A DNA stretch of 64,000 nucleotides, taken from the NCBI RefSeq assembly GCF_002764115.1, contig NZ_CP017943.1, positions 186,001 through 250,000 on the forward strand. Reading direction: 5' to 3'. Every line of letters begins with the position of its first letter. The stretch's first letter is position 1. The notes below the pieces were generated by a model, which was given only the letters and a program-made list of their open reading frames with translations, was not told where the DNA came from and made no database searches. Of the stretch, positions 1-64,000 are shown one piece after another. Made by a program: the position numbers and the translations under genes. The stretch is from Phyllobacterium zundukense. Lineage in GTDB: Bacteria > Pseudomonadota > Alphaproteobacteria > Rhizobiales > Rhizobiaceae.

Positions 1-4
1 ACTG

Positions 5-1366
5 ATGAGCAATGGGAAAAACACAACGGGCAGCCGGCAGATCAAGCTCGGCGCAATTATTCAAGGGCCATCCGGTAATATGGCGGCCTGGCGTCACAAG
101 GATGCTATAGCCGATGCAAGTATCAATTTCGGCTATTGCAAGGCGCTCGCCAAAAAGGCTGAGGAAGGAAAGTTCGACTTTCTGTTCGTCGCGGACGGCC
201 TCTATATCAACCATAAGTCCATTCCGCATTTCCTCAACCGTTTCGAGCCGTTGACGCTCTTGTCAGGACTGGCTGCGGTAACCTCGCATATAGGGCTGGT
301 CGCCACGCTCTCGACTTCCTATAGCGATCCCTTCACCGTTGCACGCCAGTTTTCGAGCCTGGATCATGTCAGCGAGGGGAGAGCAGGGTGGAACGTCGTT
401 ACCTCTCCGCTCGAAGGCTCGGCGAAGAATTTTTCCCGCGCCGAACATCCCGAACACGGCAAACGTTATCGTATTGCCAAGGAATTCCTTCAGGTCACCA
501 AGGGCCTGTGGGATTCCTGGGAAGACGACGCTTTTTTGCGGGACAAGGATTCCGGCGTCTTCTTCGATCCGGAAAAGCTGCATACGCTTCATCATCGCGG
601 CGAATATTTCTCCGTCGAAGGTCCTTTGAATGTTGGCCGCTCAGCGCAAGGCCGCCCCATCGTTTTCCAGGCTGGTGCATCGGAAGATGGCAAGTGGCTC
701 GCATCGGCAGAGGCTGACGCGATCTATACCCGCCAGGAGACGATCGAACTGGCACGCGAATTCTATCAGGACGTGAAAAAGCGGCTGCGGGAAAACGGTC
801 GTCGCGGGGACGACCTGCTCCTCTTTCAAGGCATCAGCGTCATCGTCGGTGACAGCCAGGAGGACGCGGAACGCAAATACTGGGAAACGGCGGAACTGGT
901 GACGGTCGAGAACGCGCTCGACTATCTCGGACGGTATTTCGAGCACTATGATTTCTCGCAGTATCCGCTGGACGAGCCTTTTCCGGATATTGGCGATCTC
1001 GGACAAAACAGTTTCCGCAGCACGACGGACACGATCAAGCGCAAGGCCCGGGAGCTGGGCCTCACGCTGCGTCAGGTTGCTCTGCAGGCGGCAACGCCGC
1101 TTCCGACGTTCCTGGGCACTGCCGAGACCGTTGCTGACGGACTGCAACAATGGTTCGAAGCCGGCGCTACCGACGGCTTCATTTTGAGGGGCGGTACGCC
1201 GACTGCCTTTGATGACTTCGTCGACAAGGTGATCCCGATCCTGCAGGCACGTCATTTATTCCGCGACGACTACGAAGGAAAAACCCTGCGCGACCATCTC
1301 GGATTGCCATTCCCCATCAATCGTTATGCAGCATCGGCCGCGGAAGTGCTCGCGCGTGCGGGTTGA
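5..1366 (+). CDS. FMN-dependent monooxygenase, NtaA/SnaA/DszA type
   Basis: A 453-residue luciferase-like (LLM) flavin monooxygenase. These enzymes use FMNH2 supplied by a separate reductase, and O2, to cleave C-S or C-N bonds or oxidise small organosulfur compounds. The family hallmarks are visible: the start IIQGPSG, FVADGLY near residue 60, [13 protein letters not shown] near 105, RAGWNVVTS near 130 and FQAGAS near 220. Length is typical. It begins 5 bases into the window, so the upstream part of its operon is not seen. The next monooxygenase gene follows after 47 bases with a good ribosome site, suggesting one transcript. It closely resembles the protein at 16515-17870. The substrate cannot be told from sequence; the similar downstream copy sits in an S-alkylcysteine cluster. 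Confidence 0.85.
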
Positions 1367-1413
1367 GAGACCGGCGAGATCCAAACCATCATGATGAAAC
1401 AAGGAGTTTAACC

Positions 1414-2739
1414 ATGACCGTCCCCAGCCCACGCCGCTTGAAAACATTGGTCGGCGCCGGCAATTTCGTGTTCGCGTCCAACGACCCCGATCAAACAACC
1501 GGTCCGCGCCGTGCGGTAGAACTTGCACGCAAGGCCGAAGCGGAAAAGATAACCGGTCTGTTTACCGCCGACCTGCTGCAGGCCGACCCGGCAGGCCTGG
1601 CGGGGACAACCGGCACGCAGGAGCCGATTGTTGCCCTTGCCGCGCTGAGCCAGGTAACCTCGCATATTGGCCTCGTCGCGACTGTATCGACCACGTATCA
1701 TCATCCGTACAATCTGGCTCGCCTGATCGGTACCCTGGATCATGCGAGTGGTGGCCGTGCGGCATGGAACGCGGTAACGTCTTCCGTCGGCGAGGAGAAC
1801 TTTGGTGGTGACGCGCTGCCGGATCCTGCGAAGCGCTATGCCCGGGCCGCCGAATTCATCGAGGTGATCAATGCGCTTTTCGACGCCAACGATCCGCAAG
1901 CTGCCCGCCGAGGCCCTGGCGGAGCGATCAGCATCGATCAGACGAAGTTACACCGCATCGATTATCGCGGCGAGCATTTCCAGGTTCAGGGCCCGTTGAA
2001 CGTCCCACCGCCACCGCAAAGCCGGCCGGTACAGTTTCAGGCGGGCCAGTCAGCAGAGGGCGTCACGCTCGGAGCGCGTTATGCCGAAGTTGTTTATACA
2101 TCGCAGCCGACGCTCGACGCCGCTATTAGCTTTGTATCGGAACTTCGGCGTCAGGCACGCAGCTTTGGCCGGGGTGCCAATCTTCCGCTGGTGATGAATT
2201 CCTTCCACGCTGTCATCGGCGAGACGGAGGCCGATGTCGCGCGGCGGGTTCGGGAAAAGCATGAAAAGATCGACTATGAACAGGGCCGTCTAAAGCTTGC
2301 CGACATGCTGGGCGGAGATATTGATCTGTCTGATCTGCCACTCGATAAGTGCCTGCCGGGGGGATTGCTTCCTGAGGTCGACAGCGTCAATCGCCGCCGC
2401 GGCCGGGTCGAGATATTCCGCCGCTTTGCAAAGAGTGGCCTGAGCCTTCGCGAACTGATCATCCAGGCCCAGGAAACCGGCCATTGGTCAGTCGCCGGCA
2501 CACCCGTGCAGCTGGCAGACGCTCTCGAAGAACGCTTCCGTGCCGATGCACTGGATGTCATTTCTCTACACGGGCTCGGCAATCCGGACCAGGAAGACTT
2601 GCTGTTAAACGGTCTTCTTCCCGAGTTGCGCAAGCGCTCGCTCATCGATGAGGAATATTTCGAAGGAGGCTTCCGGGCCAATCTCGGCTTGCCGAGCCTC
2701 GTTGGCATCGGTAGGGAACGCCACTCCAGGGTTGGCTGA
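1414..2739 (+). CDS. FMN-dependent monooxygenase, second LLM-family gene
   Basis: A 441-residue LLM-class flavin monooxygenase of the same NtaA/SnaA/DszA family as its upstream neighbour but clearly diverged from it. It has FTADLLQ near residue 50, STTYHHPYNLARL near 95, GGRAAWNAVTS near 115 and FQAGQS near 210. I start it at the ATG at 1414 because AAGGAG lies seven bases upstream; an in-frame opening at 1363 would overlap the previous gene and has no ribosome site. It is probably co-transcribed with the gene before it and is the last gene of that transcript, since the next 950 bases hold only remnants. The substrate is unknown; organosulfur or amine compounds are the usual ones for the family. 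Confidence 0.82.
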   Translation: MTVPSPRRLKTLVGAGNFVFASNDPDQTTGPRRAVELARKAEAEKITGLFTADLLQADPAGLAGTTGTQEPIVALAALSQVTSHIGLVATVSTTYHHPYNLARLIGTLDHASGGRAAWNAVTSSVGEENFGGDALPDPAKRYARAAEFIEVINALFDANDPQAARRGPGGAISIDQTKLHRIDYRGEHFQVQGPLNVPPPPQSRPVQFQAGQSAEGVTLGARYAEVVYTSQPTLDAAISFVSELRRQARSFGRGANLPLVMNSFHAVIGETEADVARRVREKHEKIDYEQGRLKLADMLGGDIDLSDLPLDKCLPGGLLPEVDSVNRRRGRVEIFRRFAKSGLSLRELIIQAQETGHWSVAGTPVQLADALEERFRADALDVISLHGLGNPDQEDLLLNGLLPELRKRSLIDEEYFEGGFRANLGLPSLVGIGRERHSRVG

Positions 2740-2805
2740 GCATTTATGTAAAGTGGATACGCCTCTGGCCCGCTGCGGCTTGCACTCATCAAAACTTCGC
2801 CTCAT

Positions 2806-3213
2806 GATTTTACGACCGAGAAGAAGAAATCTCGCCTTGGTTTTCAGACTCTGGGAGGCCTGCGGGAAAAGAGAACTGGCGCGTGGATCGGGTTGTGGCT
2901 CGCTTAGGATATCGAACTGAAATCCGGCCGACTTAACTGGGTCGCCCATGGCGTGCAGCGACCGGAAGCGCATCGTCATTGCCTTGCCAACCGCGCTGCC
3001 ACGTCTCACTAAAGGAATGGGTCTCGAAATAATTGTCGGGACCAGCCAGCTGGGATCCATAAAGGGATGGTGCGTGGAACAAACCAAACGGCCGCCTTGT
3101 GGAGGAGGAGGAGACGGTTTGAATTCCGATGAGTGCTTGTCAAACGAGGCGAGGATCCAATCGAAGGCGCCATCATCGACGGGCAGTGGTTCGTTCAGGT
3201 CCGCCATCAACAT
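2806..3213 (-). pseudogene. Remnant of class I SAM-dependent methyltransferase
   Basis: The minus strand reads as the second half of a class I methyltransferase. At the start is LNEPLPVDDGAFDWILAS, the post-II and motif III part that normally follows the SAM-binding core. Then come GGRLVCSTHHPFMD and near the end LHAMGDPVKSAGFQFD, SEPQPDP and ARFLLLGRK, typical of the C-terminal third. The N-terminal SAM loop is absent, an in-frame stop lies just upstream, and the helix between DWILAS and GGRL is replaced by unrelated sequence. I read this as a truncated, internally damaged gene. The family assignment rests on motif recall and not on an alignment. Confidence 0.55.
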
Positions 3214-3306
3214 TGCGCGCGTCCTTTAAGGCCGTTGTGCGATTTCCAGTAAGCCTGGGAAAGCAGCATTCGTCAGCCCCGCGCGAATGACGCCTTTGCG
3301 CCGCCA

Positions 3307-3370
3307 GAAAGTGTTGGGCCGGCAGAGATCGCACGAACACTGAGGATTGGCCGTGCCAGCGTCTACGCGC
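3307..3370 (+). pseudogene. Possible C-terminal helix-turn-helix scrap of a serine resolvase
   Basis: A short in-frame stretch reads VGPAEIARTLRIGRASVYAL, which strongly resembles the C-terminal helix-turn-helix of Tn3-type resolvases and invertases (typically IAR.LGIGRASVYR). Nothing else of a recombinase is readable on either side. It fits a mobile-element scar but is too short to be certain. Confidence 0.4.
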
Positions 3371-3630
3371 TTTGGCAGCGACCTGATCGATATTCTTTCC
3401 GTCAGCCGGTGATCAGCACCACTGGTGGCGCGTCCCTTCCGCTCCAGCCGTGTCGCATAAATTGCTCGCGAAACTCGGACTTGTGCGCCTGACTTGTGCG
3501 ATAGAAATTTCTCTGAAAAATCAGCGGTTCCGATTTCGTAGCGGGTTTCAGGATTTGTGCGAACCCTAGCCCCCTCTATTTTAGTATTGATATTGGTCGT
3601 GCTATCAGAATCGCCCACCTTGGTCGGTTC
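3371..3630. other. Intergenic, nothing recognised
   Basis: A minus-strand open frame covers part of this stretch, but its translation has no recognisable family, no ribosome site and poor composition. I see no gene here. Confidence 0.5.
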
Positions 3631-3663
3631 GGGGTCTGAGTAGCAACGGAACAGAAACCCTAC
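3631..3663. repeat. 33-bp dispersed repeat, copy 1
   Basis: The segment with core CTGAGTAGCAACGGA recurs at 29791-29823 in the same orientation with three mismatches over 33 bases. Both copies lie in degraded intergenic DNA beside intact genes. The reverse complement begins TGTAGG, which resembles an insertion-sequence end, so it may be a relic terminus. The element itself is not present. Confidence 0.6.
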
Positions 3664-3696
3664 ATAAGTAGGTGGTGGTCGGCTCCTGCGGTATCG

Positions 3697-4665
3697 CTAC
3701 AATGAGTTGCCAACGGCTATTCCGTTCGCTCCTGGCCCCGTGTGCGATGGTTTAGCATCCTCAGAATTGCGATCCTCGTACCTGGATCGTAACGTGCTGA
3801 GCCATGTCGCAAAGAGAACCGCTGGCGAATCCTCAGATGCGGCCTCATCGTACAGCGCGATATAGTTCGGACCTTTCAGTCGCAAATTGTGGTCCAACTC
3901 GATGAGATCTCCTTTGCGAAGGATTTCTTCAATCACCTTGATCGGTGCCACCAAAGCACCTTGTCCACCGAGGGAGGCTTCGAGCGCGATGTAGAAGTGA
4001 GGAAAGCTCCGTGCATGAGAAGCTAGATGGATGGGAGCCGCGGCCGACAGCAGCCATTCTTCCAATTCACCAGGTCGAGTATCGGCTTTCAAGAGTGGAA
4101 ATTTCCCGATGATTTCTCTGGGAAGCTCCCCAGCATACGCGTCGATAAGGTCTGGACGGCACACAAGACCAAGTTCCTCTCGAAAGAACGGTACCGATTT
4201 CAAATGGGGAGGGACGGCCCCGCCGCGTCGAATGGCCAGATCGAACGGCATCTCGTGCCAGTTTTCCGTTGTATGGGTTTGCCGGACGCGCACCCGAATG
4301 GATTCATTAAGCGCTTGGAAGTCGGGCAGCTTCGGCAGCAGCCAACGCATGGCGAACGTGGCCGGTGCGATCACCCTCAGAGGTGTGGTGTCAGCATTGA
4401 CACTGAACGTCCCCAATGACTGAAAGATCAGCTTCAGCGCCATACCGACGTTATCGGCCAATTGCTGGGCTGCCGGCGTAGGAACCATCGAGCGCCGGTT
4501 TTCAGCGAACAGTCGTTCGCCAATCCAGATTTCAAGCGCTCCAATCTGCTTGCTGACAGCACTGTGTGTCACGAACAGTTCCTCAGCGGCAGCCGTTACG
4601 CTGCCGGTCCGCACGACGCTCTCGAACGCTACAAGCGCTTTCAATGGTGGAAGACGTTGCTGCAT
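3697..4665 (-). CDS. LysR-family transcriptional regulator
   Basis: A 322-residue LysR regulator. The N-terminal winged helix (about residues 5-65) reads LPPLKALVAFESVVRTGSVT, then TAAAEELFVTHSAVSKQI, and is followed by a substrate-binding domain of normal length. I begin at the ATG at 4665 because residues before it in the longer frame are not LysR-like and the family usually starts a few residues before LPPLKAL. It diverges from the phosphonoacetate hydrolase operon starting at 4825, the classical layout for a LysR activator of its neighbour. A perfect palindrome in the gap (4771-4794) is a candidate operator. The inducer is unknown; the operon's substrate or a breakdown product is likely. 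Confidence 0.88.
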   Translation of the reverse strand: MQQRLPPLKALVAFESVVRTGSVTAAAEELFVTHSAVSKQIGALEIWIGERLFAENRRSMVPTPAAQQLADNVGMALKLIFQSLGTFSVNADTTPLRVIAPATFAMRWLLPKLPDFQALNESIRVRVRQTHTTENWHEMPFDLAIRRGGAVPPHLKSVPFFREELGLVCRPDLIDAYAGELPREIIGKFPLLKADTRPGELEEWLLSAAAPIHLASHARSFPHFYIALEASLGGQGALVAPIKVIEEILRKGDLIELDHNLRLKGPNYIALYDEAASEDSPAVLFATWLSTLRSRYEDRNSEDAKPSHTGPGANGIAVGNSL

Positions 4666-4770
4666 TCTGTTCCATTCTCTCACATAATAACGGAAGTAAA
4701 GTCGTTTTACTCTACGATGATAAAAAAGAATAATGCGGATTAGAGAAAGTAATAATCGACAGTAATCGTA

Positions 4771-4794
4771 AAAACTCATCACTATATGAGTTTT
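4771..4794. promoter_or_regulatory. Candidate LysR operator palindrome
   Basis: AAAACTCAT and its exact reverse complement ATGAGTTTT flank a six-base spacer. The site lies midway between the LysR start (4665) and the phosphonoacetate hydrolase start (4825), 30 bases before the latter. Nine-base perfect arms in an AT-rich divergent promoter are what a regulator site would look like. The assignment to this LysR protein is inference. Confidence 0.6.
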
Positions 4795-4824
4795 TCATGA
4801 CAGTTTTATAACGAATGGTCGGCC

Positions 4825-6099
4825 ATGCTATTGAAATCTTCTGCTAACCCCGAAAATCGTCCTTCGCTCCACATCAATGGTAGAACCTATCGCTGGCCGG
4901 TCAAGCCGGTCGTCGTTGTGTGTTTCGACGGGTGCGATCTGGCTTATCTGGATGCCGCCAGCACGGCAGGTCGAATCCCTACGATCGACAGGATGCGTCG
5001 CGAGGGCTTCGGTTCGACAGCGCTCGCCGCCATGCCGACTTTCACCAATCCGAACAACATCTCAATCGTTTGTGGGGCGCCGCCGGCGATACACGGCGTC
5101 TCCGGTAACTACTACATCGATCGTGAAACCGGCCGTGAAATCATGATGGTCGACGCCACGCCGATGCGCGCCGAAACGATCCTGGGCCGCTTCTCCCAGG
5201 ACGGCGCAAGAGTGGCGATCGTCACGGCCAAGGACAAGTTGCGCAAGGCGCTCGCCTACAATCTTCAGGGCATTGCCTTCTCGGCCGAGAAGGCGCCCGA
5301 AAGCACGATGGGCGAACACGGCATAGACAATGTGCCTGAACTGATGGGTCGCTCGACACCGGATCAGTACTCTGCGGAGCTGTCACTTTACGTCCTTGAT
5401 GCCGGCATCAAACTGCTGGCCGAGCGCACCCCCGAACTCATCTACCTGTCCTTGTCCGACTATGTGCAGCACAAGCACGCGCCGGGAACGCCGGAGGCCG
5501 ATGACTTCATGGAGGCCGTCGACAAGCGCATTGCCGCTCTGCTGGCTAATGGGGCCGTTGTCGGCATCGTCGCCGATCACGGCATGAACGACATGTCGAC
5601 ATCGACGGGTGAGCCCAATGTCATCTATCTTGGTGATCTGCTTGACGCCGAATACGGAGAGGGAAGCACCCGCGTAATCTGCCCGATTGCTGATCCATAC
5701 GTTCGGCATCATGGCGCATTGGGCGGGTTCGTGCGCGTCCACCTCAAGCGGCAGGGACTGGCTCCTGAACAGGTCGCCGCTTTCATTCGCGCTTGGCCGG
5801 GCATCGAAGAGGTGCTGGTACGCGCTGATGTCTGTAGGCGCTTCGAACTCCCGGAGGACAAGGAAGGGGATGTCGCAGTTATCGGTCTGCGCGGCGTCGC
5901 ACTTGGCGCCCGTGCGGTCGATCACGATCTGACGGCTCTGGCTGGCGAACGTCTACGATCACATGGTGGGCTCGCCGAGCAGAACGTGCCGTTCATTCTC
6001 TCGCACCCCCTGCGTGCTGACCACATGGAGCGCGCTCGCACCTCGGCGCTGCGCAATTTCGACATCTTCGACTTTGCCCTGAACGGAGTGGAGGTCTGA
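4825..6099 (+). CDS. phnA: Phosphonoacetate hydrolase
   Basis: A 424-residue alkaline-phosphatase-superfamily enzyme matching the PhnA family, which splits the C-P bond of phosphonoacetate to acetate and phosphate using two zinc ions. Visible ligands and catalytic residues are D35 (CFDGCD), the nucleophile T74 in PTFTNPNN, D212 and H216 in SDYVQHKH, D251-H252 in ADHGMND and H380 in SHGGL. Length is typical. It is the first gene of an operon: the next gene starts directly after its stop. A LysR regulator and a palindrome lie upstream. In known pathways PhnA ends 2-aminoethylphosphonate breakdown (PhnW-PhnY-PhnA); PhnW and PhnY are not in this window, so the substrate may come from elsewhere or differ. 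Confidence 0.85.
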   Translation: MLLKSSANPENRPSLHINGRTYRWPVKPVVVVCFDGCDLAYLDAASTAGRIPTIDRMRREGFGSTALAAMPTFTNPNNISIVCGAPPAIHGVSGNYYIDRETGREIMMVDATPMRAETILGRFSQDGARVAIVTAKDKLRKALAYNLQGIAFSAEKAPESTMGEHGIDNVPELMGRSTPDQYSAELSLYVLDAGIKLLAERTPELIYLSLSDYVQHKHAPGTPEADDFMEAVDKRIAALLANGAVVGIVADHGMNDMSTSTGEPNVIYLGDLLDAEYGEGSTRVICPIADPYVRHHGALGGFVRVHLKRQGLAPEQVAAFIRAWPGIEEVLVRADVCRRFELPEDKEGDVAVIGLRGVALGARAVDHDLTALAGERLRSHGGLAEQNVPFILSHPLRADHMERARTSALRNFDIFDFALNGVEV

Positions 6100-7365
6100 A
6101 TGCGCCGCGTTGTCGCCGTTATACTGGATGGCCTAAGGCGCGATTTTGTGCGCGAGGATACCACCCCCAATCTCCTTCAGTTGCGAGAAAGCTCCGAGTG
6201 GTTTGCGGCGCATCGAAGCGTGACGCCTTCGGTGACACGAGTTTGCTCCTCGAGTTTTACCACCGGATGTTCACCCGCGCAGCACGGCCTGGAGGGAAAC
6301 TCTTTGGCACTGCTGGAGCAAGATCGTTTCGTCATCCATGATGCCGGACATCCGGATTTTCTGCAGCACCGCCGCCACGTCGTCGGCACGTCGCTCGACC
6401 GACCAGGGCTGGCGGAACTCCTGAAGGAGCGCGACGGCACTATCGTCTATTCCAATGTTTCGCCGGGGGCCGCCTACGCACATGATCCGGATGGTAATGG
6501 CTACGTCTATCATCGGGCAGGCTCTTTCGGGCCGGAACGCAAGCCCGAGCCAGCGGCACAAGCCCTTCAAATTGACACAGGCCTGGCTGGCGATCGCGCT
6601 TTAACCGAGCGATTCATCGCCGATGCCCTGACTGCTCGCCAGCCTGCGTTCGCGTTGCTCTGGCTGGGTCATCCGGACACGACGCAGCATGATGTTCCGC
6701 TCGGGTCGCCAGAACATATTGCCGCTTTGAACGAAGCCGATCGGCATGCCGGAATGGTGATCGACCAGGTCGATCGCCTTCGGAAGACTGGTGACGATAT
6801 CCTTTTGCTGGTGGGATCGGATCATGGTCATCAGACCGTCCGTGCGGTGATCGATGTGTCGGCTGAAATTGCGTCACTCGGCTTTGGTGATCCGGTCGCC
6901 AAAGGCGATCTGATCGTGGTTCCCAATGGGACGGCGGTCCTGATCTATGCCACCGAGGAAGGTCGCAAGATTGTTCCCTCCCTCGTCGATCGGCTCTCGC
7001 GACAGCCATGGGCGGGAGAGATGTTTGCGGGCGAAGATCTCGGCAAGATCGGCCAGACATCGACACGCGGGTTAGCCCTGTTTCTCTCGATGGCCAGTGA
7101 TGAGCAAGTCAATGAGTTTGGGGTGCCCGGTCGCAGTTATGCGGCACGTCCGCTATCCGGCAAGTCCGATCGTTTGGGTCGCGGACAGCACGGCGGACTT
7201 GGGGCCTACGAGCAATCGCCAGTCCTGATGATTGGTGGCCCAGGGTTTTCAGCATCAGCCGAACGCGAAGAAACGACATCCATCCTCGATATCGCCCCGA
7301 CCATTTTGCGGCATCTCGGAATCGCGGCCTCAAGCATGCAGTGCCGCGCGCTTCAACGCGCTTGA
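6100..7365 (+). CDS. Alkaline-phosphatase-superfamily hydrolase (type I phosphodiesterase-like)
   Basis: A 421-residue metal-dependent phospho- or phosphono-hydrolase related to nucleotide pyrophosphatase/phosphodiesterases. It keeps the superfamily core: D10 in ILDGLRRD, a likely nucleophile T46 in PSVTR, the D-x-x-x-H metal site in HPDTTQHD, SDHGH for the second metal, and QHGGLG near the end. No signal peptide is seen, so it should act in the cytoplasm. It starts immediately after the phnA stop and precedes the ABC importer genes, so it probably acts on the imported compound before or after PhnA. It resembles the hydrolases at 48836-50308 and 62096-63610 in the PSxTR motif. The exact substrate is unknown. 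Confidence 0.8.
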   Translation: MRRVVAVILDGLRRDFVREDTTPNLLQLRESSEWFAAHRSVTPSVTRVCSSSFTTGCSPAQHGLEGNSLALLEQDRFVIHDAGHPDFLQHRRHVVGTSLDRPGLAELLKERDGTIVYSNVSPGAAYAHDPDGNGYVYHRAGSFGPERKPEPAAQALQIDTGLAGDRALTERFIADALTARQPAFALLWLGHPDTTQHDVPLGSPEHIAALNEADRHAGMVIDQVDRLRKTGDDILLLVGSDHGHQTVRAVIDVSAEIASLGFGDPVAKGDLIVVPNGTAVLIYATEEGRKIVPSLVDRLSRQPWAGEMFAGEDLGKIGQTSTRGLALFLSMASDEQVNEFGVPGRSYAARPLSGKSDRLGRGQHGGLGAYEQSPVLMIGGPGFSASAEREETTSILDIAPTILRHLGIAASSMQCRALQRA

Positions 7366-7396
7366 GCGTGCAACGGACGTAACCAGGAATAGGACA

Positions 7397-8965
7397 ATGA
7401 TGACGATCCTCAATGCAACGAGAATGACCCGTCGAATGCTGTTGGCAACTGCATCCGGCCTCGGTTTGACACTGGCGGCAGCAGCGTTGCCGGTGACCGT
7501 ATGGGCACAGGACAACGAACCAGTCAGAGGCGGCGTCCTGAAGATCGCCAGCCTTGGCCTGGATACCGCCGATCCGCACCGCCATACCGGCTCCATCGGG
7601 GTGCAGCAGATCTACGTCGAGGGTCTGACAAGCATCGCCAATGACGGAACAGCCAAGCCCTTTCTCGCTGAGAGATTTGAGGTGTCTGAAGACGGATTGT
7701 CCTACACGTTTCATCTGCGTGAAGGTGTCAAGTTCCACAACGGCGACACGATGACGTCTGCGGACGTCCTGGCCAATTTCGAGCGCGTAAAATCCAATGT
7801 CCAAGGTGGCTGGCTGGCGAGCGCGATGAAGTTCACCTCCGGTTTTGAGGCGCCTGACGAACACACTTTTGTTGTTCGCATGAGTGCCCCCTACGCTCCG
7901 TTCCTAAACCTCATTTCAGAGCTGTGGATCCTGTCGCCGAAATCGACCGGCTGGAACGACACGATCACCCAGCCGATCGGCACCGGTCCGTTCTTGTTCG
8001 GCAAATGGGCTCCGAACGTCCAGCTCAGCGCGCCGGCCTTTGCGGATTATTGGCAAGAGGATCTACCCTATCTCGATGCTGTCGAGTTCGACCTGCGCGA
8101 TGCTGGCGATAGCAGCCTGGCCCTTCGGGCAGGAGACCTGCACATCGGATCAATTGATGTCGATTCGATCGCAGACATCAAGGCTACGACCGATGTTCAC
8201 GTCGAGTATCTAAAAGGGACCAGCGTCGATTATTTCACCTTCAACAACCGCAAGGCCCGCGCGCCACTCGACAATCCCCGTGTCCGCGAGGCCATTGTCT
8301 ATGCGCTTGATAAAGCCACTATTGCCAGTTTCGCAGCAGGCGAATCCGGAATTGTCAATAATCAGTGGGCATCCCCCACCAACGCATATTTCAACGAAGA
8401 CGTGCGAAAGGCCGACAAGCACGCCAAGGCCGATCTGGCAACGGCGCGACGCATTCTGGACGAGGAGGGAATCAATCCGTCAGATCACACTCTCGAGATC
8501 ATCTCGTGGGATCTGCCCCAGAATCAGGTCTATGTCGAAATGGTGCGGGCACTCGGCTTCAAAGTCGACTACATCCCCTACGAAGACCTCGGCCTGCAGC
8601 AGAGGCTGGACCGATATGATTGGGATATCGTGCTTGCTGGATCCGGGCCCCGCGCCGACGTCTATCTGCAATATGTCGTTATGACAAGCGACGGACCGAA
8701 CGTGCGCTTCACAGGCGGAATTCAAGACCCCGAGTTTGACGCCGCTCTCAAGAAAGCGGTGACGACGCCGGATTTCGAGACGCGCAAGAACCTCTATCTG
8801 GATGCAGCGAAGATCATTGCGGACAAGCACTACGTGACCGTCATCAATCAATCGTCGGCGGCCTTCGGAGTGAGGAACGAAGTGCACGGCTTCGAGTTCG
8901 GTTACACCTACAGCCCCCACTACGCGGCTGGTGGCCTTGCTCATGCCTGGCTGAGCAAGAAGTGA
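7397..8965 (+). CDS. ABC transporter substrate-binding protein, peptide/opine type (family 5)
   Basis: A 522-residue periplasmic binding protein of the DppA/OppA class (SBP family 5). The start at 7397 gives a leader MTRRMLLATASG, a twin-arginine-like or Sec signal ending near VWAQD. Typical family sequences follow: VRGGVLKIA after the leader, FHLREGVKFHNGD, then GTGPFLF. The gene sits 31 bases after the hydrolase gene, and its stop overlaps the GTG start of the permease at 8962. It would deliver an extracellular substrate to the permease pair encoded next. Family members bind peptides, nickel, opines or other amide-containing molecules; the phosphonatase upstream suggests a phosphonate-containing ligand. 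Confidence 0.88.
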   Translation: MMTILNATRMTRRMLLATASGLGLTLAAAALPVTVWAQDNEPVRGGVLKIASLGLDTADPHRHTGSIGVQQIYVEGLTSIANDGTAKPFLAERFEVSEDGLSYTFHLREGVKFHNGDTMTSADVLANFERVKSNVQGGWLASAMKFTSGFEAPDEHTFVVRMSAPYAPFLNLISELWILSPKSTGWNDTITQPIGTGPFLFGKWAPNVQLSAPAFADYWQEDLPYLDAVEFDLRDAGDSSLALRAGDLHIGSIDVDSIADIKATTDVHVEYLKGTSVDYFTFNNRKARAPLDNPRVREAIVYALDKATIASFAAGESGIVNNQWASPTNAYFNEDVRKADKHAKADLATARRILDEEGINPSDHTLEIISWDLPQNQVYVEMVRALGFKVDYIPYEDLGLQQRLDRYDWDIVLAGSGPRADVYLQYVVMTSDGPNVRFTGGIQDPEFDAALKKAVTTPDFETRKNLYLDAAKIIADKHYVTVINQSSAAFGVRNEVHGFEFGYTYSPHYAAGGLAHAWLSKK

Positions 8966-9888
8966 AAACGTTGACTGGAAACGAAACCAAACGGGCCGGG
9001 GGCGCGTCGCGCGTCCTCGGCCTCCCTGGCGCTGCTAGCAATTGGACACGACGTATCTTCAAACTGCCGCGTGGGCTGATCGCCAGCCTAGTGATTATCG
9101 TCCTGTTCCTCGCCATGGCCGCCGTAGGTCCACAACTGATCGCGCACGATCCATTCCAGCAACACCTTCTAAGCCGAAACGTGGGGCCCAGTTCCGACTT
9201 CTGGTTCGGGACCGACAACTATGGTCGCGACGTCTTTGCGCGTTTGATACATGGGGCCAGGCTGACCCTCGCCGTCGGACTCGGCGGAACTGTAACCGCG
9301 CTCTTCCTGGGCGCATTCATCGGCCTCGCGGCCCTCGCTACCGGTCGATGGATTGCCGTGCCCGTGTTCGGAGTGATCGACTTTATTCGGTCTTTGCCAG
9401 ACGTCCTCTTTGCCCTGATTCTGGTCGTGGCCGTAGGTCCCGGGCTTAGCTCTGTCACCCTGGCGCTTGGCGTCTCGTTTGCACCCTACTTCGCCTACGT
9501 CGCGAGAGCTGCCTGGAAGCGGGAGATGGCGGCCGACTATGTCATTGCCGCCAAAACCCTCGGCGCAAGCCGATGGCGTATCTTGTACCGCCACGCGCTG
9601 CCGAATGTCATCGGGGCCTTGGTGACGCTGGCGGCAGTCATTCTGCCACGCTGTGTCGTCACGGAGTCCGTATTGAGCTTTCTCGGTCTAGGTGCATCCC
9701 CTGATACACCAACCTGGGGCCGGATGATCTCTGATGCGACGCCTTTGTTCGAGCGAGCACCGCACGCTGCGATTGTACCGGTCTTCGCACTGTCAATAGT
9801 CACACTGGCGCTTGCGCTTCTTGCCAACCACGTTCGCGCACTGGTCGACCCGTTGCGCTCCGGCACACAAGAAAGGAAGCGCGCATGA
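8962..9888 (+). CDS. ABC transporter permease, DppC type
   Basis: A 308-residue inner-membrane permease of the peptide/nickel importer class (DppC/OppC). It starts at a GTG that overlaps the upstream stop by four bases (GTGA). An N-terminal membrane helix (about residues 33-56) is followed by the DHPFQQHLLSRNVGPS region and FGTDNYGRDVFARL, a DppC hallmark. The EAA-like cytoplasmic loop AAKTLGASRWRILYRHALPN is visible near residue 205. It pairs with the DppB-type permease encoded next, with which it overlaps by four bases. Order DppC before DppB is less common than the reverse but occurs. Confidence 0.9.
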   Translation: MKTLTGNETKRAGGASRVLGLPGAASNWTRRIFKLPRGLIASLVIIVLFLAMAAVGPQLIAHDPFQQHLLSRNVGPSSDFWFGTDNYGRDVFARLIHGARLTLAVGLGGTVTALFLGAFIGLAALATGRWIAVPVFGVIDFIRSLPDVLFALILVVAVGPGLSSVTLALGVSFAPYFAYVARAAWKREMAADYVIAAKTLGASRWRILYRHALPNVIGALVTLAAVILPRCVVTESVLSFLGLGASPDTPTWGRMISDATPLFERAPHAAIVPVFALSIVTLALALLANHVRALVDPLRSGTQERKRA

Positions 9889-10796
9889 TGGCGGTCGCAA
9901 CATACCTGTCTCACCTCGGTCGTAGCGTTCTGCTTATTGCAGCGGTCTCGATACTGGTTTTTCTGATGGTGCGCGTTGTTCCCGGCGACGCGGTAGACGT
10001 CCTGGCAATCCAGGGCGGCCTGACTCAGGAGCAGAGCGAGGCCATGCGCGAGGACCTCGGGCTGACCGCCTCGTGGCTCGAACAATACAGAAACTGGCTG
10101 CTTGGCGCGCTGCGGGGCGATCTCGGCTCCTCGCTCCGCTACCGCGTGCCTGCGGCAGATCTTCTGGTCAACGCCTTGCCGGTTACCATGGCGCTGGCCG
10201 GGGCCAGTGTTCTTCTGGGTTTGGTCCTTGGCGTCGTGACTGCACTTTTGGCGACTCTATGGCCGCGTTCGGTTTTTGTGCCGCTTGTGGATGTGCTGAA
10301 TATCTGGTCGATCGCCGTGCCTACTTTCTGCTCAGGCCTCCTCGCCGTCCTGGTGTTTTCGCTTTGGCTAGGATGGCTTCCGGTGATCGGAAACTTCATA
10401 GTTCCTATCGTTATCCTGGGTGTCGACGCCGCAGGTCAGATCGTCAAACCGTTGCATGAGGAACTGAAGGAACTCGGCACCGCTCCGCATATCCGAACGG
10501 CACGGGCCAAAGGTCTAAGCCCAGCCAGGATCCTATTGGCTCACATTCTGCCTTCGACAGCGCCGCTCCTTCTGGCGATGATTAGCGTTGTTTCCGCCTC
10601 TTTTATTGGCGGCGTACTTACGATGGAGGTCCTGTTCGGGCTGCCCGGTATCGGCAGCCTGACATTCAACTCGATCAGCGGCCGCGACTATCCGCTAATT
10701 CAGGCCGTGGTCCTGTTCCTGGCGATCGCAGTCATCCTGATCAATTTTGCAACCGACCTGGTGCTGCGGCTGATTGATCCGCGGCCGGAGCACTGA
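9885..10796 (+). CDS. ABC transporter permease, DppB type
   Basis: A 303-residue permease of the DppB/OppB class with about six membrane helices. The N-terminus reads LSHLGRSVLLIAAVSILVF then VRVVPGDAV, the usual DppB opening. The EAA-like loop IRTARAKGLSPARILLAHIL lies near residue 205, and EVLFGLPGIGSL follows toward the end. It overlaps the previous gene by four bases and stops one base before the ATPase start at 10798. Together with the DppC-type protein it should form the membrane channel. Confidence 0.9.
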   Translation: MMAVATYLSHLGRSVLLIAAVSILVFLMVRVVPGDAVDVLAIQGGLTQEQSEAMREDLGLTASWLEQYRNWLLGALRGDLGSSLRYRVPAADLLVNALPVTMALAGASVLLGLVLGVVTALLATLWPRSVFVPLVDVLNIWSIAVPTFCSGLLAVLVFSLWLGWLPVIGNFIVPIVILGVDAAGQIVKPLHEELKELGTAPHIRTARAKGLSPARILLAHILPSTAPLLLAMISVVSASFIGGVLTMEVLFGLPGIGSLTFNSISGRDYPLIQAVVLFLAIAVILINFATDLVLRLIDPRPEH

Positions 10797-10797
10797 C

Positions 10798-12444
10798 ATG
10801 CACTCAAGCTCGCCACTTCTCGATGTCCGAAATCTGACCATCACCTTCGCGAATGGACCCAATCCAACTCCGGTGGTTAGCGATGTCAGTTGGCGGCTCG
10901 ACGCAGGACGCACTTTGGGGATTGTCGGAGAGTCGGGCTCCGGCAAGTCGCTGACCGCGCTCGCGCTGATGCACCTTCTGCCTGAGGCGGCAGCCATAAG
11001 CGAGAAGAGCCAGATTCTCCTGCGCGGTCGTGATATCAAGCACCTCTCCGAACCAGAGGCGCGAAACCTGCGTGGCGGCGAACTGGCAATCGTGTTTCAG
11101 GAGCCCATGGCCTGCCTGCACCCGATGATGCGAGTCGGACACCAGGTGCTTGAGGCGGTCAGGCGCCACAACAACTGTTCGCCGGCCGAAGCCCGCACGC
11201 GCGTAATATCTCTTCTGGACGAAGTGGGCTTGCCGCATCCCGAAATCATATATCGGCGGTACCCGCACGAACTGTCCGGTGGTCAGCAACAGCGCGTGAT
11301 GATTGCGATGGCTCTTGCCGGAAATCCAGCGATCCTCATCGCCGACGAGCCGACCACGGCGCTCGACGTGACGGTGCAGGCGCAGATCCTCAAACTGCTG
11401 CGCCACCTGCAAAAGCAGCGGGGCATGGCGATGGTTTTCATCTCCCACGACCTGGCAGTGGTTTCTTCCATATCGGACGACGTTATCGTTATGCGCGACG
11501 GTCAACTTGTCGAGAGTGGCTCTGCAGCAGCGGTGCTATCAGCGCCGCAAAGTCCCTATGCCAGGATGTTGGTCGCTGCACGAAGCCGCCTCCGCGAACC
11601 AGCGCTTTCTTCTTCGTCTGACCATCAGCGGTCCGAGGTCTGCCTTGAGGTCAGCAACCTTCATGCGGCTTATCACGGCCGGGGATGGTTCAAATCATCC
11701 GTCCAGGCGGTTGATGGCGTGTCGTTCTCGCTTTCGCGCGGCCGCACGCTTGGCTTGATCGGGGAATCCGGCAGTGGCAAGAGTACGGTCGCCAAAGCGA
11801 TCGTCGGATTGCTGAAGCCCACTGGCGGGGACGTTAGAATGTTCGCTCGATCTCTCGCTGCTGAGGGTTGGCGGCTATCAGAGGACCTCAGGCGCCAATG
11901 TCAGATCGTATTGCAGAACCCCTATGGAGCGTTGAACCCCAGGCTGACGATCGAGCAGGCTCTCAGAGAGCCGTTTTCTACGCTTTCGCTCCGGCCACCT
12001 GAAGGGGTGGCAGCTCGTATTGCATCCGGTCTCAACGAGGTGGGCCTCGATGAGGGCCTGCTTCGTCGGTTTCCGCACCAGCTGAGCGGCGGACAGCGAC
12101 AGAGGGTGTGTATTGCCCGCGCCTTGATGTCGGAGCCGACGTTACTGATCTGCGATGAAATCGTCTCGGCTCTCGATGTGCATGTGCAATTCCAAGTCCT
12201 GCAGCTTCTTAAAAATCTACAGAAATCCAGACGTCTGTCGCTTCTGTTCATAGGGCACGATCTCGATGTCATTAGTTTTATTGCCGATGAGATCGCCGTC
12301 ATGCACCGCGGACGCATCGTGGAGCAGGGGCCAGCGCGTGCGGTGATTAGCGATCCAAAGCATGCCTATAGCCAGGAACTGATTGCCTCCGCGCCCGCAT
12401 TTGAAGCCGTTGGACATGCCGCAGCGGAGTTGGTCACATGTTGA
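10798..12444 (+). CDS. Fused dual-ATPase subunit of peptide-type ABC importer
   Basis: A 548-residue protein with two complete ABC domains, equivalent to DppD and DppF joined. Domain 1 has Walker A GESGSGKS near residue 48, signature LSGGQQQR near 160 and Walker B ILIADEPT near 180. Domain 2 has GESGSGKST near 325, LSGGQRQR near 430 and LLICDEIVSALD near 450; the usual DEPTS is DEIVS here, a small oddity. I start at 10798, the ATG right after the permease stop; eight residues before it in the open frame overlap the permease gene. Fusion of both ATPases is well known in this importer class, for example in GsiA. Confidence 0.9.
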   Translation: MHSSSPLLDVRNLTITFANGPNPTPVVSDVSWRLDAGRTLGIVGESGSGKSLTALALMHLLPEAAAISEKSQILLRGRDIKHLSEPEARNLRGGELAIVFQEPMACLHPMMRVGHQVLEAVRRHNNCSPAEARTRVISLLDEVGLPHPEIIYRRYPHELSGGQQQRVMIAMALAGNPAILIADEPTTALDVTVQAQILKLLRHLQKQRGMAMVFISHDLAVVSSISDDVIVMRDGQLVESGSAAAVLSAPQSPYARMLVAARSRLREPALSSSSDHQRSEVCLEVSNLHAAYHGRGWFKSSVQAVDGVSFSLSRGRTLGLIGESGSGKSTVAKAIVGLLKPTGGDVRMFARSLAAEGWRLSEDLRRQCQIVLQNPYGALNPRLTIEQALREPFSTLSLRPPEGVAARIASGLNEVGLDEGLLRRFPHQLSGGQRQRVCIARALMSEPTLLICDEIVSALDVHVQFQVLQLLKNLQKSRRLSLLFIGHDLDVISFIADEIAVMHRGRIVEQGPARAVISDPKHAYSQELIASAPAFEAVGHAAAELVTC

Positions 12445-13691
12445 GCGCCGTCCAGATTGCAGCCGATATCGCGGCCGGTCGAATCGCCCCCGAGCATTTC
12501 ATCAAGGAGGCGTACAAGGCTTATGCCGAGTTGGAGCCTCAGGTGCAGGCTTTCGTCGAAGCGGATTTCGAGACTGCCCGAATTGCCAGCCTTACGGCGA
12601 GCGGACCGTTGCGAGGGCTTCCTTTCGCCGCGAAGGACAATTTTGATACGACCGATTTCTCTACGGCGTGCGGATCGTCGATTTACCAAGGTCATCGACC
12701 AACGCAAGACGCCGCCAGTGTCACGCTCGCAAGGAATGCCGGAGCGAATCTCGTGGGGAAAACGACATTGGCCGAGTTTGCGTTGTTCAAGGCGAGCGCG
12801 ACCAGAAACCCTCACGATTTGACACGAACGCCCGGAGGATCATCGTCGGGATCCGCCGCAGCCGTCGCTGCGGGGATGGCTGCCTTCGCACTCGGCACGC
12901 AGACGGCCGGATCAGTCATTCGGCCTGCGGCCTTTTGTGGTGTCGCCGCCTACAAGCCCTCGTATGATCTCTTGCCGATGTCCGGCGTGAAACTTCTTGC
13001 CCCGTCACTCGACACGGTTGGGCTATTCGCGGCGACTGTGTCCGACCTGACATTTGTTGCGTCTACCATCCTCGGCCGATCACCGATAGGGGAAGTGGAT
13101 CCACGCGCATTGCGGCTCGGCATCTGTTCTGGCTGGCAAGGGGCGGTGGCATCGTCCGGATGCATTGAGGCGCTGGGCAGCGTCACAACCTCAATGAAGC
13201 TCGCCGGAGCGCACGTCGCACGCCTCGAACTTCCAGATATCCTGCAGCAGGCTCACCAACTTCACGAGGCGATCATGGGGTATGAGGCCGTACGCGCTCT
13301 AGCGGAAGAACGAGAGTTCCACGGCAGCAAGCTGAGCGATCGCCTTGCAGCTTTCCTCGATGAAAATGCGGCGCAATCGGATGAGAACTACGGAGCTTCG
13401 CTGGCCGTCGCCGTGGCCGCTCGCGAGGCCGTAGCTGAGCTGTTTTCCGCTTTCGATGCGATTATTACCCCAAGCGCCCCGGGGGAGGCGCCAATCGGCC
13501 TGGAAAGTACCGGGTCGTCAGAATTTAACAGGCTTTGGACGTTGCTTCATCTACCTGTTGTAAATGTTAGCGGCATGAAAGGCGCAGAGGGACTCCCGCT
13601 TGGCATTCAAGTAGTCGGTGCCCACGGTGACGATGATCGAATTCTGCCAATCGCGGCCTCCGTTGAGCGTGTGATTTTGAATTCATATTGA
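12438..13691 (+). CDS. Amidase-signature-family amidase
   Basis: A 417-residue hydrolase of the amidase signature (GatA/AmiE-like) family, which hydrolyses carboxamides with a Ser-cisSer-Lys triad. The catalytic lysine lies in LPFAAKDNF near residue 68. The glycine-serine-rich signature GGSSSGSAAAVAAG lies near 135, followed by TQTAGSVIRPAAFCG with the nucleophilic serine. Its start overlaps the ATPase gene by seven bases, so it is the last gene of the phnA operon. It is slightly shorter than most members. Inference: it releases an amide-linked group from the compound brought in by the importer, before or after phosphonate cleavage. Confidence 0.85.
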   Translation: MLSAVQIAADIAAGRIAPEHFIKEAYKAYAELEPQVQAFVEADFETARIASLTASGPLRGLPFAAKDNFDTTDFSTACGSSIYQGHRPTQDAASVTLARNAGANLVGKTTLAEFALFKASATRNPHDLTRTPGGSSSGSAAAVAAGMAAFALGTQTAGSVIRPAAFCGVAAYKPSYDLLPMSGVKLLAPSLDTVGLFAATVSDLTFVASTILGRSPIGEVDPRALRLGICSGWQGAVASSGCIEALGSVTTSMKLAGAHVARLELPDILQQAHQLHEAIMGYEAVRALAEEREFHGSKLSDRLAAFLDENAAQSDENYGASLAVAVAAREAVAELFSAFDAIITPSAPGEAPIGLESTGSSEFNRLWTLLHLPVVNVSGMKGAEGLPLGIQVVGAHGDDDRILPIAASVERVILNSY

Positions 13692-13711
13692 AGTTTCAGT
13701 TCGTTTTCTCC

Positions 13712-13948
13712 GATATCTTGCCAGCCGTGAATCAACGTTCTGGTTTCTGCCTCGAATGCAAAGCAGCAGCAGCCCGATATAGGTTGCCCACGTTTCCTGG
13801 ATATTGGTTCACTCATGAGGTCGCATAGAAAGAGCGTGCCAACCCCGCCATGAGAAAAATGCAAGATGTCACCTTCGCCCATTCGTCTCGCAACGCAATC
13901 TGACACTGCCTCCCGGATTCGCCTCTGAGCATCGATCACCCGTTTCAC
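13712..13948 (-). pseudogene. C-terminal fragment of a histidine phosphatase family protein
   Basis: The minus-strand frame opening at 13948 reads GDILHFSHGGVGTLFLCDL, then PISRKRGQPISG and LIHGWQDI. This matches the C-terminal part of phosphoglycerate-mutase-like histidine phosphatases (VSHGGVGTLLL, then dQPgqGG, then LHGW). The N-terminal half with the catalytic RHG motif is missing. The fragment abuts the truncated riboflavin synthase with a four-base ATGA overlap, which looks accidental, produced by a recombination joint. Beyond 13712 the frame runs antisense into the amidase gene and is not meaningful. Confidence 0.55.
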
Positions 13949-14298
13949 CCAAGAACGCTCTCGAACTCCACCACCTCAGCGATCGTGGCAATGTGCCCCG
14001 CCATGATATGGCCGCCGATTTCGTCCGTCATTTTCGCCGAGCGCTCAATATTTACCGAGTCTCCGGTCTTGAAGCGTCGCAGATTTGTGCGGTCTAGGGT
14101 CGCGGCCATTGCCTCAAAAGTCACGCGGGTACCAGAAACCCCGGTCACGCTCATGCACGTGCCCTCGACGCTGACGCTGGCTCCAGTCTTCAGATCGGTA
14201 ATGAGTTCGTCTGTGAAGTCGATGGTAAATTCGGTGTGCCCAAGATGAGCTTTAACGGCTGCGAGCGGCCTGACCGCTTTAACGATACCGGTGTACAT
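13945..14298 (-). pseudogene. ribE: Truncated riboflavin synthase (N-terminal domain)
   Basis: The 117 residues starting MYTGIVKA are the N-terminal lumazine-binding domain of riboflavin synthase, which normally converts two 6,7-dimethyl-8-ribityllumazine molecules to riboflavin. VEGTCMSVTGV, LDRTNLRRFKTGDSVNIER and GGHIMAGH are all typical. A full enzyme has about 200 residues with two such domains. Here the frame stops just after AEVVEFES, where domain 2 should begin, and a histidine-phosphatase scrap follows. Activity as riboflavin synthase is unlikely, though a single domain could still bind flavin. The neighbouring genes encode FMN-dependent monooxygenases, so an ancestral link to flavin supply is plausible. 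I see no FMN riboswitch upstream. Confidence 0.75.
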
Positions 14299-14470
14299 CA
14301 GGCTTGCCCTCTGCGTGATACATACCGCAGAGCGCTGACCGGAGAAGTAATGGGGGTGAAAGTTCTCATGTGAATGCATGATAGCAAAAACGCGCCCTCT
14401 GGGCACGCAATGACACCGGACTTGAGCGGCAAACACCTAGCAGCAGGCCGCCGACAGGCCGTTTTAGTTG

Positions 14471-14498
14471 GGGTGGATGCCCTCGGCGGCATCCACCC
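14471..14498 (-). terminator. Strong hairpin, possible terminator
   Basis: GGGTGGATGCC and its exact reverse complement GGCATCCACCC flank a six-base loop. It lies about 60 bases beyond the stop of the minus-strand gene at 14557-14883. There is no T-run on either strand, so it may be a factor-dependent terminator or a processed structure. Confidence 0.4.
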
Positions 14499-14556
14499 TG
14501 CCATAGTGGGGGTGATTGCAACCGCCACGAGAAGTCGATAGCGTTCGACAGGGAAA

Positions 14557-14883
14557 TTACCGCGATTGATCTGGATCTGGCGAAGCATGTTTTTCACCGA
14601 TCTTGCCATCCTCCTGAGGCGCGGCATCAACATCTAAATGGGTATCGACTACATGATGGATTGCTGTTCGCAATGCGTCCGCGTTTTCGTCCGAAAGCGT
14701 TGGGCCATGATCGATCCCTGCAACACCTCCAATAAATAGACCACTTTCTGCGTCTTTCGCTAAGGTGCAGACGTAATCGCGATACATCCAAGCCACTGTT
14801 CCACGCCGACGGGCCGATTGGCGGGCAAGCTTTCGGATCAAGCGTCGCTGCCGGAGGAAATTCGAAAGTCGTGCGCGCTTCAT
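14557..14883 (-). CDS. Small hypothetical protein, weakly HicB-like
   Basis: A 108-residue open frame, arginine-rich at the N-terminus (KRARLSNFLRQRRLIRKLARQSARRR). The region VCTLAKDAESGLFIGGVAGI, followed by ALRTAIHHVVDTHLD, faintly recalls the HicB antitoxin fold in which a beta-sheet leads into a helix ending in a V-D-x-Y/H-L pattern. I do not claim it as a HicB protein, because no HicA-like toxin gene lies beside it. It follows a second small gene in the same direction by 15 bases, so the two may form a mini-operon. Confidence 0.4.
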   Translation of the reverse strand: MKRARLSNFLRQRRLIRKLARQSARRRGTVAWMYRDYVCTLAKDAESGLFIGGVAGIDHGPTLSDENADALRTAIHHVVDTHLDVDAAPQEDGKIGEKHASPDPDQSR

Positions 14884-14898
14884 GCTAGGCCCGCTATG

Positions 14899-15114
14899 TT
14901 AGTCACCTATTGGAAATCTGCCACCAAGGATCGGCTTTAGGGCGTCATTTGTCCGGTCGTTGTCTGTATCGGCAGGCGGACTGGAAGGGAATTTCTTGGC
15001 GGCGTCATTCCTCATAGATTCGTGATTGGCTGTCCGAAGGACGATCCATGAACTTCCATCTCGCCGGATTTTAAATTGCCCAGCTTGTGGCTCTCGATAC
15101 TTGATATCAGTCAT
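14899..15114 (-). CDS. Small hypothetical protein
   Basis: A 71-residue open frame starting MTDIKYREPQAGQFKIRRDGSS at the ATG at 15114, with a GGGGA stretch seven bases upstream. The N-terminal half looks like a small beta domain and the C-terminal half is hydrophilic (KKFPSSPPADTDNDRTND). I do not recognise the family. The gene downstream in the same direction starts 15 bases after its stop. Composition resembles real coding DNA, but nothing more can be said. Confidence 0.4.
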   Translation of the reverse strand: MTDIKYREPQAGQFKIRRDGSSWIVLRTANHESMRNDAAKKFPSSPPADTDNDRTNDALKPILGGRFPIGD

Positions 15115-15495
15115 TGCAATTCCCCAGTTGCCCGGTCGAGAAACGACCATGGAGTGGTATGGTTGTCAATGCGATATAGGTCCCGTAACGCTAAGAAATT
15201 CTTCTTAGGTCGGTGACGAAAGACGTGAGCCGATCTTGTGAGTAGCTAAGCCTTTGCCCTGGCCGCTTGTCCATCTCCAAGGACTTGGTTCAGCAGGGTC
15301 CGTCGAATCCGAAAACAGGCCACCGTGCAATTTTTCGCGGCCATACTTGGGTGATTTATTTCTGAGGTTCGTCAGAATTTTAGCAAGGCTTTCTTTGACG
15401 ATGAGCCCAATACGGGGAAATCTGGGTGGCTCTGACACGACGCGTTCATCCCATCGCGGTTGAGCGCTTTCACCTTACGGAGGCGACTTCTCAAA
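15115..15495. other. Intergenic upstream of the monooxygenase operon
   Basis: No gene is recognised. Two short inverted repeats stand out: CTAAGAA/TTCTTAG at 15191-15208 and TTCTGA/TCAGAA at 15360-15377. Either could be a regulator site for the operon starting at 15496. A ribosome site (CGGAGG) lies 14 bases before that start. Confidence 0.4.
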
Positions 15496-16500
15496 ATGGG
15501 TTATGCACTCAGTCTGCTCGACAAGAGCCCGATTTTTGACGGCCAAACGGCGAGTATTGCGTTAAAACGCACGGTGGCACTCGCCAAACAGGCCGAGAAA
15601 TGGGGTTTTCACCGGTTCTGGGTAGCCGAGCACCACGATACATCAGGCGTTGCGAGTTCGTCACCTGAGGTGTTGATCGCTTTTCTGGCGGCAAATACAT
15701 CGCGCATCCGTATTGGTTCCGGCGGGGTGATGCTGCAGCACTATAGCCCCTACAAAGTCGCGGAAAATTTCAATGTTCTGGCAGCTCTTGCCCCTGACCG
15801 GATTGATCTCGGTGTCGGGAAAGCACCTGGCGGCTTGCCATTTTCGACCCGTGCGCTGCAAGGACTGCTCGCCCGCCCGGAAAAGCCGGATTTTGCCGCC
15901 CAGCTCGCGCAGCTCAGTGCATTTCTCGACGATACGCTGCCATCGGTTCATCCGCTGGCAGGCGTGAAGGCTACCCCGGTGCCTGCTGTTTCGGTCCAGC
16001 GTTTCCTGCTCGGAGCGAGTGTCGACAGTGCTGAGCTTGCCGCAGCGCAGGGATGGGCCTTTGTGTTCGCCAGCCATCTCAACGGTGATGAAGAAGTCTT
16101 AAGGCAGACACTGGATGCCTACAGGGAGAAAGCGCCTGACGGCAGACCAATTCTTGCTGTCGGTGTGGTGGCCGCGGAAACGGACGCTGAGGCAGAACGG
16201 CTTGCGGGCAATCTTGAGCATTTCAAGGTTCATGTGAATGGTGGGCAGAGCGTGACGGTTGGCAGTGTCGAGCAGGCCAAGGAATATGCCCGGCAGTCCG
16301 GAGCGCGCGATTACCGCATCGAGAAGAAAATTCCCAACGTCATTCGCGGTTCTGCACGCAAGGTCATTGCTGACCTTGACCATCTGCACGAGCGCTACGG
16401 CATCAGTGAATTCATCATCGACACACCTATCAACGATGCGGCGCGACGACTGGCGTCGATCGAACTTCTGGCGCAGGCCCAATACGCGGTCGCCGCGTAA
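15496..16500 (+). CDS. LLM-class flavin monooxygenase, CmoO/YtmO-like
   Basis: A 334-residue bacterial-luciferase-like protein of the MsnO8 subgroup (start MGYALSLLDKSPI, then RFWVAEHHDTSGVASSSPEV near residue 42 and IRIGSGGVMLQHYSPYKVAENF). It would use reduced flavin and O2. The start at 15496 follows CGGAGG and removes a non-conserved 12-residue extension. It is the first gene of a dense operon with a second monooxygenase 14 bases downstream. In Bacillus subtilis the equivalent pair (CmoO and CmoJ) belongs to the ytm operon for N-acetyl-S-alkylcysteine breakdown. The same set of gene types occurs here, so a role in organosulfur salvage is likely. Confidence 0.85.
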   Translation: MGYALSLLDKSPIFDGQTASIALKRTVALAKQAEKWGFHRFWVAEHHDTSGVASSSPEVLIAFLAANTSRIRIGSGGVMLQHYSPYKVAENFNVLAALAPDRIDLGVGKAPGGLPFSTRALQGLLARPEKPDFAAQLAQLSAFLDDTLPSVHPLAGVKATPVPAVSVQRFLLGASVDSAELAAAQGWAFVFASHLNGDEEVLRQTLDAYREKAPDGRPILAVGVVAAETDAEAERLAGNLEHFKVHVNGGQSVTVGSVEQAKEYARQSGARDYRIEKKIPNVIRGSARKVIADLDHLHERYGISEFIIDTPINDAARRLASIELLAQAQYAVAA

Positions 16501-16514
16501 CAAGGAGAAATCAG

Positions 16515-17870
16515 ATGGTTAAGAAATCTGTTCGGTTCGGGGTGATGCTGCAAGGCCCTGGCGGCCATATGAACTCATGGAAGCATCCGAGCTCGCCGCC
16601 GGATGCGAGCGTCAACTTCAACTTCTATGTAGAACAGGCCAAAAAGGCTGAAGCTGCCGGCATTGCCTTCGCCTTCATTGCGGATGGGCTCTATATCAAT
16701 GAAAAGTCCATTCCACATTTTCTCAACCGTTTCGAACCCATCGCGATCCTGTCGGCGCTCGCCGCCACGACATCGAAACTCGGCCTGGTCGGCACGTTGT
16801 CCACCTCCTATAGTGACCCGTTCACCGTTGCACGGCAGTTCGGATCGATCGACAAGATCAGCAACGGGCGTGCTGGGTGGAATGCCGTTACATCTCCGCT
16901 CGAAGGATCAGGTAAGAACTACGGTCGCGACCATCCCGACCATGCCCTTCGCTACGAGATTGCGGAAGAGCATCTCGATGTGGTCAAGGGCCTTTGGGAC
17001 TCATGGGACGACGACGCCTTCATTCGCGACCGCGCCACCGGTCAATTCTACGACAAGTCCAAACTGCACAAGCTGAACCACCATGGCCGTTTCTTCAATT
17101 CAGAAGGACCGCTTAATATCGGCCGCTCGTTGCAGGGCCAGCCGGTCGTTTTCCAGGCTGGATCCTCGGATGATGGCATTGATCTGGCTGGCAAGCACGC
17201 CGATGGGGTCTTCACCAATCATGTGCCGATAGAGGACGCACAGATCTTCTACCGCCGCATCAAGGACAGCGCGAAGGCGCATGGCCGCAATCCCGATGAA
17301 GTTCTGATTTTCCCCGGTATCTCGCCTATCGTTGGCGCAACGGAAGAAGAGGCCGATGCGAAATACCGCGAAATCCGCGATCTGGTTACGATCGACGAGG
17401 CGCTGGCTTATCTGGGACGTTTCTTCGATCATCATGATTTCAGTGCCTATCCGCTCGACGCGCCGTTTCCGGAGCTTGGGGATATCGGCAAGAACAATTT
17501 TCGTTCAACCACCGATCGCATAAAACGTGACGCGAAGGCGAAGGGGCAGACCTTGCGTGAGGTGGCGCTTGAGGTCACGACACCCCGCAATTCCTTCACC
17601 GGCACGCCGGAAAAGATCGCCGAGGAACTGATCCGCTGGATCGACAATGACGCTGCGGACGGCTTCATCCTCGGCTTCCAGATTCTCGCGGCAGGGCTCG
17701 ACGATTTCGTGCGTGACGTGCTGCCCGTTCTCGAAAGCCGCGGTTACCACCGTTCTGTCCTGCCGGGAGCGACCTTGCGCGAAAATCTCGGACTTCCGTT
17801 CCGCGAAAGCCGCTATGCCGAAGAGAACGCGGCGGCCACCAAGCCTGTTGCTCAAAAGGAAACCGTCTAG
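16515..17870 (+). CDS. FMN-dependent monooxygenase, CmoJ/YtnJ-like (NtaA/SnaA/DszA family)
   Basis: A 451-residue flavin monooxygenase with the same hallmarks as the protein at 5-1366: [46 protein letters not shown] and [14 protein letters not shown]. Long identical blocks show the two are close paralogues. AAGGAG lies before the start. It follows the CmoO-like gene and is followed two bases later by an M20 deacetylase. In the Bacillus S-(2-succino)cysteine pathway, CmoJ oxidises the N-acetylated S-alkylcysteine so that the C-S bond breaks; the neighbouring acetyltransferase and deacetylase make that the best hypothesis here. Confidence 0.87.
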   Translation: MVKKSVRFGVMLQGPGGHMNSWKHPSSPPDASVNFNFYVEQAKKAEAAGIAFAFIADGLYINEKSIPHFLNRFEPIAILSALAATTSKLGLVGTLSTSYSDPFTVARQFGSIDKISNGRAGWNAVTSPLEGSGKNYGRDHPDHALRYEIAEEHLDVVKGLWDSWDDDAFIRDRATGQFYDKSKLHKLNHHGRFFNSEGPLNIGRSLQGQPVVFQAGSSDDGIDLAGKHADGVFTNHVPIEDAQIFYRRIKDSAKAHGRNPDEVLIFPGISPIVGATEEEADAKYREIRDLVTIDEALAYLGRFFDHHDFSAYPLDAPFPELGDIGKNNFRSTTDRIKRDAKAKGQTLREVALEVTTPRNSFTGTPEKIAEELIRWIDNDAADGFILGFQILAAGLDDFVRDVLPVLESRGYHRSVLPGATLRENLGLPFRESRYAEENAAATKPVAQKETV

Positions 17871-17872
17871 CG

Positions 17873-19054
17873 ATGACGCATCATCCGGACAAGGTCGCGG
17901 TGGGCCTCGATCGATTTCTCGACGAGGCGATCGCACTTCGGCGTGATCTTCATGTCCACCCCGAGCTCGGCTATAATGAACATCGGACCAGCCAGATCGT
18001 TGCCGACAAGCTCAGCTCCTGGGGATATGACGTTGCCACAGGGATCGGCGGTACTGGCGTGGTTGGTACGTTGCAGAACGGTAAGGGTCCGAAACGCCTT
18101 GGCATTCGCGCAGATATGGACGCACTGCCGATAACAGAGACGACTGGCCTGTCCTATGCCAGCGGCACCCCGGGCCAGATGCATGCCTGCGGCCATGACG
18201 GCCATACCACCATCCTTCTGAACAGCGCCCGCTATCTCGCTGACACGCGAGATTTCACCGGCACTCTCAATCTCATCTTCCAGCCGGCGGAAGAGGGAGG
18301 GGCAGGTGCTCGCCGCATGATAAGGGATGGCCTGTTCGAGCGTTTCCCCTGCGACGCAGTCTTTGGCCTGCACAACTGGCCGGGCGTAGCAACGGGGCAA
18401 TTCGGCTTCATTGCAGGTCCCGCCATGGCCTCTGTTGACAAGGTGACGATCCGTATCGTGGGGAAGGGCGGTCACGGAGCGCGTCCGCAGGAAACAGTCG
18501 ATCCCGTTGTCGCCAGTGCTTCCCTGATCATGGCGTTGCAGAGCATCGTGGCACGCAATATCGATCCTTTGGACGCGGCGGTGATTACTGTCGGTACCAT
18601 TCATGCGGGCATCGCGCCGAATGTCATTCCCGATAGTGTGGAGCTCGAGCTGACGGTCCGGACCTTCCGAGCGGACGTGCGTGAAACAATCAAGCAGCGC
18701 ATCACGAACCTGGCCAAGGCACAGGCGGAGAGCTATGGAGCGACCGCCGAAATCGACTATCCGAGAGGATATCCGGTGCTTGTCAACCACTCCAACGAGA
18801 CGGAATTCGCACGTCAGGTCGCCGTCACCCACTTCGGCGAAGAGAGAGTTGAGAACAATTTCCGGCCGATTTCCGCAAGTGAGGATTTCGCCTTCATGCT
18901 GGAAGAGTTGCCTGGCAGCTACCTCTTCATCGGCAACGGCGACAGTGCGCCACTGCACAGCCCGCTCTATGACTTCAATGACGAGATCATCGCCCCGGCG
19001 TCCCGCTACTGGGTCAAACTAGCCGAGGAATATCTCGCCAAGAATCCATCCTGA
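17873..19054 (+). CDS. M20-family amidohydrolase / N-acyl-amino-acid deacetylase
   Basis: A 393-residue zinc-dependent amidohydrolase of the hippurate/IAA-amino-acid hydrolase group. Metal-site sequences are present: LRRDLHVHPELGYNE near the start, GIRADMDALPI near residue 80, MHACGHDGHTT near 103, FQPAEEGGAGA near 137, and SASEDFAFML toward the end. It would remove an acyl group from an N-acyl amino acid. Within this operon it corresponds to SndA, which deacetylates N-acetylcysteine derivatives after the monooxygenase step. It starts two bases after the monooxygenase stop and lies just before a GNAT acetyltransferase gene, so acetylation and deacetylation are encoded together. Confidence 0.87.
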   Translation: MTHHPDKVAVGLDRFLDEAIALRRDLHVHPELGYNEHRTSQIVADKLSSWGYDVATGIGGTGVVGTLQNGKGPKRLGIRADMDALPITETTGLSYASGTPGQMHACGHDGHTTILLNSARYLADTRDFTGTLNLIFQPAEEGGAGARRMIRDGLFERFPCDAVFGLHNWPGVATGQFGFIAGPAMASVDKVTIRIVGKGGHGARPQETVDPVVASASLIMALQSIVARNIDPLDAAVITVGTIHAGIAPNVIPDSVELELTVRTFRADVRETIKQRITNLAKAQAESYGATAEIDYPRGYPVLVNHSNETEFARQVAVTHFGEERVENNFRPISASEDFAFMLEELPGSYLFIGNGDSAPLHSPLYDFNDEIIAPASRYWVKLAEEYLAKNPS

Positions 19055-19078
19055 ATTGTGAAAGGAAACGAGACAATC

Positions 19079-19621
19079 ATGACTGATGTTTTCGTCTACA
19101 CCACTCCCCATGACGAAAGAGCACGCCCCCTTGTCGAGGCGCTGATTGAAGAATATGAAAGCCGTTACGGCAACTACTTCGGCGAACCAGCACGCAATGA
19201 ACTTACCCGCTATCCAGCCGAATATTTTGCGCCGCCACACGGTTCATTCCTTCTGCTGTTGCGTGACGGATTGACCATCGGCGGCGGCGCGTTCAAGCGC
19301 TATGATGAGCGAACAGCCGAACTGAAGCGCATCTGGACCCATGCCGATTTGCGCCAGCAGGGACTGGCGCGGAAGGTTGTCTATGAGCTGGAGGCGCAGG
19401 CAGTACGCCAAGGATATTCGCGCATTTATCTGACCACTGGATTCAGGCAGCCGGAGGCGACCCAGCTCTATCTGCGTTCGGGATATACCGCGCTCTTTGA
19501 CGTCGATGTTGATCCGGAAGTCTATGGCCATCTGGCCTTCGAAAAAGACATCAGTCACCTCGCAGCCCAAACGCCATCGCAGGCCGGAGAAGCCGGTAAG
19601 CTTTCAACACATGCGGCTTGA
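19079..19621 (+). CDS. GNAT-family N-acetyltransferase
   Basis: A 180-residue acetyl-CoA-dependent acetyltransferase. The GNAT core is visible: the beta-strand GGGAFKRYDERTAELKRIW, then the acetyl-CoA loop DLRQQGLARKVVYELE near residue 90 (R/Q-x-x-G-x-A type), and the C-terminal RSGYTALFDV. I start at the ATG at 19079, with GAAAGGAAAC about 15 bases upstream. By analogy with Bacillus SnaA it would N-acetylate S-alkylated cysteine so that the monooxygenases can act, after which the M20 enzyme removes the acetyl group. It ends the enzyme part of the operon; transporter genes follow after 228 bases. Confidence 0.85.
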   Translation: MTDVFVYTTPHDERARPLVEALIEEYESRYGNYFGEPARNELTRYPAEYFAPPHGSFLLLLRDGLTIGGGAFKRYDERTAELKRIWTHADLRQQGLARKVVYELEAQAVRQGYSRIYLTTGFRQPEATQLYLRSGYTALFDVDVDPEVYGHLAFEKDISHLAAQTPSQAGEAGKLSTHAA

Positions 19622-19782
19622 ATGGGGCGAAATACCGCAATCCTGACGCCAAACACGCCATGGGATTTAATGCTCAAGAAGCAGCAATTTTTGCAACAAT
19701 GCTTCCGATAAACCCCGTGCCACGCAGCATCCATCTTTGACTGTTTCCTCTAAACACTACTAAATCACTCGAGTAAAATTTC

Positions 19783-19812
19783 ATCCCGGAAAGTATCGAA
19801 CAGATCCGGGAT
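19783..19812. promoter_or_regulatory. Inverted repeat before the amino-acid ABC transporter
   Basis: ATCCCGG and CCGGGAT are exact reverse complements separated by 16 bases, lying 38 bases before the transporter start. Possible operator or 5'-leader hairpin; regulator unknown. Confidence 0.35.
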
Positions 19813-19849
19813 AGCTCGATGATACGTATTGCAAAGAGGATCCGATAAC

Positions 19850-21667
19850 ATGGCGATTGCGACAGATTATTCCGATGCCCGCTCTCTGCCGCAATCTTCC
19901 AGCGGAGGTGAGGATTACACGCATTACAGGATCGTCAAGGCAAAGTACCCCGCGCGTTTCTTCGGAACACTTTTTGCAGCATTCGTCATTGTCGTCACGT
20001 TGCAGTCTATACTCACCAACCCGAAGTGGGGCTGGAGCGTTTTTGCCGAGTGGTTTTTTGCCGCGCCCGTCTTGGCTGGCCTCGCCCGAACCCTTCTTCT
20101 GACCGCCTTGGCGACGGTGCTTGGCTTCGCGCTTGGCACGGCTCTGGCGCTGGCCCGGGTTTCGAAATCGCCACTGCTGGGCGGACTTTCCTGGGCCTAT
20201 ATCTGGCTGCTTCGCTCCATCCCACTCATCGTTCTGCTTTTGATACTCAACAACCTCGGCTACCTTTACGCGACTGTCCGGATCGGTGTTCCCTACACGG
20301 ATATTCTCTTCGCCGAATATCCGACGATTTCGATCTTGAGCCCCTTTGCGGCAGCCCTGATCGGACTCAGCCTTAACCAGGCAGCCTTCTCTTCGGAAAT
20401 CATCCGGGGTGGTATCCTGTCGGTCGACCAGGGTCAACTCGAGGCAGCGGCGGCTCTCGGTCTCCCACGCACGCGGCAGGCCTTCCGGATCATCCTTCCT
20501 CAGGCGATGCGCACCATCTTGCCAACAGGGTTCAACGAGATCATCAGTTTGGCCAAGGGCACGTCCATGGTCTACGTGCTCGCCCTGCCGGAACTGTTCT
20601 ATACGGTGCAGGTGATCTATCGCCGCAACCTTGAGGTTGTGCCGTTGCTCATGGTCGCGACCGTCTGGTACCTGATCATCATGACGGTCCTTTCCGTCGG
20701 GCAATATTATATCGAGCGATATTTTGCCAAAGGCGCGCTGCGCAATGCCCCGGTCTCGCTGTTTGGCCCTACGCTGCGCCGTCTGTTCGGTGCACCGATC
20801 CTGGCGCGGCCGCAAATCGAGCCTGCGTCTCTGGTCAGTTCGCACGGCCAGCTTCCGCCACTACCGAAGACCGGCGCGCAAAGGGAGACATTCGGGCAAT
20901 GGCGCGCACCTGGATGGGTGAAAATCCACGGCGTGTCAAAAAGCTTTGGACAGTTGAAGGTTCTGGACAATATCCGCCTCGATATCAAAGCCGGAAGCGT
21001 CACGGCAATTCTCGGTCCATCAGGCTCGGGCAAATCCACTCTCCTGCGTACGATCAATCATCTTGAGCGTGTGGATGATGGTTTTATCACTGTCGACGGT
21101 GAGCTGGTCGGATACCGCAAGAGTGGCAGGACACTTTATGAGCTGAAGGAGAAAGACATCCTGAAGCGCCGCGCCGAAGTCGGCATGGTGTTCCAGAGTT
21201 TTAATCTCTTTCCTCATCTGACCGTGCTTGAGAATATCATAGAAGCACCGGTTTCGCTGAAGCGGCTGAGCCGTCCCGAAGCCATCAACCTTGCATGCGA
21301 CCTGCTCGCCCGCGTTGGTCTTGGCGACAAGACCAACACCTATCCCCGGCAGCTTTCTGGCGGCCAGCAACAGCGCGTTGCCATTGCACGAGCGCTCGCG
21401 CTTCGTCCTAAAGTCCTGTTGTTTGACGAGCCGACATCGGCACTCGATCCCGAGCTCGTCGGCGAGGTTCTGGATGTCATCAAGGAGCTCGCGCGCTCCG
21501 GAACGACACTGATCATTGTGACACATGAAATCGGTTTCGCCCGCGAAGTTGCCGATACTGTCATCTTCATGGATGCCGGGAAGATCGTTGAAACAGGATC
21601 GCCCGATCAGATCTTGAACCGTCCCGCAAACGCCCGGACTGCCGAGTTTCTGGCCAAGGTTCTCTGA
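19850..21667 (+). CDS. Fused permease-ATPase of a polar amino-acid ABC importer
   Basis: A 605-residue protein joining two usually separate subunits. Residues 1-300 form a His/Glu/Gln-type permease: hydrophobic helices, LRSIPLIVLLLIL, and the EAA loop ALGLPRTRQAFRIILPQAMR near residue 200. Residues 350-605 form an ABC ATPase with Walker A GPSGSGKST near 385, Q-loop VFQSFNLFPHLTV, signature LSGGQQQR near 500 and LLFDEPTSALDPE. AAAGAGGA precedes the ATG at 19850. With the binding protein encoded next it makes a minimal two-gene importer, comparable to TcyJKLMN of the Bacillus ytm operon, which takes up cystine and S-alkylcysteines. The fusion halves are both complete. Confidence 0.9.
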   Translation: MAIATDYSDARSLPQSSSGGEDYTHYRIVKAKYPARFFGTLFAAFVIVVTLQSILTNPKWGWSVFAEWFFAAPVLAGLARTLLLTALATVLGFALGTALALARVSKSPLLGGLSWAYIWLLRSIPLIVLLLILNNLGYLYATVRIGVPYTDILFAEYPTISILSPFAAALIGLSLNQAAFSSEIIRGGILSVDQGQLEAAAALGLPRTRQAFRIILPQAMRTILPTGFNEIISLAKGTSMVYVLALPELFYTVQVIYRRNLEVVPLLMVATVWYLIIMTVLSVGQYYIERYFAKGALRNAPVSLFGPTLRRLFGAPILARPQIEPASLVSSHGQLPPLPKTGAQRETFGQWRAPGWVKIHGVSKSFGQLKVLDNIRLDIKAGSVTAILGPSGSGKSTLLRTINHLERVDDGFITVDGELVGYRKSGRTLYELKEKDILKRRAEVGMVFQSFNLFPHLTVLENIIEAPVSLKRLSRPEAINLACDLLARVGLGDKTNTYPRQLSGGQQQRVAIARALALRPKVLLFDEPTSALDPELVGEVLDVIKELARSGTTLIIVTHEIGFAREVADTVIFMDAGKIVETGSPDQILNRPANARTAEFLAKVL

Positions 21668-21768
21668 GCACTACCGGCAGGGTCTGCACGGCTTCCATGT
21701 CAAATCGGACTCGGCTGGAAACCACCACTAGTTAACCAAGACCCAATGCTTTTGAAAAGGGGCCAAGC

Positions 21769-22704
21769 ATGACAAAGAGACTAGCACTGATATCAGCAAT
21801 TGCCGGCGGTTTAATTGCCGCCACAGCAGGGCTGGGATACACGGCAAGCGATGATTTCGACCTAAGTCCTCAGCAAAAGGATCGCGTTAGGGCAGAGAAA
21901 AGCGAAAAGGCGATCGAGGCCGTTTCGAAAGACTTCAAGTTTATCAGCGATGGCAAGCTCACCATTGGTTTGAACCCGGGGAATCCTCCACTCAGCACCT
22001 ATGCAACAGATGCGACGACGGTGGTTGGATATGATGTCGATCTCGCACAACTGGTCGCAGATAGCCTCGGGCGCGAACTTGTTCTCGTTCCAGTCACCTG
22101 GGCCGATTGGCCGCTTGGCTTGCAATCCGGGAAGTTCGATGCCGTCATTTCCAATGTGACCGTCACCGAGCAGCGCAAGGAGAAATTCGATTTCTCAACC
22201 TATCGCAAGGACGAGCTCGGCTTCTACGTCAAAGCCGACGGACCCATCAAATCAATCAAGGAGCCAAAGGATATCGCTGGTCTGAAAGTGATTACGGATC
22301 CGGGCACAAACCAGGAGAAAATCCTGCTTGCCTGGGACAAGCAGAATGTCGGCAACGGCCTGAAGCCGATTGAGGTGCAATATTACGATGACGAGGCGGT
22401 CAAATACCTTGCTATCGAATCCGGGCGTGCCGATGCCGTTTTCAGCGTAAATGCGACGCAGGCCTACAAGGCGAAGGTCAATGGCAAGACAAGGCTCGTC
22501 GGCACGGTGAGCGGCGGCTGGCCGATCACGGCGGAGGTTGCCGTGACAACGCGCAAGGGAAGCGGTGCCGCCGACGGCATCACCGAAGCGCTCAATGAAC
22601 TCATCGCCAACGGGAAATATAAGCAGGTTCTCGACCGCTGGAATCTCGGTTCCGAGGCAATTGACAAGGCTGCAACCAACCCTCCCGGACTGCCGAACAG
22701 CTGA
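21769..22704 (+). CDS. Periplasmic amino-acid-binding protein (family 3)
   Basis: A 311-residue extracellular solute-binding protein of family 3. A signal peptide (MTKRLALISAIAGGLIAATAG) precedes a mature part containing LTIGLNPGNPPLSTY, VVGYDVDLAQLVADSLGRE and DAVISNVTVTEQRKEKFDFS, the standard ligand-site pattern. It lies 101 bases after the fused permease-ATPase and ends at a clear terminator, closing the operon that begins at 15496. The context suggests a cystine-like or S-alkylcysteine ligand. The sequence alone cannot distinguish amino-acid ligands. Confidence 0.88.
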   Translation: MTKRLALISAIAGGLIAATAGLGYTASDDFDLSPQQKDRVRAEKSEKAIEAVSKDFKFISDGKLTIGLNPGNPPLSTYATDATTVVGYDVDLAQLVADSLGRELVLVPVTWADWPLGLQSGKFDAVISNVTVTEQRKEKFDFSTYRKDELGFYVKADGPIKSIKEPKDIAGLKVITDPGTNQEKILLAWDKQNVGNGLKPIEVQYYDDEAVKYLAIESGRADAVFSVNATQAYKAKVNGKTRLVGTVSGGWPITAEVAVTTRKGSGAADGITEALNELIANGKYKQVLDRWNLGSEAIDKAATNPPGLPNS

Positions 22705-22721
22705 TTTTCATCCCACCTGGA

Positions 22722-22745
22722 GAAGCCGCACCAAAATGCGGCTTC
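22722..22745 (+). terminator. Rho-independent-like terminator
   Basis: GAAGCCGCA and TGCGGCTTC form a perfect nine-base stem with a six-base CCAAAA loop, followed by the pyrimidine-rich CTCTTC. It lies 18 bases past the binding-protein stop. Confidence 0.7.
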
Positions 22746-22786
22746 CTCTTCGCGCCGTGTCAGCAAAGTACGAGGATTTCAAATGA

Positions 22787-23220
22787 CAGTATACCTATCC
22801 CACCATCCGCAATATAGCCGCTCACCTGAACCTGAAGGTTTGCAGCGTCGCCATGGACCAGGAGGGCATGCTGCCTGATGCCTTCGAAGCCGTCTGCCGC
22901 GAGCATCGGCCGGCCGCGCTCTATGCCCAGCCGACCATGCACAACCCCACCACGGCTATTATGAGCATCGAGCGCCGCAAGGCGATTGCCGGGATTGCTC
23001 GAAAACATGGCGTGGCGATATTCGAAGACGATATCTACAGCCTGCTTCCGACCGATCTGCCGCCGCCACTCTCCGCCTACGCTCCCGAGCTTTCCTGGTA
23101 CGTGCTCGGCACTGCCAAGAGCATGGCGCCCGTATTCAAGGTGGCCTATGTCGTTGCGCCTTCGGCAGAGGCTGCGAGAACTCGCTTCTGGCCCGGCGAC
23201 CGTGCGACCTACTGGATGTG
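22787..23220 (+). pseudogene. Fragment of a PLP-dependent aminotransferase (MocR-type domain)
   Basis: An internal piece of a fold-type I aminotransferase: LPDAFEAVCREHRPAALY, QPTMHNPTTAIMS, VAIFEDDIYSLLP and GTAKSMAPVFKVAY are clearly homologous to the intact protein at 59555-60652 (LPEAFEAVC, SPTLHNPTTIIMS, IIIEDDVYGLLP, GLAKCIAPGLRIGY). The catalytic lysine region (TAKSMAP) is retained, but both ends are missing and an unrelated sequence takes over after DRATYWMCAP. No functional start is present. It is a truncated paralogue, probably left by a deletion. Confidence 0.8.
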
Positions 23221-23617
23221 CGCCCCTCAAAAAGGGGTTTGTCTAGCATGCGACAGAATATCGCGATCACGCTTTCCTTATTTAAAAACAGATGCTTAGT
23301 GATTGGCCCTCATAAGAGGTGAACGGCTTCAGAAATCGGCTAGGTGCAGAATAGGAGCACAGCGGAGATCTGCCATCGGCGGACATAGCCGTGAGTGATG
23401 CGGCGTGGTTAAACTGTTCGGAATTGTTGTCCGTTTTTGCACCCCATGTTGGTCATTCAGAGCGATTTCACCGTTATCCAAAGCTGGCCATCGTCAGCAT
23501 AGAGCTGTAGTCAATCGTTGCTTCAATTGCGGACACTACAGAATTTGCGACCCACCCCTTGACGTTTTTCGCTGCAAGTTGGTTATGAGTGGCGGATAGG
23601 GCAGTGGGGTCGGGTGA
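23221..23617. other. Intergenic upstream of the ABC-3C genes
   Basis: No gene is recognised in about 400 bases. Composition is more AT-rich than the neighbours. The promoter of the three-gene system starting at 23618 should lie here, but I see no distinct site. Confidence 0.4.
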
Positions 23618-24622
23618 ATGAAGAGCAATCTCGCGTATAGCCGGGATATATTGGCTATGGAGGACAAGGACCTTGAAGTCTTCGTTCACCGCTGGGTGGC
23701 TCGTCAGGTCAAAAAGTATCCGGACCACCATCTCTTCGGGAACGCCAACGACCTTGGCCGCGACGCCGTCGGCTTTCTTTCCCTCAACCGCCACGACGCC
23801 GCGTGGGACAACTTTCAGTGCAAAATGCTGAGCAAGACCGTGGACGACGGTGCGGTGTACGAAGAGATCGGCAAAATTCTATTCCATGCGTCGGAAGGTG
23901 AGTTCACCCCGCCGCATCGGTTTTTTTTCGTAGCACCTAAGGGGTTCAACCGGAAGGCTGAGAAGCTCCTGTATAGCCCAGCCTTCTTCAAACAGCAGAT
24001 ACTGCAAGAATGGGACAAGCGTTGCGCAAGACGGATTCGCACAGGTCCGCCGATACCGCTGTCTGACAAGCTTAGAGGCGTCATTGAAACTTATCCTTTC
24101 GAGCACATCTTCGGCATTGATCTCCCGAAGATTCTTACGATGGACGACATAAAACTCGTTCTCGCGGATGCTTTCGGCGATGACCCTGGCGACGCGCCAA
24201 GCGGCGTCGTGCCGGCCGATGTCTCTAACACCGAAGGGTACGTTCAGCAGCTTATCGAGATCTATTCAAACGATGAAGGCTCCTCTTTCGCGGACGCCGC
24301 GGAGGTGTTGCGGCACGCCAAGCACGGCCCTAATCTCACGATGCAGCGGCGTCGATATTTCGATGCTGACGCATTCCGACGGTATTTTCGAGATAACCTT
24401 GACCCGGAGCATGTCGAGAAATTTAGCGACGAAATCCTTTCGGGTGTTTTCGACGTGCACGCATCCACTAGCGGTGTGAGCCGACTCAGTGATGTCATGA
24501 AGCAGGCCGGAACTTTGCCCATTTCGGGTATTTTCGGTAGGCACAACCGTGCCACCACACAAGTGAAGCAAGGGACCTGCCACCATCTTGCGAACGATGG
24601 AGTGCTCCCTTGGAACAAGTGA
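23618..24622 (+). CDS. ABC-three-component system effector: nuclease domain plus C-terminal oligomerisation domain
   Basis: A 334-residue protein. The N-terminal part looks like a restriction-endonuclease fold: LGRDAVGF places a catalytic aspartate at D49, and WDNFQCK gives Q67-C68-K69, the QxK variant of the D...(E/Q)xK motif. Conserved blocks EEIGKILFHA and RFFFVAPKGF follow. Residues from about 150 to the end are predominantly helical and would be the ABC-3C C-terminal domain that couples the effector to the ATPase. Two overlapping downstream genes complete the system. In this class (including Lamassu) the nuclease is held inactive until the SMC-like ATPase senses phage DNA. The family call comes from motif recall and gene order. 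Confidence 0.7.
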   Translation: MKSNLAYSRDILAMEDKDLEVFVHRWVARQVKKYPDHHLFGNANDLGRDAVGFLSLNRHDAAWDNFQCKMLSKTVDDGAVYEEIGKILFHASEGEFTPPHRFFFVAPKGFNRKAEKLLYSPAFFKQQILQEWDKRCARRIRTGPPIPLSDKLRGVIETYPFEHIFGIDLPKILTMDDIKLVLADAFGDDPGDAPSGVVPADVSNTEGYVQQLIEIYSNDEGSSFADAAEVLRHAKHGPNLTMQRRRYFDADAFRRYFRDNLDPEHVEKFSDEILSGVFDVHASTSGVSRLSDVMKQAGTLPISGIFGRHNRATTQVKQGTCHHLANDGVLPWNK

Positions 24623-25101
24623 TCGACGAAAGCACTCCTGTCTTCAATGGTTCGGTCGAGATCGGTCTGCGCTCACTCTTGCTACTTGAAGCCTTTTATC
24701 CCGAAAAGCTCGACCTCAATGCGATCTCTTTGTTGGATTACTTCGTGGTCCACACTGCTGACATTGGCGGCCCGGACAGCCTGCACCCGGCTATCTCTGC
24801 GCGCGTTGGCGAATATCGTGTTCGACGCACTCTGATCCAAGATGCTTTGCATATGCTTCGTCGGATCAGCCTAATCGAGATCGTGGAGGCTGACGATGGC
24901 ATCAGGTTCGTTTCTGGAGACGACGCGCCGGCATTCGTCAAGCTGCTGAGTTCTGACTACAACCGCGATCTGTCAACCCGTGCCACATGGTTGGCCGACC
25001 GTGTCCGCGAAGACGGCACGCATTTCTTCACATACATGCGGCAGTTGCTCGACCGGTGGAGCCTTGAGTTCCAAACTGAGGAGGGGCTGACAAATGGCTG
25101 A
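24619..25101 (+). CDS. ABC-three-component system middle component
   Basis: A protein of about 160 residues encoded between the nuclease and ATPase genes. The segment RSLLLLEAFYPEKLDLNAISLLDYFVVHTADIGGPDSLHPAI, then YRVRRTLIQDALHMLRRISLI, fits the middle component type (often called MC2), a winged-helix-like adapter. I prefer the GTG at 24619, which overlaps the upstream stop as GTGA; a TTG at 24610 is the alternative. Its end overlaps the ATPase start by eight bases, showing tight translational coupling. Known middle components bridge effector and ATPase; this role is inferred by family. Confidence 0.7.
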   Translation: MIDESTPVFNGSVEIGLRSLLLLEAFYPEKLDLNAISLLDYFVVHTADIGGPDSLHPAISARVGEYRVRRTLIQDALHMLRRISLIEIVEADDGIRFVSGDDAPAFVKLLSSDYNRDLSTRATWLADRVREDGTHFFTYMRQLLDRWSLEFQTEEGLTNG

Positions 25102-26950
25102 GACTCATCCCTTTATTCGCCTCGAGCATCTCACCTACATTGGTTCAAATGTGCCAACGGTGGGTATCGACTTCAATGACGACCTCACCATTCTCCTTGG
25201 CGGCTCCAATACAGGGAAAAGCTACACTGTGGCGACGCTGAATTTCATGTTCGGTGGGGAAACGCCTGACACTCCTACCGAGGGCGATGACTATGAATCC
25301 GCATTGCTCGGAATGTCTTTTGACGACGGAACCGGCGTCACACTTCGACGAGCCTTGAGGGGTGGCGATATCGAGGTATTCGATGGTCTAGCGCCGGACG
25401 GTGATCTCGACGGTCGTTCGGGTAGGGTGCTTGCTGCCGCTCATGGTAAAGGCGGCAAGAAGAAGGACGGCAGCATCTCGGAGTTCCTGCTAGCCAAACT
25501 CGGCATCGGAAACGTCAAGATTGCCTCGACGCAGGCGGCGAAGCTCGACACGTTCTCGATGCGCTTTTTCATGCCCTATGTTCTGATCGATGAAGACAGA
25601 ATGTTGAGTGGCAAAACACCAACAGAAATCCACTCAAAGAGCACCGATCCCCTAAATAAGAACACGTTCCGGTTCTTACTGACAGGCAAGGACGACTCCG
25701 CAATGGCGAAAGTTCCCGACAAGAAGACATTGGATGCTGGCAAGTCAGGAAAGCTGCAACTGCTTGATGAGATGATTTCAGATCTGGACGGTCAGCTTGG
25801 CAGCCATGATATGCCCGAGGTGATCGAGCAGCGCGATCGCCTACAATCTCATCTGGAAAATATCGGCGAGGAACTTTCTCACGTCCAAGAGCAGCTCGAT
25901 GAACGGTCGCAACTTCGCCGAGATGCTCTGGATACCCAAGCTAACGTCGATGCCCACGTCGCGCATCTGCTTGCAATGCAACAGCGGTTTCTTGACCTGA
26001 AACGCACCTACGAAACGGACATTCGTCGACTTGAAGCGATAGAGGAAGGTGGTTTCCTGTTCCAGCGTTTCGAAAACGCACCATGCCCTATGTGCGGCGC
26101 CTTGCCTGGCCACCAACATAAGCCGCATCCCCTTAGTGATGTCGATCGCCAGATCACCGCTACTCGGGCAGAGATCACGAAAATTCGTCGCGACATGAGC
26201 GAGCTCGATGTAACGCTCGCAAGTGTGTTAGCCGAGATCGAGGGGCTCGAAGGGCGTAGCAAGAATCTTGGCGCCGAAGCACAAAGCCACTTTGAGGAAA
26301 TCAAACGTCTCCGCCCAGCCGAAGCGAACATGCGGAATGGCTACAAAGGCGACATTTCCCGTCTGGAGGAGATCGAGCAGATCATAGCGGTAGCTGTGCG
26401 CCGTGACGAACTCGCAACAAGAAAGACGGCTATTGCTTCGATTAAGTACGGGCAGCAGAAAGCAGAAGGTCTGACCATTGGTATCGACGGTCCCACAGGT
26501 CACCGGTTCGCGCAAGTGGTTCAGAAAGTGCTAACTGCCTGGGAGTACCCAGGCCTCGAGGCTGTCACATGGAACGATGGGAAGTATGACATCGCGATCA
26601 ATGGAAAACTCCGTGGGCGCAACGGCAAAGGCGTCAAAGCACTGCTACGCACGGCATTTTCAGTCGCCTTCGTCATTTACTGCAAAGACGAAGAGTTGCC
26701 CCACCCCGGCTTCCTAGTCTTGGACTCCCCCCTGCTGACGTATAGAGAAGAAATAGACAACGATCCGCTGACCGAAGAAGAAAAGGTTATTAAGGCAACG
26801 CCATTGGATATTCGGTTCTATGAACACTTGGCGTCCATTTCGAGCTTCTGTCAAATCTATGTGGTGGAGAACAAGACCCCACCAGCGAACCTTCGGGGTC
26901 AGACCATCGTATTTGCGAAGCCAGACCGCCGCGGGCTTTTCCCGGTATGA
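25094..26950 (+). CDS. SMC/Rad50-like ATPase of ABC-three-component system
   Basis: A 618-residue ATPase with split ABC halves. Walker A is GGSNTGKS (K42, S43). A long coiled coil follows (about residues 215-430), interrupted by the zinc-hook-like CPMCG at C331 and C334. The C-terminal half holds a degenerate signature region GRNGKGVKALLRTAFSVAF near 509-530 and Walker B LVLDSPL with D544. This architecture matches the ATPase of ABC-3C/Lamassu-type conflict systems, where DNA-end binding is thought to release the nuclease effector. GAGGAGG precedes the ATG. No other defence gene lies beside it, and remnants of mobile genes follow. Confidence 0.8.
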   Translation: MAETHPFIRLEHLTYIGSNVPTVGIDFNDDLTILLGGSNTGKSYTVATLNFMFGGETPDTPTEGDDYESALLGMSFDDGTGVTLRRALRGGDIEVFDGLAPDGDLDGRSGRVLAAAHGKGGKKKDGSISEFLLAKLGIGNVKIASTQAAKLDTFSMRFFMPYVLIDEDRMLSGKTPTEIHSKSTDPLNKNTFRFLLTGKDDSAMAKVPDKKTLDAGKSGKLQLLDEMISDLDGQLGSHDMPEVIEQRDRLQSHLENIGEELSHVQEQLDERSQLRRDALDTQANVDAHVAHLLAMQQRFLDLKRTYETDIRRLEAIEEGGFLFQRFENAPCPMCGALPGHQHKPHPLSDVDRQITATRAEITKIRRDMSELDVTLASVLAEIEGLEGRSKNLGAEAQSHFEEIKRLRPAEANMRNGYKGDISRLEEIEQIIAVAVRRDELATRKTAIASIKYGQQKAEGLTIGIDGPTGHRFAQVVQKVLTAWEYPGLEAVTWNDGKYDIAINGKLRGRNGKGVKALLRTAFSVAFVIYCKDEELPHPGFLVLDSPLLTYREEIDNDPLTEEEKVIKATPLDIRFYEHLASISSFCQIYVVENKTPPANLRGQTIVFAKPDRRGLFPV

Positions 26951-27227
26951 CGGAGCCCGCTATCCGCTGACGCTAGTCGGCTTCCTCAGCGCCTGTGGAA
27001 CTCACGTGTAGCTTACGCCTCCAGCAGAAAAGGCGACCCGAGTGGATTCGAACTGATGGCCGATGGCCGAGCGAGCCTGCGTGGGTTCGACTTGGCGGAA
27101 CGATCGACGATTCCTTGTTGGGCTGGAGTACACACTCGCTCCGTCGTACTTAGGCCTCGATCGTCGACAAGGCGACCGACAATCTTCGCGTGGTGTAAAT
27201 CCTGCTGGGTCACACCAGATCGAAAAA

Positions 27228-27635
27228 CACCGTCCGATGCTTGCGGCAATCCGCCGTTCGGAAGCCGATCTCACCGCGCTCAGGCACTGGCGGGAGGAGA
27301 TGGATCGCACCAAGCTCAGTCAGGATGTCGGCGTCGGTGCGGATATTGAGTTCCATCGTGCTGTCGCGACGGCAAGCGGGAACGGCAAAGTCGCCGATTT
27401 CCAGCGCTACCTGTCACTGTTGCTAAGTCAGAGCGTGACGATCGCCCGCAACAATACACTGACGCAACGCGGGCCGGCTCACGTGGATAGCGTCATCAAC
27501 GATCACAGAGACATCTACCACGCCATCAATGCCGGTTCGGCCGCCGACGCGCGTAGCGCCATGCGCCGTCATCTTCTGCTAGCGGCCACCCGGCTTGGCG
27601 TCATCGGGGAGGGTGAAGTGGCGCTCCTGTCGTAG
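27228..27635 (+). pseudogene. FCD ligand-binding domain of a GntR regulator, N-terminus lost
   Basis: The frame carries a nearly complete FCD (FadR C-terminal) domain: HRPMLAAIRRSEADLTALRHW, then DIEFHRAVATASGN (the D-x-x-x-H metal ligands), NDHRDIYHAINAGSAADARSAMRRHLL. The winged-helix DNA-binding domain that should precede it is absent; upstream sequence is unrelated and has no start. I call it a decayed regulator. It is followed directly by an IS110 scrap, which may have caused the truncation. Confidence 0.7.
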
Positions 27636-27654
27636 AATATATGTCTTGGTAAGG

Positions 27655-27830
27655 AACGAGAGCGTCTGTTTCAGCTGCATGGAGCGGCGGCTGACGGAAC
27701 TGTGGTGTTTCGCAAGAAGCTGTTGCGGTCGCAGTTCCGGAAGTTCATGGCGGCCCAGCCGGCATGTATCGTCGCCATGGAGGCGTGCGGCAGTGCTCAT
27801 TACGGGGCTCGAGAGATGGCGCGGCGGACG
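27655..27830 (+). mobile_element. IS110-family transposase fragment
   Basis: About 60 residues of an IS110/IS1111-type (DEDD) transposase: RLFQLHGAAADGTVVFRKKL, then MAAQPACIVAMEACGSAHYGAREM. The VAMEACGSAHYW-like block is diagnostic. The rest of the transposase is missing and the frame degenerates after REMARRTRR. It is a dead remnant. Confidence 0.75.
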
Positions 27831-27897
27831 CGGAGGGCACTGTTGAGCGTGGCGGTGGATGTCGATGACGGAGTTGGCGGGGCACGTCGGCGTTGTC

Positions 27898-27928
27898 CTG
27901 GAGTGCCGGTTAATAACCGGCACTCCAG
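27898..27928. repeat. 31-bp near-perfect palindrome
   Basis: Two exact 15-base complementary arms (CTGGAGTGCCGGTTA and its reverse complement) flank a single A. It starts 16 bases past the ggt stop on the minus strand and lies between that gene and the IS110 scrap. It could act as a terminator hairpin for ggt, although no T-run follows, or be a recombination or insertion relic. Confidence 0.6.
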
Positions 27929-27943
27929 GGTCTGCACACTTCG

Positions 27944-29686
27944 TCAGTAACCGAGCGCCTCGCCCGAGGCGGCGCGGCTGTCGATGGCGCCGTTGTATCG
28001 GGCCCCCCCGCCCTTCTGGATTTGGGCAAGATCTTTGCCGCCGACCAGGATGCCAGCACCATAGCCCCAGATTGGCCAGTTCGGATCGCCCTGCACCTTG
28101 TAGCCCATACCCGTGAGGATCTTCCCTGTGTCGGGCGAGAGCGCGTGCGGCTCCGCATAGACTGCATCCGGCAGCCACTGGTGATGGATGCGCGGCGCGT
28201 CGATCGCTTCCTGTATGTCCATGCCGTGGTCGATGACATTGAGGATCGCTTCCAGCGTGATGGTAATAATGCGTGAACCGCCGGGGCTTCCGATCACCAT
28301 GAAGGGTTTGCCATCCTTGGTGATGATGGTGGGGCTCATCGAGGACAGCGGCGTCTTCTTGGGAGCGATCGCATTGGCCTCGCCCTGCACGAGGCCGAAT
28401 TGGTTTGGTACCCCGGGCTTGGACGTAAAGTCGTCCATCTCGTTGTTGAGCAGAATGCCGGTGCCGGGCGCAACCGCTCCGGTGCCGAAGGAACCATTGA
28501 GCGTATAGGTAACGGCCACGGCATTGCCGTCATTGTCGATGATCGAGAAATGCGTAGTCTCCCTGGGCTCGCCGAGGTCCCTGGGCATCAGGTCCTGCGA
28601 CACGCCGGCGCGGTAGGGATTGATATTGGCACGGATCTCGGCGGCGTAATTCTTGTCCAGCAGGTGATCGACTGGATTTTTGACGAAATCCGGATCGCCC
28701 AGTGCTGAATTGCGGTCGACATAGGCATAGCGCATCGCCTCGGCCATCAGATGGACGGTGTCAGCCGATCCCCAACCGAGGTAGGAGAGCGGATAGCCTT
28801 CCAGTACGTTGAGGATCTCGCAGATGATCACGCCGCCTGAGCTCGGCGGGGGCGATGAGATGATGTCGTAGCCACGGTAGTTGCAGGTGACGGGCTTGAG
28901 CTCGCGTACCTTGTACTGCTCGAAATCTGCTTTAGCGAGGATACCACCTTTGGCGGCACTGGCCTTAACGATGGCGTCGGCAATAGGCCCCTCGTAGAAT
29001 GCGTCCGGCCCTTGCTGGGAGATGGCTTCGAGCGAGGCAGCGAGATCGGGCTGCGCCAGCTTTTCACCGGTCCCATAGGGCTTGCCGTCAGGCTTGAGGT
29101 AGATAGCGGCGGCAGCCGTGTCGCGCTTCAGCCAGTCGGCGCCATCCCTGAAGGAGGCGGCATCCCCTTGATTGAGCACGAACCCGTCACGGGCCAGGCG
29201 AATGCCGGGCTCCATCAGGTCCTGGCGAGCCATTGTGCCATATTTCTCGCGGGCATATTCGAAGCCGGCCACCGAGCCGGGCACACCCACCGCGAGATAG
29301 CCATCCATACTGGCGCCCTTCACGGGATTACCCTTATCGTCGAGATACATGGTCTTGGTCGAGGCGAGCGGCGCGCGCTCCCGGAAATCGATGAAGGTCG
29401 ACTTGCCATCCTTGGTGCGGATGGTCATGAAGCCGCCGCCGCCGATATTGCCGGCCTCGGGCCAGACCACGGCAAGCGTGTAGCCCACGGCAACCGCAGC
29501 ATCGACAGCATTGCCGCCCTTCTTGAGCACGTCGACGCCCGCCTGCGTGGCGAGGTGCTGCGTAGTCACCACCATGCCATGCTCGGCCTCGATGGGCGCG
29601 GGCGAGGCGGCGAAGGCCGGGGTGAGCGGGGCAAAAGCAAGAGCGAGGGCAAGACCGACGGCAATCGTCGAGCGGGCATGAGGCAT
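27944..29686 (-). CDS. ggt: Gamma-glutamyltransferase
   Basis: A 580-residue periplasmic gamma-glutamyltranspeptidase, which cleaves the gamma-glutamyl bond of glutathione and related compounds or transfers it to amino acids. The signal peptide is MPHARSTIAVGLALALAFA ending at FAASPAP. The precursor self-cleaves at T377 in RETTHFSI, giving the large and small subunits. The substrate-binding motifs NNEMDDF and SSMSPTI, and the glycine pair in GSPGGSRI, are present. Length is normal. The gene stands alone between remnants, with a palindrome after its stop. Inference: it may feed glutathione-derived thiols to the cysteine-related operon nearby. Confidence 0.93.
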   Translation of the reverse strand: MPHARSTIAVGLALALAFAPLTPAFAASPAPIEAEHGMVVTTQHLATQAGVDVLKKGGNAVDAAVAVGYTLAVVWPEAGNIGGGGFMTIRTKDGKSTFIDFRERAPLASTKTMYLDDKGNPVKGASMDGYLAVGVPGSVAGFEYAREKYGTMARQDLMEPGIRLARDGFVLNQGDAASFRDGADWLKRDTAAAAIYLKPDGKPYGTGEKLAQPDLAASLEAISQQGPDAFYEGPIADAIVKASAAKGGILAKADFEQYKVRELKPVTCNYRGYDIISSPPPSSGGVIICEILNVLEGYPLSYLGWGSADTVHLMAEAMRYAYVDRNSALGDPDFVKNPVDHLLDKNYAAEIRANINPYRAGVSQDLMPRDLGEPRETTHFSIIDNDGNAVAVTYTLNGSFGTGAVAPGTGILLNNEMDDFTSKPGVPNQFGLVQGEANAIAPKKTPLSSMSPTIITKDGKPFMVIGSPGGSRIITITLEAILNVIDHGMDIQEAIDAPRIHHQWLPDAVYAEPHALSPDTGKILTGMGYKVQGDPNWPIWGYGAGILVGGKDLAQIQKGGGARYNGAIDSRAASGEALGY

Positions 29687-29790
29687 GGGCGTCCTCCCTG
29701 GACTGGTGAAGCCTCTGCAGCGGATCTCTAGCGCCCGCCGCTTGAAGGCTTTGTTACATTAAATAGAATTGTGAACTGGACGTCCTTTAA

Positions 29791-29823
29791 GGGGACTGAG
29801 TAGCAACGGAGCAGAAAACCTAC
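29791..29823. repeat. 33-bp dispersed repeat, copy 2
   Basis: Matches 3631-3663 in the same orientation with three differences. It lies about 100 bases before the ggt start on the other side of that promoter region, in otherwise unassigned DNA. Confidence 0.6.
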
Positions 29824-30237
29824 CCTCCGTTTTAAGGCAAAAAAATCCTAGCGCGGATTGGTCACTTCGTTTAGAGCCACTTTTGAGTGTTTGGAGAGAA
29901 CCACTTTCCCTGACGCCGAGACGTATAATCCAGTCGCTCGACCCGGTCGAGGACCACGGGAAACAGCGGTCTCACGGCGGTTTTGTTGCAACGGCTGAAT
30001 GGGAGCGCAGAAAGGTCTGACACGAGGCCAATCACGCGGCAAGGATTTGGAACTGCTCGGCCAGGGATGGATTCGGACTGAAAGCGAACCTCGCCTGTTG
30101 CTTACGTATCATGTGAACCATTCGATGCCGTTTAGGGGGCAGAACAAGAGCTGTTCAAAATCGTACGCGGCCTTTATCAACCAAAGACAGCTACGGCCGA
30201 TTTGATGGTGATGCCGCCATCGGGGCTTCTGCGCATT
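29824..30237. other. Intergenic, nothing recognised
   Basis: About 400 bases without a recognisable gene or RNA. Possible frames here have no family resemblance and no ribosome site. Confidence 0.5.
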
Positions 30238-30273
30238 TGAAGGTCACAAGTTCAAATCCTGCCCCCGCAACCA
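30238..30273 (+). tRNA. 3' fragment of initiator tRNA-Met (fMet)
   Basis: The 36 bases ending GCCCCCGCAACCA, with the T-loop GTTCAAATC and the preceding TGAAGGTC, match the 3' third of an alphaproteobacterial initiator tRNA-Met. The encoded CCA end and a terminator hairpin follow, as in a real tRNA gene. The 5' two-thirds, including the anticodon arm, are absent, and two T-stem pairs are broken. This is a partial copy, not a working tRNA. Such 3' tRNA copies are typical attachment-site scars left by integrative elements. Confidence 0.75.
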
Positions 30274-30279
30274 ATATAC

Positions 30280-30314
30280 AAAAAACCCGGGGCCAAACGG
30301 TTACCGGTTTTTTT
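30280..30314 (+). terminator. Terminator after the tRNA fragment
   Basis: AAAAAACCCGG and CCGGTTTTTTT form a stem with one bulge around a loop of about 14 bases, ending in a run of seven T residues. It lies seven bases after the CCA end and probably came along with the tRNA 3' end. Confidence 0.65.
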
Positions 30315-30442
30315 GTTTGCCCGGCATTCCTTGCAGCAAGCCGCTCTCAACAAAATCAATAGCTTAGTTTCGCAGGTTCAAATCAGGTCGCCTCCTTTCG
30401 ATCATTGCCGGAGCCGCTGCCGATGACAACAGCCGCCGATCG

Positions 30443-30783
30443 GTGATGATCGCTTGCCTGTCTTTGATCGCGCTCGCCTCCGTCGTGCTGGCGCTTTCCG
30501 CCGGCGTTGGCTTTGTCAGTCCCTGGTTGATCCTTGGGCTGGGTTTTGAAGCTGGAAGTGGGTTCGAGCTGAATGATCCCGCCTGGAACGCCTCCGTGGG
30601 CGACATCCTCGATAAACGAGATATCCCGCGCGGTGACGCTGATGTCGGTTGGATACGACATGACGCGCAACATAGGACCGACCTTGGGCGGGGCAACCCT
30701 GGCTTTCCGCGGCCCGTTGGCCGCCTCGCCTATTGGGGCGAGGATCAGCTTGATGATCGGTGTAGACACAAGTGGCTCTTCCA
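30443..30783 (+). pseudogene. Frameshifted MFS transporter remnant
   Basis: Two adjacent frames together read as the middle of an MFS_3 (EntS-like) exporter. First comes LNDPAWNASVGDILDKRDIP, then after a frame change near 30625 AVTLMSVGYDMTRNIGPTLGGATLAFRGPLAA. The known pattern is PAWQASV..D.VPREDLPAAVTLNSVGFN..RSVGPAIGG. Membrane-type sequence (ALASVVLALSAGVGFV) precedes it. Both termini are missing, so this is a decayed gene. Confidence 0.6.
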
Positions 30784-30820
30784 AAAATTTGGAAAGCGGA
30801 ACTTACGAAGGGGCCAATCC
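30771..30820 (+). promoter_or_regulatory. Candidate MocR site upstream of mocC
   Basis: The segment aligns without gaps to 42533-42581 upstream of mocD (about 35 of 49 positions by eye), best at the core ACGAAGGGGCCAATC. A shorter match, GAAGGAACCAAT, overlaps the mocR start. Shared sequence before separate moc transcripts suggests a common regulator site. Confidence 0.45.
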
Positions 30821-30928
30821 TCCGCTAGATGTTTCATCAATATTTGAGACGCGGGGGTTGCTTCTTCGGAGCACCTCACCTGGATCAAAGCACCTCAGTA
30901 CCGCACCATTCGAAAAGGAAGCTCTTTA

Positions 30929-31840
30929 ATGTCTGTCAAGATTGCCATCAACCCGATCACCTGGACGAACGACGACGTGCCGGAACTTGGTGGTGACACG
31001 CCGCTTGAACAGTGCCTCTCCGAAATGCGCCAGGCGGGGTACGCCGGGACCGAGTTGGGCGGAAAATACCCGCGCCAGAGCGCAGCATTGAAGGGGATGC
31101 TCGCGCCTTATGGGCTTGAACTCGCCTCTGGCTGGTGGGACGGCCACCTCTACGAGCGGGGTGTGGAGGCAGAGTTTGAGGCTATCCTGGCGCATCTGAC
31201 GCTGCTTAGGGATCTCGGTGCGAGGCATGTCGTTTACGCCGACACCTCAATGGGTCGCCATGACGGCATTTGGCAGCCCATTTCGAAACGCCCGCGGCTT
31301 AGAGATGAGGAATGGGAAGGATATGGCCGCAAGCTCACCGACCTTGCAGAACGCATGGCGGAATTCGGCGTCGGCTTGGCCTTCCACCACCATATGGGCA
31401 CCATCGTCGAGACAGATGAGGAGATTGACCGGCTTATGTCCGTGACGGGAGAACGCGTTGGTCTCCTGTTCGACAGCGGTCACAGTGCCTTCAGCGGCGG
31501 GGATCCGGTGGCTCTCGTTGTCCGCCATGCCAAACGCATCGTCCACGTGCATTGTAAGGATGTGCGCGTTGATGTTCTTCGCGCAGCCCGTGAACGGGAC
31601 GTCAGCTTCATGGACGCCGTTCTGGAGGGCATCTTCACCGTTCCAGGCGATGGCGGTGTGGATTTTCCCACTATCCTGAAAACTCTCGCCAAAACCGGCT
31701 ATGGCGGCTGGCTCGTTGTAGAAGCAGAGCAGGATCCAAAGAAGGCCAACCCGCTGACCTATGCAAAGATGGGTCACGAAAACCTGGCGCGCATGGCTGC
31801 GGCGGCCGGCTTCCGCTTAGCTTCGGCACACGAAGATTGA
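30929..31840 (+). CDS. mocC: Inosose dehydratase-like rhizopine catabolism protein (MocC/IolE family)
   Basis: A 303-residue TIM-barrel protein of the sugar isomerase/epimerase (AP endonuclease 2-like) superfamily, close to myo-inosose-2 dehydratase (IolE). It starts VKIAINPITWTNDDVPELGGDTP, and has GYAGTELGGKYPR, LAFHHHMGTIVET, LLFDSGHSAFSGGDP and IVHVHCKDVR, which supply the metal ligands. IolE removes water from keto-inositol. MocC is its homologue in rhizopine catabolism loci. It is preceded by a segment shared with the mocD promoter and followed by a hairpin. Whether it handles inosose or an aminated keto-inositol cannot be read from sequence. Confidence 0.85.
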   Translation: MSVKIAINPITWTNDDVPELGGDTPLEQCLSEMRQAGYAGTELGGKYPRQSAALKGMLAPYGLELASGWWDGHLYERGVEAEFEAILAHLTLLRDLGARHVVYADTSMGRHDGIWQPISKRPRLRDEEWEGYGRKLTDLAERMAEFGVGLAFHHHMGTIVETDEEIDRLMSVTGERVGLLFDSGHSAFSGGDPVALVVRHAKRIVHVHCKDVRVDVLRAARERDVSFMDAVLEGIFTVPGDGGVDFPTILKTLAKTGYGGWLVVEAEQDPKKANPLTYAKMGHENLARMAAAAGFRLASAHED

Positions 31841-31903
31841 CGCGAATGACAGCGGCATAAAGTTCAACCCGCAGCGGCTTAATCCTCCCAAGGCGGCGGG
31901 TCG

Positions 31904-31933
31904 GGGGCGACACGTTACGGAGCGTGTCGCCCC
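31904..31933 (+). terminator. Hairpin after mocC
   Basis: GGGGCGACACG and CGTGTCGCCCC form a perfect 11-base stem with an eight-base loop, 64 bases past the mocC stop. No T-run follows, so it is a terminator-like stem of uncertain efficiency. Confidence 0.5.
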
Positions 31934-32251
31934 ATCAAACTTGGAAACGTCACGTGGGGAGAAGCAGTCGGATGTTCGTCAATATCACCCACGCACTGGG
32001 CCCGACGTGGGTCCTGCTCGTCTTACCCTGATAGGAGTGATTGTGGCTTGCGCGTCGATGGTCCTCGCCCGATCAAAAGCGGCCGCCTGGAGGAAAGATC
32101 GGGCATCGACACTCGCAGAGCTTTTTGAAGCCCCTGGCATGAAACAGCTCGATCCACCCGCTACCGGCATTGCGGCAGCATTGGAGTTTTAGCGAAACGA
32201 GACGGAGCGTGGCCGGCCGTGACCGGACCTGCGCGAACAGGAGGAAGCCTC
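31934..32251. other. Intergenic, nothing recognised
   Basis: An open frame of 83 codons exists on the plus strand, but its translation is unrecognised and no ribosome site is seen. Promoter elements for the dehydrogenase and ABC genes may lie here. Confidence 0.4.
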
Positions 32252-33313
32252 ATGGACTCAGTGCGCTGGGGAATTATTGGTACGGCCGCAATCGCCGTGG
32301 ACAAGGTTATTCCGTCGATGGTGGGCGCGGAAGGGCTGGAGGTGGTGGCGGTCGCCTCCCGCGATGCGGACAAAGCGCGGGCCGTAGCAACCCGTTTCGG
32401 AATAGGACGGAGCTACGGATCGTACGATGAGATACTCGCAGATCCGGAAATCGAGGCCGTTTATATCCCCCTGCCGAACCACCTCCATGTGCAATGGGCG
32501 ATCCGAGCGGCCGAAGCGGGCAAGCATGTTCTATGCGAGAAGCCGTTGGCTTTGGACGTCCAAGAGCTGAGCCGCCTAATCGAGTGCAGGGACCGAACGG
32601 GCCGGCGAATCCAGGAGGCGGTGATGATCCGGGCGCATCCGCAGTGGGAAGAAATTCTCGGCATCGTCGATTCCGGCGAGATCGGTGAAGTGCGCGCGGT
32701 GCAGGGAGTGTTTACCGAAATCAATCTCGATCCCAAGAGCATCGTGAACAATGCCTCGATCGGCGGCGGGGCGCTCTACGATCTCGGCGTTTACCCGATC
32801 GCTGCAGCCCGGATGGTCTTCGGTGCCGAGCCGGAACGCGTTTTTGCCGTCAGCGAATTCGACCCGGTTTTCGGTATCGACAGACTGACGAGCGCCGTCC
32901 TACTTTTCCCAGGGGGACATCAGGCTACCCTTATGGTCTCCACCCAACTCGCACTGCGCCACAATGTCGAGATCTTTGGCACCCGGAAGTCGATCAGCCT
33001 CAGCAATCCGTTCAACCCCGCGCCGGATGACCACTGCAGGATCGTGTTGGACGATGGCAGCAAGCTCGCGGCGGCCGCAGCCGAGACGAGGCTGGTCGCC
33101 CCGGCCGATCAATATCGCCTTCAGGCGGAGCGGTTCAGCGCAGCGATACGTTCCGGGGGCTCTTTGCCGATCGAACTCGAATGGTCGCTGGGAAGCATGG
33201 AGGTGCTCAATGCGATCCAACGTTCGGCTGAAAGCGGCAACTGGGAGTCCGTCGAGCGGACCCGTCCACGAACGCCACAGCGGGCAGATGGGGTTGCGCT
33301 GACCTGGACCTGA
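32252..33313 (+). CDS. Gfo/Idh/MocA-family NAD(P)-dependent dehydrogenase
   Basis: A 353-residue oxidoreductase. The Rossmann start VRWGIIGTAAIAVDKVIPSM carries GxxxxA instead of the perfect GxGxxG. The family motif HVLCEKPLALD (EKP, cofactor and substrate contact) is near residue 95, and the C-terminal substrate domain contains GGGALYDLGVYPI with the conserved D-x-G-x-H/Y-type pattern, here ending VYPI. The start at 32252 follows AGGAGG. It is the first gene before the sugar ABC ATPase and permease. Likely role: oxidation of an inositol or other polyol delivered by that importer. It is distinct from the mocA-like gene at 38626-39567. Confidence 0.85.
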   Translation: MDSVRWGIIGTAAIAVDKVIPSMVGAEGLEVVAVASRDADKARAVATRFGIGRSYGSYDEILADPEIEAVYIPLPNHLHVQWAIRAAEAGKHVLCEKPLALDVQELSRLIECRDRTGRRIQEAVMIRAHPQWEEILGIVDSGEIGEVRAVQGVFTEINLDPKSIVNNASIGGGALYDLGVYPIAAARMVFGAEPERVFAVSEFDPVFGIDRLTSAVLLFPGGHQATLMVSTQLALRHNVEIFGTRKSISLSNPFNPAPDDHCRIVLDDGSKLAAAAAETRLVAPADQYRLQAERFSAAIRSGGSLPIELEWSLGSMEVLNAIQRSAESGNWESVERTRPRTPQRADGVALTWT

Positions 33314-33495
33314 TGGATGCGTTTCACGAATGGCCGCCTTGGGGACGTGCTGTTCCTGCAGCCAACTAAGACATGCCGATAGCAGCGATCCGGCCCGACG
33401 GCGCGAGGAGCAAATAAGCCGGCAATTCTGGAGAGAAGTCACGTGCCGATGAGAGTGGAGGATCGGCCAATCCCGCAAAATAGGGAGGCGATGAG

Positions 33496-35037
33496 ATGAC
33501 GGTTAGTCCGAGTACGATGGCTGCGGTGCGTTTAAGCGGTGCGGTCCCGAAGGCGGAGTATTTGCTTACGGTCGAGGGCGTTCGCAAGGAGTTTCCCGGT
33601 GTGGTGGCGCTTGACGACGTGTCGTTCCGGCTGAAGCGGGGCACGGTGCATGCGCTGGTGGGCGAGAACGGCGCCGGCAAGTCGACGCTGATGAAGATTC
33701 TGGCCGGCATCTACACCCCCGACAAGGGCGACGTGAAGTTCAAGGGCGTCGATATCCAGCTGAAATCACCCCTGGATGCACTCGAAAACGGCATCGCGAT
33801 GATCCATCAAGAACTCAACCTGATGCCCTTGATGACGGTCGCCGAAAATATCTGGATCCGCCGCGAACCCCTGACCCGCTTCGGTTTCGTCGATCACGGC
33901 GAAATGAACCGGAAGACGGCAGACCTGTTCAAGCGCCTGAACATCGCGCTCGACCCGCAGTCGGAAGTGCGCGACCTGTCGATCGCCAACCGGCAGATGG
34001 TCGAGATCGCCAAGGCGGTTTCATACGAATCCGACGTGCTGATCATGGACGAGCCCACATCGGCACTCACCGAGCGCGAAGTCTCCCATCTCTTTACCAT
34101 TATTCGCGACCTGCGCTCGCAGGGCATCGGCATCGTCTACATCACCCACAAGATGAACGAACTGTTCGAGATCGCCGATGAATTTTCGGTGTTCCGCGAC
34201 GGCAAGTATATCGGTACGCACGCATCCACGGATGCGACCCGCGACGACATCATCAAGATGATGGTCGGCCGCGAGATCACGCAGATGTTCCCGAAGGAAG
34301 AGGTTCCGATCGGTGACGTCGTCCTGTCGGTGAAGGACCTCTGTCTGAAAGATGTCTTCCACGATGTTTCCTTCGATGTTCGCGCCGGGGAGATCCTCGG
34401 CGTTGCCGGCCTGGTCGGCTCCGGCCGCTCGAACGTTGCCGAGACCCTGTTCGGTGTCACGCCGGCCACGTTCGGTTCGATCCGGATCAACGGCAAGCCG
34501 GTCACAATCGCCTCGCCGACGGAAGCGATCAGACACCGCATGGCGTTCCTGACCGAGGACCGCAAGGACACCGGCTGCCTGCTGATCCTCGACGTGCTCG
34601 AAAACATGCAGATCGCCGTGCTGCAGGACAAGTTCGTCAATATGGGCTTTGTCGAACAGAAGGCCCTGTCAGCGCAATGCGAAGAGATGGCCCGTAAGCT
34701 CAGGGTGAAGACGCCGAACCTCGCCGAGCGCATCGAGAACCTGTCCGGCGGCAATCAGCAGAAGGCGCTGATCGGCCGCTGGCTGTTGACCGAGCCTCGG
34801 ATACTGATCCTCGACGAGCCAACGCGCGGCATCGACGTCGGTGCCAAGGCGGAAATTCACCGTCTGGTCACCGAACTCGCGCGCGACGGTGTCGCGGTCA
34901 TCATGATTTCGTCGGAAATGCCGGAGGTTCTTGGCATGAGCGATCGCGTCATGGTCATGCACGAAGGCCGGGTGACCGGCTTCCTCAATCGGGCGGAAGC
35001 GACCCAGGTCAAGGTGATGGAGCTTGCGGCGCGCTGA
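33496..35037 (+). CDS. Sugar ABC importer ATPase, RbsA/XylG type
   Basis: A 513-residue protein with two ABC domains, the ribose/inositol class. Domain 1 has Walker [10 protein letters not shown] near residue 57 and DEPTSALTE near 178. Domain 2 has a deviating Walker A region (GLVGSGRSN near 305), the signature LSGGNQQK near 415 and [13 protein letters not shown] near 435. Asymmetric domains are normal in this family. GGGAGG precedes the ATG. The permease follows after 34 bases. The matching binding protein is probably mocB at 39913-40842, now separated by several kilobases of remnants. Confidence 0.92.
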
Positions 35038-35071
35038 CGGCAAAAAATGTCAACCATAGGGAGGAGACAGC

Positions 35072-36097
35072 ATGGATACCAATGTCGCGGCACAGGGCGC
35101 AAGCCCGCCGCTTGCCAAGTCGGGGCGGCGCATGCCGGCCGAATTCAATATTTTCCTGGTGCTGGTCGTCATCGCGCTGGTCTATGAGGTGCTCGGCTGG
35201 ATCTTTATCGGCCAGAGCTTTCTGATGAACCAGCAGCGCCTGACGATCATGATCCTGCAGGTATCGGTGATCGGGATCATTGCCGTCGGCGTCACCCAGG
35301 TGATCATCACCGGCGGTATCGACCTGTCCTCCGGCTCCGTCGTGGGCATGACGGCGATGATTGCCGCCAGCGTGGCGCAGGCATCGAGCTGGCCGCGGGC
35401 GCTCTATCCGTCGCTGACGGATCTGCCTGCGGTCGTGCCGATCATGCTCTGCCTGGGGATCGGGCTGTTGGCCGGCTTCGTGAATGGCCAGTTGATCGCC
35501 CGAACGAAGATTCCGCCGTTTATCGCCACGCTGGGCATGATGGTTTCGGCCCGCGGCGTTTCCAAGTGGTACACGAAGGGCCAGCCGATCTCCGGGCTGA
35601 CGGACCAGTTCAATTTCATCGGCACGGGCATCTGGCCGGTCGTCGTCTTCCTCGTCGTGGCGCTAGTCTTCCACATTGGCCTGCGCTATACCCGCTACGG
35701 CAAGTTCACCTATGCGATCGGCGCCAACGTCCAGGCGGCCCGCATCTCCGGTATCAATGTCGAGGCGCATCTGGTCAAGGTCTATGCGATCGCCGGCATG
35801 CTGGCAGGGCTCGCCGGCGCCGTCACGGCGGCCCGCGCCCAGACGGCGCAGGCCGGCATGGGCGTGATGTATGAACTCGACGCAATCGCCGCCGCCGTTA
35901 TCGGCGGCACATCGCTCACCGGCGGCGCCGGCCGCATCACAGGCACCGTCATCGGCACCATCATCCTCGGCGTCATGACCTCCGGCTTCACCTTCCTGCG
36001 CGTCGACGCCTACTACCAGGAAGTCGTCAAGGGCCTCATCATCATCGCCGCCGTCGTCATCGACGTCTATCGGCAGAAGGGACGGAAGAGGGCATAG
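35072..36097 (+). CDS. Sugar ABC importer permease, RbsC type
   Basis: A 341-residue membrane protein of the branched/ribose permease family with about nine hydrophobic helices. VTQVIITGGIDLSSGSVVGMTAMIAA, IPPFIATLGMM and YAIGANVQAARISGINVEAHLVK are diagnostic of RbsC-like proteins; the last is the cytoplasmic coupling loop. GGGAGGAG lies before the start. It completes the membrane part of an importer with the upstream ATPase. In this locus the likely substrates are inositol derivatives or rhizopine, judged by the neighbours. Confidence 0.92.
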   Translation: MDTNVAAQGASPPLAKSGRRMPAEFNIFLVLVVIALVYEVLGWIFIGQSFLMNQQRLTIMILQVSVIGIIAVGVTQVIITGGIDLSSGSVVGMTAMIAASVAQASSWPRALYPSLTDLPAVVPIMLCLGIGLLAGFVNGQLIARTKIPPFIATLGMMVSARGVSKWYTKGQPISGLTDQFNFIGTGIWPVVVFLVVALVFHIGLRYTRYGKFTYAIGANVQAARISGINVEAHLVKVYAIAGMLAGLAGAVTAARAQTAQAGMGVMYELDAIAAAVIGGTSLTGGAGRITGTVIGTIILGVMTSGFTFLRVDAYYQEVVKGLIIIAAVVIDVYRQKGRKRA

Positions 36098-36128
36098 GTA
36101 GGGCGGGAAGAACCTACATTAGCACCAG

Positions 36129-36152
36129 CCGGGGCGTTTTCGTGCGCCCCGG
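36129..36152 (+). terminator. Hairpin after the sugar permease
   Basis: CCGGGGCG and CGCCCCGG form a perfect eight-base stem with an eight-base loop, 32 bases past the permease stop. TTCATCC follows instead of a T-run. Confidence 0.5.
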
Positions 36153-36289
36153 TTCATCCGCTTCAAAACGTAACGAGGCGATTTTCCATACCCGGCTTTT
36201 GGCGCGCGCGGAAAAGGTGGTTTTCTGTTCGTTCCAATGCAACTGGCGTTGAACATTTTGGCCTCCCAGATCGAAAAATGCCTTCTCTT

Positions 36290-36770
36290 TCCAAGAGCGA
36301 TTTTAGTTTCGTCTTGCGGATCGTCATCGTGAATGGGGCAACTTTGGGGGCATTGTATCTGCGGGCCACCGGGGCTGCGGGTGCGGTCGCAGCAAAGTAT
36401 CCCGCGCGCAAACACGCTTCCGTAGCCGCAATGCGTAGCGCGGGAATTCAGGCCAGATTGCAGTTGTTGGCGCTGACGCTGATCGGACGTATTCGTCAGG
36501 CACGTATTTGGGCGCGCAATTCGGCAAAGGCCGAAACCTTCGCGCGGGAACTTTCGAATGAGTTTGGATTCACGATAACTGCATGCACGGAACAGATCGA
36601 AGCAGTGGCTGGATCTCATATCATCGTCACGACGACGCCGGCTACGAACCGATTTTCAGCACATCACGACCATGGGATCAGACGCTGAACACAAGAATGA
36701 ACTCAAATCCGGGTCGCCAGGCGAACCATTGGCGAAATCATCAGCCGGGCCGGTCGGCAGCCTGAAGGTT
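36290..36770 (+). pseudogene. Decayed ornithine cyclodeaminase/mu-crystallin family gene
   Basis: The translation RATGAAGAVAAKYPARKHAS, then IRQARIWARNSAKAETFARELS and AGSHIIVTTTPAT matches the NAD-binding half of the ornithine cyclodeaminase family. In a different frame just downstream, GSDAEHKNELKSG gives the next conserved block, so a frameshift lies near 36660. The N-terminal substrate domain and the C-terminus are missing. Family members act on ornithine, lysine, alanine or opine-like amino acids. Confidence 0.75.
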
Positions 36771-37057
36771 TCGTCACATTCCGCCAGCCTGAGATGCGGC
36801 TGTTGATTGCCATCATGCTCGATCGGAGGCACTCGAACAGGGTCTTCCAGACTACGACATTTGCAGGGCCGATCTCATCCTCGTGGTGAGAAACGGGACG
36901 CCTTTCCCCCCCTGACTTCTGGTGGACGAGAACGAGCCTGGCCGTCCTCAGCCAGCGCCCCGTCGGGCGGCCCAATGGTTCTGCGGAGGTGACAATGTTC
37001 CTCGTCTCCCGATCATCGCTCTGATCTAGGGCCGACGTCCGTCTCCCCAGATAGGAT

Positions 37058-37290
37058 CCCGCTCATTCAGATCGGCTTGGATCAGAATGCGTTGCGCGCC
37101 GATGTAGTTTTGGCCCACGACCCAGAACGCGCCGGAGACAGAGCCTTCAACTGCTTTGTCAAAGTCGCAATCCTTCATGACGATGACCGAGCTTCCATAG
37201 CAAGCTTCTTCAAGCCCGCCGATCGGCTGATCGCCTCGTCGGTCGCCGCCCGAAAACGACACCATGCGGACCTGGCGCGCAGAGATCAAG
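37058..37290 (-). pseudogene. Aldehyde dehydrogenase fragment
   Basis: The minus strand reads VSFSGGDRRGDQ, then SVIVMKDCDFDKAVEGSVSGAFW and GQNYIGAQRILIQADL. This is the central part of an aldehyde dehydrogenase, where the family has VSFTGS, then VIV..DADLD.AV and GQNCI. The catalytic cysteine is replaced by tyrosine (NYIG), and both ends are lost, so it is inactive. Confidence 0.75.
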
Positions 37291-37409
37291 CGGTGATCAA
37301 CTCCCTGGCATGCTTCAAGTGGAGCGCTCTGAACGACGCTTGTGGGGCTCCATCGCAACCTCCTTGTTCAAGGTGTTGCGACGACCGGTTGAATTTGCCT
37401 TGCACAACT

Positions 37410-37735
37410 GGACAAACCCGGCATGAGCCGTCCGATTCACCCGCTAACTGACAATACGACGGGCGAACGCATCGATAACGAAGGCGACAGAAACGAGGCC
37501 ATGCCAGGCGGTGGACATTTGTGAAATCGCTCACCTAGAGCCGGATCGGCGCGGGAGCCTTGAACTGGCTGTTCACGCGGTCGAGCGGGCTGGCAGCCGG
37601 CTTGTCTGGAAATGTCGAGCGGATCGGCATTGCCTCGGGTAATGCTCTGAAGACCCATCACCCTCATGAGCCGAGCGAGGGTGCATCTGGCGACGTCGAA
37701 CAGGCAGAACTTTTCGTCATCGACTTGACGCCCTC
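37410..37735 (-). mobile_element. IS3-family transposase remnant
   Basis: Pieces in more than one minus-strand frame read [26 protein letters not shown], then PLDRVNSQFKAPAP, VSDFT, and VAFVIDAFARRIV-like and RTAHAGFV-like segments. These are consecutive blocks of an IS3-group OrfB integrase (DDE), with stops and frameshifts between them. It abuts and overlaps the 3' end of the YdjC-like gene at 37664. Confidence 0.75.
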
Positions 37736-38593
37736 CCGCAATGATCCGCGCCGAACGGGCAAACCGTCTGTCCATTTCCGAAACGATGAGTCCTTCAACA
37801 CCTCATACTCGTCGATGCGAATTTGCGCGGAATCGGGTTCGATAGCCTCGATCTCTCCCGGCGCATTTGCGTGCAGGCAAAGAAAGTTGAGGCCGGGTTC
37901 GATTTGCTCAAAAAGATGTTGGTATCGCTCGGCTGCAGGTTGCCTCCTGTGCCAGGGCGTCTCAAGGGCTTTGGTTGCAAGTATTTCGCCGGCGTTAACG
38001 AGACGCTCTGCTGCACTTGTATAACTATCTTGGTCAACCGCCCCCAGATTGTGTTTAGGCCCGTATGCTGCGATCGTTGCTGGGAACACTGTGGGTAGTT
38101 TAAACTCAAGGCAGAGTGCGACATATCGGTCAACAAACTCGGGTGAAAAGACGCCACCCATATGGCCATCAACATGCGTGGGGGTCAGACCCGCCGAGAG
38201 AAAGGTCTCGATTTGAGCACGCATCTCGGCGTCGACCGCGTCTGGATGGGCATGACGCCGCAGCTCCGCTACACTCCGCCACATGAAGCCGTCGCCGTCG
38301 ATGAGCCCCGATGAAGCTGAAACCTTTGTGAGAGGCCGCCATCGATAGTGGCGCTTCTCGGATGTGAGTGTGAGATGGATGCCGAGATTAAGATCTGGTT
38401 CCAGCGCGCCAGCCTCGGCGATTTCGGGAAACCATGGACACGGGACCATAACGGATCCTGAATCCACCGCTCCAAGCCGACGCAGCTCAATATAAGCTTG
38501 ATTGGCGCCGTGACACATGCCAACGTCGTCGATATTGATCACCACGAAGGGAGGTTTGAACTCTCCGTTGTCGCTTTTCCCAACATTGGTCAT
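37664..38593 (-). CDS. YdjC/ChbG-like carbohydrate deacetylase, 3' end replaced by IS3 sequence
   Basis: A 309-residue protein of the ChbG/HpnK (YdjC) family, metal-dependent deacetylases of N-acetylated sugars. [18 protein letters not shown] gives the catalytic D-D pair, [11 protein letters not shown] the first histidine site, and [15 protein letters not shown] the second. The last 30 or so residues ([20 protein letters not shown]) come from the IS3 remnant read in another frame, so the native end is lost after [17 protein letters not shown] start at the ATG at 38593 after AGGAGGG. It may still fold. It follows the mocA-like gene by 32 bases. A role in removing an acetyl group from an aminoinositol would fit but is speculative. 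Confidence 0.75.
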
Positions 38594-38625
38594 CCTGATT
38601 ATTTCCCTCCTACTCACCACTCCAC

Positions 38626-39567
38626 CTACTTATCCGTCTGATTGAGTTCGCGTGACAGTACTTCGGTGGCTGCTTCGGCGACGGCGAGCGCGGCAACAGC
38701 GTCTGGAGCGGTTGCACCCTGTGGTGCCCCTCCCTCGGCAGCTTGAACGAAATCTTCAAGCTGGGCCCGGAGGGCATTCAGGAAGACCGCTTCTCCATCT
38801 GGGGGCCAAAAGAAGCGAGATTCGGCAAAGCCTGCGGTGCCGAAGACTTGAGTCCAGCAAGCATCCCCAAGTGGAAATCTCCGCCCTAGCGAAACGAGAC
38901 CGCTGCTACCGTCTGACAAATCGCAAAGTAGATGAACAGCATCGGGATCGACTTTCACCGCTTCTGCAAATGTAGTTTTCGAGGCAGCAACGCGAAAATT
39001 GGTCGGTTCCTGGCCTGTAAGCCAGCGCATCTGATCAAATTCATGGACGCCCATGTCGACAAACGCACCGCCTCCAGTAGCTCGGAATGAAGCCGCTGGG
39101 GGTGTTTCATCCCATTGAAAGCAAGAAACGAGGTAAAGGTCACCAAGCAGCCCCGCGCGGATGTTATCTCGGAGTTGCTTCAGCTCAGGAACGAACCGTC
39201 GCCAGTATCCTATCTGCAAGTGCACTTTAAACCGTTCTGCCACCTCGGCGGCCTTGCGAGCTTCTTCGGCAGTGACGCCGCAGGGCTTTTCGCAGAGGAT
39301 GGGTAAGCCGCGTGCCGCTATCTCTGCGACTGTATCCACATGCGTCTTGCTGGGGGTTGCGATAAGAACGCCATCAACTTCGCCGGAATCTATCATCTCA
39401 CCGGCGGTTTCATACGTTTTAATCCCGCTGCCCGCCAAACTAAGGCGAGTAGCGGCTACCGGATCCGCGACGGCAGCGATTTCGACAAGCGAGCTTTCAG
39501 CAGCAGCACGAAGATGAACCTGACCCATTCGGCCAGCACCAATTAAACCAAGACGGAATTTGCTCAT
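38626..39567 (-). CDS. mocA: MocA-like Gfo/Idh/MocA dehydrogenase
   Basis: A 313-residue NAD(P)-dependent dehydrogenase. [18 protein letters not shown] is a perfect Rossmann start, [13 protein letters not shown] holds the EKP motif near residue 95, and [21 protein letters not shown] contains the D-x-G-x-H catalytic pattern near 172. It is transcribed leftward after mocB and before the YdjC-like gene. The mocA-mocB adjacency is what is known from rhizobial rhizopine loci, and MocA gave the family its name. Expected role: oxidation of scyllo-inosamine or a related inositol. The gene name rests on context and recall, not on alignment. Confidence 0.8.
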
Positions 39568-39912
39568 AGTTAATCCAGCGGTTAGAGTTTAATAACGGAT
39601 AGGTTCAAAGCGGATCTGCCTTTGCCGCAGTCCACTCAGCCTCGCACAAGACCATGGCCTTACGACCATTCACTCTGCCAACCTGTAGGGTTAGATCCGA
39701 TTGGTCGAGCTTGAGCGGCATGATGGCGCGTACTGTTGGGTATGCACCGGTGGCAGGCACGGTTGACGGTGTTTAGCATTTGAGGTCACTATTCTCGCGC
39801 CGATCCATGTCCGGCTGGAGTCCAGGAGCGAAATGTGCCATCTCGTCGCCCCCTTTAGTGGTAGACGGACGCATCGGAGTTGGGCGCGCCGGCGGCGCGC
39901 CCCAGATCAAGT
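39568..39912. other. Gap between mocB and mocA with a GC-rich stem-loop
   Basis: GGGCGCGCC and GGCGCGCCC form a perfect nine-base stem with a three-base loop at 39882-39902, ten bases past the mocB stop. Stem-loops after binding-protein genes often protect their mRNA or reduce read-through, raising binding protein above downstream genes. The rest has no gene I can name. A minus-strand stretch (about 39607-39770) reading LDQSDLTLQVGRVNGRKAMVL faintly resembles a hotdog thioesterase end, at low confidence. Confidence 0.5.
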
Positions 39913-40842
39913 TCAGTTCTTTACCTGAAACTCGGCCATATTCCCCTTCGTGACTAGCACGAAGGGGATATACAACTTTCTTTCCAATGCTTCGCCCTTG
40001 GCGAGCTTGAGTGCGGCATCAATTGAACCCTTGCCTTGGCCGACAGCGTCCTGGAACACGGTGACGTCCAAATCGCCGGCCGCCATCGCATAGAGCGCGT
40101 CATCGGTAGCATCGATGCCGCCGATGACGACCGAATCCATGGAGCGGCCTGCGGCCTTCAGCGCCTGAATGGCACCGATCGCCATTTCGTCGTTGTTGGC
40201 AATGACGGCATCGAATTCCAAACCGCTGGAAAGCCAGTTGGTCATCAGGTCGGTGCCCTGGGTGCGCTGCCAGTTGGCGGTCTGCTCCTGGACGATCTCG
40301 ATGCCCTTACATTCGTCGGTGGCGAGAACGTCATGCACGTCCTTGGTGCGCATGCGGGCCGCCTCGTTCGACAACTCGCCCATCATGACAACGGCCTTGC
40401 CCTTGCCCTTCAGCAGACGGCACATCTCCTTGGTTTGCAGCGTGCCGGAATCGACCTCGTTCGAGGCGACGAAGGCTTGCGTCTCCGGAAGCGTGTCTAT
40501 GTTTACCGGCAAGCGGTTGACGTAGACAAGAGGAATGCCGGCGTCTGCCGCGAGCTTCGACAGGACGACCGTCGCGTCCGTGTCGACTGGCTGGACGATG
40601 ATGGCATCCACCCCGGCTGCAATGAAGTTCTGGATCTGGCTCTGCTGCTTGGCGACGTCATTCAGTGCGTCTTCGATCTGTAGTTCCACGCCGTCGAGCG
40701 ACTTGGCGTAGTCCTCCATTCCGTTGCGTAGCACCGTCCCGAACTTGTCGTCGAACACCGCCATCGAAGCGCCAATGGTCTCCGCATGCGCAGCCGTCGA
40801 CATCAGGACAGCCATCACACTGCCTATAATGAATTTTTTCAT
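39913..40842 (-). CDS. mocB: Periplasmic sugar-binding protein, putative rhizopine-binding MocB
   Basis: A 309-residue binding protein of the ribose/galactose class (Peripla_BP_4). The leader MKKFIIGSVMAVLMSTAAHA is a standard signal peptide cleaved before ETIGAS. The mature part has IGASMAVFDDKFGTVLRNG, GVDAIIVQPVDTDA, VVIGGIDATDDALYAMAAGD and DVTVFQDAVGQGKG, typical of the family. I start at 40842 because GGAGGAG precedes it; a longer frame upstream is not plausible. It diverges from mocR. It would hand 3-O-methyl-scyllo-inosamine or a related inositol to the ATPase and permease at 33496-36097. No permease gene lies next to it. Confidence 0.85.
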   Translation of the reverse strand: MKKFIIGSVMAVLMSTAAHAETIGASMAVFDDKFGTVLRNGMEDYAKSLDGVELQIEDALNDVAKQQSQIQNFIAAGVDAIIVQPVDTDATVVLSKLAADAGIPLVYVNRLPVNIDTLPETQAFVASNEVDSGTLQTKEMCRLLKGKGKAVVMMGELSNEAARMRTKDVHDVLATDECKGIEIVQEQTANWQRTQGTDLMTNWLSSGLEFDAVIANNDEMAIGAIQALKAAGRSMDSVVIGGIDATDDALYAMAAGDLDVTVFQDAVGQGKGSIDAALKLAKGEALERKLYIPFVLVTKGNMAEFQVKN

Positions 40843-40959
40843 TTCGTTTTTCTCCTCCGCTCTTCGGTGCCGGCACATCCAACACTTGAAGAGACCACAG
40901 ATTGAAGGGATAATGGCCCAACTGAAAGAGCAGCTTTCAACGATTTTGAAGGAACCAAT
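40843..40959. promoter_or_regulatory. mocB-mocR divergent promoter region
   Basis: A 117-base gap between divergent genes. It contains GAAAG-AGCAG-CTTTC at 40924-40938 and, overlapping the mocR ribosome site, GAAGGAACCAAT (40948-40959), which resembles the core of the segments before mocC and mocD. These could be MocR sites for autoregulation and mocB control. Confidence 0.4.
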
Positions 40960-42471
40960 TTGGCCAAGCGACGCACCCGTTTTCCCTCGGATATGCTTGT
41001 TCTTGATCGCGACGCAGATGTACCTATGCACCGGCAGCTCTACGAAAAGCTGCGTGCAGAAATACTCGCCGGTCATCTGAAGGCTGACACACGCCTCCCA
41101 CCCACCCGTTTGATGGCCGAGGATCTCGGCGTTAGCCGCAACACGGTGATCACTACTTACGACACTCTTCTCGCTGAGGGGTATCTGGAATCGCGTTCAG
41201 GATCGGGCACCTGGGTGGCGACGCTGCCCGCAGACGCCGTCACTCAGCGGAATTCGGTTGGCAGGGCCGGTGCGCCGTCTCTCTCATCCCGCGGTACGAG
41301 AATGGCTAATCAGCCGCGAGACCGGACGATCCCTGATCGCATAGCCTTCCATCCCGGCTATCCGGAGATCAAAGCGTTTCCCTTCTCCACGTGGGCACGG
41401 CTGCTCAAGCGGCACGCGCGATATTCCCATGAAGACCTCTACGGCTACCATTGGGTTACGGGCCACCCGCGGCTGAAGGCGGCGATAGCAGAATACCTGC
41501 GGGCTTCACGGGGTGTGGAGTGCAACCCCGAGCAGGTGATCGTGGTCAACGGCACGCAAGCCGCCCTCGACATTCTTGCTCGCATGCTCGTCGACGAAGG
41601 CGATATCTGCTGGATGGAGGAGCCCGGCTACGTTGGCGCCCAAAACGCACTCCTGAGCGCCGGCGCAAGACTCGTGCCATTGCCTGTCGGACCAGACGGC
41701 TGGTCGCTAGACGACGAGACCCGGCCATCGCCGCGTCTGATCTTCGTCACGCCATCCTGCCAATGGCCGCTAGGCTGCGTCATGCGCATGGAAGACAGGC
41801 TGCGGCTTCTTCAGATTGCCGAGAGGCACGATGCCTGGATTGTCGAGGACGACTACGACAGCGAGTATCGTTTCCGCGGACGGCCGATACCGGCGATGCA
41901 GGGCTTGGACAAGTCCGGGCGCGTAATCTATGTGGGCACCTTTGCGAAGACGCTCTTCCCCTCGCTGAGGATCGGCTTCATCGTTGTGCCGCCGCATCTC
42001 TCGGAAGGGTTCAAGCGGGTTGCCAGCAACACAGGCCACTATCCCTCCCTCCTGCTGCAAGCTGCACTCGCGGATTTCATCAGCGAGGGCTACTTCGCCA
42101 CACATCTTCGGCGGATGCGCCGCCTTTATGCTGATCGGCAGAAGGTATTCGTCGCTGAGTGCCGGCGCCATCTCGCTGACTGGCTCACAATCGATGAAAA
42201 CGACGCGGGCATGCAACTTGTTGCGCGCTTCACGCGGGGGCTTGAAGATGAGATTCTGTGGCAGGCGGCGCAGAGGCAGGGCGTGAATTTCTCACCACTG
42301 TCACGACAGTTCTTCCATAGCCCGCCCCAACAGGGCGCCATACTGGGTTACGCTGGCATCGACCTGAAGACCATGCGCGAGGGGATTAGTTCATTGCGTG
42401 CAGCCTTCGTGAACCTAGAGAGCAGCGGCGCTCTCGGCCCGCCGGAGCGTGCTTTACCACCGCGGCCGTGA
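40960..42471 (+). CDS. mocR: MocR-type GntR/aminotransferase transcriptional regulator
   Basis: A 503-residue regulator of the MocR/PdxR class, a GntR winged helix joined to a fold-type I aminotransferase domain. DVPMHRQLYEKLRAEILAGHLKADTRLPPTRLMAEDLGVSRNTVITTYDTL is the DNA-binding part (residues 20-75). NGTQAALDILARML, WIVEDDYDSEYRF and GTFAKTLFPSLRIGF (PLP lysine) belong to the second domain. I keep the TTG at 40960, which has GAAGGAA seven bases upstream; ATG at 40993 is an alternative. It diverges from mocB and precedes mocD, so it probably controls both. MocR is the founding member of the class and comes from rhizopine loci, which matches the setting exactly. Confidence 0.88.
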   Translation: MAKRRTRFPSDMLVLDRDADVPMHRQLYEKLRAEILAGHLKADTRLPPTRLMAEDLGVSRNTVITTYDTLLAEGYLESRSGSGTWVATLPADAVTQRNSVGRAGAPSLSSRGTRMANQPRDRTIPDRIAFHPGYPEIKAFPFSTWARLLKRHARYSHEDLYGYHWVTGHPRLKAAIAEYLRASRGVECNPEQVIVVNGTQAALDILARMLVDEGDICWMEEPGYVGAQNALLSAGARLVPLPVGPDGWSLDDETRPSPRLIFVTPSCQWPLGCVMRMEDRLRLLQIAERHDAWIVEDDYDSEYRFRGRPIPAMQGLDKSGRVIYVGTFAKTLFPSLRIGFIVVPPHLSEGFKRVASNTGHYPSLLLQAALADFISEGYFATHLRRMRRLYADRQKVFVAECRRHLADWLTIDENDAGMQLVARFTRGLEDEILWQAAQRQGVNFSPLSRQFFHSPPQQGAILGYAGIDLKTMREGISSLRAAFVNLESSGALGPPERALPPRP

Positions 42472-42532
42472 TACCGGCTTCCGATGCGCACTGAACCCAG
42501 CCGAGCATAAGGGGGTAATACGCCCAGGAAAA

Positions 42533-42581
42533 AGCGGTGCTCTCCAAAAACTAGAAAGTGGCTCTCACGAAGGGACCAATC
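42533..42581 (+). promoter_or_regulatory. Candidate MocR site upstream of mocD
   Basis: Aligns ungapped to 30771-30820 upstream of mocC; the best core is CACGAAGGGACCAATC. It ends 40 bases before the mocD start, a normal place for an activator or operator site. Confidence 0.45.
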
Positions 42582-42621
42582 ATGGGTTAGCATAATTTAG
42601 CATTAAAACCGGAGGCACCCA

Positions 42622-43707
42622 ATGGTTCCGACAAAAAGAGATTACAGCCTGCTTGGTCGCGATACCGAAGCCGCGGTTGAGAGTGGGCTTGCAGCAGCCG
42701 AGTGGTATCACACCGACGTTCCGCGCAAGCAGATGAAGGAACTGATGAAGCGCGAGGATGGTCCTGCCATCCGCGACACCATCATCTGGCTCGGCAGCAT
42801 GGTCCTTTTCGGCGGCCTCGGCATCTATTTCTGGGGCACGTGGTTCGCCGTGCCATTTTTCCTCGCCTATGGCGTACTCTATGGCTCGGCTTCCGACAGC
42901 CGCTGGCACGAATGCGGCCACGGCACGGCCTTCAAGACCCGCTGGATGAATGATGTCGTCTACCAGATCGCCTGCTTCATGATCATGCGCAATCCGGTGA
43001 CATGGCGCTGGAGCCACACCCGCCACCACACCGACACGGTGATTGTCGGCCGCGATCCGGAGATCGCTGTTATGCGTCCGCCGGATCTCCTGAGAATCGT
43101 CGTCAATGTCTTTGGCATCATTGATGTCTGGCATGCGGTCATCGATATGGTGCGTAACGCGGCCGGGATCGTCAGCGCCGAGGAGAAGACATTCATCCCG
43201 GAGATGGAGCAGCCGAAGGTGATCCGCGTGGCACGGATATGGGTAGCGATCTATGCGGTAACGATCGGGTTCTCGATCTGGTTGGGTTCCATCCTGCCGC
43301 TGATGCTGATCGGGCTGCCGCGATTCTACGGCGCCTGGCATGCGGTGATGACGGGCCTTTTGCAGCACGGAGGCCTTGCCGACAACGTGACCGACCACCG
43401 GCTCAACAGCCGCACCGTCTTTATGAATCCGCTGAGCCGCTTCATCTATTGGAACATGAACTATCATGTGGAGCACCACATGTTTCCGATGGTGCCCTAT
43501 CATGCGCTGCCGAAGCTCCACGCCATCATCAAGTACGACCTGCCTGCCGCCAATCCGTCGATCCTTCACGGCTTCCGCGAAATGATCCCAGCCTTTCTGC
43601 GGCAATTGCGCAACGAGGACTATTTCCTGAAGCGCGAGCTGCCGCCGACGGCGAGGCCTTATCGCGAAGAGTTCCACAGCGACCGGGGCGTCCACGCCGC
43701 CGAGTGA
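42622..43707 (+). CDS. mocD: Membrane diiron oxygenase/desaturase-like rhizopine oxygenase subunit
   Basis: A 361-residue integral membrane protein of the fatty-acid-desaturase/alkane-hydroxylase superfamily. Three histidine boxes bind the diiron centre: HECGH at 96-100, HTRHH at 132-136 and HVEHH at 282-286, with hydrophobic helices near 53-90 and 220-245. The next two genes encode a Rieske ferredoxin and a ferredoxin reductase, giving a complete electron chain. In Rhizobium leguminosarum, MocD with MocE and MocF is reported to demethylate the rhizopine 3-O-methyl-scyllo-inosamine; I rely on memory for that. Formaldehyde would be released, which fits the folate genes downstream. Confidence 0.85.
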   Translation: MVPTKRDYSLLGRDTEAAVESGLAAAEWYHTDVPRKQMKELMKREDGPAIRDTIIWLGSMVLFGGLGIYFWGTWFAVPFFLAYGVLYGSASDSRWHECGHGTAFKTRWMNDVVYQIACFMIMRNPVTWRWSHTRHHTDTVIVGRDPEIAVMRPPDLLRIVVNVFGIIDVWHAVIDMVRNAAGIVSAEEKTFIPEMEQPKVIRVARIWVAIYAVTIGFSIWLGSILPLMLIGLPRFYGAWHAVMTGLLQHGGLADNVTDHRLNSRTVFMNPLSRFIYWNMNYHVEHHMFPMVPYHALPKLHAIIKYDLPAANPSILHGFREMIPAFLRQLRNEDYFLKRELPPTARPYREEFHSDRGVHAAE

Positions 43708-43748
43708 GGCGAGCCGGCAATCAGACAATGCGATGAATGGAGGAAACC

Positions 43749-44066
43749 ATGAGCTCGAACTGGGTCCAGGTCTGCGCAGCCGACGATATCGACGAGGAAG
43801 ACGTCATCCGTTTCGACCATGAAGGCCGTACCTTCGCCGTCTACCGCAGCCCCGATGACGAATACTTTGCGACGGACGGGCTCTGCACCCATGAGCAGAT
43901 CCACCTCGCCGAGGGGCTGGTGATGGACGACATCATCGAATGTCCGAAGCACAACGGTCGCTTCAACTATAAAACCGGCCAGGCCAAGGGGGCGCCCGTT
44001 TGCGTCAACCTGAAGACCTATCCGGTCAAGGTCGAGGCCGGCAGCGTCTTCATAGCGATTACCTGA
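43749..44066 (+). CDS. mocE: Rieske-type ferredoxin MocE
   Basis: A 105-residue soluble Rieske [2Fe-2S] protein. The cluster ligands are C46-x-H48 in CTHEQIHL and C65-x-x-H68 in CPKHNGRF. Length fits stand-alone Rieske ferredoxins of oxygenase systems. I start at the ATG at 43749, preceded by GGAGGAAACC. It lies 41 bases after mocD and 39 before mocF. It should carry electrons from the reductase to the diiron oxygenase. Confidence 0.92.
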   Translation: MSSNWVQVCAADDIDEEDVIRFDHEGRTFAVYRSPDDEYFATDGLCTHEQIHLAEGLVMDDIIECPKHNGRFNYKTGQAKGAPVCVNLKTYPVKVEAGSVFIAIT

Positions 44067-44105
44067 GCACGCGGCCTGATGCTTCAGGCGCGAGGGGAGG
44101 AGAAC

Positions 44106-45332
44106 ATGAGCCATATTGTGATCGTCGGCGCCGGCGAATGCGGCGCAAGGGCGGCTTTTGCCCTCAGGGAAAAGGGTTTTGGGGGCGAAATCACCCTGAT
44201 CGGCGCTGAACCCCACCTCCCTTACGAGCGGCCGCCGCTTTCCAAGGAAGGGCTCGCCTGCGGGGGGGCGCCGAAATACGTGGCCGGCCCCGAGCGCTAT
44301 GACGACGCTCAGATTACCGTATTGATCGGTGTCCCGGTCGAGGCGATTGACCGAAGGCGCAAGGCGGTGCGGCTCGCGGATGGCCGTGCCATTGACTACG
44401 ATCGGCTGCTGCTTGCGACCGGCGCCCGGCCGCGCGCCCTTCTGAGCGTGAGCGGGAACATCGAGCGTATCCGGATGCTCCGGACCCATACCGATGCTCT
44501 GGCGATCCGTGGCGAACTTGCGCCGGGGCGGAAGCTCGCCATCATCGGCGGCGGCTTTATCGGTCTAGAACTCGCTGCGACGGCCCGCAAGCTCGGCGCC
44601 GACGTCGTGGTCATCGAGGGCTTGCCGCGCATCCTTTCCCGCGGCGTGCCGGAGGAGATCGCAGCAGTCGTTGCCGAGCGGCACCGGCAGGAAGGCGTCA
44701 AGATTGTTTGCGGCGCGCGCATCGCGGCGCTTGAGGCGGATGATGATAACGGACGAGTCCTCTTCGCCGATGGCGCCTGTATGCCCGCCGATCTCATTGT
44801 CGTCGGCATTGGGGTGATCCCGAACACCGAACTTGCGGAGGCTGCCGGAATCCTGGTCGAAAACGGCATCGCCGTTGACGAAACGCTCGAAACCTCGGAC
44901 CCCGACATCTATGCGGCGGGCGACTGCTGTTCCTTTCCGCTCTCGCACTACGACGGCCGGCGGGTGCGGCTCGAAGCCTGGCGCAATGCGCAGGATCAGG
45001 GGACGATCGCTGCTGCCAACCTGATGGGTGCGGCCGAGCCTGTCACAAGCGTACCGTGGTTCTGGTCGGATCAATACGAGCTGACTCTGCAGATTGCCGG
45101 CCTCGCCGATGGCGCTGTGGCGACTGTCCGACGCGACCTCGGGAACGACGCATTCATTCTGTTCCACCTCGCCAGCGAGGGGCGGCTGATCGCCGCAAGC
45201 GGCATTGGCCCCGGGAGTGCGGTCGCCCGCGACATTCGCCTTGCGGAAATGCTCATCGCCGCAGGTAGCCGCCCGGACCCAGCAGCACTTGCCTCGCCCG
45301 AGACCAAGCTCAAGAAACTCTTGGCGGCCTGA
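44106..45332 (+). CDS. mocF: Ferredoxin reductase MocF
   Basis: A 408-residue FAD- and NAD(P)H-dependent reductase of the putidaredoxin-reductase type. IVIVGAGECGARAAF is the FAD Rossmann motif, LATGARPR near residue 105 is typical, GRKLAIIGGGFIGLELAA near 145 binds NAD(P)H, and DIYAAGDC near 270 is the second FAD contact. The C-terminal domain is present. GAGGGGAGGAGAAC precedes the start. It follows mocE and completes the mocDEF electron-transfer set. Confidence 0.92.
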   Translation: MSHIVIVGAGECGARAAFALREKGFGGEITLIGAEPHLPYERPPLSKEGLACGGAPKYVAGPERYDDAQITVLIGVPVEAIDRRRKAVRLADGRAIDYDRLLLATGARPRALLSVSGNIERIRMLRTHTDALAIRGELAPGRKLAIIGGGFIGLELAATARKLGADVVVIEGLPRILSRGVPEEIAAVVAERHRQEGVKIVCGARIAALEADDDNGRVLFADGACMPADLIVVGIGVIPNTELAEAAGILVENGIAVDETLETSDPDIYAAGDCCSFPLSHYDGRRVRLEAWRNAQDQGTIAAANLMGAAEPVTSVPWFWSDQYELTLQIAGLADGAVATVRRDLGNDAFILFHLASEGRLIAASGIGPGSAVARDIRLAEMLIAAGSRPDPAALASPETKLKKLLAA

Positions 45333-45379
45333 GCGCCGCCAGAGCTCGCCATTCAACTTTGCAAATACCGGAGATTTCG

Positions 45380-46195
45380 ATGAAACACCGCCGCCCGACC
45401 GTCGCCGATCTGTTGTCTATAAAGGGTAAGAGGCAACTCACCATGCTGCGCGTTGTCACACTCGAGGAAGCGGAAGCGGCCGAAAAGGCCGGCATCGACC
45501 TTGTCTCCGTTCCACCGCAACTGCTTGGCCCCGCCTTCCGCGAGGTGGCCCCATCCGTCTTCGCCTTTCCCGGGCTCGACGATTTCGTAACGACCGAAGA
45601 TTATCTTCGCGCCGCCTTCCAGGCGATGCGTGCCGACGGCGACGCCGTCTATTGCGCCGCGGGGCTTTCGACAGTCCGACGGCTGCGCGAGGAGGGGATT
45701 CCGGTCTGCGGGCATGTCGGGCTGATCCCGTCGAAAGCCACCTGGACCGGCGGCTTCCGTGCCGTCGGCAAGAGTGCCGCGAGTGCGCTCGAGGTTTGGC
45801 GCCAGGTGAAGGCGCTCGAGGAGGCCGGCGCGTTTGCCGCCGAGATCGAGGTCGTGCCCGCCGAGGTCGCCTCGGCGATCTCCAAGCGCACGTCACTCCT
45901 GATGCTGTCCATGGGTGCCGGCACCGGATGCGACGCCCAGTACCTCTTTGCCGAGGACGTGCTCGGGCAAAACCGTGGCCACTATCCGCGCCATGCCAAG
46001 GTCTATCGCAACTTTGCCGCCGGGTTCGATCGGCTGCAGCAGGAGCGCATCGCAGCCTTCCGTGAATATGTCGAGGACGTGCGGTCCGGCGCCTATCCGG
46101 AAAAGGTACACCTCGTCGGCATAGCGCCGGAGGAGCTTGAGGGTTTTCTGAGTAGGATCGACGCACAGGATCAGACCGTTTCTCGCGCAGGATAA
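45380..46195 (+). CDS. PanB-like ketopantoate hydroxymethyltransferase homologue, divergent metal site
   Basis: A 271-residue protein related to PanB, which transfers a hydroxymethyl group from 5,10-methylene-tetrahydrofolate to 2-oxoisovalerate. The C-terminal half is clearly PanB: GIPVCGHVGLIPSKATWTGG, then ALEEAGAFAAEIEVVPAEV with the catalytic-type glutamate, and MGAGTGCDAQYLFAEDVLG. The N-terminal half departs from PanB: where the family has VGDS and ADMPF (Mg-binding aspartates), this protein has LVSVPPQLLG and APSVFAFPGLDD. It sits 47 bases after mocF and 41 before purU. Placement suggests it handles a folate-bound one-carbon unit from rhizopine demethylation, not pantothenate synthesis. 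That is inference. Confidence 0.75.
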   Translation: MKHRRPTVADLLSIKGKRQLTMLRVVTLEEAEAAEKAGIDLVSVPPQLLGPAFREVAPSVFAFPGLDDFVTTEDYLRAAFQAMRADGDAVYCAAGLSTVRRLREEGIPVCGHVGLIPSKATWTGGFRAVGKSAASALEVWRQVKALEEAGAFAAEIEVVPAEVASAISKRTSLLMLSMGAGTGCDAQYLFAEDVLGQNRGHYPRHAKVYRNFAAGFDRLQQERIAAFREYVEDVRSGAYPEKVHLVGIAPEELEGFLSRIDAQDQTVSRAG

Positions 46196-46236
46196 CAACG
46201 GCTCGGCACTCCGGGACGGCAGAGCAAGGACAAACC

Positions 46237-47121
46237 ATGCACACTTACGTTTTGACGGTCACCTGCAAATCTACCCGCGGCATTGTCGCGGCGCTTTCCG
46301 GCTATCTCGCTGAACAGAGCTGCAACATCATCGACAGTTCGCAGTTCGATGATCTCCAAACCGGCCTGTTCTTCATGCGCATTAGCTTCATCTCGGAGGA
46401 AGGCGTTGGCCGCTCCGCGATTGAGGAAGGGCTGAAGCCGATTGCCGCGAAATTCGCGATGGAAACGGCGCTCCACGACCAGTCAGAGCGCACCAAGGTG
46501 CTCTTGATGGTATCGCGCTTCGGCCATTGCCTGAACGACCTGCTCTATCGCTGGAAGATCGGCGCGCTGCCGATCGAGATCGTCGGCGTCGTCTCCAACC
46601 ACTTCGACTACCAGAAGGTCGTCGTCAATCACGATATCCCCTTCCACCACATTCCGGTCACCAAGGCCAACAAACCGCAGGCCGAAGCCCGGATCATGGA
46701 CGTGGTCGAGCAGACCGGCACGGAGCTGATCGTGCTTGCCCGCTACATGCAGATCCTGTCGGACCAGATGTGCAGCACGATGTCCGGCCAGATCATCAAC
46801 ATCCACCACTCCTTCCTGCCGTCCTTCAAGGGCGCCAACCCATACAAGCAGGCCTATGAGCGCGGTGTGAAGCTGATCGGCGCGACGGCGCACTATGTTA
46901 CCGCGGATCTCGACGAAGGCCCGATCATCGAGCAGGACATCGCCCGCATCACCCATGCGCAGTCGGCTGAGGACTATGTCTCGATCGGCCGAGACGTCGA
47001 AAGCCAGGTGCTGGCCCGTGCCGTGCACGCGCATATCCACCACCGCACCTTCATCAACGGCAACCGCACCGTCGTCTTCCCGGCAAGCCCGGGGAGTTAC
47101 GCGTCGGAAAGGATGGGGTGA
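46237..47121 (+). CDS. purU: Formyltetrahydrofolate deformylase
   Basis: A 294-residue enzyme that hydrolyses 10-formyl-tetrahydrofolate to formate and tetrahydrofolate. The N-terminal ACT domain starts TYVLTVTCKSTRGIVAALSGYLAE; the formyltransferase-fold part has LARYMQILSDQM, INIHHSFLPSFKGANPYKQA with the catalytic N-x-H pattern, and DEGPIIEQD. Length is normal. It precedes folD by three bases. In catabolic operons purU commonly recycles folate when demethylation floods the one-carbon pool, as beside sarcosine oxidase genes. Here the source is probably the MocDEF reaction. Confidence 0.93.
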   Translation: MHTYVLTVTCKSTRGIVAALSGYLAEQSCNIIDSSQFDDLQTGLFFMRISFISEEGVGRSAIEEGLKPIAAKFAMETALHDQSERTKVLLMVSRFGHCLNDLLYRWKIGALPIEIVGVVSNHFDYQKVVVNHDIPFHHIPVTKANKPQAEARIMDVVEQTGTELIVLARYMQILSDQMCSTMSGQIINIHHSFLPSFKGANPYKQAYERGVKLIGATAHYVTADLDEGPIIEQDIARITHAQSAEDYVSIGRDVESQVLARAVHAHIHHRTFINGNRTVVFPASPGSYASERMG

Positions 47122-47124
47122 GGC

Positions 47125-48147
47125 ATGGCCCAAATTTTATACGGAAAACCGATCGCAACCGCTGTTATCAATGCTGTAAAGGCAGGCGCTGCTTCGCTCC
47201 AAGAGACCACCGGCATCGAAACGGGTCTCGCAGTCATTATGGTTGGGGATGACCCAGCAAGTCACACCTATGTCAATGCGAAAAGCAAGATGGCCAAGCA
47301 GTGTGGCTTCCGATCTGTGCAACATATCCTGTCCATCGAAACTTCGCAGGAAGAGCTCTTGGCGCGCGTGGCGTCGCTCAATGCGGACAAGACGATTCAC
47401 GGAATTCTCGTTCAGCTCCCATTGCCGAAGCATCTCGACGCAGAATCAATCATCCAGGCGATCCACCCGGAGAAGGACGTAGATGGTCTTCATGTCGTGA
47501 ACGCTGGAAAGGTAGCGATCGGCGATCTCAAAACGGGTCTGGTCTCTTGCACACCAGCTGGCGTTATGGTGCTCATTCGGCACGTCCACGGAGACGATCT
47601 TTCCGGCCTTAATGCTGTTGTAATCGGTCGGTCGAACCTTTTTGGAAAGCCGATGGCGCAACTGTTGCTCAACGCGAACGCCACCGTGACAATCGCCCAC
47701 TCCCGTACGAGGGATCTGCCGGAGATATGCCGGAAGGCAGATATTCTGGTCGCGGCGGTCGGTCGCCCCGAGATGGTTCAGGGCGACTGGCTGAAGCCCG
47801 GCGCTACGGTAATCGATGTTGGCATCAACCGGATCCCTGCGCCCGAGAAAGGCGAAGGCAAGACGCGGCTTATCGGTGATGTTGCTTTCAAGGAAGCTGA
47901 GCAGGTCGCTGCCGCCATCACGCCCGTTCCGGAAGGTGTCGGCCCCATGACAATCGCGATGCTCATGGCCAACACCCTAAAGGCCGCTCAAAATTCAATC
48001 GATGCTTCCTGTCCTGAGAGTGGCATGGACCTGTCGCAACAACGTCAACAAGGACATGGTTGCAGTCGAGGAAATCTTCCGCCTGCAGAACATGGATCAG
48101 GTCAAGGCGGACGAGAAGGCGTTTCTGGCGTAGCGACGGACAAGTGA
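47125..48147 (+). CDS. folD: Bifunctional methylene-THF dehydrogenase/cyclohydrolase with foreign C-terminal tail
   Basis: A 340-residue FolD, which oxidises 5,10-methylene-THF to methenyl-THF and hydrates it to 10-formyl-[16 protein letters not shown] holds the catalytic Y-x-x-x-K, then [34 protein letters not shown], and the end motif [15 protein letters not shown]. Normal FolD is about 295 residues; here about 48 residues after TLKAAQNS are non-homologous (Gln/Gly-rich, ending [10 protein letters not shown]) and look like read-through into unrelated DNA after loss of the native stop. The core is complete, so activity is likely. With PurU it converts methylene-THF to formate, regenerating THF. 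Confidence 0.88.
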
Positions 48148-48291
48148 TTCAATAACAGCGAAGCCCCCCTGCAGAAATTGACAAGGGGAGGTGACGAAAT
48201 GCGAGCGAGTACGGACATTCGTCGCAATCGACAATGGTTCGCCCCACCACCGATGAGATCGGCGCGCGGGCGAAAGTTTAGGATGTCGCAC

Positions 48292-48628
48292 TGCACTTAA
48301 TCGTAAGAATGCGGCCGTTCACGCTTGACCGCTGCACTTAATTTGAGAATGACGTCGCTTGGATTCTCAAATTAACTGCAATATTGAGACTTCAGACGCT
48401 GCGCGGCTCGTGAGGCTATCTAACTGAAATTAATGGAATATTCTGAAGAGAGTGACGCCTAGGCGCCCACACCTGTCAGCAACGAGCAAGAGCCAACGTT
48501 GTGTGGATCGTTTCTCAAATTAACTGCAGTGGTCGGCACCGAATTCTCAAATAAACTGCACGTTATCAAATTAAGTGCAAAGCTAACTCATTGAAATCAC
48601 TGACTCGGCATTCTTATAATTAACTGCA
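48292..48628. mobile_element. IS21-like element reduced to its repeated ends
   Basis: Seven copies of a 17- to 19-base motif (TTCTCAAATTAACTGCA or its reverse complement) lie within 337 bases. Reversed copies are at 48292-48310 and 48333-48350; direct copies are at 48363-48380, 48511-48527, 48543-48560, 48563-48579 and 48610-48628. The two outermost share a TAAGAATG variant and form inverted ends (TGCACTTAATCGTAAGAATG against TGCAGTTAATTATAAGAATG). Multiple terminal repeats beginning TG and ending CA are typical of the IS21 family. No istA or istB gene remains. It is non-autonomous or dead. Confidence 0.6.
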
Positions 48629-48835
48629 GCGCGACAATAGGGGCCGCAGAAATAGACCGGCCTTGTGATTGCGAAGGGTTTCGGGCGGGATGGAATCAAC
48701 TAGATCAGTGAGGCTGGACGCGAGGAGGGTGTGACGGTCGATGTGATCAGCTCCTATCGGCGCCCGCCTCGACCGACAGGCGACGTGCTTCTACACGAGA
48801 CCTTTGCTACGTTCACTGGACACGGGTGCCGACGA

Positions 48836-50308
48836 CTAACCCTCCACCCTGCCGCTCTCGATATAGGTGGCGCCGCCGACCTGAACACGGCGAAGAACCT
48901 GGCGGAATCCGCCGAGCTTAGCTTCGAAGACTTCATTCCGGACGTCTGCAGTCGCCTGCGCTGTCTGTAGGAGCACCTCGTGAAGGACGCGGCCGGTCAT
49001 TGTGTTCGGCTCGGCAATCCCGAGAAGGTGGAGAATGGTCGGAGCAAAATCGCAGATGCCAGAGGGAATTGTGGAGACGGAACCGGGCCCGACAAATGCC
49101 GAGCCGGCGACTATGCCGACTGCGGCGAGTTCCTTCGGATGCAGTCCGCCATGGACGCCCAGCCCGGTGCGGCGATCATTGTCATAGAACGTTCCGCCGA
49201 TGAGGCCAAACGGATCGACGCCGTCATCGGCCCGGAAGGAAAAGGAGACGTCCGGGGCACGAGGATGATCAGCAAAGACCAGATGGCTGCCAAGGCTGCC
49301 GGGCGCAATGCCCTCAGTTTCGTTCTTTGCACGTGTGAACACCGGTCCACACCACGGCTCGCTCGTAATCATTGCCACCAACCGCGCGATCTGTTCGGTG
49401 CTGGGGTCCGCGAGATAAAGCGCGCCGACCTGACCAGGGACGACAACGACATCGGCATCCGGTGCGGGTGCGGTACCAGGTCGGAAGCCGGCATCACGCA
49501 GACTGTCGATCACCGAAACACGTGTTTGACCCGTGACGTGACCATGGTCCGAGATCGCGATGATCTGCACGCCTTCGGTGCGCCCTTCCGCCTCCCACCA
49601 GTCAAGCACACGCCCGAACTGTCGGTCGCAATCGGCGATAATGCCACGCGTCGCCTCGGCGCCGGTGCCATGAAAGTGCGAGGTGATGTCGGGTTCGCCA
49701 TAGGAAAGAACCGTGACGTCCGGTCGGTATTTCGGCCAGACCACCTCAAGAAAGGCCGAGGTGATCCAGTCCTGCCCGGCCGTGTCAGGCTCGGTCCCGG
49801 GCGGCGCTGGCTGTAGCGGCCCAACAACGGCTTCAGCTTCCGCCAATGCATCGTTGGGCGTGCAGGCCTCCTGAAAATGTCCGGAAAGTCGAACATGCCC
49901 GAAATCCTCCGCCTTGTGATGGAAGAAGCGTGTCGTGCCAGGTGTGTTGGTGGCCAACACGGCCATGCTGCGCCCAGTTGCAGCGAGGATCTCGCCGAGC
50001 GCCGGCACAGACAGCAGTCGTCCACCGCTTTCCAGGTCGAGCTTTCGCAGGAGCACGGCGTCTGACGTATCGATGTAGCGCGGCGGTTTAACAGACCGGT
50101 CGACATACTGGTTTCCCACCATGCCATGGCGCCCTGTCGTGGCACCGGTAACAAGACTAGGGAAGGCTGAGCGGGTTTCGCTGGGGTAGATCGTCCGATG
50201 CTCCGACAGCGTAACGCCCAGGGACTGCAAGCGGCAGAGGTTCGGCGTCAAGTCGGAAGAGACGAGGTCGGGGCGAAGGCCGTCGAAGCTGATGATGAGA
50301 AATCGCAT
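48836..50308 (-). CDS. Alkaline-phosphatase-superfamily hydrolase (type I phosphodiesterase-like)
   Basis: A 490-residue hydrolase with two-metal chemistry. D9 lies in SFDGLRPD, the likely nucleophile T45 in YPSETRSAFPSLVTG, the D/H metal site in YGEPDITSHFHG, the second site in AISDHGHVTG, and the last histidine in GVHGGLHPKE. No signal peptide is present, so it is cytoplasmic. It is the last gene of a leftward operon (58288 to 48836) with a peptide-type importer, oxidase and peptidase. It is a close paralogue of 62096-63610, with long identical blocks such as LVTGAT and NTPGTTRFFHHKAEDFGH. Substrate unknown; phosphonate or phosphodiester hydrolysis is expected from the superfamily. Confidence 0.85.
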   Translation of the reverse strand: MRFLIISFDGLRPDLVSSDLTPNLCRLQSLGVTLSEHRTIYPSETRSAFPSLVTGATTGRHGMVGNQYVDRSVKPPRYIDTSDAVLLRKLDLESGGRLLSVPALGEILAATGRSMAVLATNTPGTTRFFHHKAEDFGHVRLSGHFQEACTPNDALAEAEAVVGPLQPAPPGTEPDTAGQDWITSAFLEVVWPKYRPDVTVLSYGEPDITSHFHGTGAEATRGIIADCDRQFGRVLDWWEAEGRTEGVQIIAISDHGHVTGQTRVSVIDSLRDAGFRPGTAPAPDADVVVVPGQVGALYLADPSTEQIARLVAMITSEPWCGPVFTRAKNETEGIAPGSLGSHLVFADHPRAPDVSFSFRADDGVDPFGLIGGTFYDNDRRTGLGVHGGLHPKELAAVGIVAGSAFVGPGSVSTIPSGICDFAPTILHLLGIAEPNTMTGRVLHEVLLQTAQATADVRNEVFEAKLGGFRQVLRRVQVGGATYIESGRVEG

Positions 50309-50351
50309 ATTGTCCTAACTCTTGTTGCCGAGGTGGTTGCGTAGGAATGCG

Positions 50352-51596
50352 TCAGTCGCATATCGCCAGTTCGCGCGACAATGTCCAACCAGCGTCCACT
50401 GATCGCGCGCCGACAGTAAACTGATCTTCGAGCATGAATGCGCCGAGGCCTCGGATATACCAGGGCAACTCATAGGCGAGGACCATGCCAGGTTCGATCT
50501 CCGTTGTTTCATCCGCCGCGATGAACGGCCATTCCTCGACAAACACCGAAGCCCCGAGGCCGTGGCCAAAATGGCCGCGGCAGTACATGTCAAAGCCCTG
50601 AGCATGCATGGTCTTCATTGCCGTTGCATGGACCTCACGCAACGGCACGCCGGGACGGAGGCGTTCCAAGCCGGCTTCAAAGGCGTTGCGCAGAGCGCCG
50701 TAGATTGCCTGCTGATCAGCGCTTGGCCAACCAAGCACGGCGGTGCGCGCGCAATCAGAGGTGTAACCGTCAACGACGCAGCCAAGATCAAGACGGATAA
50801 CGTCTCCGCGTTCGGCTGGACGACCTTTGCCGGTCGCGCCAGGTCCGATCGTGATGCCGCCGTTCGCCAGGACCGGGCCGTTATATCCGAGTTCGGCTGC
50901 GCATTGCGCAGAGGCCGTCCGGAAAACCGAAAGCAGTTCGTCCGCGGTACAGCCGGGCCGGATGTGGGCGATGGCAGCTGCCGTGCCAGCCTCGGCAGAT
51001 TGGCCAGCGAGTTTCAGCCGCTCGATTTCGGCGATGGACTTGATCATTCGCAGGCGACTGACGAGTTTCGAGGCATCCGACCAGCGAACATTGGGGCAGC
51101 TTTCATTGAAGCAGGCCTGATCTGCAACCGGCAGGAAGGCGTGCTCGGTACCGAGCCGCGCAGTTGAAAGCCCGCGGCGAGCCAGGGTCCCCGCAAGCAG
51201 CGCAAATGTCTGTCTGCGGTCAAAGTTTGCTGGTCTTTGATGCACTTGCTCTGGCGGGCGAGCGGCCGAGAGCCGCTCCGTGAGTTGCCCATTCGGGACC
51301 TTACTGATGTCGATCAGATCGACCCAGACCGGAAAGGTGATGATGTCGTCAATTCCGGAAGCGGTTCGAAACTCTTCAGCGTAGAAATCGCCGACAATAG
51401 CCGTGAGGGGCTCTCTCGAATCCGCAGGCACGATCACGAAGACAGCGCCTGCCCGTCGCCAGCCGGCAGCGCCGCCTGGACGTGCTCCCGTGCCATAAAT
51501 GATCGACTCGGGTTGGATCAGCACGATTCCGTCCAGCCCTTCCTGCTCCATGAGGATCTGGGCACGCTGGCGATTGAGTGGGCGGAGAAAGGCCAT
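50352..51596 (-). CDS. M24-family metallopeptidase (Xaa-Pro dipeptidase/creatinase type)
   Basis: A 414-residue pita-bread-fold enzyme. The five metal ligands appear in order: D in RLDLGCVVDGYTSD (two aspartates), H in GHFGHGLG, E in AYELPWY and E in LEDQFTV. The N-terminal creatinase-like domain begins FLRPLNRQRAQILMEQEGLDG. Related enzymes cleave X-Pro dipeptides, creatine or other C-N bonds. It lies 43 bases upstream of the hydrolase gene in the transcript and 26 bases after the oxidase gene. It may process an amide or N-substituted amino compound brought in by the operon's importer. Confidence 0.87.
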   Translation of the reverse strand: MAFLRPLNRQRAQILMEQEGLDGIVLIQPESIIYGTGARPGGAAGWRRAGAVFVIVPADSREPLTAIVGDFYAEEFRTASGIDDIITFPVWVDLIDISKVPNGQLTERLSAARPPEQVHQRPANFDRRQTFALLAGTLARRGLSTARLGTEHAFLPVADQACFNESCPNVRWSDASKLVSRLRMIKSIAEIERLKLAGQSAEAGTAAAIAHIRPGCTADELLSVFRTASAQCAAELGYNGPVLANGGITIGPGATGKGRPAERGDVIRLDLGCVVDGYTSDCARTAVLGWPSADQQAIYGALRNAFEAGLERLRPGVPLREVHATAMKTMHAQGFDMYCRGHFGHGLGASVFVEEWPFIAADETTEIEPGMVLAYELPWYIRGLGAFMLEDQFTVGARSVDAGWTLSRELAICD

Positions 51597-51622
51597 GGGA
51601 TGTTCCTGTTCGAGAAAATGGT

Positions 51623-52762
51623 CTAAATCGGCGCCGCCGAGACCTGGGCCGCCGCAGCTGAGGCGGAAAATCGCGTCGGTCTGTAAGCTTCGAAGTCCGC
51701 TGACGTTCTGCCGTGCAGGATTTCCTCCACCGCGGCACGACCGATCAGCGGACTCAGGGAAATTCCGGAATGCAGGACCGCCAGATGGTAGCCAGCAACA
51801 CCTGGCAGAGGGCCAAAGACGGGCTTTCCGTCGGTAGGATAAGGTCTGACGGTGATCCTCACCGAGGCGATCTTGACGTCCCGCACGGTCGGAAGAACGG
51901 TTTGCACCAGTCTTGCGATTTCCTCAGCGCCTTCCTTCCCCGCATCCGGCGCGTGGATATCATTGAGCGTCTGATCAGCGGACTTTGCGTGTAAAAGCAG
52001 ACGGCCCGCACCCTCCGGCTTGATATAGATATTCGGCGCCTTGATGACCCTGCTGATATTGTTGCGGGTCACGTCTGTGGTCACGGTCATTCCCGGTCGC
52101 CAATCCAGCGGGACGGAATATCCGAGGCGAATTCCAATGGCGTTGGACGCGCGGCCCGCGCAATTGATGACATAGTCGGCTTCCATTTCGCGTCCGTCAC
52201 CAAGCCTTACACCTGCGACCCGACCCGAACGTTCCAGGAGATCTGCGACTCGGGCTTCGACAAGGGTCGTCCCGCGGCGCTCCGCTTCCCGCATAAGCAC
52301 GTGGCGGTACACGACGGTATCGACAGCGCCATCCGTCGGATAATATACGGCTTCACAGCCTTCCAAACTCGATCGGGAAACATCCGGCTCCAGGGCAAGC
52401 ACGTCGTCGGCACTTAACAACTCGATCGGATGGCCATAGGAACGCAGCCGATCGAGCCGCGCGGCATGGTTCTTTGCTTTCTCGGTATTCGCTGGCCACC
52501 ACTCGAGGGCGCCCGTAAGCCTTAGCCAGTTCGCATGGCCGATCTCGTCGCCGAGTTCACGATGAGCCGAGTTTCCACGCATCAGGAGGCGGTAGTAATC
52601 CTCTGGATTTTTGTCGTGGCAATTCAGCCAGGCAAAGCTGGCTAAGGTCGCTCCACCTCTCAACCCCTCGGGATCGACGACCGTAACGCTCGCACCCTCT
52701 TTGGCCAGGTGATAGGCAACAGAGCAACCGATTGCGCCCGCTCCGATAACAATTATTCTCAT
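51623..52762 (-). CDS. FAD-dependent amino-acid/amine oxidase (DAO family)
   Basis: A 379-residue flavoprotein of the D-amino-acid oxidase/sarcosine oxidase family. IIVIGAGAIGCSVAYHLAKEGASVTVVDPE is the FAD site; GGATLASFAWLN follows, then a substrate domain and the C-terminal GVAGYHLAVLHSGISLSPLIG region that closes over the flavin. No signal peptide. It would oxidise a secondary or primary amino acid to an imino or keto acid. The gene lies between the ABC permease and the M24 peptidase genes in one leftward operon, so the imported compound probably contains an amino-acid-like part. Confidence 0.88.
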   Translation of the reverse strand: MRIIVIGAGAIGCSVAYHLAKEGASVTVVDPEGLRGGATLASFAWLNCHDKNPEDYYRLLMRGNSAHRELGDEIGHANWLRLTGALEWWPANTEKAKNHAARLDRLRSYGHPIELLSADDVLALEPDVSRSSLEGCEAVYYPTDGAVDTVVYRHVLMREAERRGTTLVEARVADLLERSGRVAGVRLGDGREMEADYVINCAGRASNAIGIRLGYSVPLDWRPGMTVTTDVTRNNISRVIKAPNIYIKPEGAGRLLLHAKSADQTLNDIHAPDAGKEGAEEIARLVQTVLPTVRDVKIASVRITVRPYPTDGKPVFGPLPGVAGYHLAVLHSGISLSPLIGRAAVEEILHGRTSADFEAYRPTRFSASAAAAQVSAAPI

Positions 52763-52831
52763 TTATAAACCCTGCGATCTGTTTGATCCTCTTGCCGCTG
52801 ATACGGCTGCAGCCTCCGCTGCGTTCCCGCA

Positions 52832-53701
52832 TCACTGCAGTCCCTTGTCCAGCCGGTCGCGCAGCCAGTCGCCCAACAAACTGATCGAGAGCGTTGTCGT
52901 GACGATCAGCACAGCAGGCGCAAACATGATCCAGGGCGCACGGGTCATATACTCCCGGCCATAGCCGACCATATTGCCGAGGCTCGTCAGCGGGGGCTGA
53001 ACGCCAAGGCCCAGGAAGGACAGGCTGCTTTCCATGAGGATGATCTCCGGGAAGCTGAGCGTCATGGAAACAATGAGCGTCGATGAGATATTCGGGAGGA
53101 TATGCCGCAAATATACCCGCGTCGGGCTCGCACCCAATTGACGAACAGCGCCGGCATAGCCTTGCGCACTGGCTGAGATCGCAAGCCCGCGAGAGATACG
53201 GGCATAACGCTCCCAGCCGTAAAGCCCCATCAGTCCGATGAATAACGGCAAAGCGTTGCCGAAAAACGCAAGCACCGACAGGGAGAGGATGAGGAACGGC
53301 ATGGCCGCCTGGAAGTCGGCGAGCATCAGGATGAATTGCTCGACGCGACCACGAAAGTGGGCCGCCGCAAAACCCATCGTCGTGCCAAAGCAAGCCGAAA
53401 TCAGCGTCGCCCCCAGTGCGACCAGAACCGAGATACGAACGGACACGATCAATCGCGACAGAATATCGCGTCCCAGTTCGTCCGTTCCGAGCAGATGCTG
53501 CGGGTGGAATGGCGAGGCCAGCCGGTTCGGCAGATCAAGAGCGGTGTATTGGTATGGGGTGATTTGATCGGCGAGCAGCGCTACGGCGACGATAAGAACA
53601 ATCCAGAGCAAGCTAGCGATGACGGATAATGGGATCCGACGGTGTTTAGTGTTCTTCCGCTTGCCAGCTGCTGTTTCGGTCACTTTTTCCATCATGTTCA
53701 T
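52832..53701 (-). CDS. ABC transporter permease, DppC type
   Basis: A 289-residue permease of the peptide/nickel importer class. An N-terminal helix (SVIASLLWIVLIVAVALLA) precedes HPQHLLGTDELGRDILSRL, the DppC marker, and the coupling loop VRQLGASPTRVYLRHILPN lies near residue 205. Four bases separate it from the DppB-type gene upstream. Together with that gene and two ATPases it forms the second peptide-type importer of the window. Confidence 0.9.
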   Translation of the reverse strand: MNMMEKVTETAAGKRKNTKHRRIPLSVIASLLWIVLIVAVALLADQITPYQYTALDLPNRLASPFHPQHLLGTDELGRDILSRLIVSVRISVLVALGATLISACFGTTMGFAAAHFRGRVEQFILMLADFQAAMPFLILSLSVLAFFGNALPLFIGLMGLYGWERYARISRGLAISASAQGYAGAVRQLGASPTRVYLRHILPNISSTLIVSMTLSFPEIILMESSLSFLGLGVQPPLTSLGNMVGYGREYMTRAPWIMFAPAVLIVTTTLSISLLGDWLRDRLDKGLQ

Positions 53702-53704
53702 GTC

Positions 53705-54640
53705 TCAGTGTCCTCCGGTCGAGTTGGCTTCGGCCAGGCGCGGATCGAGAAAGCCGTAGAGAAAGTCCACGACGAGATTGGAAAGCACCATTGCGACAGC
53801 GACCAGCAGGAGAATGCATTGCACGACCGCTAAGTCCCGCGCTGTCACCGATACGACCAGCAGATTGCCAAGACCCGGCCAGGAGAACACGCTCTCGACC
53901 ACGACCGCACCCGCGATCAGGTTGCCAACCATAAAGCCGACAATCGTAACAGTTGGAATTGCGGCGTTCGGTAGCGCGTGACCACGTACAACCGCAGCCC
54001 AGGGGATTCCCTTGGCACTGGCAGTGCGGATGTAGGGTTGCCCCAGCACTTCCAGCATCGCGCTTCGCACGAAGCGGGCGAGTACGGCGGCGCCGCCAAC
54101 GCCGAGAGTGATAATCGGCAGGATGAGATGCAGTAGACTGCCCGTGCCGCCGGTCGGCAGCCAGGCAAACCAGATTGACAGAACTTGAACCAGGACGAGT
54201 CCGAGGATAAAGCTTGGCACGGTGTAGCCGGCGACCGCCGTGACCATGACGGCGCGGTCGATGGCGCTGTCCCGGTGCAAAGCGGCATAGATACCCGCTG
54301 GAATGCCGATCGCCAATTTCATCAGAAGTGCAGGCAGGGTCAGCATGAGCGTTGCCGGGATACGTCCCAGGACAAGGTCAAGTGCAGGCCCGCCGCCACG
54401 CATCGAGCGGCCGAACTCGCCCTGAAAAATCGCTGCGAAGTAGTGGAGATATTGCATCCAGAGAGGCTGATCGAGACCCCACTCCCGGCGAAAGGCGGCC
54501 ATGGCCTCGGGCGAGGCATCGTCGCCCATGATACTGCGGGCTGGATCTCCGGAAAGCCTGAGCACGATGAAGGCAAATGTGACCACCAGCGCGATTGTCA
54601 GAACGGCACGGAGGATACGGATAGCAGCGAACCGAAGCAT
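53705..54640 (-). CDS. ABC transporter permease, DppB type
   Basis: A 311-residue permease of the DppB class. I start at the ATG at 54640, where MLRFAAIRILRAVLTIALVV begins the first helix; its A is shared with the TAA of the upstream ATPase gene (TAATG). RLSGDPARSIMGDDASPEAMAAFRREWGLDQPLW is the periplasmic part typical of DppB, and IRTASAKGIPWAAVVRGHALPN is the coupling loop near residue 195. A longer frame upstream overlaps the ATPase gene and is not real. Confidence 0.9.
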   Translation of the reverse strand: MLRFAAIRILRAVLTIALVVTFAFIVLRLSGDPARSIMGDDASPEAMAAFRREWGLDQPLWMQYLHYFAAIFQGEFGRSMRGGGPALDLVLGRIPATLMLTLPALLMKLAIGIPAGIYAALHRDSAIDRAVMVTAVAGYTVPSFILGLVLVQVLSIWFAWLPTGGTGSLLHLILPIITLGVGGAAVLARFVRSAMLEVLGQPYIRTASAKGIPWAAVVRGHALPNAAIPTVTIVGFMVGNLIAGAVVVESVFSWPGLGNLLVVSVTARDLAVVQCILLLVAVAMVLSNLVVDFLYGFLDPRLAEANSTGGH

Positions 54641-55632
54641 TAGATTCCAACCTCCTTGGTCGGTTGGGCGGCATCGACGGCATGACAGGCGACGGAGCGT
54701 CCGTCCGGCAGCGTTGAGGATGTGGGGGAGAGGCTCATGCACTCCGGCCGCACAGCGGGACAGCGAGGGTGGAACGCGCAGCCGCTCGGACGGGCCGCAG
54801 GATTGGGTGGTTCGCCTTTGAGGATGATGCGCTCACGCGTGCGCCGGCCTGCAACAGGGACTGCCGACACTAGAGCCTTGGTGTAAGGGTGAGTAGGGTT
54901 CGAGAGCACAAGATTTGTCTCGCCATATTCGACGATGCGACCCAGATACATCACAGCAATACGCTGACTGATCTGGCGAACCACTTTCAAGTCGTGACTG
55001 ATAAACAGAAGACTGAGACGCAGGTCCTTTTGGAGGTCCATGAGAAGGTTCACCACCTGGGCCTGGATCGATACGTCGAGAGCCGAGACCGGCTCGTCGC
55101 AGACCAGCAACGCCGGTTGCATGATCAGCGCCCGGGCGAGAACAGCCCGCTGACGCTGCCCACCCGACAACTGATGCGGCAGACTTGCGGCATGACTGGT
55201 ATTCAGGCCGACGGCGTCGAGCATCGCCAGCGCCTTGTTGTTGCGCTCCGACGCAGATCCGATGTCGTGAATGTCGAGAGGTTCGCGGACCTGATCGAGG
55301 ATGGACAGCCGGCGGTCCAGCGCGGCGAGTGGATCCTGGTAGATCATCTGCATTTGCGTGCGCATGCGGCGCCAGGCTGGTGTATCGGTGGTCGGCAGTT
55401 CAGACCCGCGGAAGAGCACATATCCGCTGTTCGGCCGTTCAAGACCAAGCGTGATCCGTCCTGTCGTTGATTTTCCCGAACCGGATTCGCCGACGAGCGC
55501 CAGCGTCTGCCCCTGTTGCAGCGACAGCGACACCTCATCGACGGCATGGACAGGCACCTTTCTTGCGAAGAGACCCTGCCGCGTCGAATAGCTTCGGGAA
55601 ATGCCGTGCAGTTCAAGAATGTTTTCAGTCAT
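54640..55632 (-). CDS. ABC transporter ATPase, DppF type
   Basis: A 330-residue ATPase of the peptide importer class. Walker [10 protein letters not shown] lies near residue 50, the Q-loop MIYQDPLAALDRRLSI near 95, signature LSGGQRQR near 155 and Walker B LLVCDEPVSALD near 175. The C-terminal oligopeptide/dipeptide extension with CAFHPRCPAVRPEC (a likely iron-sulfur or zinc cysteine cluster) is present. Its start overlaps the DppD-type gene by four bases (ATGA). Unlike the importer at 7397-12444, the two ATPases are separate here. Confidence 0.92.
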   Translation of the reverse strand: MTENILELHGISRSYSTRQGLFARKVPVHAVDEVSLSLQQGQTLALVGESGSGKSTTGRITLGLERPNSGYVLFRGSELPTTDTPAWRRMRTQMQMIYQDPLAALDRRLSILDQVREPLDIHDIGSASERNNKALAMLDAVGLNTSHAASLPHQLSGGQRQRAVLARALIMQPALLVCDEPVSALDVSIQAQVVNLLMDLQKDLRLSLLFISHDLKVVRQISQRIAVMYLGRIVEYGETNLVLSNPTHPYTKALVSAVPVAGRRTRERIILKGEPPNPAARPSGCAFHPRCPAVRPECMSLSPTSSTLPDGRSVACHAVDAAQPTKEVGI

Positions 55633-56702
55633 GCCAGCACGCTTTTGTTGACTTTCGGGGATTGCTGGGCCTCTGTGGCGGCCCCTGCAACGCAGGCGGA
55701 GAAATGGCCGGCATCGGTTTGCGTGAGCGGTGGAACAGCTTCTTCACAAACCGCCAGACGTTGCGGACAGCGGGGCGCAAACGGGCATCCCCGAGGCATG
55801 TTTGCCGGCTCCGGCACCTGTCCTTCGATGGGTATGAGCCGATGCAACGCACCTTCGAAAGGCGGTAAGGCTGCAAGGAGACCTTTCGTATAGGGGTGCT
55901 GCGGACTCGCAAAGATGGAGTCTGGCGGCGCCGTCTCGACGACGCGGCCGCCATACATCACCATGATGCGTTCGCAGGTCTCGGAAACGATGCCGAGATC
56001 GTGGCTGATGAGGACAAGAGCCATGCCCGTCTCGCGACGAATGGTGGTCAGGAGATCCAGTATCTGAGCCTGGATCGTAGCGTCGAGCGCGGTTGTCGGC
56101 TCGTCGGCAACCAGGACGTCCGGTTTTCCGGCGAGCGCCATGGCAATCATGACCCGCTGGTTCTGGCCGCCAGACAGCTCATGGGGATAGGCGTCGAGCC
56201 GGCGCGCCGCGTCCGGCAGGCCCACGAGGTCAAATAGACGTTTCGTTTCCGCCCGAATGCTCGATCCCGACACCCCCTGATGTCGCGCGAGAACTTCGCC
56301 AACCTGTCGGCCAATCCGGATGACAGGATTGAGCGCGCTCGACGGATCCTGAAAGATCATCGCCACGCGCCCGCCCCTGATCCGGTCGAGCCGCGTGGCT
56401 GCTGCGCCCAGCATTTCCTCCCCGTCCAGACGGACGCTTCCTGACACGGTGGCCGTGCGCGGCAGCAGCCCGAGGGCGGCAAGCCAGGTGACGGACTTGC
56501 CGCTCCCTGACTCGCCCACAATACCAAGTGACTCGCCCCGTGAAAGCGTGAGGTCGATCCCCCGAATGACCCGCACACCGCTGAAGTCGACGGCCAGGCC
56601 CTCGATCGTAAGCAATGCTCCCGACGACGAAGTCGCGGGGAACGCGGATGCTGGTGCGGTACCGACGAGATGTTGCACCGCCGTTCCTCCTAGCGTGGTC
56701 AT
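55629..56702 (-). CDS. ABC transporter ATPase, DppD type
   Basis: A 357-residue ATPase. I start at the ATG at 56702, which shares one base with the stop of the binding-protein gene (TGATG); a longer frame reads into that gene. Walker [10 protein letters not shown] lies near residue 62, signature LSGGQNQR near 180 and Walker [13 protein letters not shown] near 200. The C-terminal cluster [15 protein letters not shown] is typical. It pairs with the DppF-type ATPase to drive import. Confidence 0.9.
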
Positions 56703-58288
56703 CAGTTCTGCGTATAGGCAGCGTTGAAAGGACCGAAGTTCAGGTCGAGTGTCTGACCCGGGCCCCAGGCGATGTCCTTGCGCTTGCCGTAGAACTGACC
56801 TGAACCGTGCAGAATGACGCAGGGTGGGTTGCCGTGATCGATAGTTTCCAGCATCCTGCGGATGATCGCGCGCCGGTCGGCCGGCTCCACCGTTGATTTG
56901 AGTTTCTCGCCAAGAGCGAAAAACTCCTTGTCTTGCCAGATGCCCAGCTTGGGAAGCTCGCCGTTTGGACCCAAAAGTCGCCACGCGTGGGCGAGCAAGT
57001 CCGGGAAAATAGCCGTAGTCGAATTGTCATAGATCGCGTTGATCGGCTTCTTTTCAATCTGGGCGAAATTCTCCATCATCTGGATTTCGACATTGAGGCC
57101 CACCGCCCGCCACATCTCGACCATGATCTGCGCGCTTGCGACCTGATTGGGATAATAGTTGTTCAGAAGCTTGTAGGCGATCGTCTCGCCCTTGTAGCCG
57201 CTTTCGGTGAGGAGTTTGCTTGCCAAATCGGGATCGTAGGCGAGAGCGGGAAAGTCCTCAATGTACCCCTCTCCGAAGCTGGGGAACTGGAAGCCGTTCG
57301 GGATCGGCACCCGGCTCTGCCACAGTGCTTCGACCAACGCCTTGCGGTCGAGCGCCAGGCTAAGCGCTCGCCGCACGCCAACCTGAGAGAGAACGGGTCC
57401 CGTCGTATCGATCGCTAGGCAGCGTATGTTTTGGACCGCACCACCAGCGACTTCGAGCCCAGACTGTCTTTCGATCTCAGCGAACAAATCCGGTGAAAGA
57501 TCGGTGATGAAATCGACTTCCCCGGCGGCAAGCGCGTTCATCCGCGAAGCAAGCTCCGGAATGATCCGGTATTCGATACCCGCGTATGGCGGCTCTCCGC
57601 CCCAGTACGCATCGAAGGCGGCCAGGACGACGTTCACGTCAAGCGTCTGACTGACGATCCGATATGGACCCGTACCGACGGGCGCTTGGATCCACTTGTC
57701 CCAGGATCCGGCTGCGTCGAAAGCGTGGCTGCTGACGATTTCCGATGCCCAGGAAGCAAGACGCTTTTCCAGGAGCGAATCATCGCCCTTGGCGCGCACG
57801 ATGACGGTGTGGTCGTCGACGATCTCAACGCGATCAACGGTATCGAGCGTCTGCATGGCGACGGTCTTGCCGGCCTTGCCGGGGCCAAGCAGATGGTCTG
57901 GGCTGAGTGAAAACGCGACGTCGCGGGAGGTGAAAGGACTTCCGTCATGAAAGGTCACGCCTTTGCGGAGGAAAAGGCGCAGCGCCGTCGCGTCCACTCG
58001 CTCCCAGCGCTCGGCGAGCGCCGGACGCAATGCCATTTTTTCTGTCTGATCAAAGCCAATAAGCGTATCGAACATCTGCGGGACGACGCGTCGCGTGGCT
58101 GTACTGTTGTCGAGGGCTGGGTCAAGGGCCGCTGGGAAGCGGGACATACCCACCTTGAGCGTGCGCCGATCGTTCCCCTGTGCTGCGGCGAAACGCAGTC
58201 CGGTCACGGATATCAAACCGCCTGCCGCAGCGGCAGCCAGTATATTGCGCCTTGTAAATGTCAGATCACGCATGTTGTCCATTCCCAT
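56702..58288 (-). CDS. ABC transporter substrate-binding protein, peptide type (family 5)
   Basis: A 528-residue family 5 binding protein, first gene of the leftward operon. The leader contains TFTRRNILAAAAAGGLISVTG, a twin-arginine-like signal cleaved near AAAQG. LKVGMSRFPAALDPALDN, LRKGVTFHDGSPFTSRDV and GTGPYRI are family features. The start may be 58288 or the ATG at 58273 (MRDLTF). A broken lysR gene diverges from it, with a short inverted repeat between the two. The ligand is unknown; peptides, opines or phosphonopeptides are possible given the downstream enzymes. Confidence 0.9.
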   Translation of the reverse strand: MGMDNMRDLTFTRRNILAAAAAGGLISVTGLRFAAAQGNDRRTLKVGMSRFPAALDPALDNSTATRRVVPQMFDTLIGFDQTEKMALRPALAERWERVDATALRLFLRKGVTFHDGSPFTSRDVAFSLSPDHLLGPGKAGKTVAMQTLDTVDRVEIVDDHTVIVRAKGDDSLLEKRLASWASEIVSSHAFDAAGSWDKWIQAPVGTGPYRIVSQTLDVNVVLAAFDAYWGGEPPYAGIEYRIIPELASRMNALAAGEVDFITDLSPDLFAEIERQSGLEVAGGAVQNIRCLAIDTTGPVLSQVGVRRALSLALDRKALVEALWQSRVPIPNGFQFPSFGEGYIEDFPALAYDPDLASKLLTESGYKGETIAYKLLNNYYPNQVASAQIMVEMWRAVGLNVEIQMMENFAQIEKKPINAIYDNSTTAIFPDLLAHAWRLLGPNGELPKLGIWQDKEFFALGEKLKSTVEPADRRAIIRRMLETIDHGNPPCVILHGSGQFYGKRKDIAWGPGQTLDLNFGPFNAAYTQN

Positions 58289-58395
58289 CTGAGTTTTTGC
58301 CGCACAAAGCTTGGCATCTTGTTAAGGGCGCTCTGGGCACTTCAATGAGGTGCACCGGTGTTCGGTCGGGACCATCCGCCGGTTTTGTTACGGAG

Positions 58396-58410
58396 CGATG
58401 ACAATCATCG
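58396..58410. promoter_or_regulatory. Inverted repeat in the lysR-remnant/operon gap
   Basis: CGATGA-CAA-TCATCG is a perfect repeat about 105 bases before the binding-protein start and 60 before the lysR remnant. It is a candidate operator for the lost LysR protein. Confidence 0.4.
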
Positions 58411-58472
58411 AATAATGCGATAGCAAACCTGCGTATCTGGATGGGTTCGAACCATGTTTAGGAGAGACAGGC

Positions 58473-58915
58473 TTGGCCGACGAAAAGGATCTTTCACTCA
58501 ATGCGGTGCGGGCGTTTGTACAGGTCGCACGAGACAACAGTGTCACGCGGGCTTCGAAGACACTCGGCATTACCCAGAGCTCCGTCAGCCGCCGTCTTGC
58601 GGTGCTGGAGGAGTATTTTGGGGCAAAGCTGATCGAGCGGCGCGGCCGCCAGAGCCAGTTGACGGATTTCGGGCGACTGTTCGCCGATGCCGTCGCCGCA
58701 CCGCTTGATACCATTCTCTTCACCGCAAAGTGGATGCGTCGCAGCGACAGGACGGACGCCAATCGTCTCGTGGTGCGGACGTCGCTTTCCACCTTCGCCT
58801 ATACGGTTCCGATCCCCAATTTGCGCGAGTTCTCCTCATCAGTACCTTGTCCGCACCCGCTTCGACCGACAGGTTCGACGTACTGTTGCCCCGAGACCTG
58901 ATGTTGACCGAGCCA
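58473..58915 (+). pseudogene. Truncated and frameshifted LysR regulator
   Basis: The start (TTG at 58473 with AGGAG upstream) opens a good LysR helix-turn-helix: LSLNAVRAFVQVARDNSVTRASKTLGITQSSVSRRLAVLEEYFG. About residue 120, after TVPIPNLREFSS, the frame shifts; the continuation in another frame reads STDRFDVLLPRDLMLTEPA, a LysR-like effector-domain piece. After about 58915 unrelated sequence begins, so most of the ligand-binding domain is lost. It diverges from the operon starting at 58288 and was presumably its regulator. Confidence 0.75.
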
Positions 58916-58916
58916 G

Positions 58917-59180
58917 CCCCATTATGCGCAGCGGTTGCCGGACTGGACTTCTGCCGTTCAAGGCGTGGCCGCCTATCTTGATGGTCAACCACGCCATGGC
59001 GGTAAGGTCGGCGTTCTCGGAATCTCCCTTGGCGCGCAAATCGCTTCGGCCGCCTCGGTCGGGCGCGCCGATATTGACGCTCTGGTGCAAATCGATGGCG
59101 GTTTCCCGAATGGCTATTCGCAGCCTGTCCGCTCATTGCCGCCCCTGCATTTGATTTGGGGCAGCACCGACCGGACCTTG
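58917..59180 (+). pseudogene. Dienelactone-hydrolase-like fragment
   Basis: HYAQRLPDWTSAVQGVAAYL, then GKVGVLGISLGAQIASAAS (the G-x-S-x-G nucleophile elbow) and DALVQIDGGFPNG, then LPPLHLIWGSTDRTLP match the central part of a dienelactone hydrolase or related alpha/beta-hydrolase. Both ends are missing: a LysR fragment precedes it and an ankyrin-repeat fragment follows, all in 1 kb. It is inactive. Confidence 0.65.
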
Positions 59181-59456
59181 CCGATAAAGACGGGTTTACT
59201 ATGTTACACGTCGCGGGCTCAGAATGGGCACCTTCAGATTATCAGGAAACTGGTTGCTGCCGGCGCAGAGGTCAACGCGATAGATCGTTACGGAAACGGA
59301 CCGCTATGGACTGCAAGCAGGCAGGCGAGCTTGGCTATTGCGACAGAGCCAGTATTCGAAATTGTAGAGCTGCTTTTGAGAAGTGGGATGCCCGGTGCTA
59401 CCAGCCGTGATCACCGCGCTCCAGGAAAGAAGTTGAGCGATTGGCGGCTCGGATGA
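59172..59456 (+). pseudogene. Ankyrin-repeat protein fragment
   Basis: Reading across one frameshift near 59213 gives DLADKDGFTMLHVA, then QNGHLQIIRKLVAAGAEVNAIDRYGNGPLWTAS, followed by IVELLLRSGMPG. These are one and a half canonical ankyrin repeats (DGFTPLHVAA..GH..IV..L...GA.VNA.D..G..PLW). The gene is truncated at its 5' end by the hydrolase fragment. The host of the original repeat protein cannot be identified. Confidence 0.65.
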
Positions 59457-59554
59457 ACCATGCAGGTCTGCCCCACGAGTGCGGAAAGGTTGCTGTAATT
59501 TTTTAACGCAAGCCATCGATACAGCAACCTTCACCAGCTCATGGCCCAGACAAG

Positions 59555-60652
59555 TCAGGCTGCTTTTAGAACGGTAGCGACCCCTTCCAAAGCTGTGGTC
59601 AATTCCTCGCGGTTGCTGGGGCTGCCAAGAACGATTCGTATTGCAGGCGAGGCCTGCTCGTTCGACACTGCAAACATTTCCCCACTTCGGAGGACGACCC
59701 CTTGCTGATTGCAGGCACTGATGAACCCTTCCTGTGTGAGGCCAGCAGGCAGATCGAGCCACAAATGCAGCGCTTCTGGTTTGGCCAGGTAGCTTGCGCC
59801 GTCTAGGATCGATCGCGCGATCGTCTGACGGGCCGCAGCTTCTTCTCTCACGGCGTCAAGAATGCGCTTACCAACACCATTGCCGATCCAGTGCTCAACG
59901 ATGGCAGCCGAAACTGGTGAGACGAACCAGGTGGAGGTGGTGTTGAAGGGCTGAAAGGCCCTTGCGCAGGCTGCGGCGTCGGGTGCTACGAGATAGCCGA
60001 TACGGAGGCCGGGCGCGATGCACTTTGCAAGTCCCGTTGCATGCCATGTAACGTCAGGAGCCAAGGCCGCGATTGGCGGCGGAGCATCCTTTGGCAAGAG
60101 GCCGTACACGTCATCTTCGATGATGATCACACCGTGTCTGCGCGCTATTTCAGCTAATGCCAACCTGCGCTCGCGCGACATTATGATAGTTGTGGGGTTG
60201 TGAAGCGTGGGCGACAGGAAAAGAGCTTTTGGCTTATCGGTTTTGCATACGGCTTCGAACGCCTCTGGCAAAGCGCCGTCATCGTCCATCTCGATCGCGC
60301 GCACGTCAATGCCCAAAAAGGTAGCGAGACGACGAAAGCCGTAGTAGCTAAGACGCTCCGTGAGCAACAGTCCGCCTCGGCCCACCATCGTCGCCAACGT
60401 TATAAACAAGGCGTTCTGAGTGCCGTTCGTAACAATGATGCGATCCGGATCCAGATGTTCACCAAACCGCTGCTTCAGCCAGAGACTGCCGGCGCGCCGA
60501 TCTTCCATCGAACCGTTAAATTTGTGTGTTCGCATTAAGGTCGGTAAGTCGCTTCGCCTCGAGAGTTCGACGAAAGCTTTGGAAAACTCCTCGCCGACCC
60601 ATGAAGGTGTGGGCGGCGTTGTACGTATCAGGCTGATGGGTTCTCGTGACAT
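59555..60652 (-). CDS. PLP-dependent aminotransferase of MocR-domain type, without DNA-binding domain
   Basis: A 365-residue fold-type I aminotransferase resembling the C-terminal domain of MocR-class regulators. VTNGTQNALFITLATM, SPTLHNPTTIIMS (substrate and PLP contact), VIIIEDDVYGLLP (PLP aspartate) and ATGLAKCIAPGLRIGYLVAPD (Schiff-base lysine) are visible. I start at the ATG at 60652; the longer frame upstream contains low-complexity, non-homologous residues and no winged helix. It follows the family-1 binding-protein gene by 64 bases in the same direction. An aminotransferase in a phosphonate-type locus could act on an aminophosphonate, in parallel to PhnW, though PhnW is of a different class. 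A truncated paralogue lies at 22787-23220. Confidence 0.82.
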   Translation of the reverse strand: MSREPISLIRTTPPTPSWVGEEFSKAFVELSRRSDLPTLMRTHKFNGSMEDRRAGSLWLKQRFGEHLDPDRIIVTNGTQNALFITLATMVGRGGLLLTERLSYYGFRRLATFLGIDVRAIEMDDDGALPEAFEAVCKTDKPKALFLSPTLHNPTTIIMSRERRLALAEIARRHGVIIIEDDVYGLLPKDAPPPIAALAPDVTWHATGLAKCIAPGLRIGYLVAPDAAACARAFQPFNTTSTWFVSPVSAAIVEHWIGNGVGKRILDAVREEAAARQTIARSILDGASYLAKPEALHLWLDLPAGLTQEGFISACNQQGVVLRSGEMFAVSNEQASPAIRIVLGSPSNREELTTALEGVATVLKAA

Positions 60653-60716
60653 TGAATTGTCCTTACGTGAAAAGAGGCCTGCGGCCCGAATGGCCGCAAC
60701 CGTGTCGAGCAACAGA

Positions 60717-61964
60717 TCACTCCTTAGGAAGGAGTGCTTCGACTTCGCTCGCCATCTGCAGCATGGCATCCTCTGGTGAGCGCTTAAGCGTGATGACCGC
60801 TTGCAACTGATCCTTGATGGCTTTGGTGATCTTGGTAGAATTCTCACCAGGGAAAGAGAAAAAACCGCTGAGCTGAGCAAGCTGAGAGACCGGAATTCGG
60901 AGGTTAGGATTGTCCCTGTAGTAGTTTCCCAGTAGTTCCGCATCCTGCACGGCCCGTTCGTTCACCGGGATATACGAAGCAGCTTTCACCATGGCCGTCT
61001 GCGATTCTGGGTTGGTCGCATATTTGATGAACTCCCAGGCGAGCTTCTGCTTGGACGCATTTTTGGTATGAATCATGATGGCGTTTCCTCCTGCCGGCAG
61101 CGTGCCGTTCTCGGAGGGGACCGGAAATTGGGAAACGATGAGCGGAAACCGACCCGCCGCTTGCTCGGTATAGCTTGTGATGTCTGAGCTGGAGGTTACA
61201 AAAATGCCGATGGAGCCGGCGGCAAAAGCCTGCTTTGCCTGATCGCGGCTCATATCTTTCATGCCTGCTTCGCCAATCGCCTTCAACAGCTTCAGGGCGT
61301 CCATGCCTTCCCTACCGTTGAAGGCAATCTTCTTCATATCCGGCGTCATCATTCCGCCACCAGCGGCCTGAATCAGAGAGAGAAAGGTCCAGTTGCCAGT
61401 GGGGGCGTAGTCAAAGTAGATCCCGCCGCTGGGCGCCTGAATTTTCTTGGCGAGTTCAAGAATGCCATCCCAGGTCTTCGGAAGGTTCTGCGGATCACCT
61501 CCGGCAGCCTTCACAAGATCGCCGTTAAAATAGACCGTCGGGATAGAGATAGCGAAAGGAATGCCGTACGTCTTGCCATTCACTTGGCCAATTTTGGTAA
61601 TCGAATTCGAATAACCGAAGTTCTTCCAATCTGACTCGGAGTTGATAAAATCATCGAGTGGAACGGCTAGACCACGGTCAACAAAAACCTGAAGAAAGCT
61701 TGTTCCTTGAAAAGCTACGTCAGGAACTCCGCCGGTTATCGCTGCCCGCAGCATAAGCTGCGTCATATCAGCATAACCTTTGACATCTGACAGGTGTATG
61801 GTCGTGCCAGGGTGGGCAGCCTCGAAGCCCTTAACGATCTCCTCCATTGGCTTCTTAAGAATATAAGCGTTGGAATATAGTACGTTTAAGTCTTCCGCCG
61901 AGGCGTATGTCGAGAAAAGAGCGGGAAGGGAAACGGCTAGTACTTTTAAGATATTAACGGACAT
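60717..61964 (-). CDS. Extracellular solute-binding protein, family 1
   Basis: A 415-residue periplasmic binding protein. The leader MSVNILKVLAVSLPALFSTYASA is a signal peptide. NVLYSNAYILKKPMEEIVKGFEAAHPGTTI, GKTYGIPFAISIPTVYFN and KQKLAWEFIKYATNPESQ are typical of the UgpB/maltose-type family 1. Members bind sugars, glycerol-3-phosphate or 2-aminoethylphosphonate. No permease or ATPase gene is adjacent in the window; they could lie beyond the right edge. It lies between the aminotransferase and hydrolase genes in a leftward transcript. Confidence 0.88.
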   Translation of the reverse strand: MSVNILKVLAVSLPALFSTYASAEDLNVLYSNAYILKKPMEEIVKGFEAAHPGTTIHLSDVKGYADMTQLMLRAAITGGVPDVAFQGTSFLQVFVDRGLAVPLDDFINSESDWKNFGYSNSITKIGQVNGKTYGIPFAISIPTVYFNGDLVKAAGGDPQNLPKTWDGILELAKKIQAPSGGIYFDYAPTGNWTFLSLIQAAGGGMMTPDMKKIAFNGREGMDALKLLKAIGEAGMKDMSRDQAKQAFAAGSIGIFVTSSSDITSYTEQAAGRFPLIVSQFPVPSENGTLPAGGNAIMIHTKNASKQKLAWEFIKYATNPESQTAMVKAASYIPVNERAVQDAELLGNYYRDNPNLRIPVSQLAQLSGFFSFPGENSTKITKAIKDQLQAVITLKRSPEDAMLQMASEVEALLPKE

Positions 61965-62095
61965 TCGGGTTTCTCCGTATTTAGTGGGGCTGATACTAAC
62001 AGTCGATTTTCCGACGCGGATAATCGACAGAAGCGGTTCGACAAATTGGCACCTGCAAGCTGCGCTTGCGACGTCACTTCAATGTATCGCAAGTG

Positions 62096-63610
62096 CTAGA
62101 TTGCGCTCGGATGCACCCAGCCGCCGTCGAGGTAAAGGGCGTCGTTGACACTGGTGCGTTGCAGTTTTTGGGAATAGTTCTTGAGGCCGGTCTCAAAGAT
62201 CTGGGGTGTGCGGACTATGGGTAATGAGCTACCAGAGCTACCTGTACGGGGTTCGCGCAGAACCTCAGACAAAACACTGCCAGTCATGGTGTTGGGAATG
62301 GCCATGCCGATGAGCGAAAGGATGGTCGGCGTGATGTCGCATATGCCGGAGGGGATGTCGGAGACATAACCGCCGTCGAGGAAGGCAGAGCCGGCCACAA
62401 TACCGACCGAGGCAAGCTCCTTCGGATGCAGACCACCATGCACGCCGAGACCCGGGCGCCGGTCATTGTCGTAGAAGGTGCCGCCGACCAATCCGAATTC
62501 ATCGACGCTGTCGTCGGCGCGGAAGCAGAAATATACATCCGGCGCGCGCGGATGGTCGGCAAAGACGAGATGGCTGGCGAAACTGCCGGGCGCTATGCCT
62601 TCGACCTCGTTCTTTCCAGTCGTAAAGATCGGCCCCACCCATGGCTGTTCGACCAGCGCTTCGACCAGCCGGGTAAGCTGCGTGGTCGAGCGGTCCGTGA
62701 GGTAGAGCGCCCCCACCTGTCCAGGCACAACGACAACATTGACTCCGCTTCCGGGTGCTGTGGCCGGGCTGAAGCCTGCGGTCGTTAGACTGTCGGCGAC
62801 CGAGACACGTGTATGGGCGGTAATGTGACCGTGATCCGAAAGCACAATGATTTGGACCCCGGCGGCCCTCCCTTCGGCTTTCCACCAGTCGAGAATGCGG
62901 CCGAACTCAGCATCACAGTGGTCAATCACCTGCCGGGTCTTGGCCCCTCCCGTGCCGTTGAAGTGCGACGAGGTATCTGGCTCGCCATAAGACAGTACGG
63001 TGACGTCCGGGGCATGCTCCGGCCAGAGATAATCGAGGAAGATCGAGGTAATCAATGTCTGTGCTTCGATGTCCGGCTCGCCCTGCGGCGGCACCGGCGG
63101 CAAAGGTCCGAAGCGGCGGGTAATTTCCGTCAGCGTGCTTTCCGGGGTGCAGGCTTCCGGGAAATGCCCAGAAATGCGGATATGGCCGAATTCCTCCGCC
63201 TTGTGATGGAAAAAACGCGTGGTGCCCGGCGTATTTGTGGCAAGCACGGCCAGGCTTTTTCCCGCCCGTCCTAAGATTTCGCCCAGCGTCGGCGAACTCA
63301 TCAGCTTGCCGCCGCTTTCGCGGTTCAGCCGGTCGAGCAGGACGGCGTCGGACGTGTCCACGTATCGTTGCGGGGTAGTTCCACGATCGACATATTTGTT
63401 GCCGACCATGCCGTGTTGGCTGGAAGTGGCGCCAGTGACAAGACTGGGGAAAGCAACGCGGGTTTCGCTCGGATAAACTGTCCGTTGTGCGGCAAGGCTT
63501 GTGCCAAGAGCCCTTAGTCGCGCAATGTTTGGAGTCTGGGCAGAATCAATGAGGTCAGGACGCAAGCCATCGAAGCTCACAACAAGAAATTTAACAATTG
63601 AGGGATACAT
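62096..63610 (-). CDS. Alkaline-phosphatase-superfamily hydrolase, paralogue
   Basis: A 504-residue hydrolase highly similar to 48836-50308. D14 lies in VSFDGLRPD, the likely nucleophile T50 in YPSETRVAFPSLVTG, metal sites in YGEPDTSSHFNG, LSDHGHITAH and GVHGGLHPKE. No signal peptide. It diverges from a PhnF-like GntR gene, with a palindromic operator between. The binding protein and aminotransferase genes follow. Context points to phosphonate or phosphodiester use, controlled by the adjacent regulator. The catalytic set is intact, so the enzyme should be active. Confidence 0.86.
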   Translation of the reverse strand: MYPSIVKFLVVSFDGLRPDLIDSAQTPNIARLRALGTSLAAQRTVYPSETRVAFPSLVTGATSSQHGMVGNKYVDRGTTPQRYVDTSDAVLLDRLNRESGGKLMSSPTLGEILGRAGKSLAVLATNTPGTTRFFHHKAEEFGHIRISGHFPEACTPESTLTEITRRFGPLPPVPPQGEPDIEAQTLITSIFLDYLWPEHAPDVTVLSYGEPDTSSHFNGTGGAKTRQVIDHCDAEFGRILDWWKAEGRAAGVQIIVLSDHGHITAHTRVSVADSLTTAGFSPATAPGSGVNVVVVPGQVGALYLTDRSTTQLTRLVEALVEQPWVGPIFTTGKNEVEGIAPGSFASHLVFADHPRAPDVYFCFRADDSVDEFGLVGGTFYDNDRRPGLGVHGGLHPKELASVGIVAGSAFLDGGYVSDIPSGICDITPTILSLIGMAIPNTMTGSVLSEVLREPRTGSSGSSLPIVRTPQIFETGLKNYSQKLQRTSVNDALYLDGGWVHPSAI

Positions 63611-63634
63611 TTCGGTGCCATCTTTCGCGGTCTA

Positions 63635-63648
63635 GTGGTCTAGACCAC
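63635..63648. promoter_or_regulatory. GntR/PhnF-type operator palindrome
   Basis: GTGGTCTAGACCAC is a perfect 14-base palindrome 24 bases before the hydrolase start and 73 before the GntR start. Its core TGGTCTAGACCA differs in one base from the TGGTATAGACCA reported for mycobacterial PhnF. HutC-class GntR proteins typically bind GT-x-TA-x-AC, which this contains. A second half-site (GGTCTAG) lies just to the left. Confidence 0.75.
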
Positions 63649-63721
63649 ATCAATAGAGCGCCTATATGACATCTGTGTGACAGCGCAAAACTTGACATAG
63701 AAGTTTAATAAGGAAGACGGA

Positions 63722-64000
63722 ATGCAGAACGATGGTATGAACCTCTGGCGGCAAATGGGGGAAACCCTAGCTAACGAAATAACCAACGGAGTGTGGACGC
63801 CAGGTTCTCGAATTCCCTCCGCCCCTGATCTGGCCATTCGGTTTGGTGTAAACCGACATACCGCGCTGCGAGCTTTGGCTCACCTTCAAGACGAGGGGCT
63901 CGTACGAATCGAACGCGGAAGAGGTGCGTTCGTTGTAGAAGACGTTATATCTTATCGCATGGGACCAAGAACCCGGTTTGAGGAAAACTTGGTCGGGCTA
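63722..64000 (+). CDS. GntR-family (HutC/PhnF-like) regulator, partial at window edge
   Basis: The first 93 residues of a GntR regulator. GMNLWRQMGETLANEITNGVWTPGSRIPSAPDLAIRFGVNRHTALRALAHLQDEGLVRIERGRGAFV is a complete winged helix-turn-helix of the HutC class. The next block YRMGPRTRFEENLVGL resembles the Y-x-x-x-x-RTRFSENL motif seen at the start of the ligand domain in PhnF regulators of phosphonate genes. The rest lies outside the window. It diverges from the hydrolase gene, with a fitting palindrome between. Expected role: repression of this locus, and possibly of genes to the right. Confidence 0.85.
   Translation, partial: MQNDGMNLWRQMGETLANEITNGVWTPGSRIPSAPDLAIRFGVNRHTALRALAHLQDEGLVRIERGRGAFVVEDVISYRMGPRTRFEENLVGL

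Follow-up and report, generated by a model that had tools for sequence, protein, structure and literature searches.

A mocDEF–panB-like core in a rhizopine locus of Phyllobacterium zundukense as a candidate O-demethylation module

Gene content of the locus and arrangement of the mocD–folD run

The locus considered here lies in a 64,000-nucleotide stretch of DNA from Phyllobacterium zundukense (assembly GCF_002764115.1, contig NZ_CP017943.1, positions 186,001 to 250,000 of the forward strand), referred to as the window. In the coordinates of the window, its features are:

30769..30819, + strand: moc-box pair and ACGAAGGGGCCAATC element 5′ of mocC (box spacing 13, with 3 mismatches over the 22 box positions)
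30929..31840, + strand: mocC, inosose dehydratase-like, IolE family (TIGR04379, 395.6 bits, cut-off 290)
32219..33313, + strand: second Gfo/Idh/MocA oxidoreductase (profile match)
33496..35037, + strand: sugar ABC transporter ATPase (profile match)
35072..36097, + strand: sugar ABC transporter permease (profile match)
37664..38620, − strand: YdjC-like deacetylase (at least 80% identity in three of four other rhizopine loci)
38626..39567, − strand: presumed mocA, a Gfo/Idh/MocA gene following mocB (profile match; a mocBA unit is named in PMC10107442)
39913..40842, − strand: MocB, periplasmic binding protein
40927..40961, − strand: moc-box pair 5′ of mocB (3 mismatches)
40960..42471, + strand: mocR, regulator (NF052281, 765.1 bits, cut-off 650)
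42531..42581, + strand: moc-box pair and ACGAAGGGACCAATC element, presumed to hold the promoter of the mocD–folD unit (1 mismatch in 22)
42622..43707, + strand: mocD, desaturase-family oxygenase (FA_desaturase, 126.1 bits)
43749..44066, + strand: mocE, Rieske [2Fe-2S] ferredoxin (first in-frame ATG at 43737)
44106..45332, + strand: mocF, ferredoxin reductase of the pyridine-nucleotide reductase family (first in-frame ATG at 44079)
45380..46195, + strand: panB-like gene (panBL; protein, PanBL), PanB fold without the PanB metal site (ATG at 45380)
46237..47121, + strand: purU, formyl-tetrahydrofolate deformylase (TIGR00655, 330.3 bits, cut-off 285.95)
47125..48147, + strand: folD, methylene-tetrahydrofolate dehydrogenase/cyclohydrolase, open (NF010785, 476.6 bits, cut-off 396)

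The genes mocB, mocC, mocR and mocDEF stand in one cluster, as they do in the plasmid loci with mocR, and MocR passes the model for the rhizopine type of this regulator. MocB fell below the rhizopine substrate-binding model NF052284 (42.7 bits, cut-off 420), although it shares 82–89% identity with the MocB proteins of four other rhizopine loci. Concerning the moc-box pair 5′ of mocC, 20 shuffles yielded none at 3 or fewer mismatches. The mocD promoter of strain L5-30 was induced 93-fold by scyllo-inosamine when assayed in Azorhizobium caulinodans (PMC10107442). The plasmid records with at least 80% of mocR number 13 and coincide with the 13 that contain at least 80% of the segment 42500–48300 (mocDEF-panBL-purU). 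A further copy of the tRNA fragment, which would mark the far end of an island, was absent from the window. Two separate origins of rhizopine MocD were considered, as its tree has two groups, yet they are not claimed because a single clade was not rejected (p-AU 0.324).

On the same strand, mocR and mocDEF are followed by panBL, purU and folD, separated by 47 bases (mocF–panBL), 41 bases (panBL–purU) and 3 bases (purU–folD). These spacings and the common direction of the last three genes, described earlier in a sequence-only reading, were confirmed by the ORF coordinates. Of the preceding moc genes, those from mocR onward share this direction, but MocB and the adjacent Gfo/Idh/MocA gene are both on the minus strand. 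No MocR-type promoter was found between mocD and folD at 4 or fewer mismatches, and no terminator-like site in the forward direction over the mocF-to-folD stretch. It seems reasonable to interpret that mocD to folD would be co-transcribed as one operon. The association of the folate set with mocDEF is sustained for panBL and purU by their order, spacing, conservation and the lack of an internal moc-type promoter, but not for folD: of the five rhizopine loci compared, this one alone has an open folD, and the remaining four carry it broken or as a remnant. PurU and FolD both reached their curated scores; FolD has a tail of about 45 odd residues.

mocDEF loci in other genomes

A survey of MocD loci was run with 80 loci fetched, of which 75 were usable for gene-order counts; since the loci are related to each other, the counts are not independent. 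Gene panBL was located 3′ of mocF in 60 of the 75, purU occurred in 22, always together with panBL, and folD in 8. Within the stretch examined, panBL was absent from 15/75 loci and purU from 53/75; therefore, neither is obligatory with mocDEF. The neighbours in the 15 loci without panBL were read by eye for a replacement, and none resembled a one-carbon gene. The most constant partner of mocDEF is panBL, to which the sequence-only reading gave no role. That reading named uniqueness of the gene order to this genome as a ground for its own rejection; the order recurs in many genomes and, being so repeated, is confirmed to exceed chance.

A divergent LacI gene was found at 3 kb or less, in place of mocR, in 77 of the 80 MocD loci, the three exceptions being the two loci of rhizopine type and a cut contig. 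A TIM-barrel gene was present at 6 kb or less from mocD in 58/80, while inositol catabolism genes (iolG, iolB-E) were detected in just 13/80 stretches. In six stretches with a 52–53% MocR and without mocDEF, no panBL, purU or folD was seen. The pSymB of Sinorhizobium meliloti 1021 carries mocDEF-panBL (607130–610801 of NC_003078.1), 98.1% identical to that of another strain, and this strain is reported to be unable to use rhizopine (PMC2597717). The LacI-linked loci, the S. meliloti 1021 pSymB and the six MocR-relative stretches rule out that the folate set is tied to rhizopine as such. The proposal that this set is a part of the rhizopine pathway is, as worded, unsupported, the set coming with mocDEF in non-rhizopine clusters too. 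Because of the 77 loci with LacI and of the mocDEF-panBL of S. meliloti 1021, the unit is not rhizopine-specific, and the best reading is that the mocDEF-panBL core is a general alphaproteobacterial O-demethylation module which in rhizopine loci is wired to MocR. Its substrates would probably be O-methylated inositols or like sugars.

The PurU tree has two deep groups (support 100/100), both with members directly 3′ of mocDEF-panBL, and the genome of the window has one PurU from each. It is probable that purU, sometimes with folD, has been joined to mocDEF-panBL more than once.

PanBL, a protein of PanB fold

PanBL scored below both PanB cut-offs (126.2 against 272 bits and 103.1 against 207.55 bits), while a search of PDB structures returned PanB in all the ranks 1–28 (query TM 0.55–0.68). 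The PanB active site was followed at D45, D84 and E114, which we take to be the Mg ligands, and at K112, which we take to be the active-site lysine. Among 97 distinct PanBL strings, D45 occurred in 3, D84 in 1, and E114 and K112 in none, so that the metal ligands and the lysine are gone in 94–97 of the 97; the same positions in 13 comparison rows (E. coli twice) gave 12, 5, 5 and 13, respectively. The catalytic glutamate E181 was kept in 97/97, and residues such as W122, H205 and R223 were invariant or nearly so in PanBL, unlike the usual PanB letter. Judged by its active site, PanBL is unlikely to be PanB, despite its public naming as such. An ordinary PanB is encoded elsewhere in the same genome, on C1 (303.7 bits). 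PanBL as the pantothenate enzyme of the cell was rejected on account of the scores below cut-off, the lost metal site and this ordinary PanB.

The neighbourhoods of 34 PanBL stretches (class and phylum samples) were compared with those of 20 ordinary PanB stretches. At 5 kb or less, a gene resembling MocD, a sterol desaturase or MocE was present in 20/34 of the former versus 0/20 of the latter, and 9/34 PanBL stretches lacked any oxygenase or MocE-like gene belonging to the sets used. At the same distance, purU or folD occurred in just 1/34 and an inositol or Gfo gene in just 6/34. PhyH dioxygenases adjoin PanBL in 3/34 stretches (L156, L157 and L159), but they were dropped as partners because PhyH relatives are also near 4/20 ordinary PanB genes.

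Proposed function and comparison with known systems

In the published model, MocDEF releases a one-carbon unit from rhizopine. We favor, with moderate confidence, that the mocD–folD run is a single operon for oxidative O-demethylation and disposal of that unit. Electrons would pass from MocF to MocE and then to MocD, which would hydroxylate the O-methyl group of 3-O-methyl-scyllo-inosamine; according to the published model, the resulting hemiacetal would fall apart into free inosamine and formaldehyde. PanBL, which lacks the metal and ketoacid site of PanB, would act in one-carbon handling, most likely passing the unit to tetrahydrofolate; FolD would oxidize methylene-tetrahydrofolate to formyl-tetrahydrofolate, and PurU would convert the latter to formate and tetrahydrofolate. 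A bolder, joint proposal, which we regard as rather doubtful, is that PanBL represents a new class of enzyme, loading the one-carbon unit of oxidative O-demethylation onto tetrahydrofolate and so giving formaldehyde a catalysed way into the folate pool, that it derives from PanB and has lost the ketoacid half-reaction, and that mocDEF-panBL is a rhizobial route to pinitol, ononitol and like legume methyl inositols.

Other interpretations place PanBL or MocDEF elsewhere in metabolism. PanBL could act on the cyclitol, for instance as an aldolase or isomerase working on the keto-inositol left by demethylation, rather than in one-carbon transfer. The TIM-barrel gene near mocD in most MocD loci and the near-invariant residues that depart from PanB would be compatible with it, but the scarcity of inositol or Gfo genes around PanBL is not, and we consider it unlikely. 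Its action as a pantothenate or other ketoacid hydroxymethyltransferase, spending formaldehyde in biosynthesis (CoA supply) and not in disposal, is hardly credible: the PanB fold and the public annotation names agree with it, but the sub-cut-off scores, the missing lysine and Mg ligands and the ordinary PanB on C1 do not.

Quite unlikely, in our opinion, is that MocDEF is a ring hydroxylase or desaturase instead of a methyl-ether O-demethylase, with the folate genes serving another one-carbon source of the same pathway. MocD does belong to the fatty acid desaturase family, and an aromatic-type role for mocDEF was suggested by P. syringae authors (PMC5132102); against this stand the purU/folD company of mocDEF and the joint absence of mocDEF and folate genes from the six MocR-relative stretches. 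Finally, panBL-purU-folD could be passengers placed behind mocDEF by plasmid rearrangement, with no tie to demethylation. The decay of folD in relatives and the many loci lacking purU would fit, but PurU proteins of two deep groups occupy the same position, purU never appears without panBL among the 75 loci, and PanBL is linked to like oxygenase parts in the comparison with ordinary PanB; we regard mere carriage as improbable.

Under the favored reading of a demethylation and disposal operon, mocDEF, usually cited for rhizopine, becomes one instance of an O-demethylation module of wider occurrence, and PanBL is singled out as a conserved protein publicly annotated as PanB yet unlikely to be one by its active site. 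The presence of mocDEF-panBL on the pSymB of S. meliloti 1021 makes the claims on both module and PanBL testable. In Rhizobium mesoamericanum, mocDEF homologues were induced 1.5–2.1-fold in Mimosa exudate, as seen in a transcriptome, and pinitol was the most concentrated component of that exudate; the authors saw in the induction a possible sign of rhizopine use (PMC5789663). The LacI-type FixV activator of nifA2 is thought to sense an 'inositol derivative' (PMC3538637), for which the module reading offers candidates.

Concerning known systems, the rhizopine locus mocCABRDEF of S. meliloti L5-30 and R. leguminosarum (PMC10107442) is like the present one in mocC, mocB with mocA, mocR, mocDEF and moc-box promoters, and the present one would add panB-like, purU and folD; purU is unmentioned in the main text of that paper, and in the available text 'fold' means fold-change. 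The clusters of LacI (FixV-like), the Msi119 TIM barrel and mocDEF are the same non-rhizopine clusters found here and were proposed to concern an inositol derivative (PMC3538637), the main text naming neither panB nor a hydroxymethyltransferase. PanB (1m3u, 3vav) and PanBL have in common the fold, the catalytic glutamate and the GHLGL histidine, but PanBL has lost the Mg ligands and the lysine and scores below curated cut-offs. The glyA-soxBDAG-purU operons likewise have a folate one-carbon disposal gene behind a demethylase, but the demethylase there is a sarcosine oxidase with an N-methyl group as its target, and no PanBL is reported in the available text of PMC3691474. The MABO system of the nicotine plasmid pAO1 has FolD and PurU in a demethylating-oxidase operon, with the same proposed flow to formate, and differs in its N-demethylation by a flavin oxidase, the available text of PMC6214936 reporting no PanBL. 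Where the N-demethylase one-carbon disposal operons use a flavin oxidase of N-methyl compounds, the present locus has instead a set of desaturase-family protein, Rieske ferredoxin and reductase.

Gene order and presumed promoters of the moc locus

From position 40960 the plus strand carries, in series, mocR, mocD, mocE, mocF, panBL (45380–46195), purU and folD, with gaps of 47 bases between mocF and panBL, 41 between panBL and purU, and 3 between purU and folD; the ORF check returned the same three values as the sequence-only reading. The single direction claimed there holds from mocR through folD, but not for mocB and its adjoining Gfo/Idh/MocA gene, which lie on the minus strand. Upstream, on the plus strand, are mocC, a second Gfo/Idh/MocA gene, and ABC ATPase and permease genes. 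Family scores bear out the naming of mocR, mocC (as a member of the IolE family), purU and folD; they give no support to the name PanB for the product of panBL (PanBL).

Other features in and beside the locus
30244–30273 (+): tRNA-like 3′ end carrying CCA, immediately upstream of the locus
33496–36097 (+): ABC ATPase and permease within the rhizopine cluster
36278–36688 (+): ornithine cyclodeaminase/mu-crystallin gene fragment (profile positions 112–205 of 314)
37664–38620 (−): YdjC-like deacetylase
48836–54742 (−): phosphodiesterase, creatinase-like M24 peptidase, FAD oxidase and Opp-type permeases in one run

The ABC genes have no close counterpart in the compared stretches of four other rhizopine loci. 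The deacetylase is also present in three of those loci (L001, L003 and L042), as it is in three of the six 52–53% MocR stretches; it may be a moc gene that has gone unrecognised, encoding a deacetylase of N-acetyl amino-inositols. The tRNA-like piece, a possible integration remnant, has three further near matches in the genome (2 mismatches).

The mocB/mocD promoter element has been described as a pair of 11-base boxes separated by 13 bases (PMC10107442). Allowing spacings of 11–15 and counting mismatches over 22 positions, four pairs with at most 3 mismatches were found in the window, every one with spacing 13.

Moc-box pairs in the window
before mocD: 1 mismatch
before mocC: 3 mismatches
before mocB: 3 mismatches
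29856–29907 (−): pair with ACGAAGTGACCAATC element, exact, somewhat less than 200 bases before the gamma-glutamyltransferase gene (27944–29686, −)

Twenty letter shuffles of the window gave no pair at this threshold, and across the 6.2 Mb genome the only pairs with at most 2 mismatches were those of mocD and the gamma-glutamyltransferase gene. The latter gene is predicted to be controlled by MocR as well, as a new regulon member. Pairs with at most 3 mismatches also precede mocB, mocC or mocD in the four other rhizopine loci. The interior from mocD to folD holds no pair at up to 4 mismatches, and one with 5 at the folD end (48116) is about the chance expectation. From mocF to folD there is no forward terminator-like site, although such sites occur at chance level anyway. 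In Azorhizobium caulinodans, scyllo-inosamine gave 93-fold induction of the S. meliloti L5-30 mocD promoter, behind which the unit is named mocDEF (PMC10107442). Together these observations make it likely that mocD to folD are co-transcribed.

PanBL and its oxygenase neighbours

In the Alphaproteobacteria sample, 100 of 385 genomes matched PanBL at 1e-20, many through an ordinary PanB (ketopantoate hydroxymethyltransferase) aligned only towards its end. A PanBL at 1e-38 or lower is present in 21 genomes, among them that of the window; the match after these stood at 1.5e-30. All 19 of 398 genomes matching at 1e-35 in the phylum sample belong to the same class. For the PanB site we take the positions and roles of K112, E114, D84, D45, E181 and H136 in E. 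coli numbering. Among 97 distinct aligned PanBL strings, some of them one gene read from different starts, K112 and E114 are kept in none, D84 in one and D45 in three; E181 and H136 are present in every string. The 13 PanB comparison rows, in which E. coli appears twice, all have K112 and E181, and 12 have D45; D84 and E114 each occur in just 5, which means that variant PanB is present in the comparison set too. The AlphaFold2 model (mean pLDDT 82.5; poor at residues 117–125 and 179–204) has PanB as its best structural matches (ranks 1–28 all PanB, query TM 0.55–0.68), and NCBIfam offered no better model for this PanBL or three others tried.

Neighbours were compared in three sets. From the class sample came 20 stretches, which cover 21 of the 23 PanBL places outside the window's genome; from the phylum sample came 14 hand-picked stretches, covering 14 out of 21 additional places. 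The controls were 20 stretches with ordinary PanB, hand-picked below PanBL in the match list of the class sample. A MocD-like, sterol-desaturase-like or MocE-like gene lay within 5 kb in 20/34 PanBL stretches versus 0/20 controls (Fisher p 5e-6, which is too small, the loci being related and some references coming from PanBL loci). With Rieske oxygenases and PhyH added, several of these references again coming from PanBL loci, the counts were 25/34 versus 4/20, the four control matches being PhyH relatives. In only one of the 34 was purU or folD within 5 kb. PanBL is thus tied to the oxygenase, and purU and folD were added to it locally. A small-genome alphaproteobacterium with four PanBL places has two PanBL genes in tandem, facing two PhyH dioxygenase genes (L159:7235–10556).

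Conservation of the module and its extent beyond rhizopine

A MocD scan of public species genomes gave at least 592 stretches, of which the best 80 loci (identity ≥79%) were used; five with less than 1500 bases past mocF were excluded. In the 75 counted from these best 80, the suggested conserved order was borne out for panBL, behind mocF in 60, and for purU, in 22 (next in line downstream in 19, within a divergent transporter operon in 3; panBL present at all 22), but weakly for folD, in 8. By their MocR, two of these 75 loci are of the rhizopine kind; in both, panBL and purU are accompanied by a broken folD. In 72,556 plasmid records, coverage of mocR reached 80% or more in 13 (eight Sinorhizobium and five Rhizobium, several apparently near-identical by scores), and exactly these 13 also reached 80% or more for 42500–48300. 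Six control stretches (12–19 kb, 52–53% MocR, no mocDEF) contained no panBL, purU or folD; mocC was within four.

As a constant part of the rhizopine set, folD fails: it has frame changes and stops in L001 and L042, has lost about 160 bases internally and gained a stop in L023, and is only a degenerate remnant, judged by eye, in L003. In S. meliloti only the first 135 or so bases of folD align. The copy in the window has an open frame that ends in some 45 odd residues, and the genome has two further folD genes. The broken or remnant copies of relatives, against this open one, suggest that folD probably belonged to the ancestral rhizopine operon and is now in loss. In non-rhizopine loci, a folD ORF of 299–302 residues follows purU (L045, L046, L079) or folD adjoins purU (L031, L086, L088).

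The window's genome has two mocDEF-panBL copies, the rhizopine one on contig C4 and another beside LacI and TIM-barrel genes on C1, and five PurU above the cut-off. The PurU tree (38 rows, 33 different) has two deep groups (support 100/100), each including PurU directly behind mocDEF-panBL and PurU from other places, and the two copies have one PurU in each. Judged from these sequences, purU would have joined at least twice, unless purU and panBL were already together before the PurU split. In the MocD tree (40 rows), MocD of five rhizopine loci, as one clade or several, sits among non-rhizopine MocD. Near the chromosomal mocDEF-panBL-purU copy are glycine-betaine-monooxygenase-like genes (L109:4425–6758; GbcA-like protein 520 bits, below the cut-off of 670, GbcB-like called by eye), with similar neighbours in Phyllobacterium L010, L011, L015, L019, L020, L021, L073, L078 and L081.

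The mocDEF-panBL module is wider than rhizopine. In the best 80 of at least 592 MocD stretches, a divergent LacI-family gene lies within 3 kb of mocD in 77; the exceptions are the two rhizopine loci and L025, where 323 bases of contig remain upstream. TIM-barrel genes occur within 6 kb at 58 of the 80 loci. With the reference sets used, parts of a sugar ABC transporter turned up in 28 of the fetched stretches and iol genes in 13. A Marivivens cluster, with no mocF in place, continues into iolG, iolC, iolD, iolE and iolB. In Neotabrizicola, of another bacterial order, the series is mocE, TIM barrel, mocF, panBL, folD, purU and iolG, with the same folate pair the other way round. Two Bradyrhizobium plasmids have a sterol-desaturase-family protein at the expected place of MocD. 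S. meliloti 1021, stated to be unable to use rhizopine (PMC2597717), has mocDEF-panBL on pSymB (98.1% identity to strain ml47). The link of LacI, TIM barrel and mocDEF has already been reported and tied to an inositol derivative (PMC3538637), and mocDEF homologues of R. mesoamericanum were up 1.5–2.1 fold in Mimosa exudate, where pinitol (145 µM) is the most concentrated compound listed (PMC5789663). From these observations, the general substrates would likely be O-methyl inositols.

Proposed one-carbon route and known systems

In the published model, MocDEF hydroxylates the O-methyl group; the reactions of PurU and FolD are established for their families. After such hydroxylation, formaldehyde or its hemiacetal would be released, PanBL would handle the one-carbon unit, and FolD and PurU would end in formate and THF. 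That PanBL acts on this unit we infer from its gene context and from what its site has lost and kept. In the passages of open PMC literature searched, none of panBL, purU and folD is described as belonging to moc, and within them this part is new. The arrangement resembles two described systems: in nicotine degradation, a FolD-PurU flow follows a demethylase (PMC6214936), as is proposed here for MocDEF, and purU stands behind sarcosine oxidase (PMC3691474) as it does here behind mocDEF-panBL.
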